A stretch of DNA of 20,339 nucleotides from a virus, in IMG/VR virus record IMGVR_UViG_3300030060_002293, positions 1 through 20,339 of that record, one strand, 5' to 3'. Under the pieces are notes generated by a model that saw nothing but the letters and a program-made list of their open reading frames with translations, was not told the DNA's origin and did not search any database. The translations under genes and the position numbers were made by a program. Of the stretch, positions 1 through 20,339 are shown one piece after another (position 1 is the stretch's first letter; each line of letters opens with the position of its first letter).

Positions 1-107
1 CCTTTGAAAATATCTCTAAGCGCATGGACCACGACCCAGTCTTGCTCTTGTGGGTACTTGTCATGGATTGCATTCCAGGCTGCTGGATAACAGTTACCTG
101 CACCCAT
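1..107 (-). CDS. small phage protein, N-terminal part (runs off the window)
   Basis: The start codon is at 107 and the frame stays open to base 1, giving 35 residues that begin MGAGNCYPAAWNAI. Its ATG shares one base with the TAA stop of the gene before it (TAATG), and an AAAGGAGG-type ribosome site lies just ahead, so the start is well supported. The GNCYPAA beginning recalls a family of small phage proteins that start with GNCYEAA-like motifs and carry a possible catalytic Cys. I cannot confirm that family from 35 residues, and the function is unknown. It is the last visible gene of the - strand series 1589 to 1. Confidence 0.7.
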   Translation of the reverse strand, partial: MGAGNCYPAAWNAIHDKYPQEQDWVVVHALRDIFK

Positions 108-415
108 TAGGCATCCTCCTTTACTTTTCCATTAGGGTTATATGACCAGTGATATTCTCTTGATGTATCTTTGTGAAATAAATCATCCATACTTGCAAGT
201 AATTGCAAATCGTGAATTATTTTTCTTAGGTCTTGCATCTTGCGAATATTTAATTGATTTCTTGAACTACCTACTCTGACTGTTACTTCTGGGTGATTAG
301 TATATGTATTTTCCCAGCGGTCTATACCATCGTACCAAGTCACAGACACATCGTGATTCCATGCACTTTTTTTCTTGCTATAAAAATGCTCCCAAATATC
401 TTTTTTGCTTTTCAT
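107..415 (-). CDS. hypothetical protein, 102 aa
   Basis: Unrecognised soluble protein, rich in Lys, Asp, His and aromatic residues, with no membrane segment or signal peptide. The stretch around residues 55-78 (RKMQDLRKIIHDLQLLASMDDLF) is predicted by eye to be a helix. The start is supported by AAGGAAGG about 6 bases ahead of the ATG, the same site used by its neighbours. It overlaps the next gene by one base (TAATG), which suggests translational coupling. It lies in a - strand operon of small genes that follows the P-loop gene, typical of phage early or accessory regions. No function can be assigned. Confidence 0.75.
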   Translation of the reverse strand: MKSKKDIWEHFYSKKKSAWNHDVSVTWYDGIDRWENTYTNHPEVTVRVGSSRNQLNIRKMQDLRKIIHDLQLLASMDDLFHKDTSREYHWSYNPNGKVKEDA

Positions 416-494
416 TCTTTACCTTCCTTAACTATCACATAACCATTGTACACATTTGTGTAACTTATGTAGTCATTTTTATATTTATTATTTT

Positions 495-806
495 TCATGC
501 TGCTATTTCTAATTCTTGAATCTTCTCTACTTGTAAATAGAAATCCAACTCATAGTCATTGTGAACATAGTATCTCTGGACTTTGTTATCTATCATGCCA
601 GAGGTATATTTTCTTTGCTCTTTAGATTTTACAATTGGTGTCTTGTAAACATCTATCTCATCCCAGAAGTTTTTTAATTCTTCTACGGTGCCTTCCTTTG
701 ACCATTCACCATTTGTTTTAGTAAATCCGAACTCTTCCAAATATAATTTTTTTGTACTGCCTAACACTGGCTTTACTACAACTAGCTTTGCAATTTCTTT
801 TACCAT
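495..806 (-). CDS. hypothetical protein, 103 aa
   Basis: Unrecognised protein of mixed charge. The N-terminal part (residues 1-50) contains a short hydrophobic strand (KLVVVKPVL) and then an LYLEEFGFTKTNGEW segment. The C-terminal part (70-103) is rich in Tyr and Asp and ends in a likely helix. A GGAAGGAAGG site precedes the ATG by about 8 bases. There is an 80-base gap to the next gene, which has its own ribosome site. No membrane segment is seen. It could be a small regulatory or DNA-metabolism accessory protein, but nothing in the sequence decides this. Confidence 0.75.
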   Translation of the reverse strand: MVKEIAKLVVVKPVLGSTKKLYLEEFGFTKTNGEWSKEGTVEELKNFWDEIDVYKTPIVKSKEQRKYTSGMIDNKVQRYYVHNDYELDFYLQVEKIQELEIAA

Positions 807-830
807 TTTATTTTTCCTTCCTTCCTTTAA

Positions 831-974
831 TTATCCGCAGCCGCACTGACTGGCATCTATCTCATTCTTGAATTTCATCGTGTCACGTTCTGGCCCAGTT
901 ATCTGGTACACATCCCGCTTGACTTCATTCCCGAATATATCTACCCAGATTATTTCTTCTTGCTTGCTCTTCAT
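831..974 (-). CDS. small hypothetical protein, 47 aa, Cys-containing tail
   Basis: A 47-residue frame beginning MKSKQEEIIWVDIFGN and ending ASQCGCG, with TAA at 833-831. AAGGAAGGT lies about 5 bases before the ATG, as in the neighbouring genes. It sits 12 bases after the stop of the P-loop gene and 24 bases before the next start, so it fills its slot in the operon exactly. These are the reasons for calling it real despite its length. The CGC near the C-terminus could bind metal or form a disulphide, but that is speculation. I recognise no family. Confidence 0.7.
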   Translation of the reverse strand: MKSKQEEIIWVDIFGNEVKRDVYQITGPERDTMKFKNEIDASQCGCG

Positions 975-986
975 TTTTTACCTTCC

Positions 987-1589
987 TTATTTTCTCATTA
1001 ACTTGCTTAATGAAACCCCGATAATTTTTTTGATGAATGTAGATTTTATGGATTCATAACCCGATACTATCTCCAAATCAATGGCTCCAGCTGCGGCCAT
1101 AAATTTAAGATTCTGCGCAGTGGCTACCGTGCCAGCATAGTCAAGGGCCACCACTGATAATTTCATTGCGCGGCTGCTGGTCTTGTTTCGTCTGTAAACA
1201 TTTAATAAGCAGCTGGCCAATGAATTTTCTACATAAATAAATTTAACTTTTAACCCAGCATCTAAACCGTTCTTAATGTGATTCTGTACCTTGTTCCAAT
1301 CCTTGCCGCGGTTATCAAATAAAACTGAATCGGCTTTGTATCTTGCTAAGAATGTTTCGGGGTCATTGAAATAACTAGCTAGTAAATCTTTACTTAATTG
1401 GCTGGCTGACGGATGCAGCTGCTCATTAGTTACAGCATCTAAATCATTAAATGAATTTAAAGCCAGCTTTATTTTATCTGGGTCTATTACAAATCCATTG
1501 ACAGACTGCGCAGCCTGCGCGGCATGCCTTGACTTGCCCGACCCACTGGCCCCGATAATAAACGTGATTTGCTTTTGTTCAATTTTCAT
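987..1589 (-). CDS. P-loop kinase-like protein (zeta-toxin / polynucleotide kinase type)
   Basis: A nucleotide-binding protein of about 200 residues. A Walker A motif GASGSGKS lies at residues 13-20, straight after a beta strand (ITFII). It is followed by a VIDPDKIK segment like the strand-2/Asp region of zeta-toxin and AAA_33 kinases. A second hydrophobic strand (VKFIYVE, about residue 117) and an arginine-containing YRRNK helix (about 130) fit the lid or P-loop-kinase core. It probably phosphorylates a nucleotide, polynucleotide or sugar substrate; the substrate is not visible. An in-frame ATG also exists at 1607, but I chose 1589 because TATAAT at 1597-1602 lies 7 bases ahead and neither ATG has a Shine-Dalgarno site, so the gene looks leaderless. 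It heads the - strand operon. Confidence 0.75.
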   Translation of the reverse strand: MKIEQKQITFIIGASGSGKSRHAAQAAQSVNGFVIDPDKIKLALNSFNDLDAVTNEQLHPSASQLSKDLLASYFNDPETFLARYKADSVLFDNRGKDWNKVQNHIKNGLDAGLKVKFIYVENSLASCLLNVYRRNKTSSRAMKLSVVALDYAGTVATAQNLKFMAAAGAIDLEIVSGYESIKSTFIKKIIGVSLSKLMRK

Positions 1590-1596
1590 ATAATCC

Positions 1597-1602
1597 ATTA
1601 TA
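1597..1602 (-). promoter_or_regulatory. -10 box of a leaderless promoter for the P-loop gene
   Basis: Perfect TATAAT, 7 bases before the ATG at 1589, preceded by TGCC, which is close to an extended -10. Transcription would start at or within one base of the A of ATG. No good -35 is visible 16-18 bases upstream. Confidence 0.5.
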
Positions 1603-1751
1603 GGCATACTTTTGTAACTAATGGTAACAATTTATAAATAATTTTATTTTATGTTTACCCAGTTAATTTATGTTGGTTGAATCTATCAATCCTTTACAAT
1701 CAAGGCCATGCCATATTCATTTTTAAAAAAAATAGAGGGGTATTTTTACAC

Positions 1752-1823
1752 CTACTTACATAACCAGTGAAACAAGGCTTTTATTTCTAAAAGGCTAGTT
1801 TTATTGACCTGCTTGCGCAACAT
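1752..1823 (-). CDS. candidate leaderless micro-protein, 23 aa
   Basis: A 23-codon frame starting MLRKQVNKTSLLEIK and ending HWLCK, TAG stop. The composition is an amphipathic basic helix with an aromatic C-terminal part. There is no ribosome site. Instead TATAAC at 1831-1836 lies exactly 7 bases before the ATG, with TTTAGA 17 bases further up. This is the same layout as the P-loop gene and the zinc-protein gene at 2533, and it is the only reason to consider so short a frame. It could equally be a chance frame or a leader peptide of the P-loop transcript. Confidence 0.3.
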   Translation of the reverse strand: MLRKQVNKTSLLEIKALFHWLCK

Positions 1824-1830
1824 AATATAT

Positions 1831-1859
1831 GTTATAGGACAAACAAACGGGAATCTAAA
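1831..1859 (-). promoter_or_regulatory. promoter candidate, - strand
   Basis: TTTAGA (1854-1859), a 17-base spacer, then TATAAC (1831-1836), read on the - strand. The expected start is at or next to the ATG of the 23-codon frame at 1823, so the transcript would be leaderless and could also read into the P-loop gene. Confidence 0.45.
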
Positions 1860-1911
1860 TTTGCGTGGTGGGTATTCGTATTCGTAACACTAAGTTATTG
1901 TATTGCCAATT

Positions 1912-1952
1912 TAATACTATATATAGTGTGCTAGTAAAGACTAATACTATAT
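1912..1952. repeat. direct repeat TAATACTATAT, two copies 30 bp apart
   Basis: Identical 11-base copies at 1912-1922 and 1942-1952. Their starts are 30 bp apart, close to three helix turns. The first copy runs into a perfect 12-base palindrome, ACTATATATAGT (1916-1927). The second overlaps the stop codon of the zinc-ribbon gene. The spacing and position suit a pair of protein-binding sites, but AT-rich sequence makes chance repeats more likely. Confidence 0.4.
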
Positions 1953-2066
1953 CTTGTATTTGTTAATTGTTTTTGTAGATAAACTACACATATTAGGAGA
2001 ACTATCACAATAGAATTTAGTATCACCTATTGCTTTAAGTTTCCTTTTACATTCTTTGCATCTCAT
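1947..2066 (-). CDS. small zinc-ribbon-like protein, 39 aa
   Basis: A 39-residue frame starting MRCKECKRKLKAIGDTKFYC. The cysteines at 3, 6, 20 and 27 form CX2C-X13-CX6C, the pattern of a small zinc ribbon, and the rest is basic (KTINKYK near the end). It may bind nucleic acid or a protein partner; the sequence does not say which. There is no Shine-Dalgarno site. TAAAAT lies 10 bases ahead of the ATG, so the leader would be only a few bases. An in-frame TAG upstream limits the N-terminus. The four cysteines in so short a frame, and a second cysteine-rich small gene next door, argue that it is real. Confidence 0.6.
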   Translation of the reverse strand: MRCKECKRKLKAIGDTKFYCDSSPNMCSLSTKTINKYKI

Positions 2067-2326
2067 TAATATTGTTATTTTATGTAGGGTGTTTTTGAAT
2101 ATAGCGGGCTATTATTTTTTATATTTTTAAATTTGAACTAGGATGTTTTGCTAGACCTTGGGTACCTTACTTGTCTTTCTAGTTGGTCATGCTGGCTGCA
2201 TGGTAAGGCTTTTGTACTCCCGATGTCCCCTTTACCTGTATCTAACTACTTTCTCCGAGTTGTTTGTGCGCTTAAACTCTACTATAAATTATTTCAACTT
2301 ACAATTCAGAGAGAAAAAATTTTTTT
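2067..2326. other. non-coding stretch with a structured, more GC-rich patch
   Basis: No convincing gene on either strand. Bases about 2150-2260 are close to half G+C, against roughly a quarter to a third around them. They contain inverted repeats: CATGC-TGGCT-GCATG (2188-2202), CCTTAC/GTAAGG (2165-2170 with 2203-2208), and GGTAAGG (2202-2208), which can instead pair with CCTTTACC (2229-2236) with one bulged base. The two longer pairings share GTAAGG and exclude each other. This could be a small RNA, a leader that changes shape, or a protein-binding site. I tried to fold a tRNA here and failed. On the + strand TTGTTT (2260-2265), 17 bases, TATAAA (2283-2288) is promoter-like and would read antisense to the next gene. 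Confidence 0.35.
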
Positions 2327-2327
2327 T
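2314..2327. other. A6T8 tract (likely bent DNA)
   Basis: Six A followed by eight T without interruption, at the 3' end of the - strand zinc-protein gene. Phased A/T tracts are known to curve DNA and attract nucleoid proteins. It may also act as a crude transcription end for that gene, but no GC-rich stem precedes it. Confidence 0.35.
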
Positions 2328-2533
2328 CAAGCCAGGGGTTTTTGTTTTGTTTCATCAACATACTTGCCTTTGATTCTTGGGAATGACTTAGGTTTATGTT
2401 TATAACAATATTTGTATTTATTATATTGAGATAAGATAGTAGTACATGCAGAATCAACGCAGGTCCGATTCTTTTGGTACTGCGCATTCCGTTTGGAATT
2501 AGGGTACTTGTTACCCGAAATGTATTCTGCCAT
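2327..2533 (-). CDS. small zinc-binding-motif protein, 68 aa
   Basis: The 68-residue protein begins MAEYISGNKYPNSK. Residues C25, C30, C43 and H46 form CX4C-X12-CX2H, with LSQYN between the pairs. I recognise this arrangement (C..C-T-x-LS-x-YN-...-C-x-x-H) from small proteins of actinobacteria and their phages, where it is thought to bind zinc. The C-terminus is basic (KSFPRIKGKY). A regulatory or DNA-associated role is likely but unproven. There is no ribosome site. TATAAT lies 6 bases ahead of the ATG, so translation is probably leaderless. The gene starts back-to-back with the rightward virion operon, which suggests it is made under opposite conditions. A longer overlapping frame in the same region is a shadow. 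Confidence 0.7.
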   Translation of the reverse strand: MAEYISGNKYPNSKRNAQYQKNRTCVDSACTTILSQYNKYKYCYKHKPKSFPRIKGKYVDETKQKPLA

Positions 2534-2536
2534 AAT
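2508..2536 (+). promoter_or_regulatory. promoter of the rightward packaging/virion operon
   Basis: TTGTTA (2508-2513), a 17-base spacer, CATAAT (2531-2536): four of six and five of six matches to the bacterial consensus. Transcription would begin near 2543, and AGGAG at 2549-2553 then serves the first gene. The -10 overlaps the start codon of the divergent zinc-protein gene. Confidence 0.6.
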
Positions 2537-2539
2537 ATT

Positions 2540-2545
2540 ATTATA
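2540..2545 (-). promoter_or_regulatory. -10 box of the divergent leaderless gene
   Basis: Perfect TATAAT read on the - strand, 6 bases before the ATG at 2533. It lies only 3 bases from the -10 of the rightward promoter, so the two promoters should not be occupied at once. No convincing -35. Confidence 0.55.
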
Positions 2546-2558
2546 GATAGGAGAAACA

Positions 2559-2618
2559 ATGGCTTACGGTAAGATGAAAAAAGGTAAGAAGAAAAAAAAG
2601 AAAAAGGGAATGTATTAA
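2559..2618 (+). CDS. lysine-rich micro-protein, 19 aa
   Basis: First gene of the rightward operon: MAYGKMKKG, then a run of eight lysines and GMY. AGGAG lies 5 bases before the ATG, the best ribosome site in this part, and the start is about 16 bases from the predicted transcription start. More than half of the residues are Lys, so it should bind nucleic acid or other polyanions without a fixed fold. Similar Lys-rich peptides with a GMY-like end occur in marine phages in my memory, but that is a weak comparison. It could instead be mainly a leader that recruits ribosomes for the following genes. Confidence 0.55.
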   Translation: MAYGKMKKGKKKKKKKGMY

Positions 2619-2620
2619 GA

Positions 2621-2878
2621 TTGGCTGAATACCAGGGCATGAAGGTTAAGCTAAATAGTCCTACGGCTATTAGAAAAGGCGAACCAGGTTACGGGAGAAA
2701 ATCTAAAAAGGTTTTTGTTATGAGTAATGGCAAAGTCAAGAAGGTTATGTTCGGTGACCCTAACATGCCAGTCAGAAAAAATAATCCTAAAGCACGTGCA
2801 TCATTTCGTGCCAGGCACAAATGTAGTACAGCAAAAGATAAAACAACAGCTCGTTACTGGGCTTGTAAAGATTGGTAA
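2621..2878 (+). CDS. conserved small basic phage protein, 85 aa, Cys/His C-terminal motif
   Basis: Residues 1-15 contain AEYQGMKVKLNSP. Then come GEPGYGRKSKKVFVMSNGKV and KVMFGDPNMPVRK, and the C-terminus has FRARHKC, then ARYWACKDW. I recognise this order (FGDPNM ... FRARHxC ... ARYWxCK) as a conserved family of marine phages and some algal viruses with no known function. The His and two Cys near the end could bind zinc. The frame starts with TTG at 2621, two bases after the previous stop; the next start is ATG at 2639. I prefer TTG because I recall AEYQG-VKLN-like beginnings in related proteins. The ribosome site is weak for both. It is strongly basic like its neighbours. Confidence 0.75.
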   Translation: MAEYQGMKVKLNSPTAIRKGEPGYGRKSKKVFVMSNGKVKKVMFGDPNMPVRKNNPKARASFRARHKCSTAKDKTTARYWACKDW

Positions 2879-2884
2879 GAACAA

Positions 2885-3058
2885 ATGAAAATTAAAGGTA
2901 TAGATATGTCTAGTCTTACGAAAAGACAACAAGACAGTATGAAGAAACATAGTCAACACCATACAAAAAAACACATGCAATATATGCTTAACTCTATGAA
3001 GAGAGGTGCTACGTTTACAAAAGCACACAAGAACGCACAAAAGAATGTAGGTAAATAA
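2885..3058 (+). CDS. small basic His/Lys-rich protein, 57 aa
   Basis: Starts MKIKGIDMSSLTKRQQDSMK and ends HKNAQKNVGK. The body carries KHSQHHTKKHM and FTKAHKNAQKNVGK, a pattern (K-H-x2-HH-x2-KHM ... M-x2-G-x2-F-x2-AH) that I know from small proteins of marine phages and large algal viruses, function unknown. It is probably two helices. It follows the previous stop by 6 bases and ends in TAATG, sharing one base with the next start. It was too short for a length-based call, but composition, context and overlap support it. It likely binds DNA or RNA because of its charge; this is inference. Confidence 0.7.
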   Translation: MKIKGIDMSSLTKRQQDSMKKHSQHHTKKHMQYMLNSMKRGATFTKAHKNAQKNVGK

Positions 3059-3177
3059 TGGCACAGGTAAGTTGGATGTGGGGTGGCAAAAGACATTATG
3101 GTACTCTTATTAGAGAAACTAAAACGCATAAGTTTGCTAGAACTAAAAACGGCAAAATAAAGAAGATAAAGAAATAA
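3058..3177 (+). CDS. small basic protein, 39 aa
   Basis: Starts MAQVSWMWGGKRHYGTLIRE and ends KNGKIKKIKK. The start ATG overlaps the previous TAA (TAATG) and its own stop overlaps the next ATG in the same way, so translation is probably coupled through the series. The WMWGGKRHYGTLIRE-type opening is one I associate with short phage proteins beside packaging genes, but no function is known. The two Trp and a Lys-rich end suggest a beta-hairpin that contacts nucleic acid; this is a guess. Confidence 0.65.
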   Translation: MAQVSWMWGGKRHYGTLIRETKTHKFARTKNGKIKKIKK

Positions 3178-3389
3178 TGGCTATACCAGCAAGCGCAAAA
3201 ACAGCATTACAAAAAAAAGCTAAATCTAGTGGTATATCTTATGGAACATTAGCAAAAGTTTATAAAAGAGGTCAAGCTGCTTATATGAGTTCTGGTTCAA
3301 GACCAGGTACAAGTATGGGTGCTTGGGCTATGGGTAGAGTTAATAGCTTTATTAAAAAAGGTCATAAACAAGATGACGATTTGCGATAA
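3177..3389 (+). CDS. conserved small phage protein, 70 aa (DUF5824-like)
   Basis: Contains SGISYGTLAKVYKRGQAAY (residues 18-36), then SRPGTSMGAWAMGRVNSFIKKG and an acidic end DDDL. The order ISYGTL-x-K-V-x-x-RG-x-AA ... RPGT ... W-x-x-xRVNSF is a recognisable motif of small proteins from phages and metagenomes. I believe it corresponds to DUF5824, but I could not check this. It looks helical. It is coupled to both neighbours by TAATG overlaps. Its place just ahead of the terminase hints at a role in packaging or virion assembly, not shown directly. Confidence 0.75.
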   Translation: MAIPASAKTALQKKAKSSGISYGTLAKVYKRGQAAYMSSGSRPGTSMGAWAMGRVNSFIKKGHKQDDDLR

Positions 3390-3577
3390 TGGCAAAGAGA
3401 ACACAACCTTATAGATTCGGTGTACCCGCAAAATATTTAGCTGGTTTATCTGATGCAGCTGCAAGAAAACGTGCAGCAGAGATAAAACGTACTGCAAAAA
3501 AATATAAGGCTGGTAAAAAAGTAAATATAAAAAAAGTACAAAAGTCAAGAGTATCTGACAAGAAAAAAAAGAAATAA
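3389..3577 (+). CDS. small very basic protein, 62 aa
   Basis: Begins MAKRTQPYRFGVPAKYLAGL, continues with an alanine/arginine-rich helix (SDAAARKRAAEIKRTAKKYK) and ends in a run of lysines. The FGVPAKYLAGLS-x-A ... EIKR motif appears in short proteins next to the previous family in other phages, as I recall. Its charge suggests DNA binding. It overlaps the previous stop (TAATG) and ends 5 bases before the terminase start, so terminase translation probably depends on ribosomes leaving this gene. Confidence 0.7.
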   Translation: MAKRTQPYRFGVPAKYLAGLSDAAARKRAAEIKRTAKKYKAGKKVNIKKVQKSRVSDKKKKK

Positions 3578-3582
3578 CCATA

Positions 3583-5475
3583 GTGGCAAATCTCAAAACA
3601 GTTAAGTGTCCACACTGTGGTGATAAGTTTAAACAAGCACATGGCAGACAAAAATATTGCAAGATACAATGTACTAAAGCTGCAAACGCCAGGACACGAA
3701 CTGCAGAAAAAAAAGAACAAGAAAAATTACAGACACCTAGCAGTAGAGCTAATCGTGGTGAACATTATTTATATTTTGTAGAAAACTATGCACAAGAAAT
3801 TGATGAAGGATTACTTACACAAAAATTTGTAGCAGAAGATATAGGAGTTGACCAAAGTGTAGTTGCAAGAATGATGCTTGCTTATAAAGAAGATAAAGCA
3901 AAACTTGCAGCTAGAGAGAACTGGGATATACCAGAAGAAGCTAAGAGTTCTTTAAAATCTTTTAAAAAATTTAGAGATAGGTACTTCTTAACAGAAACAG
4001 GACAACAATACGAAACAGCTAAGTTTCATAAAAACTGGATTAAAAATATTTTAAAAGCTATTGATAAAGGTGAACAGCTTATGATTCTATCACCACCACG
4101 ACATGGCAAAACAGATTTACTTACACACTTTGCTGTATGGCAGATATGCCAAAATCCAAACATAAGGGTTATGTGGGTAGGTGGTAATGAAGATATTGCA
4201 AAAAACTCTGTAGGTTCAGTGCTTGACCATTTAGAGAACAATGAAAAACTTATAGAAGATTTTTGTGGACCAGGAGAAACTTTTAAACCAAAAAGCAGAA
4301 CAGGTAAAACTTGGAGTTCTGGACAATTTACTGTAAAAACTAGAACCGTAACTGGTATCAAATCACCGACTATGGTGGCTGTAGGCAAAGGTGGTAAGAT
4401 ACTATCACGTGACTGTGATTTAATTATTGCAGACGATATTGAGGACCACGGTACAACTGTGCAACCTAGTTCACGTGAACAAACAAAACGTTGGTGGACT
4501 ACAACATTGTCATCACGTAAAGAGGAACATACAGCAATTGTTGTCATAGGTTCAAGACAACATCCAGATGATTTGTATAACTCTTTGATTGACAATGATG
4601 AATGGGAGAAAATAGTAGAATCAGCTCATAGCTTAGATATTCCTATTGATAGTGGTGAACCAAAAGACCATACAAAACACATGTTATGGTCGTCAAAGAG
4701 AAGTTATAAGTGGCTCATGGCACAAAGGAGAAATGCCGAAACAACAGGTGGTCTTGCGATTTTTGAAATGGTTTACTTAAACAGACCTTTTTCAGAAGGT
4801 TTACAAATGTTTAAAGTAGATTCTTTAGATGCAGCAAGAGATGATTCAAGAATAGTTGGTCATTTACCACCTAAAACAAGATTGATTGCTGGTCTTGACC
4901 CAGCTGCTACTGGTTATCAAGCAGCATTCTTATGGGCATACGATGTAGAAAAAGGCAAACTTTACATGGTAGATATAGAAAATAAAAAAGGTGGAGGTAT
5001 TCCCCAGGCATTTAAGACAATTAAAGAATGGCATAGTAAGTATCAATGTTCTCATTGGATTATTGAAGAGAACGGATTTCAACGTGCAATAAGACAAGAT
5101 AGAGAATTAAAAGAATGGACAGCATCACGTGGCATACATTTAGAAGGACATCAAACACAAAAAAATAAATTTGACCCGTATTTTGGTGTAGGTTCTATGA
5201 GTGAACTATTTGACAAAGGTTTGGTAAATCTTCCTTATGGTAATGCAGATTCACAAAATAAGAGTAATATATATCGTAGGCAGCTTTTGTATTTTTCAAA
5301 TGCTGCTAACAAAGCAAGTAGCAAAGGATATAAGTCGGATATAGTTATGGCAAGTTGGTTTCCAATAAAAATTGTAAGAAGGTTACAAAAAGAATTTATT
5401 GCAGAAATGGGATATGATTATAACCCTAGTTACTCAAACATGAATATAAGTTCTATGAACACGGCACCATGGTAA
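3583..5475 (+). CDS. terL: terminase large subunit (packaging ATPase-nuclease) with N-terminal zinc ribbon
   Basis: Motor that cuts concatemeric DNA and pumps it into the prohead through the portal. Residues 9-30 have CPHC and CKIQC, a zinc ribbon. Residues 60-105 look like a helix-turn-helix (LLTQKFVAEDIGVDQSVVARM). The ATPase follows: Walker A SPPRHGKT at 170-177 and Walker B DLIIADDIED at 279-288. The nuclease domain has LIAGLDPAATG (D439), HWIIEENG (E495/E496) and KSDIVMASW (D586), consistent with the RNase H-like metal site. The 630-residue length is long for the family, because of the roughly 130-residue N-terminal extension. The start is GTG at 3583, with no clear ribosome site, 5 bases after the previous stop. 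No separate small terminase gene is visible, so the extension may take its DNA-recognition role. Confidence 0.92.
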   Translation: MANLKTVKCPHCGDKFKQAHGRQKYCKIQCTKAANARTRTAEKKEQEKLQTPSSRANRGEHYLYFVENYAQEIDEGLLTQKFVAEDIGVDQSVVARMMLAYKEDKAKLAARENWDIPEEAKSSLKSFKKFRDRYFLTETGQQYETAKFHKNWIKNILKAIDKGEQLMILSPPRHGKTDLLTHFAVWQICQNPNIRVMWVGGNEDIAKNSVGSVLDHLENNEKLIEDFCGPGETFKPKSRTGKTWSSGQFTVKTRTVTGIKSPTMVAVGKGGKILSRDCDLIIADDIEDHGTTVQPSSREQTKRWWTTTLSSRKEEHTAIVVIGSRQHPDDLYNSLIDNDEWEKIVESAHSLDIPIDSGEPKDHTKHMLWSSKRSYKWLMAQRRNAETTGGLAIFEMVYLNRPFSEGLQMFKVDSLDAARDDSRIVGHLPPKTRLIAGLDPAATGYQAAFLWAYDVEKGKLYMVDIENKKGGGIPQAFKTIKEWHSKYQCSHWIIEENGFQRAIRQDRELKEWTASRGIHLEGHQTQKNKFDPYFGVGSMSELFDKGLVNLPYGNADSQNKSNIYRRQLLYFSNAANKASSKGYKSDIVMASWFPIKIVRRLQKEFIAEMGYDYNPSYSNMNISSMNTAPW

Positions 5476-5479
5476 AGAT

Positions 5480-7207
5480 ATGAACACATCAGAATTACAA
5501 GATAAAATAACACAACTACATTACGATAATCAAGATAATCATAGTTCACGTGGACGTATTCGTTCTATTATGAACGGTGGTCCTTCTGGATTACTTGCTT
5601 TATTAGGTGACCAAATACAAGGTTTTGAAGATTGGCAAGTACCTATGCCTAACCTTATGATGTCTGGACTAGAACATCTAGCGCAAAAAATAGGTAGAAT
5701 ACCAAACTTAAAAGTTGATGTACCAAATAATAAAGATTCAGAACGTGCAAGAAAAAGAGCAGATAAAATAGCAAGAATTGTTACAGCTTATGATGATGTA
5801 CAAAGATTAGATTTACAAATGCCACAAGTTGGTAGATGGTTACCAGGTTATGGTTTTGCAGTTTGGATTATTAAAGAAAAAAAAGGTCCAGATGGTACAC
5901 CATATCCTTGTGCAGAATTACGTGACCCTTACAATTGTTTCCCTGGTTACTTTGGTGCAGACCAAATGCCTAAAGAAATGTCTGTTGTAAGACGTGTACC
6001 TAAATCATCCTTAGCAAAAATATATCCACAGTTTGAAAAAGAAATTAAAAAAGGTTATAACACAGTAAATATTGCTAGTGGTTACGCATCAGCATATCAA
6101 GATGCTTACAATGGTTCTTGGGCAAACTCAAATAATCAAGGTGACTTAGTATCTGAATATTACAATGAAGAAGGTACATACATTTACCACATGTCATCAA
6201 GTACAATATTAGATTTTATTCCTAATCCTTTAGAAAGTGGACCAGCTTTTGTTGTTGCAAAGAAATTTTCTTTTGACCAAATGCAAGGTCAGTATGACCA
6301 GATTATTGGATTAATGGCATCAATGGCAAAAATAAATGTTATGTCAATAATAGCTATGGAAGATGCTGTATTTACAGAAACAAACATTACTGGTGAATTA
6401 GAATCTGGACAATATAAAAAAGGTAGATTTGCAGTTAACTATTTTTCTCCAGGAAGTTCTGTATCAAAACCAGCATCTAATATTCCTTATCAAATTTTTC
6501 AACAGATAGATAGAATAGAACGTCAGTTACGTGTTGGTGCATCTTATCCAGCACAAGATGATTCACAATCACCATTAAGTTTTGCAACAGGTAGAGGATT
6601 AGAAGAATTAGGTGCATCTATGTCATTAATGATTAGAGAATATCACACAGTATTAGCAGATGCCGTTCAACAGATTGATTCTAAAAGACTTGAATGGGAT
6701 GAAAAAATGTATGGTGGTACAAACAAAGAACTATCTGGATATTATAACAATGAGTTCTTTTCTGAAAAGTATGAACCAAGTACAGATATAAACGGTGCTT
6801 TTAAAACTAGACGTGTTTATGGTGCTATGGCTGGTTATGATGAACCACAGAAGATTGTTACAGGGCTGCAACTTCTTAGTTCTGGTGTTATTGACACACA
6901 AACATTACAAGAAAACTTAGATGGATTAGATAACTTAGCTATGGTCAATGAGAGAATTACAAGAGAAAAAATGGACAAAGTATTAGAAGATACATTATTA
7001 CAACAAGCATCTGGTGGAGATGAGAAGGCTATTATGGCTGTTGTGCAAATTAGAAAAAATCCAGGTAATATGCAGAGCATCTTAGATAAATTTTTTACAG
7101 CAGAAAAACCCGACATACCAGAGCCAGAAGCTCAACTATTAGAAGGTCAAGGTCCCACCACCACGGGACCTGCGCCTTCTATACAACAAGCATTAGGACT
7201 GGGATGA
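5480..7207 (+). CDS. portal protein
   Basis: The ring at the unique capsid vertex through which DNA enters and leaves. The call rests on position straight after the large terminase, length (575 residues, usual for portals) and general layout: an N-terminal helical part with WQVPMPNLMM, a central mixed domain with ELRDPYNCFPG, and a long helical stretch (FDQMQGQYDQIIGLMASMAKIN, later SLMIREYHTVLADAVQQID) like portal stem and crown helices. The C-terminus is Pro/Gln-rich and flexible. The start follows the terminase stop by 4 bases and the stop overlaps the next gene (ATGA). No catalytic motif is expected. Confidence 0.85.
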   Translation: MNTSELQDKITQLHYDNQDNHSSRGRIRSIMNGGPSGLLALLGDQIQGFEDWQVPMPNLMMSGLEHLAQKIGRIPNLKVDVPNNKDSERARKRADKIARIVTAYDDVQRLDLQMPQVGRWLPGYGFAVWIIKEKKGPDGTPYPCAELRDPYNCFPGYFGADQMPKEMSVVRRVPKSSLAKIYPQFEKEIKKGYNTVNIASGYASAYQDAYNGSWANSNNQGDLVSEYYNEEGTYIYHMSSSTILDFIPNPLESGPAFVVAKKFSFDQMQGQYDQIIGLMASMAKINVMSIIAMEDAVFTETNITGELESGQYKKGRFAVNYFSPGSSVSKPASNIPYQIFQQIDRIERQLRVGASYPAQDDSQSPLSFATGRGLEELGASMSLMIREYHTVLADAVQQIDSKRLEWDEKMYGGTNKELSGYYNNEFFSEKYEPSTDINGAFKTRRVYGAMAGYDEPQKIVTGLQLLSSGVIDTQTLQENLDGLDNLAMVNERITREKMDKVLEDTLLQQASGGDEKAIMAVVQIRKNPGNMQSILDKFFTAEKPDIPEPEAQLLEGQGPTTTGPAPSIQQALGLG

Positions 7208-7422
7208 AAGATTTAAACAAAGAATTTGCTGATATAGTTTGGAACTCTTTAGAAGATGTAGATGAATTAGGTGACGATATATTATTAGAAAGTGATTTAT
7301 TTGAACCTAGATTATTTCACAACAGATTACCAACTATAGATTTACCTAATGGATATTTAATTATTAGTCAAACTTTTATATTTGAAGATGAGGAAGAAGA
7401 AGATGGCAACAAGAATAAATAA
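7204..7422 (+). CDS. small acidic hypothetical protein, 72 aa
   Basis: Strongly acidic: DVDELGDDILLESD near residue 18 and FEDEEEEDGNK at the end. No recognised family. It starts inside the portal stop (ATGA overlap) and its last 20 bases overlap the start of the next gene, so the three are translationally linked. The charge is opposite to the basic cassette before the terminase. A small chaperone or a head-completion role would fit the position, but the sequence does not show it. Confidence 0.7.
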   Translation: MKDLNKEFADIVWNSLEDVDELGDDILLESDLFEPRLFHNRLPTIDLPNGYLIISQTFIFEDEEEEDGNKNK

Positions 7423-7747
7423 AAGAAATTCTGCTGTAAAACCAGCATCTAATAATTATATTGACCAAACAAGAATGACTTATGGAGAAAAAGAACCACT
7501 TAAAGCATTGAACAGTGAAGTACAAAACTTAAACTTAACACAAGAATTACCACCTCCAGCAGCAGCACCAACTGCAGCTGCAAGTGTATTTGAACCTACT
7601 AATCAACCATTAAGACCAGTAGAAGATGGATTAGACTTTGGTCCAGGTGTTGGTTCACAAGAGCCAATAGAAACTACAGAATCTTTAATACAAAAATTTT
7701 ATGACTTAACAGGTGACCCACTTCTAGCACAATTACTAAAGGGGTAA
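7403..7747 (+). CDS. hypothetical virion-associated protein, 114 aa, Pro/Ala linker
   Basis: I place the start at ATG 7403 (MATRINKRNSAVKP), because GAGGAAG precedes it and proteins with similar basic N-termini (KRN-A-KPA-N-Y-DQTRMTYGE) sit after the portal in related phages, as I recall; an in-frame ATG at 7382 would add seven residues. Residues about 1-45 are basic, then a Pro/Ala-rich linker (LPPPAAAPTAAA), and the C-terminus is acidic with a helix (FYDLTGDPLLAQLLKG). It may link head components or be injected with DNA. Function unknown. Confidence 0.7.
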   Translation: MATRINKRNSAVKPASNNYIDQTRMTYGEKEPLKALNSEVQNLNLTQELPPPAAAPTAAASVFEPTNQPLRPVEDGLDFGPGVGSQEPIETTESLIQKFYDLTGDPLLAQLLKG

Positions 7748-7748
7748 C

Positions 7749-10700
7749 ATGTCATTTAGCACTTTTGACGCATCATCGTTTCAAGATGATTCAGAAACAA
7801 AAAGAGCTATAAGTAAAGCTGTAGCACCTAGTTCTGTAAATCAAGACCAAGCTAATCGTGCATCCGCAATAATAAAACGTTATCCAACAATAAGTAAAGG
7901 TTCTTTAGTTGGTGCAGTAAAACTAGGAATATCAGAAGATGACCCAAGACTAGGACAGATAGTTATGAAGGAATCTGTTTTAAAAGAAGAAAACGGATTT
8001 GATAAGTTAAAAGATGCTACACGTAGAGCAGTAAGAGGTGCTTTTATAGGATTCCAAAACTTATGGGAAAGTGGTGCGCCAAGAGGTGTTAGATATTTAG
8101 AAGGCAGACAACAAGGACTTACACATGATGAGGCTGCTAAATTAAGTAAAGCAACTTTGTTAGGTGAAATAGATTCTGCTAAAGCTGCAGGTAAAGATTT
8201 AGATTTAGGTGAAGGATGGTTTTTAGGAACAACAGACCCAACACAAACAGATGAATATAAAAATTTATTAGCTGCAGGTGTTGACCCATTAGCTGCAAGA
8301 GAGTTTGTAAGAGATAATATTTTAGGTGTACAGATATACGAAGAGCAAAAGAAAAAAGCAAATCAAATACAATTTGTAGGAGAACGTGCAGAAAAATTTG
8401 CTGCTGCAGGACTGGAACCTACAGTTACAATTGGTAGATATTTATTTAAGCCTATAGATGAAATAATAGAACCAGGCACAAAAGCATATAATTACATGAC
8501 TGGTGCAATAGATATTATTGCACAGATATTTGCTGACCCAGTAGCATTACTTGGTTTTGGTGTAAGTAAACTTGGAAAAGCTAAATCTACATTTACAAAC
8601 TTAGATAATCTAAGTGGAATGGCTAAAGTTTTTGAAAATACTGGTTTATTACAAGGTGCAAGAAAAAGTGTATTTGGTCCAACTACACAAGAGTTTTTAG
8701 CTGGTAAAGCTGGTGTGGGATTTAAAAAATTTCTATATGAAAACTCTACATCAGATATTATTGCTGCATCTAAAAATAATATTGATGATTTTAAATTTTA
8801 TGATGAACTAGAAAAATTTAAAGTTAACAATAAAGGAAAATCTTTTGAAGAGATAGATGCAGACTTTACAGAAAATCTTGTTAAGAAAAATTTATTATTA
8901 GAGGCTACGGCAGGCAACGTACCTACTGTAAGAAAAAAAGGTAATCGTTTAACAAAAATGTTAGAGAGAACATACGGTAATAGATTAGTTACCGAAAACA
9001 AAGATGACGCTTTTGTTAAATTAAATAGATTTATTAGATTAGCAACATCAGAAATGGATAAAGGACAACAAGCTGCAATAAGAACTAAGTTTATGTCTGC
9101 ATCTATAAAAGCACTCAATGATGCAGATGCACCTACAGCTACTGCTAGATTAGTAAATGATTTTATAACAAGAGATTTTAAACCACAAGTTGTAAAGGCT
9201 TTAGGTGGTAAAGAAAACTTAACTAAGTTTCAACAAACTCTTGTTGATAGTGGATTAGAAGTACAAGCTAAATTTATATCTGGTGCAAGAAAAGAAAAAG
9301 GTATTGTAAGAAGTTATGCAATAGAATCAACTGGAGAAAACTTACCATTGACAGATGTGCTTAAAAAATTACAAGGCGGTAAGTTAGATGGAGTTGATGA
9401 ACTTGTTGACCCAGTTACTGCACAACAACTTGCTGATGAAATATTCTTGCCAAACACAAGAGATGTAATAAGAGCTGCGAAAACATTAGATACAAAGTTT
9501 GGAAAAATAGGAAGTAAGATTGCCGCTAACAGTGGTGCCGAAACAGTAACAAGATTTATGGATTGGTACTATGGTGCATTGTTTAAACCTCTTGTTCTTT
9601 TAAGACCAGCATGGACAGTACGTGTGATTTTAGAAGAACAACTAAGAATGATGGCATCTGGTGTTACAAATGTTATTACACATCCAGCACAAATGATTGC
9701 AAGAGTTATAGGTAAAGAGAAAGAATCTGGTAAAAATTTATTAGGCAGCTTTGAAGATAATGCTAGTTTTATTGATGTAACTTTAAACGGTGCAGGTACA
9801 CCTAGTGCGATAAGAAGAGGTTACGGTGCAACAGGTGAATTTACAACTGTTACCAGGTCAGAAAATGTAAGAGCTTGGGGTGAAGCATCATTTAGAAACT
9901 TTATGCAGCACAAGTTTGACCCATTGTCAAGACGACTTGCACAAGCACAACTACAACCATCAGCTGCTAAAAGAAGTGCTGAACTAAGAAAAATTATAAA
10001 AGAAACACAAACTCCAGGAAATGTTTTAAATAAACATGTTAGAAAAGTTACAGGAGCAAAAGGTCATGCTTTTAATGGTGCAGGTTTTTCTAGTAGTCCA
10101 GGAGCTGCAAAAGCAGAAGAGTTTGTTCATTATGTAAATGCCGCAGTAGCACAAGCTACTGGAGGTAAAGTAGCAACAACTACAGCAAAAGCAGCAACAC
10201 CTAGAGCTGCAAGAAATTGGATTGATGAAAATGGTAATGATGATTTATTAAGAGCTTTAGCTAATGAAGATTTAACAGCACAAGAACTTGTAGGTCTAAA
10301 AAATGTAGATATGAAAAAGTATTGGGCTGGTCAACTTAAAGAACAGGAATACACATCAATAACTACACAGCTTAGAAAAAATCAAGATAAAATTAAAAAA
10401 GACTTTATAAAGAAATATAAAAAAGTATTACCAGAATCTGCAAGAGGAGAACTTAAAAACTCTATATCAAGACAAACAAGAATACTTGATGACTATGTAG
10501 ATATGGCATTTAATTTATTTATGACAGTACCAACAAAAACAATGTCAAGAGCGCCAACATTTAAAAAACATTACTGGGAAAAAGTAGGAGAGTTTGGTCA
10601 ACATCTCAATGCACAAACATTAAAAAAAGTTATAAAACAAGCTGAAGAGGCAGGACTTGCAAAAGGTACTGCATTAGAAAAAAAAGTTTTAAAACAACTT

Positions 10701-12419
10701 AAAAGTTATGAAGGTGTAAAAGGTGGTGTAAGCGGTATAGAACTTGTAGATAAATTAGCATCATCACATGCACTAACACAAACAAAAGCACTGCTTTATG
10801 ATGTAACAACTAAAACAAGACTTGGTAATGCTACAAGAGCTATCTTCCCATTCGGTGAGGCATACTTAGAAATATTTACAACATGGGCAAGACTACTTAA
10901 ATCGGAAGGTCTTAGACCTTTACGTAGGGTACAACAAGTCGTACAATCTGGTCGTGAACCAAATCCTATTTTTGATGATGAAGGACAAAAGGGATTCTTT
11001 TATAAAGACCCAAACACTGGAGAAGAGTTGTTCGGTTATCCAGGAGAAGGATTAATTAAAAAATTTATGTTTAAAGATTTAGAAGAAAACGGTGTAAAAG
11101 TTAATTTACCAGTATTCGCACAATCACTTAACATAGCAGGTAATATTGTGCCAGGATTTGGTCCAACAATAACTGTACCTATGGCTGTTATAAATAAACA
11201 ATTTAATTTATTAAGACCAGGTAAATGGGAAGAAACAGTATTCTTTGGAGATTTTTCTCCACCAAGAGTAGAAAACATTGGTGAGCTTTTAGGTTCAGCA
11301 ATTCCAGAACCATCATGGTTTAAGAAATTAAGAATAGCTTATGAAGTAGGTGGAGCAGAGGCTAAAAGACAATTCTCAAATACCACTATTGATGTATATA
11401 AAGCATTGTTATATGCAGGACAAATAGAAGATAATACACCAGAAGGTGCAAGCGCAGGTATTGAGTTAGCAGCAGACTATGCAAGAAAAATATTTATTAT
11501 AAGGTCAATTGCACAAGCTATAGGACCAGCTGGACCAGTCGCACCTAAATATGAAATATCTGATGAAACAGGTACGTTTTATTTATTTGAAACATTAGCA
11601 CAAGAGTATTGGAATATACAAAATGCTACACAAGATTCAACAACAGCTGTTCAAGTGTTCACAGATAGATTTGGTTTTGACCCAGTAGCTATGGCAACGG
11701 GTAGAACATTTACTGTTAAGAAAAGACCAGTAACACAAGATGGTGCTGTATGGGAAAGAAAAAATCCAGAACTTGTAGAAAAGTTTGATTTAACTTACGC
11801 ATTTTTAATTGATGAAACAGAATCTGAATTTTTATATGAACAATATTATGCACAGCTTTTAAGTGGTGATAGAGTTCCAAAGACTGCTGAACAATGGCAA
11901 CAATCTAAAAACATTCTTTTAGGAAATATAGAATACGAAGAATTTTTAAAAAAGAATAATTTACTAAACAAAAATGACAAAGTATCAATACAGGCTAAAA
12001 GAAATAAAAAAGCAGAGATAGCTATGAGATACCCTGGATATGGTAGAAGTATTGATTACAGTCCTACTAAACCAGAAATAGATGATTTGATTGATGAGTT
12101 ATATACTTGGATAAATCCAGCAACGTATGTTTTAGACCCAAGACTTGCTGGTAATCCAGCAGCAGAAGGGCTAAAAGAATATCTTATGTTAAGAGATAAA
12201 GTTATTGCAGATACAAAAAAATTACCAGGTGGTTATTCAGATACTTCCTTCAGACGTGCTAATAAACTAGCACCTTATAGAACCTTGTTAAGGAATAAAA
12301 TTAAAGCTATATTGGTTACAAAGCCAGAATTTGCACCGATAGCAAAAGAAATATTTGAAAGAGAATTACGTGAGGCAGAAGAAGATATAGAATTATTAAA
12401 GGGATTATATGACAGTTGA
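7749..12419 (+). CDS. giant virion protein, 1556 aa (probable internal/ejected protein)
   Basis: The largest gene here. It is mostly helical, rich in Lys and Ala, with no catalytic motif I can name. Notable parts: a hydrophobic segment AQIFADPVALLGFGVSKLG near residues 255-275; FKPLVLLRPAWTVRVILEEQ near 612-631; PFGEAYLEIFTTWARLL near 1034-1050; and a Gly/Pro/Val-rich stretch IAGNIVPGFGPTITVPMAV near 1128-1146. The LLRPAWTVR and PFGEA motifs recur, to my memory, in large proteins of related uncultured actinobacterial phages. Size, short hydrophobic stretches and position before a transglycosylase-like gene recall podovirus internal virion proteins that are ejected to form a channel. That is inference, and a tape-measure protein or a MuF-linked head protein are alternatives. 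It starts 1 base after the previous stop; 11 bases overlap the next gene. Confidence 0.75.
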   Translation: MSFSTFDASSFQDDSETKRAISKAVAPSSVNQDQANRASAIIKRYPTISKGSLVGAVKLGISEDDPRLGQIVMKESVLKEENGFDKLKDATRRAVRGAFIGFQNLWESGAPRGVRYLEGRQQGLTHDEAAKLSKATLLGEIDSAKAAGKDLDLGEGWFLGTTDPTQTDEYKNLLAAGVDPLAAREFVRDNILGVQIYEEQKKKANQIQFVGERAEKFAAAGLEPTVTIGRYLFKPIDEIIEPGTKAYNYMTGAIDIIAQIFADPVALLGFGVSKLGKAKSTFTNLDNLSGMAKVFENTGLLQGARKSVFGPTTQEFLAGKAGVGFKKFLYENSTSDIIAASKNNIDDFKFYDELEKFKVNNKGKSFEEIDADFTENLVKKNLLLEATAGNVPTVRKKGNRLTKMLERTYGNRLVTENKDDAFVKLNRFIRLATSEMDKGQQAAIRTKFMSASIKALNDADAPTATARLVNDFITRDFKPQVVKALGGKENLTKFQQTLVDSGLEVQAKFISGARKEKGIVRSYAIESTGENLPLTDVLKKLQGGKLDGVDELVDPVTAQQLADEIFLPNTRDVIRAAKTLDTKFGKIGSKIAANSGAETVTRFMDWYYGALFKPLVLLRPAWTVRVILEEQLRMMASGVTNVITHPAQMIARVIGKEKESGKNLLGSFEDNASFIDVTLNGAGTPSAIRRGYGATGEFTTVTRSENVRAWGEASFRNFMQHKFDPLSRRLAQAQLQPSAAKRSAELRKIIKETQTPGNVLNKHVRKVTGAKGHAFNGAGFSSSPGAAKAEEFVHYVNAAVAQATGGKVATTTAKAATPRAARNWIDENGNDDLLRALANEDLTAQELVGLKNVDMKKYWAGQLKEQEYTSITTQLRKNQDKIKKDFIKKYKKVLPESARGELKNSISRQTRILDDYVDMAFNLFMTVPTKTMSRAPTFKKHYWEKVGEFGQHLNAQTLKKVIKQAEEAGLAKGTALEKKVLKQLKSYEGVKGGVSGIELVDKLASSHALTQTKALLYDVTTKTRLGNATRAIFPFGEAYLEIFTTWARLLKSEGLRPLRRVQQVVQSGREPNPIFDDEGQKGFFYKDPNTGEELFGYPGEGLIKKFMFKDLEENGVKVNLPVFAQSLNIAGNIVPGFGPTITVPMAVINKQFNLLRPGKWEETVFFGDFSPPRVENIGELLGSAIPEPSWFKKLRIAYEVGGAEAKRQFSNTTIDVYKALLYAGQIEDNTPEGASAGIELAADYARKIFIIRSIAQAIGPAGPVAPKYEISDETGTFYLFETLAQEYWNIQNATQDSTTAVQVFTDRFGFDPVAMATGRTFTVKKRPVTQDGAVWERKNPELVEKFDLTYAFLIDETESEFLYEQYYAQLLSGDRVPKTAEQWQQSKNILLGNIEYEEFLKKNNLLNKNDKVSIQAKRNKKAEIAMRYPGYGRSIDYSPTKPEIDDLIDELYTWINPATYVLDPRLAGNPAAEGLKEYLMLRDKVIADTKKLPGGYSDTSFRRANKLAPYRTLLRNKIKAILVTKPEFAPIAKEIFERELREAEEDIELLKGLYDS

Positions 12420-13431
12420 TGAATTTTATAACAGAGTAGAAAAATTAATTATACAAATTAATGATAATGCTACGTTAGGTACAAATAAAATAGGAATAAC
12501 AGCAGACGCAAGATTAGATATTCTAAATGCAAATACAATTGATGAGGCTATTCAATTTTTACTTGCATATAACATACCTCAATATGTTGTAGATTTAGCT
12601 ATATCTGGACAAGATTTAACAGACATTACTCCAGATGATGCAGCTGTTGCAGGAGCAAGAGAACAAACTGGACTGTTTGGAAACACAGATTCTTACATAG
12701 GAGTACCAGCAACATACGTACCGCCAAGAGAAGGTGCTACAGATTTTTATACACAAAATGATTTAGTAAATCTATTTTCTGGAATAGGAGATGAACAGAT
12801 TGCTGCAATACAAGCAGACTTAATTAATTCAAGACTACTTACTGTAGGTGATGGATTTATACCAGGAGAATGGGATTCTCCTACACAAAATGCTTTTGAA
12901 CGTGTACTTGAAAGAGCTAATTTAGGTGGTGTAACAGAAATAGAAAAGCAAAATGGTTCAGCATGGAGAAATGTTTTAAAAGAATTTGTTGCTAAACCAG
13001 TTCCTATTATGCCAGATACAGAAGTATTTTTACCACAAGACCCAGCATCTAATGCACAAACAGTAAAAAATCTTTACGCAAGAGAATTAAATCGTGACCC
13101 ATCTGCTTATGAATTAAAGTTATTATCAAATGAGTTATATAAACAAGCAGAGGCATCTTATAAACAATCACAAGAATTAGGTGATGTAGCACAAGCACAA
13201 CCAGCTTTTACTGGAGATGATTTGTTACAAGGTCAATACGGTAACTATGCAGCAGAAAATGTACAACAAGCTATTGATGAACAAGGTCTTACACAAATTG
13301 ACCCAACAAGTAGAATGCAAGAGAAGTTTGAAAAAATTACAGAAAACGAAAAAACAAGGTTAGGAGAAAATTATTCTGCACGTAACACTAGGACTTCTAT
13401 TCTTCGTAGCATCGCTGGGAGGCCAAGCTAG
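12409..13431 (+). CDS. virion protein with a peptidoglycan-binding-like segment, 340 aa
   Basis: The start overlaps the giant gene by 11 bases; AAAGGG lies about 5 bases before the ATG. Residues about 128-170 (IGDEQIAAIQADLINSRLLT ... GEWDSPTQNAFERVL) resemble the repeat of PG_binding_1 domains: a helix with conserved Gln and Leu, a G-x-W/F turn, then T-x-x-A. Residues about 218-245 (TVKNLYARELNRDPSAYELK) are a helical segment often seen in phage virion proteins. The C-terminal third is Gln-rich and probably extended. The next gene encodes a transglycosylase-like domain, so the two may together form a cell-wall-opening unit of the particle. The domain call is from pattern alone. Confidence 0.6.
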   Translation: MTVDEFYNRVEKLIIQINDNATLGTNKIGITADARLDILNANTIDEAIQFLLAYNIPQYVVDLAISGQDLTDITPDDAAVAGAREQTGLFGNTDSYIGVPATYVPPREGATDFYTQNDLVNLFSGIGDEQIAAIQADLINSRLLTVGDGFIPGEWDSPTQNAFERVLERANLGGVTEIEKQNGSAWRNVLKEFVAKPVPIMPDTEVFLPQDPASNAQTVKNLYARELNRDPSAYELKLLSNELYKQAEASYKQSQELGDVAQAQPAFTGDDLLQGQYGNYAAENVQQAIDEQGLTQIDPTSRMQEKFEKITENEKTRLGENYSARNTRTSILRSIAGRPS

Positions 13432-13432
13432 T

Positions 13433-14125
13433 ATGTCACAAGAATTAGTAGCATTTATGGAATCAATAAAGACACAAGAAAATGCTGGTGGTGATTATTT
13501 ATTAGAACACAAACCAACAATGATTAAAGGTTATGATGGTGAACCTATACAAGTCCAGGCGTTGGGTGCTTATGGAATACTAGATATTAACTGGGATAAG
13601 TGGGCAGAACAAGCAGGTTACAAAGGTGCAGACTGGAGAGTTCCAGAAATGCAAGATATTGTAGCTGCATATAAATTTACAGAATATTACAACACTTATG
13701 GTAGTTGGGATTTAGTAGCCGTAGCATGGTATGCAGGACCAGGCACAGCAAATAAAGCAAAAGCATTAGGTCTTGATTCAGTTGGTAATATAGAAAACCT
13801 AGAAAGTTTTGGACCTAACGTATCTGAATATGTAAATAGTGTTATGGATAAGTATGAAAAAGTATTAGAAACTGCAAGTAATGATACTGTTGATTCTTAT
13901 GTAAGTCAGACTTCTACACAAACTGTACAGCCAAACATACAAACACAAGACGATGGTATGTCACCAGAGCAAAACAAATTTGAAAAATACGCAGCACAAA
14001 TGTTAAGAGCATTAGTTCCAGACTATTCAGCAGATTATGAAACACAAGTTCCAAAACAAGCTGGCACTATGGAAGATAATGTTTTTAAAGCAGATGTTCG
14101 TAGAGGGAATCTAGGCACAGAATGA
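13433..14125 (+). CDS. lytic transglycosylase-like virion protein (SLT fold)
   Basis: Likely cuts the peptidoglycan glycan strand during entry. Motifs in order: TQENAGG with candidate catalytic Glu16, GAYGILDI at 45-52, and AWYAGPG at 98-104 followed by NVSEYVNSVM at 129-138. This is the standard order of SLT (goose-lysozyme-like) domains: Glu, GA-x-G-(I/L), then (A/N)-Y-N/A-x-G. The N in the third motif is replaced by A (WYAGPG), as in several phage members. Residues 150-230 are polar and probably a tail that ties it to the virion. There is no signal peptide and no holin nearby, which favours a structural over a lysis role. The start is 1 base after the previous stop; the end overlaps the next start (ATGA). 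Confidence 0.75.
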   Translation: MSQELVAFMESIKTQENAGGDYLLEHKPTMIKGYDGEPIQVQALGAYGILDINWDKWAEQAGYKGADWRVPEMQDIVAAYKFTEYYNTYGSWDLVAVAWYAGPGTANKAKALGLDSVGNIENLESFGPNVSEYVNSVMDKYEKVLETASNDTVDSYVSQTSTQTVQPNIQTQDDGMSPEQNKFEKYAAQMLRALVPDYSADYETQVPKQAGTMEDNVFKADVRRGNLGTE

Positions 14126-16152
14126 AATATAATTTAGATGGTCAAAGAGGTCCTGCAGGAGAAATTAATCCAGATAACCTTGCGGCAGGTCCTTATATTT
14201 ATGATTCTCCTCCTGGACTAGGTGACAATAAAGGTTTGACAGAAGATAAAAAACCTGTTGACCCAGAACAACACAAAACAAAACAAACAGGAGAACCACT
14301 TAAAGGTAATGCCTTTAATGTAATAAAAGATTCCTTAAATAATTTAAACGATATAAGTGATAATCCAGTTATTAAAAGTTTAAATCTTACACCTTCACAA
14401 AGATTTAATCTAGGAGAAAAACTAGGAGTATCTGGAAATGATATTAAAAAAGCACAACAAGGACCAATTATTGGACAAAGAAGAAATCCGTTTAGATTAG
14501 GTCAAGGTCTTGACCCAATATCACAATTACAGTTTGAAACAGACTTTATAAAAAATTATGTACAAATAAGAAAAGAAAATAAAGAAAGCACAGTTGATAC
14601 TAGAACACTTGAACAAAAAGAAACAGATTATATTAAACATTATGTTGCTACAGGAGAATTGTTACCAGTAGATTTTAAAGAAGAAAATATTACTATAGCT
14701 GATTTATCTGGTGATATAAATTATGTTGAACAACTTAACAACGAAACAGAATTTATTAAAAGTTTTATTGATGACAAAGTAGATAACAGTGGTAATAAAA
14801 GTGATGATGAAATTGTTGATGAAGTTGTAAATGAATCTTCTGCAAGTAGTGGTGACGGTGGTGGACCTCCAAGTGGTGGACCTCCAAGTGGTGGACCTAC
14901 AACTCCTACACCAGGAAGAAATGTAAATTCTAATAAAAATCAATTTAATAATATTCCAGAAGGTGCAGATTTAGTTGAGGTAGAAGGACAGCTTTACTTA
15001 CGTTATGCAGTGCCAGGAGCAGGTGACTTGTATCAAGGCAGCACAATATTTTTGTATTATACAGTAAAAGATAATGACCCAATAAAAGCTGGATTTGTAA
15101 CTCCAGGAGCAGATTATTTTATTAATGCTATTTTAACTCCAGAAGATTTAGATTTAACAGGATTAATTGCTGGAAATAGTGCAGACTTACCAGGTAATGA
15201 CCCAAGAACTGGAAGAGCGCCACATCCATTTACATCCTTTGCAGAAACTTTAGCACAAGAGGCTACGATACAACCTTGGTTATTAGACCCAGATTCAGTA
15301 GCACTTATTGCAGAGGCAGCATTAGAAGATAGAGAAGTAACTGTTGCAGAATGGGCAGGAACTAATTGGTATAAAACACATACAGATACAGAACGTGATT
15401 GGTTATTGTTTTATCACAGGGACCCAATATCTGCTAATCAAAAAGCTAATGATTATAAAATACAAATTGCATCAGCATTAAGAGCTGCTGGTATTTCTGG
15501 TGGATATGATTCAGAAACTAACCAAGAGTTAGCTGCACCAGACGCATTGTCACAGTGGATTGCAAACAAATGGGTTACTGGTCAGTGGTCAGAATCTTAT
15601 ACAACAGAACAATTAGCTTTATTTGCAGACCCATTTAGAAGTGGTACAAGAGATGCAGATTTTACAACGTATATAAATACTGCTGGTCTTGGTGGATTGA
15701 ATAGAAGTGCAGAACAAGAAGATAGAATTAGACAACTTTATACTCAATACCTAGGTCCAGTGTTTGGTAAGCTAACAGATGCAGAAACTGCAGAGAAAGC
15801 TGGTAGGTTACGAAACAATCCAGATTATGAATCTGCTTTAGTTGAAAGTTTAAAGACAAGTAGAGTTGCAATATTTCCTAAATACACTAATCCAGAATTA
15901 ACGTATGATGATATTGCTGCACCTTGGAGAGGTTTAACAAGACAAACTTGGGGACAAGAGGCAGATGAAACACAAGGATGGTGGCAAGATATGGTGGCAT
16001 CTAATAACTATGAGGATGGACAACAGTTGTTAAGAACTAAAGGTTTAGAACAAGATATTTCAAAAGTAAATATAGAGGCTACACAAGCATTGACAGATGC
16101 ACTTGGTGGTGCAGCTGGTTCAGTAGAGAGTAGCTTTGGAGTGAATCAATAA
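14122..16152 (+). CDS. unknown structural protein, 676 aa, three-fold ET(D/E)(F/Y)IK motif and Pro-Ser-Gly linker
   Basis: I do not recognise a family. Residues 1-240 are polar and probably disordered. They contain three copies of a short motif: ETDFIKNYV (139-147), ETDYIKHYV (167-175) and ETEFIKSFI (208-216). An acidic patch follows, then PPSGGPPSGGP (249-259) as a hinge. Residues 280-676 look folded, with a beta-rich first part (LVEVEGQLYLRYAVPGAGDLYQ) and a helical, Trp-containing second part. The three motif copies could bind three sites on a symmetric partner. ATGA overlap with the previous gene and TAATG with the next indicate one translational unit. It is probably part of the neck, tail or injected complex. 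Confidence 0.65.
   Translation: MKYNLDGQRGPAGEINPDNLAAGPYIYDSPPGLGDNKGLTEDKKPVDPEQHKTKQTGEPLKGNAFNVIKDSLNNLNDISDNPVIKSLNLTPSQRFNLGEKLGVSGNDIKKAQQGPIIGQRRNPFRLGQGLDPISQLQFETDFIKNYVQIRKENKESTVDTRTLEQKETDYIKHYVATGELLPVDFKEENITIADLSGDINYVEQLNNETEFIKSFIDDKVDNSGNKSDDEIVDEVVNESSASSGDGGGPPSGGPPSGGPTTPTPGRNVNSNKNQFNNIPEGADLVEVEGQLYLRYAVPGAGDLYQGSTIFLYYTVKDNDPIKAGFVTPGADYFINAILTPEDLDLTGLIAGNSADLPGNDPRTGRAPHPFTSFAETLAQEATIQPWLLDPDSVALIAEAALEDREVTVAEWAGTNWYKTHTDTERDWLLFYHRDPISANQKANDYKIQIASALRAAGISGGYDSETNQELAAPDALSQWIANKWVTGQWSESYTTEQLALFADPFRSGTRDADFTTYINTAGLGGLNRSAEQEDRIRQLYTQYLGPVFGKLTDAETAEKAGRLRNNPDYESALVESLKTSRVAIFPKYTNPELTYDDIAAPWRGLTRQTWGQEADETQGWWQDMVASNNYEDGQQLLRTKGLEQDISKVNIEATQALTDALGGAAGSVESSFGVNQ
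14860..14898 (+). repeat. 15-bp tandem repeat coding for the Pro-Ser-Gly hinge
   Basis: GGTGGACCTCCAAGT occurs twice and is followed by a partial third copy (GGTGGACCT). It is in frame and codes for GGPPS units in the 676-residue protein. Exact copies imply recent slippage, so the hinge length may vary between relatives. Confidence 0.8.
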
Positions 16153-16979
16153 TGGCTACTTATTTAGAAGAGGCACAAGCACTATATCCTAATTTATCAG
16201 CAACACTTCTTAATTTGTTTGCAGCAGAGTGGGCCAAGTCTGGTAATCCAGTTACTGCAATACAAGAGGTAAGACAGACAGACGAATATAAAACAGAGTT
16301 CCCTGGTAACTACAATCCGTCAACTGGTCAAGTTAGATACAATGAAAATACATACAAGGCTTTAGAACGTTCTTACATTGGAACACTCCAGGAGTATGGA
16401 ATACCAGAACAAACATCAAGAGTTTTATTAGCAGATAGATTTGTAAGTTTATTAGAAGGAGAAGTATCTGCAAGAGAGTTTCAACAAAGAGTAAGTGCAG
16501 CTTATGAAGGTATTGTAGATAATATTCAAGGAGTACAAAACTTCTTTTCTAGTAATTACAACGTTGACTTAACACCAGAGGCAATCTTTATGGGAGCATT
16601 GGACCCTTCAATAGGTGAAGAATTAATACAAGGTAGAATTACTGCAGCACAAATTGGTGGTGAGGCTGCAAGAGCTGGGTTTACAATAACAAGAACAGAG
16701 GCAGAGAATCTAAGAGCTGCTGGTTTAACACAACAACAAGCAAGACAATTGTACAGTGCAGCACAAAGAGATTTACCTAGACTTATAGAAGTACAACAAA
16801 GAGTTGAACCAGATGCAGAACAGTTATCATTAGAAGAATTTACACAAGCTGTGGTATTTCAAGATGCAGATGTATTAGAAAACATTAGTAGATTAGAGGC
16901 AGAAGAAACTTCTTTATTCACACCAGTTGGTGGTGCAGCTAGACGAGGTTCAAGAGTTACTGGACTTCAACAAGAATAG
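16152..16979 (+). CDS. conserved structural protein of unknown role, 275 aa
   Basis: Helical, Ala/Gln/Glu-rich. The opening ATYLEEAQALYPNLSATLL and the order FAAEWAKSGNP ... VRQTDEY ... FPGNY ... LEGEVSAREFQQRV ... LTPEAIFMGALDPSIGEELI remind me of proteins in the virion-gene block of other actinobacterial phages, where they follow a large structural protein. No enzyme motif. The C-terminus is basic with Gly and Arg (GGAARRGSR). It starts on a TAATG overlap. It is the last gene before the terminator pair, so it ends the first rightward transcript. Confidence 0.65.
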   Translation: MATYLEEAQALYPNLSATLLNLFAAEWAKSGNPVTAIQEVRQTDEYKTEFPGNYNPSTGQVRYNENTYKALERSYIGTLQEYGIPEQTSRVLLADRFVSLLEGEVSAREFQQRVSAAYEGIVDNIQGVQNFFSSNYNVDLTPEAIFMGALDPSIGEELIQGRITAAQIGGEAARAGFTITRTEAENLRAAGLTQQQARQLYSAAQRDLPRLIEVQQRVEPDAEQLSLEEFTQAVVFQDADVLENISRLEAEETSLFTPVGGAARRGSRVTGLQQE

Positions 16980-17028
16980 CAAAAACCCCAGCAGAAAATT
17001 GAACAAAAAAATTGCTAGGGCTTTGCTT
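16978..17028 (+). terminator. terminator-like hairpin after the first virion operon
   Basis: AGCAAA (16978-16983) pairs with TTTGCT (17022-17027), CCC with GGG, and AGCA (16990-16993) with TGCT (17013-17016), around an A-rich loop. The trailing sequence is TTATTTAATTATAAT, not a clean T run. It begins at the stop codon of the 275-residue gene. Confidence 0.5.
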
Positions 17029-17135
17029 ATTTAATTATAATATTTGGATATATTTAAAAATAGTTTATACTAAATTTATTGGATTTCTTTTCTGGCAACA
17101 GATTGGATATACCTTCCTTTCGTGATTACGTACTA

Positions 17136-17173
17136 AAAATAGTGGGTGTAAAAACCCACTATTTTATTTTTAT
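17136..17173 (+). terminator. strong intrinsic terminator
   Basis: Perfect 12-base stem AAAATAGTGGGT / ACCCACTATTTT (17136-17147 with 17154-17165), loop GTAAAA, then ATTTTTAT. This ends the transcript that starts near 2543. The stem ends are symmetrical, so weak activity on the other strand is possible. Confidence 0.8.
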
Positions 17174-17294
17174 AGGTTATAATAAAGTTATCGCATTGTG
17201 GACGTCTGCGAATATAAATGGATGCTACATTTTCCGATTCACCTCGGGGTGTGAATTGTGTAACAAATTCCCTGTATTCAATAGTCAGAAGTGG
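17174..17294. other. non-coding spacer between terminator and capsid promoter
   Basis: No gene. TATAAT at 17178-17183 lacks a -35, because the terminator stem occupies that place. A small hairpin, CACC-TCGG-GGTG (17240-17251), has outer pairs ATT/AAT. A frame of 88 codons crosses the terminator here and is not credible. Confidence 0.4.
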
Positions 17295-17323
17295 CTGACA
17301 ATTCTCATTGTTGTTAATTTAAT
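17295..17323 (+). promoter_or_regulatory. promoter for scaffold and capsid genes
   Basis: CTGACA (17295-17300), a 17-base spacer, TTTAAT (17318-17323): five of six matches in each box. It is the best sigma70-type match in the window. The predicted start is near 17330, giving a leader of about 60 bases with AGGAG at 17382-17386. Confidence 0.7.
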
Positions 17324-17392
17324 CTTGTCGCCTATCCCGTCATAATCCCAAGGATGATGGAGTTTTAGTAATACTTGGAGTAGGAGAAAAAA

Positions 17393-17866
17393 ATGGTAAA
17401 TGAAGAAAATATGGAAAACATAGAAGAAGATAAAGTACAAGAAGATAGTAATGCTATCAAGAACTTGCGTGAACGCGTTAAAGAACTTGAAATAGTAGAA
17501 AAAGAATACAAAACTGTAAAGATGGATTCTGCTATCCAAGATGCTGGCTTTGACCCAGAATCTGGGCAGGGTAAAGCATTAAAAGATTTGTACAAAGGTG
17601 AACTAAAAGCTGATGCTATACAGCAATTTGCCCAGGAACAATACGGATGGACCTCAGAAAGTCCTACCGAACCTGGACAACAAGATGCACAAAAAGCAAG
17701 AGTTGTTAGTAGCCAACAAAACTTAGATGATATGATTGACGATTCAATACCTGTAGAACCAGTTGCTATAGATGACCAGATAACGCAAGCGCAAGCGGAT
17801 GGTGATTGGCAACAAAGTTCTAATCTCAAAGCAGAACAATTAAGGACATTAACCCAAAAAAAGTAA
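17393..17866 (+). CDS. capsid assembly scaffold protein, 157 aa
   Basis: Directs capsid subunits into a prohead and is then lost. This is inferred from its place immediately before the major capsid gene and from composition: acidic, helical, no aromatic core. Residues 20-50 (IKNLRERVKELEIVEKEYKT) form a likely coiled coil. Then comes DAGFDPESGQGKALKDLYKG and IQQFAQEQYGW, a pattern common in scaffolds of actinobacterial phages (GFDP-x-S-x-x-GKAL ... A-x-x-x-G). The C-terminal tail is Gln/Lys-rich. AGGAG lies 6 bases before the ATG. It is expressed from the promoter at 17295-17323. Confidence 0.75.
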   Translation: MVNEENMENIEEDKVQEDSNAIKNLRERVKELEIVEKEYKTVKMDSAIQDAGFDPESGQGKALKDLYKGELKADAIQQFAQEQYGWTSESPTEPGQQDAQKARVVSSQQNLDDMIDDSIPVEPVAIDDQITQAQADGDWQQSSNLKAEQLRTLTQKK

Positions 17867-17871
17867 AGGAG
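17865..17871 (+). promoter_or_regulatory. strong ribosome binding site of the capsid gene
   Basis: AAAGGAG, 7 bases before ATG 17879; among the best Shine-Dalgarno matches on the + strand, as expected for the most abundant virion protein. Confidence 0.75.
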
Positions 17872-17878
17872 ATTTAAC

Positions 17879-18817
17879 ATGGGTGCAGTAAGCGGACTAG
17901 GTGATTCTTATGATTTACCTAATTTCGTGGGAGAGTTATTTAACATAACTCCTAGTGATACACCATTCCTTTCTGCTATTGGTGGAATGACTGGAGGTAA
18001 ATCAGTTACCTCTAAACAGTTCACCTGGCAAACAGTTGATAATGCAACAGCAGCTCAAACAGTAGTTGTTGAAGGTGCAGACGCAACTTTCGCAGAAAGA
18101 ACAAGAAGTCAAGTTGTAAACGTGACTCAAATTATGCAATATGGTGTAAACGTATCATACACAAAACAAGCAGCAACAGGAAACATCAGTGGTGAATCTA
18201 TACTTGGAAATCAACCAGTTCAAGATGAATTGGCTTTCCAATTAGATATGGCTATGAAGAGAGCAGCTAGAGATATAGAGTTCTCTTTCATACAAGGTGC
18301 TTATGTTGCAGATACAAACGTAACGACAGCAAGAAAAACCAGAGGAATGTTAGCAGCTATCTCAACAAACGAGAGAGCAGCTGGTGGAGGAGCTTTGACA
18401 CAGTCAGATGTGGACCAAGTTCTAAAAGCTATGGCAGATTCAGGAGCTCCATTTGAGCAACCTGTAATGTTTGCTAATGCCTTCCAAAAGCAAAAACTAT
18501 CATCTATCTTTTCAAGTGCTTTAGCACTTGCACCAAGAGATAGAAATATTGGTGGAGTAAATATCACCACTATTGAAACCGACTTTGGTGAGATTGGTAT
18601 TGTCTATAGCAGACACGTACCAACTGATGATATTATGATTGCTGACCTTGCGTATTGTGCTCCAGTATTCTTGGATATTCCAGGAAAAGGACACTTTTTT
18701 GCAGAACCACTTGCACAAACTGGTTCAGCTTATAAGTTCCAAATATACGGAGAAATTGGATTAGAGTATGGTCCAGAGCAATTCCACGGCAAAATTACAA
18801 ATCTAGCTACTTCCTAA
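17879..18817 (+). CDS. major capsid protein, HK97 fold, SU10/DUF5309-like
   Basis: Builds the icosahedral shell. The opening DLPNFVGELFNITPSDTPFL (about residues 11-30), followed by SAIGG and a SKQFTWQTVDN strand, is typical of the SU10 major capsid group (DUF5309). So are VEGADATFAERTRSQVVNVTQ and the helix DELAFQLDMAMKRAARDIEFSFI (spine helix of the HK97 fold). Residues about 180-230 form the A-domain-like part and the end (GKGHFFAEPLAQTGSAYKFQ ... EYGPEQFHGKI) matches the C-terminal strands of that group. The 312-residue length is normal. There is no protease domain in the protein and no separate protease gene nearby. The order scaffold, capsid, connector supports the call. Confidence 0.88.
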   Translation: MGAVSGLGDSYDLPNFVGELFNITPSDTPFLSAIGGMTGGKSVTSKQFTWQTVDNATAAQTVVVEGADATFAERTRSQVVNVTQIMQYGVNVSYTKQAATGNISGESILGNQPVQDELAFQLDMAMKRAARDIEFSFIQGAYVADTNVTTARKTRGMLAAISTNERAAGGGALTQSDVDQVLKAMADSGAPFEQPVMFANAFQKQKLSSIFSSALALAPRDRNIGGVNITTIETDFGEIGIVYSRHVPTDDIMIADLAYCAPVFLDIPGKGHFFAEPLAQTGSAYKFQIYGEIGLEYGPEQFHGKITNLATS

Positions 18818-18824
18818 TTAGGAA
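18811..18824. repeat. 14-bp perfect palindrome at the capsid stop
   Basis: TTCCTAATTAGGAA; the capsid stop codon TAA lies inside it. It may only add to the RNA structure downstream. Confidence 0.5.
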
Positions 18825-18837
18825 TTAGATAGTATAT

Positions 18838-18873
18838 TTATTAGAGGGAGATAAATACTTCTCCCTCTAGTAA
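18838..18873 (+). terminator. stable hairpin after the capsid gene (partial terminator or RNA-stability element)
   Basis: A 14-pair stem with one G-U pair, its core AGAGGGAG / CTCCCTCT, and an 8-base loop (TAAATACT). No run of T follows, so full termination is doubtful. Hairpins in this place commonly reduce read-through or protect capsid mRNA. Confidence 0.55.
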
Positions 18874-18886
18874 TATAGAAATAGAT

Positions 18887-19792
18887 ATGGCAGCAGTAAG
18901 CACACTTATAGACAGAATTTATAGAGATTTTTTAAACAAGCCAGATGATTTATCTGCTTTTTCTCGTTTAGATGGTGCTGTATCTAGCACTACAGCTACA
19001 ACTATAACTTACGAATCTGGTCTATTTTCATCAGAAGAAGAAAACTTATTAGGTAATGGTGCTTTAGTAGAAGTTGGCCAGGAGATAATGTTAGTTACAG
19101 CAGCTAACACTTCTACTAGAACATTGACAGTTGCTAGAGGTTATTCTGGTACTACAGCTGCTACTCATAGTGATAAAACAAATATATTTATAAATCCAAC
19201 ATTCCCAAGGAAGAGTGTTTTTGATGCTGTCTTTGATAATATTATAAGACTTTATCCAACGTTATATAATGTAACAACTACAAATGTAACTGCTAACACT
19301 ACATATCAAGAAGTTCCAGCATCAACAGTAGAAGTATTAACTTCTTATGTACAAAATTCAGATGGTGATAAATATACATCGGCTGGTATTGAATTATTAA
19401 AAGACTTCCCACCATCTTCAACTAATACAGCTGTACAGTTTTACAACACATCAAATGGTAGAACAGTGCATTTAGTTATAAAAAGAAAATTTGTTGGACC
19501 AAGTGCTGAAACAGATGATTTAACTACAACTTGTTTACTAGAAGATGAATACCATCAAATCGTTATGGTAGGTGCTGTTGCAGATATTGTTGGTGCAACT
19601 GATATTGACGCAACAACACAAGAATTTATTACAGAAAAATTAGCTGCTGAAAATTACCCAGTAGGTTCGGGAGAGAGATTAAGGAATGCACTACTTAGAC
19701 TTAGGTCATTATTAATAGATGAGGCAAGAGGCAATCTACGTTCTCTATATCCTGCACCAGTATCAATAATGAACATAAACTATAGTGCATAA
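18887..19792 (+). CDS. head-tail connector-like protein, 301 aa
   Basis: Likely an adaptor between portal and tail. Residues 1-25 are helical (STLIDRIYRDFLNKPDD). A beta segment follows with GALVEVGQEIMLVTA, then TLTVARGYSGTTAATHSDKT and INPTFPRKSVFDAVFDNIIR, then helical YPTLYN. The order VG-x-E-x-x-x-V ... V-x-RG-x-x-GT-x-A-x-H ... P-x-FPR recurs in proteins placed after capsid genes in many siphovirus- and podovirus-like genomes and is usually called adaptor or neck. The C-terminus has LAAENYPVGSGERLRNALLRL. The ribosome site is weak, and the start lies 14 bases after the hairpin. The call is from pattern and position. Confidence 0.6.
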   Translation: MAAVSTLIDRIYRDFLNKPDDLSAFSRLDGAVSSTTATTITYESGLFSSEEENLLGNGALVEVGQEIMLVTAANTSTRTLTVARGYSGTTAATHSDKTNIFINPTFPRKSVFDAVFDNIIRLYPTLYNVTTTNVTANTTYQEVPASTVEVLTSYVQNSDGDKYTSAGIELLKDFPPSSTNTAVQFYNTSNGRTVHLVIKRKFVGPSAETDDLTTTCLLEDEYHQIVMVGAVADIVGATDIDATTQEFITEKLAAENYPVGSGERLRNALLRLRSLLIDEARGNLRSLYPAPVSIMNINYSA

Positions 19793-20339
19793 TGTCTGTA
19801 TTACCTTCACCTAGCAATACGTCTGCACCAGAATCACAAGGTTTTGAGGCTAACCTAGACGATTTATTTTTACGTTTTGCTGTTGCACCAGATAGACAAA
19901 TGTCTATAAACACTGCTCCATTACAGGCCCAAGCAATACAAACATCAGAAACTCCAGAAGATTTCCAACAGGAGTTTGGTCAGATTTACTCCAGGACAGA
20001 TTTCGCAGGTGGTAGTGGTTTAGATAAAGCACATAGAAGAAATGCAGCTGATACAGATTTTCAAAGATTTTGGGATAGTAAGGGTGTTGATGTATTTAGT
20101 GGCAAAGCAGTAGGACAAGAATACAATATATCTTTACTACATGACACAACAGAATTATCTAGTTCTAGTAACTCTAACTTGTATATGGAAGAGTTAGGCG
20201 GTTCTATATTTTTTGCAGACAGTGATGTACTTAAAAGAATAGATACTCCAACTGCTGCCTCAATAACTGTTGTATCAGAAACTGCACCAAGTGCAGGTAA
20301 TGCAATAACAGGTTTAGCTGTACTAGGAACACAGTTGTA
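19792..20339 (+). CDS. tail or minor structural protein, N-terminal part (runs off the window)
   Basis: The frame starts on the TAATG overlap with the connector gene and is open to the window end (182 codons). Residues 1-20 are Ser/Pro-rich. Residues 50-95 carry TSETPEDFQQEFGQIYSR, then GGSGLDKAHRR and RFWDSKGVDVF, an order I associate with large virion proteins of actinobacterial phages. The rest (from about residue 108) is Ser/Thr-rich and beta-prone (YNISLLHDTTEL, GGSIFFADSDVLKRI), with short repeats of a kind seen in beta-propeller or receptor-binding proteins. The function is not fixed by the visible part. Confidence 0.65.
   Translation, partial: MSVLPSPSNTSAPESQGFEANLDDLFLRFAVAPDRQMSINTAPLQAQAIQTSETPEDFQQEFGQIYSRTDFAGGSGLDKAHRRNAADTDFQRFWDSKGVDVFSGKAVGQEYNISLLHDTTELSSSSNSNLYMEELGGSIFFADSDVLKRIDTPTAASITVVSETAPSAGNAITGLAVLGTQL

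Follow-up and report, generated by a model that had tools for sequence, protein, structure and literature searches.

The removal of short DNA words from phage genomes is a known strategy. A survey of site avoidance in DNA phages reports that roughly one in ten viral genomes has lost sites completely or almost completely; such cases include the total loss of short palindromic sites such as GATC, mostly through silent changes (PMC6286503). The same survey describes site avoidance as more characteristic of non-temperate phages and finds GATC under-represented in every one of 46 phages infecting hosts with Type IIM GATC enzymes (PMC6286503). Phage T7, which a preliminary description of the DNA analysed here had named as a low-GATC phage, indeed carries 6 GATC sites where 140.7 are expected. 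GATC is likewise absent from phiX174, for which the forces behind the avoidance are called unclear by its authors (PMC5014478). GATC usage also differs genome-wide between related actinobacteriophages, as seen in Mycobacteriophage cluster B3, where the word occurs four times above expectation (PMC4841201).

The window described here, meaning the whole analysed stretch of 20,339 nucleotides, stands opposite to cluster B3 in that it lacks GATC entirely. It differs from the surveyed cases (PMC6286503) in that the host enzymes are putative, and in that the loss can be traced across one uncultivated phage family whose lost words alternate by lineage. In T7, CATG stays close to its expected count (148 of 185), whereas other lineages of this family keep GATC and lose CATG. 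The either/or pattern seen across the family is unusual; few independent changes underlie it.

The window covers part of the genome of a tailed phage and includes an SU10-type capsid gene (Table 1); its source is probably the ocean. In the best 20 matches, which include SU10-type actinobacterial phages (Mycobacterium phage Mendokysei and others), identity to its capsid protein is 44-48% across 98-100% of that protein. Unlike these phages, the window has no nucleotide match among phage records and a GC content of 35%, profile searches place its portal-like gene in no PHROG or Pfam family, and its phrog_7578-type gene yields no tblastn match among phage records. No tRNA genes were found in the window or in the 24 pieces searched, and no integrase appears among the best 25 of 28 family rows for 115 cluster representatives.

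Table 1. Features of the window, with coordinates, strand and basis of assignment.
Feature	Coordinates	Strand	Basis
GATC-free stretch, also without TCGA and CCGG	1..20339	.	word counts versus expectation
P-loop kinase-like gene	987..1607	-	AAA_33, zeta-toxin and polynucleotide kinase profiles, all weak
Terminase large subunit	3583..5475	+	phrog_38, E 2.5e-74
Portal-like gene	5480..7207	+	named from position and the preliminary description
Asp-Gln as GAC CAA, portal-like gene	6275..6280	+	sequence read
Asp-Gln as GAC CAG, portal-like gene	6296..6301	+	sequence read
Family-conserved protein of 1,556 residues	7749..12419	+	cluster 5, in 48 of 51 contigs
Asp-Asp-Pro as GAT GAC CCA (GATGACCCA), codon-level control	7938..7946	+	sequence read
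Major capsid protein, SU10 type	17879..18817	+	PF17236 (SU10_MCP), 273 bits against a cut-off of 24.1; phrog_1328
phrog_7578-type protein	18887..19792	+	E 1.1e-39

A full count of the window confirms the central claim of the preliminary description: GATC occurs 0 times, and GATA, GATG and GATT, which it had called frequent, occur 137, 118 and 158 times, respectively. The expected number of GATC sites is 63.9 from base composition, 38.6 from a first-order Markov model and 53.6 at maximal order. The maximal-order z score of -8.9 is the lowest among all 256 tetramers. Codon choice bends around the missing word. Specifically, in the 17 open reading frames chosen from the full list (5,828 codons), aspartate is encoded before C by GAC 43 times and by GAT never, and before A, G or T by GAC 43 times and by GAT 278 times. 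This is the switch that had been proposed, and the three codon examples offered for it (Table 1) read as stated. Similarly, isoleucine following G is never ATC (0 of 41), and none of the 337 NGA codons is followed by TC. When synonymous codons were shuffled within each gene, such that protein and codon usage were kept, 200 shuffles of the coding DNA yielded 53.6 ± 4.5 GATC sites (range 43-63) against 0 observed. Outside these frames, the remaining 2,916 bases also carry 0 sites against 5.2 expected, in agreement with the proposed non-coding absence. The loss thus affects coding and non-coding DNA alike and persists after base, Markov and codon controls, which is the pattern of Type II site avoidance. 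TCGA and CCGG are missing from the window as well (0 against 9.4 and 7.6 expected), and CATG is lowered (34 against 56). None of these three departures was mentioned in the preliminary description.

Comparison with relatives, which the preliminary description had recommended, reveals that GATC loss exceeds neutral divergence. Between the contigs G036 and G037, which align over 12.9 kb at 91.8% identity, all 27 GATC sites of G036 are gone in G037, whereas 867 of 1,086 control 4-mers (80%) are retained. Because every GATC is lost while 80% of control words persist, selection acts on the GATC word itself. The lost sites are one substitution apart in 23 of 27 cases, and the change is silent in 21 of 27; the replacements are diverse (GGTC, GACC, GAAC, GTTC, AATC and TATC). 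Across 12 chosen pairs of a GATC-bearing and a GATC-lacking contig, the word is kept at only 2 of 127 sites, both in the pair G026-G034. When the 38 GATC-lacking contigs were each compared with the best GATC-bearing partner available (27 had one, and partners could be reused), GATC was kept at 2 of 151 sites versus 67% of control words. Comparisons between two GATC-bearing contigs give 198 of 285 sites kept (69%) versus 80% of controls. Other words behave in the same manner: CATG is kept at 0 of 64 sites versus 63% of controls, and the pairwise comparison yields 6 of 73 for ACGT, 0 of 23 for GGCC and 0 of 9 for TCGA.

The same pattern extends across the family. In each of the 106 distinct testable contigs, GATC or CATG stands at no more than 10% of its expected count, and in 102 of them one of the two is exactly zero; only 10 of 61 AT-rich viral controls reach this 10% level for either word. 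TCGA, ACGT, GCGC, GGCC and CCGG are likewise lost in some lineages, and the top five among missing 4-base words (GATC, TCGA, CATG, ACGT and GCGC) are all palindromes, as is typical of Type II sites. Some non-palindromic words are low too, namely CGTC in 11 contigs, ACGG in 5, and 5-mers such as CTCAG in 29 and CACTG in 16, and these are not explained by restriction at 4-base palindromes of the Type II kind. The mutual exclusion of GATC and CATG gives a hypergeometric P of 2.4e-6, which we do not take as proof because only four independent pairs differ on the tree, a number for which a sign test cannot reach significance. GATC itself changes state only four times on the tree, and thus few independent events stand behind the either/or rule.

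We consider avoidance of restriction sites, with putative host enzymes as candidate agents, to be the best explanation for the GATC-free genome, at a probability of roughly 85%. Mutational or codon-usage bias, or simple chance, would gain from a low GC content, under which words containing these two bases become rarer, but the codon shuffles never fell below 43 sites, the other three GAT words are common, and the replacements at lost sites are of many kinds; the probability of this explanation is close to negligible. The phage might instead have escaped Dam-linked functions, such as methyl-directed mismatch repair or nicking of the MutH type, as considered for phiX174, where restoring 20 GATC sites lowered the mutation rate eightfold (PMC5014478). 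Dam-family methylases do occur in the probable host order (5 of 42 genomes), but 35 of the 42 lack any D12 methylase match. Moreover, such an escape would require avoidance confined to GATC, and TCGA and CCGG are absent from the window itself. The loss of CATG, TCGA, ACGT, GCGC, GGCC and CCGG elsewhere in the family counts against a reading based on Dam or mismatch repair only, which we regard as quite unlikely.

Two further explanations retain cutting as the selective force. Under methyl-dependent restriction (DpnI-like, Type IIM), a host or rival element would methylate GATC and another cell would cut the methylated word. The 46 surveyed phages noted above concern hosts with precisely such enzymes (PMC6286503), and a DpnII-family cutter was found in none of the 42 genomes, but this arrangement alone would not explain the loss of CATG and of CG-centred words, and we judge it unlikely. 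Alternatively, the phage could be avoiding its own 4-base cutter, deployed against host DNA with a specificity that varies by lineage. Some relatives do carry C5 methylase genes (G002 and G036), C5-like genes (G010 and G035), a DNA methyltransferase (G032), a Mom-like gene (G035) and nuclease-type domains (SNase and T5orf172), whereas no gene cluster tracks GATC state. The best candidate, the cluster of the kinase-like gene, is present in 16 of 38 GATC-lacking contigs, the window included, and in 0 of 13 GATC-bearing ones, although many contigs are fragments and a gene could have been missed. Self-avoidance is a very improbable account. A profile search for D12 (Dam) methylases (PF02086) found none in 50 relatives. 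A search for a motif retained through the C5 methylase common to G002 and G036 singled out only GATC-containing words, which these contigs share because both are GATC-bearing.

Host restriction, as the preliminary description had suggested, is thus supported by a loss among relatives that is selected, word-specific and extends past GATC. Most likely, the losses of GATC and CATG are due to bacterial host enzymes that cut those words. Under this model, the lineage would have replicated for long in GATC-cutting hosts, where a GATC-carrying genome would be destroyed with some probability per site, such that selection would strip every copy, mostly through silent single-base changes. The host pool of the relatives would hold several 4-base-specific enzymes (for GATC, CATG, TCGA, ACGT and others), and each lineage would consequently acquire its own set of purged words. 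Among the purged words with many expected sites, GATC and CATG are the most common: every relative counted has shed one or both of them, completely or almost so.

The likely hosts, to judge from matches of phage genes, are "Ca. Actinomarinales". Of the 826 phage records that match the exonuclease of the relatives, at least 779 are actinobacterial by genus, counting the ten genus names listed, and of the best 20 capsid matches, 19 come from phages of Mycobacterium or Propionibacterium. Genome size (0.6-1.1 Mb), GC content (33-36%) and rhodopsin are the basis for assigning the 42 genomes to this order. Terminase relatives occur in one of them, G577, where homologues of the terminase, portal-like and capsid genes are syntenic on two contigs (C36 and C30) with 43.8-kb units; the portal-like homologue follows the terminase and has 50-51% identity. 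Neither contig has a single GATC, where 111 and 124 sites per unit are expected. These contigs could be a binning artefact. A 3.6-kb stretch of G577 carries 9 GATC sites; the ten host stretches counted for GATC come from genomes other than G577. A capsid search of the species genomes of GTDB release 220 gave 29 pattern matches and no relative, and another, covering 396 genomes from the phylum to which an actinobacterial bin (G051) belongs, found a match in 7 genomes (best E 2.3e-127). This search does not single out actinobacteria, because only that phylum was searched.

The proposed check for GATC enzymes in candidate hosts bears out the methylase half only: Dam-family methylases exceed NCBI's cut-off in the 5 genomes noted above, and the DpnII family is found in 0 of 42. 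D12 matches of any kind occur in only 7 genomes, and G577 is not among them. For both Dam-family methylases tested the closest solved structure is DpnM, and, with specificity assigned by family, these genes may supply the modifying partner in GATC systems. Nuclease-family genes, one PDDEXK_11 and one GIY-YIG, adjoin two of the Dam-family genes over the cut-off; next to a third lies a DUF6996/6997 gene. DUF6997 is not a common methylase partner (1 of 42 genomes); its best match among solved structures has an E value of 0.005, and no mention of DUF6997 or DUF6996 was found in the literature searched.

Whatever the enzymes, these phages offer a natural, family-wide record of a pressure that is most likely restriction, exerted on the phages of uncultivated bacteria; from the words lost, one could predict restriction specificities present in uncultured host populations. 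More tentatively, the either/or rule may reflect a host pool split into GATC-cutting and CATG-cutting cells, such that no lineage keeps both words, and the set of missing words would then record the host populations infected and the segments recently imported. Although we hold this to be somewhat doubtful, if true, such missing-word barcodes would let the host population of an uncultivated phage be read from its sequence. The complete loss of words also makes any site that remains a possible mark of imported DNA. Leftover sites cluster only weakly in G038 (P 0.07), and the six leftover CATG sites of G034 are scattered, but clustering is clear for G037, for GATC in G034 and for G021, which makes three of the four tested contigs that retain multiple sites.

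As the preliminary description claimed, GATC is absent from the window. A full count finds 0 occurrences in 20,339 bases, whereas 53.6 are expected from a maximal-order Markov model (within the 50-60 anticipated), 38.6 from a first-order model and 63.9 from composition only. Among the 256 tetramers GATC shows the strongest depletion, and the sister words said to be frequent are indeed so (GATA 137, GATG 118, GATT 158). When codons of the 17 ORFs were shuffled 200 times, with the proteins and the codon usage of every gene held constant, the coding DNA was expected to carry 53.6 ± 4.5 GATC and never fewer than 43. The zero is therefore accounted for neither by the protein sequences nor by codon usage. 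Avoidance at the codon level is visible in all three frames. Specifically, the proposed switch of Asp codons before C is complete (GAC 43, GAT 0, vs GAT 278 and GAC 43 before other bases), ATC is never used for Ile after G (0 of 41), and TC never directly follows an NGA codon (0 of 337). DNA outside the ORFs, also described as free of the word, has none where 5.2 are expected. TCGA and CCGG are likewise missing from the window; for coding DNA the codon shuffle predicts 13.6 and 7.4 of them.

Site avoidance by phages has long been known. In a survey of nearly 4,000 viral genomes, about a tenth had lost sites completely or nearly so, and GATC was under-represented in 46 of 46 phages of hosts with Type IIM GATC enzymes (PMC6286503). 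Similarly, phiX174 is described as lacking GATC, with mismatch repair among the reasons discussed (PMC5014478). T7, cited at the outset as a low-GATC phage, carries 6 sites against 140.7 expected. The window is a further case of this known avoidance, and it is the family-wide pattern that is worth following; among the papers listed in literature searches, none dealt in its title or abstract opening with alternating GATC and CATG loss within one phage family.

The window encodes a terminase, a portal-like gene product, a conserved protein of 1,556 residues and a capsid protein of SU10 type, and is probably a fragment because its relatives reach 39 kb. It has no nucleotide match in 50,697 phage records. 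Relatives are common in IMG/VR, with at least 80 loci by capsid and 52 by terminase, two of the latter (L129 and L132) being distant and excluded from the family counts. Across these loci, contigs that hold GATC have zero or almost zero CATG, those that hold CATG have zero or almost zero GATC, and some lack both. GATC is 0 in every one of the 50 close terminase loci, which are nearer to the window and hence not independent of it.

Words were counted in the window and in 50 long relatives picked by length from the loci (G025, one of these, minus its last 179 bases). GATC is exactly zero in 34 of the 51 contigs and CATG in 20; one or the other is at 10% of expectation or less in all 51 and exactly zero in 47, and CATG is zero in each of the 13 GATC-bearing contigs. 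The first 132 loci, after 11 were dropped as short, distant or of low expectation and 15 contig repeats were merged, give 106 distinct contigs, of which 106 are at 10% or less for one of the words and 102 have one exactly at zero (121 and 117 of 121 loci before merging). For comparison, an arbitrary 14-mer was used to draw 80 AT-rich viral contigs, of which 64 reach 5 kb or more. Of these controls, 8 of 62 testable ones have no GATC, 3 of 63 have no CATG, and one or other is missing in 10 of 61. Complete loss of GATC is thus no rarity in phages; what stands out is the loss of GATC or CATG in every counted family member.

Other words are affected as well. Subsets of the 51 contigs also lack TCGA, ACGT, GCGC, GGCC or CCGG, and AGCT, CTAG, TGCA and GTAC never fall to 10% where at least 20 are expected. 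Non-palindromic words that are low in some contigs include CGTC (11 of 51 contigs), ACGG (5), CTCAG (29) and CACTG (16). CTCAG, CACTG, CGTC, GAGAC, CCTGA and CATCC stand at or below 10% of expectation in several contigs, and could be asymmetric recognition sites.

Pairwise comparisons show selection acting on the word. Between GATC-bearing G036 and GATC-lacking G037 (12,867 aligned bases, 91.8% identity), 27 of 27 GATC sites are gone and control tetramers survive in 867 of 1,086 cases; a single substitution accounts for 23 of the 27 sites, with 21 silent and 6 non-silent. In 12 bearing/lacking pairs of our choosing, 2 of 127 GATC sites are kept. When each lacking contig is matched to its best bearing partner (available for 27 of 38, and one partner may serve repeatedly), 2 of 151 sites are kept vs 67% of control words. 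Between bearing contigs, 198 of 285 (69%) are kept and controls reach 80%. The same comparison for other words gives 0 of 64 for CATG, 6 of 73 for ACGT, 0 of 23 for GGCC and 0 of 9 for TCGA. These differences are compatible with either direction, purge or regrowth.

For 48 of the 51 contigs, a tree built from eight concatenated proteins (quick method, midpoint root) requires 8 changes among three word states, fewer than in any of 200 shuffles. Taken singly, GATC changes 4 times and CATG 6 times, so the either/or rule is supported by few independent changes. The window's clade comprises 18 contigs, all CATG-bearing; since GATC is zero in 17 and 2 in the other, its loss there is old and stable.

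Matches to phage records provide a lead toward an actinobacterial host. The exonuclease of a longer relative (G033), from a region outside the window fragment, matches 826 records, 779 of them actinobacterial by genus name among the ten names listed. The 83 capsid matches are of mixed genera, with 19 of the best 20 being Mycobacterium or Propionibacterium phages. Among 336 terminase matches Pseudomonas phages are most numerous (61), and the best-covered 20 are Streptomyces phages. Phage collections over-represent actinobacteriophages, and therefore these matches are only a lead. One actinobacterial bin led to an order of 42 genomes (0.6-1.1 Mb), in which five rhodopsin stretches have 33-36% GC. 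This order appears to resemble 'Ca. Actinomarinales', for which about 32.5% GC is published (PMC7771536), and from this probable host we infer a marine source for the window.

One of the 42 genomes, G577, includes two contigs with same-order homologues of the phage genes (52-56% for the terminase, 51% for the portal-like gene and 31% for the capsid). Each contig runs more than once round a 43.8-kb unit. Both have 0 GATC, vs 111 and 124 expected per unit. The bin itself has 9 in one 3.6-kb stretch (L403), and ten stretches from other genomes of the order, fetched for their methylase genes, have 11 to 39 each, about half to all of expectation. The two phage contigs could be mis-binned.

Of the GATC methylase and restriction genes to be looked for in candidate hosts, the probable host order has putative methylases. 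D12 methylases occur in 7 of the 42 genomes, and 5 of six scanned further pass the NCBI Dam-family cut-off; DpnM is the nearest solved structure of both Dam-family methylases tested. The DpnII family is found in 0 of 42. Three Dam-family methylase genes adjoin a PDDEXK_11 gene, a GIY-YIG gene and a DUF6996/DUF6997 gene, respectively, and the neighbor of another is not a nuclease (see table). C5 methylases occur in 9 genomes and N6/N4 methylases in 37, and G577 has no D12 or C5 match. Modification genes are thus present in the order and patchy, as the phage pattern would require, and a GATC cutter there is hypothetical. Type II systems do occur in the order, as an MvaI/BcnI-family gene indicates. 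Separately, a methylase typified by L420 occurs in 35 of 42 genomes (open frames of 276-292 residues), in several of them some 7-8 kb from a rhodopsin gene; its nearest solved structure is 2zie, a putative modification methylase.

Coordinates of genes and intervals in the window, phage relatives and genomes of the probable host order
Locus and position	Source	Feature	Remark
L136:5177-6349	phage relative G002	C5 DNA methylase	85% identical to that of G036
L194:5031-6191	phage relative G036	C5 DNA methylase	85% identical to that of G002
L193:1789-2388	phage relative G035	Mom-like DNA modification gene	phrog_1384
L193:5530-6132	phage relative G035	C5-methylase-like gene	
L188:18062-18937	phage relative G032	291-residue gene; may encode the protein that matches phrog_424 (phosphoadenosine phosphosulfate reductase)	near DNA methyltransferase gene
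L439:4518-5231	host order	NADAR antitoxin gene, DarT1 type	adjoins Dam-family methylase
L445:5009-5755	host order	MvaI/BcnI-family restriction endonuclease gene	adjoins N6/N4 methylase
L420:1474-2310	host order	methylase	
13724-17877	window	longest CATG-free run, 4,153 bases	P about 0.012, uniform placement

Some of the phage relatives also carry modification genes. GATC state is not tracked by any gene. In species genomes, the sole relative found for the two C5 methylases comes from a Micromonosporaceae bin (L342) and matches residues 1-162 at 45%. A C5-like gene is present in G010 as well.

The few sites that remain in lacking contigs tend to cluster, as would be expected from recent import out of a differently purged relative. 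In G034, 4 GATC fall inside a 2.4-kb stretch of its 19.2 kb (P 0.008, uniform placement); of the three genes that contain them, two are closest to GATC-bearing G026 (95% and 99%) and the third to a lacking contig. Its 6 CATG are spread out without clustering. G037 has 5 CATG and 1 GATC inside a 3.3-kb part of its 35.9 kb (0 of 20,000 trials), G021 has 2 GATC 144 bases apart at the contig end (P 0.007), and the 2 CATG of G038 are more weakly clustered (P 0.07). CATG-free runs still longer than that of the window occur in G033 and G016, and may mark exchanged segments.
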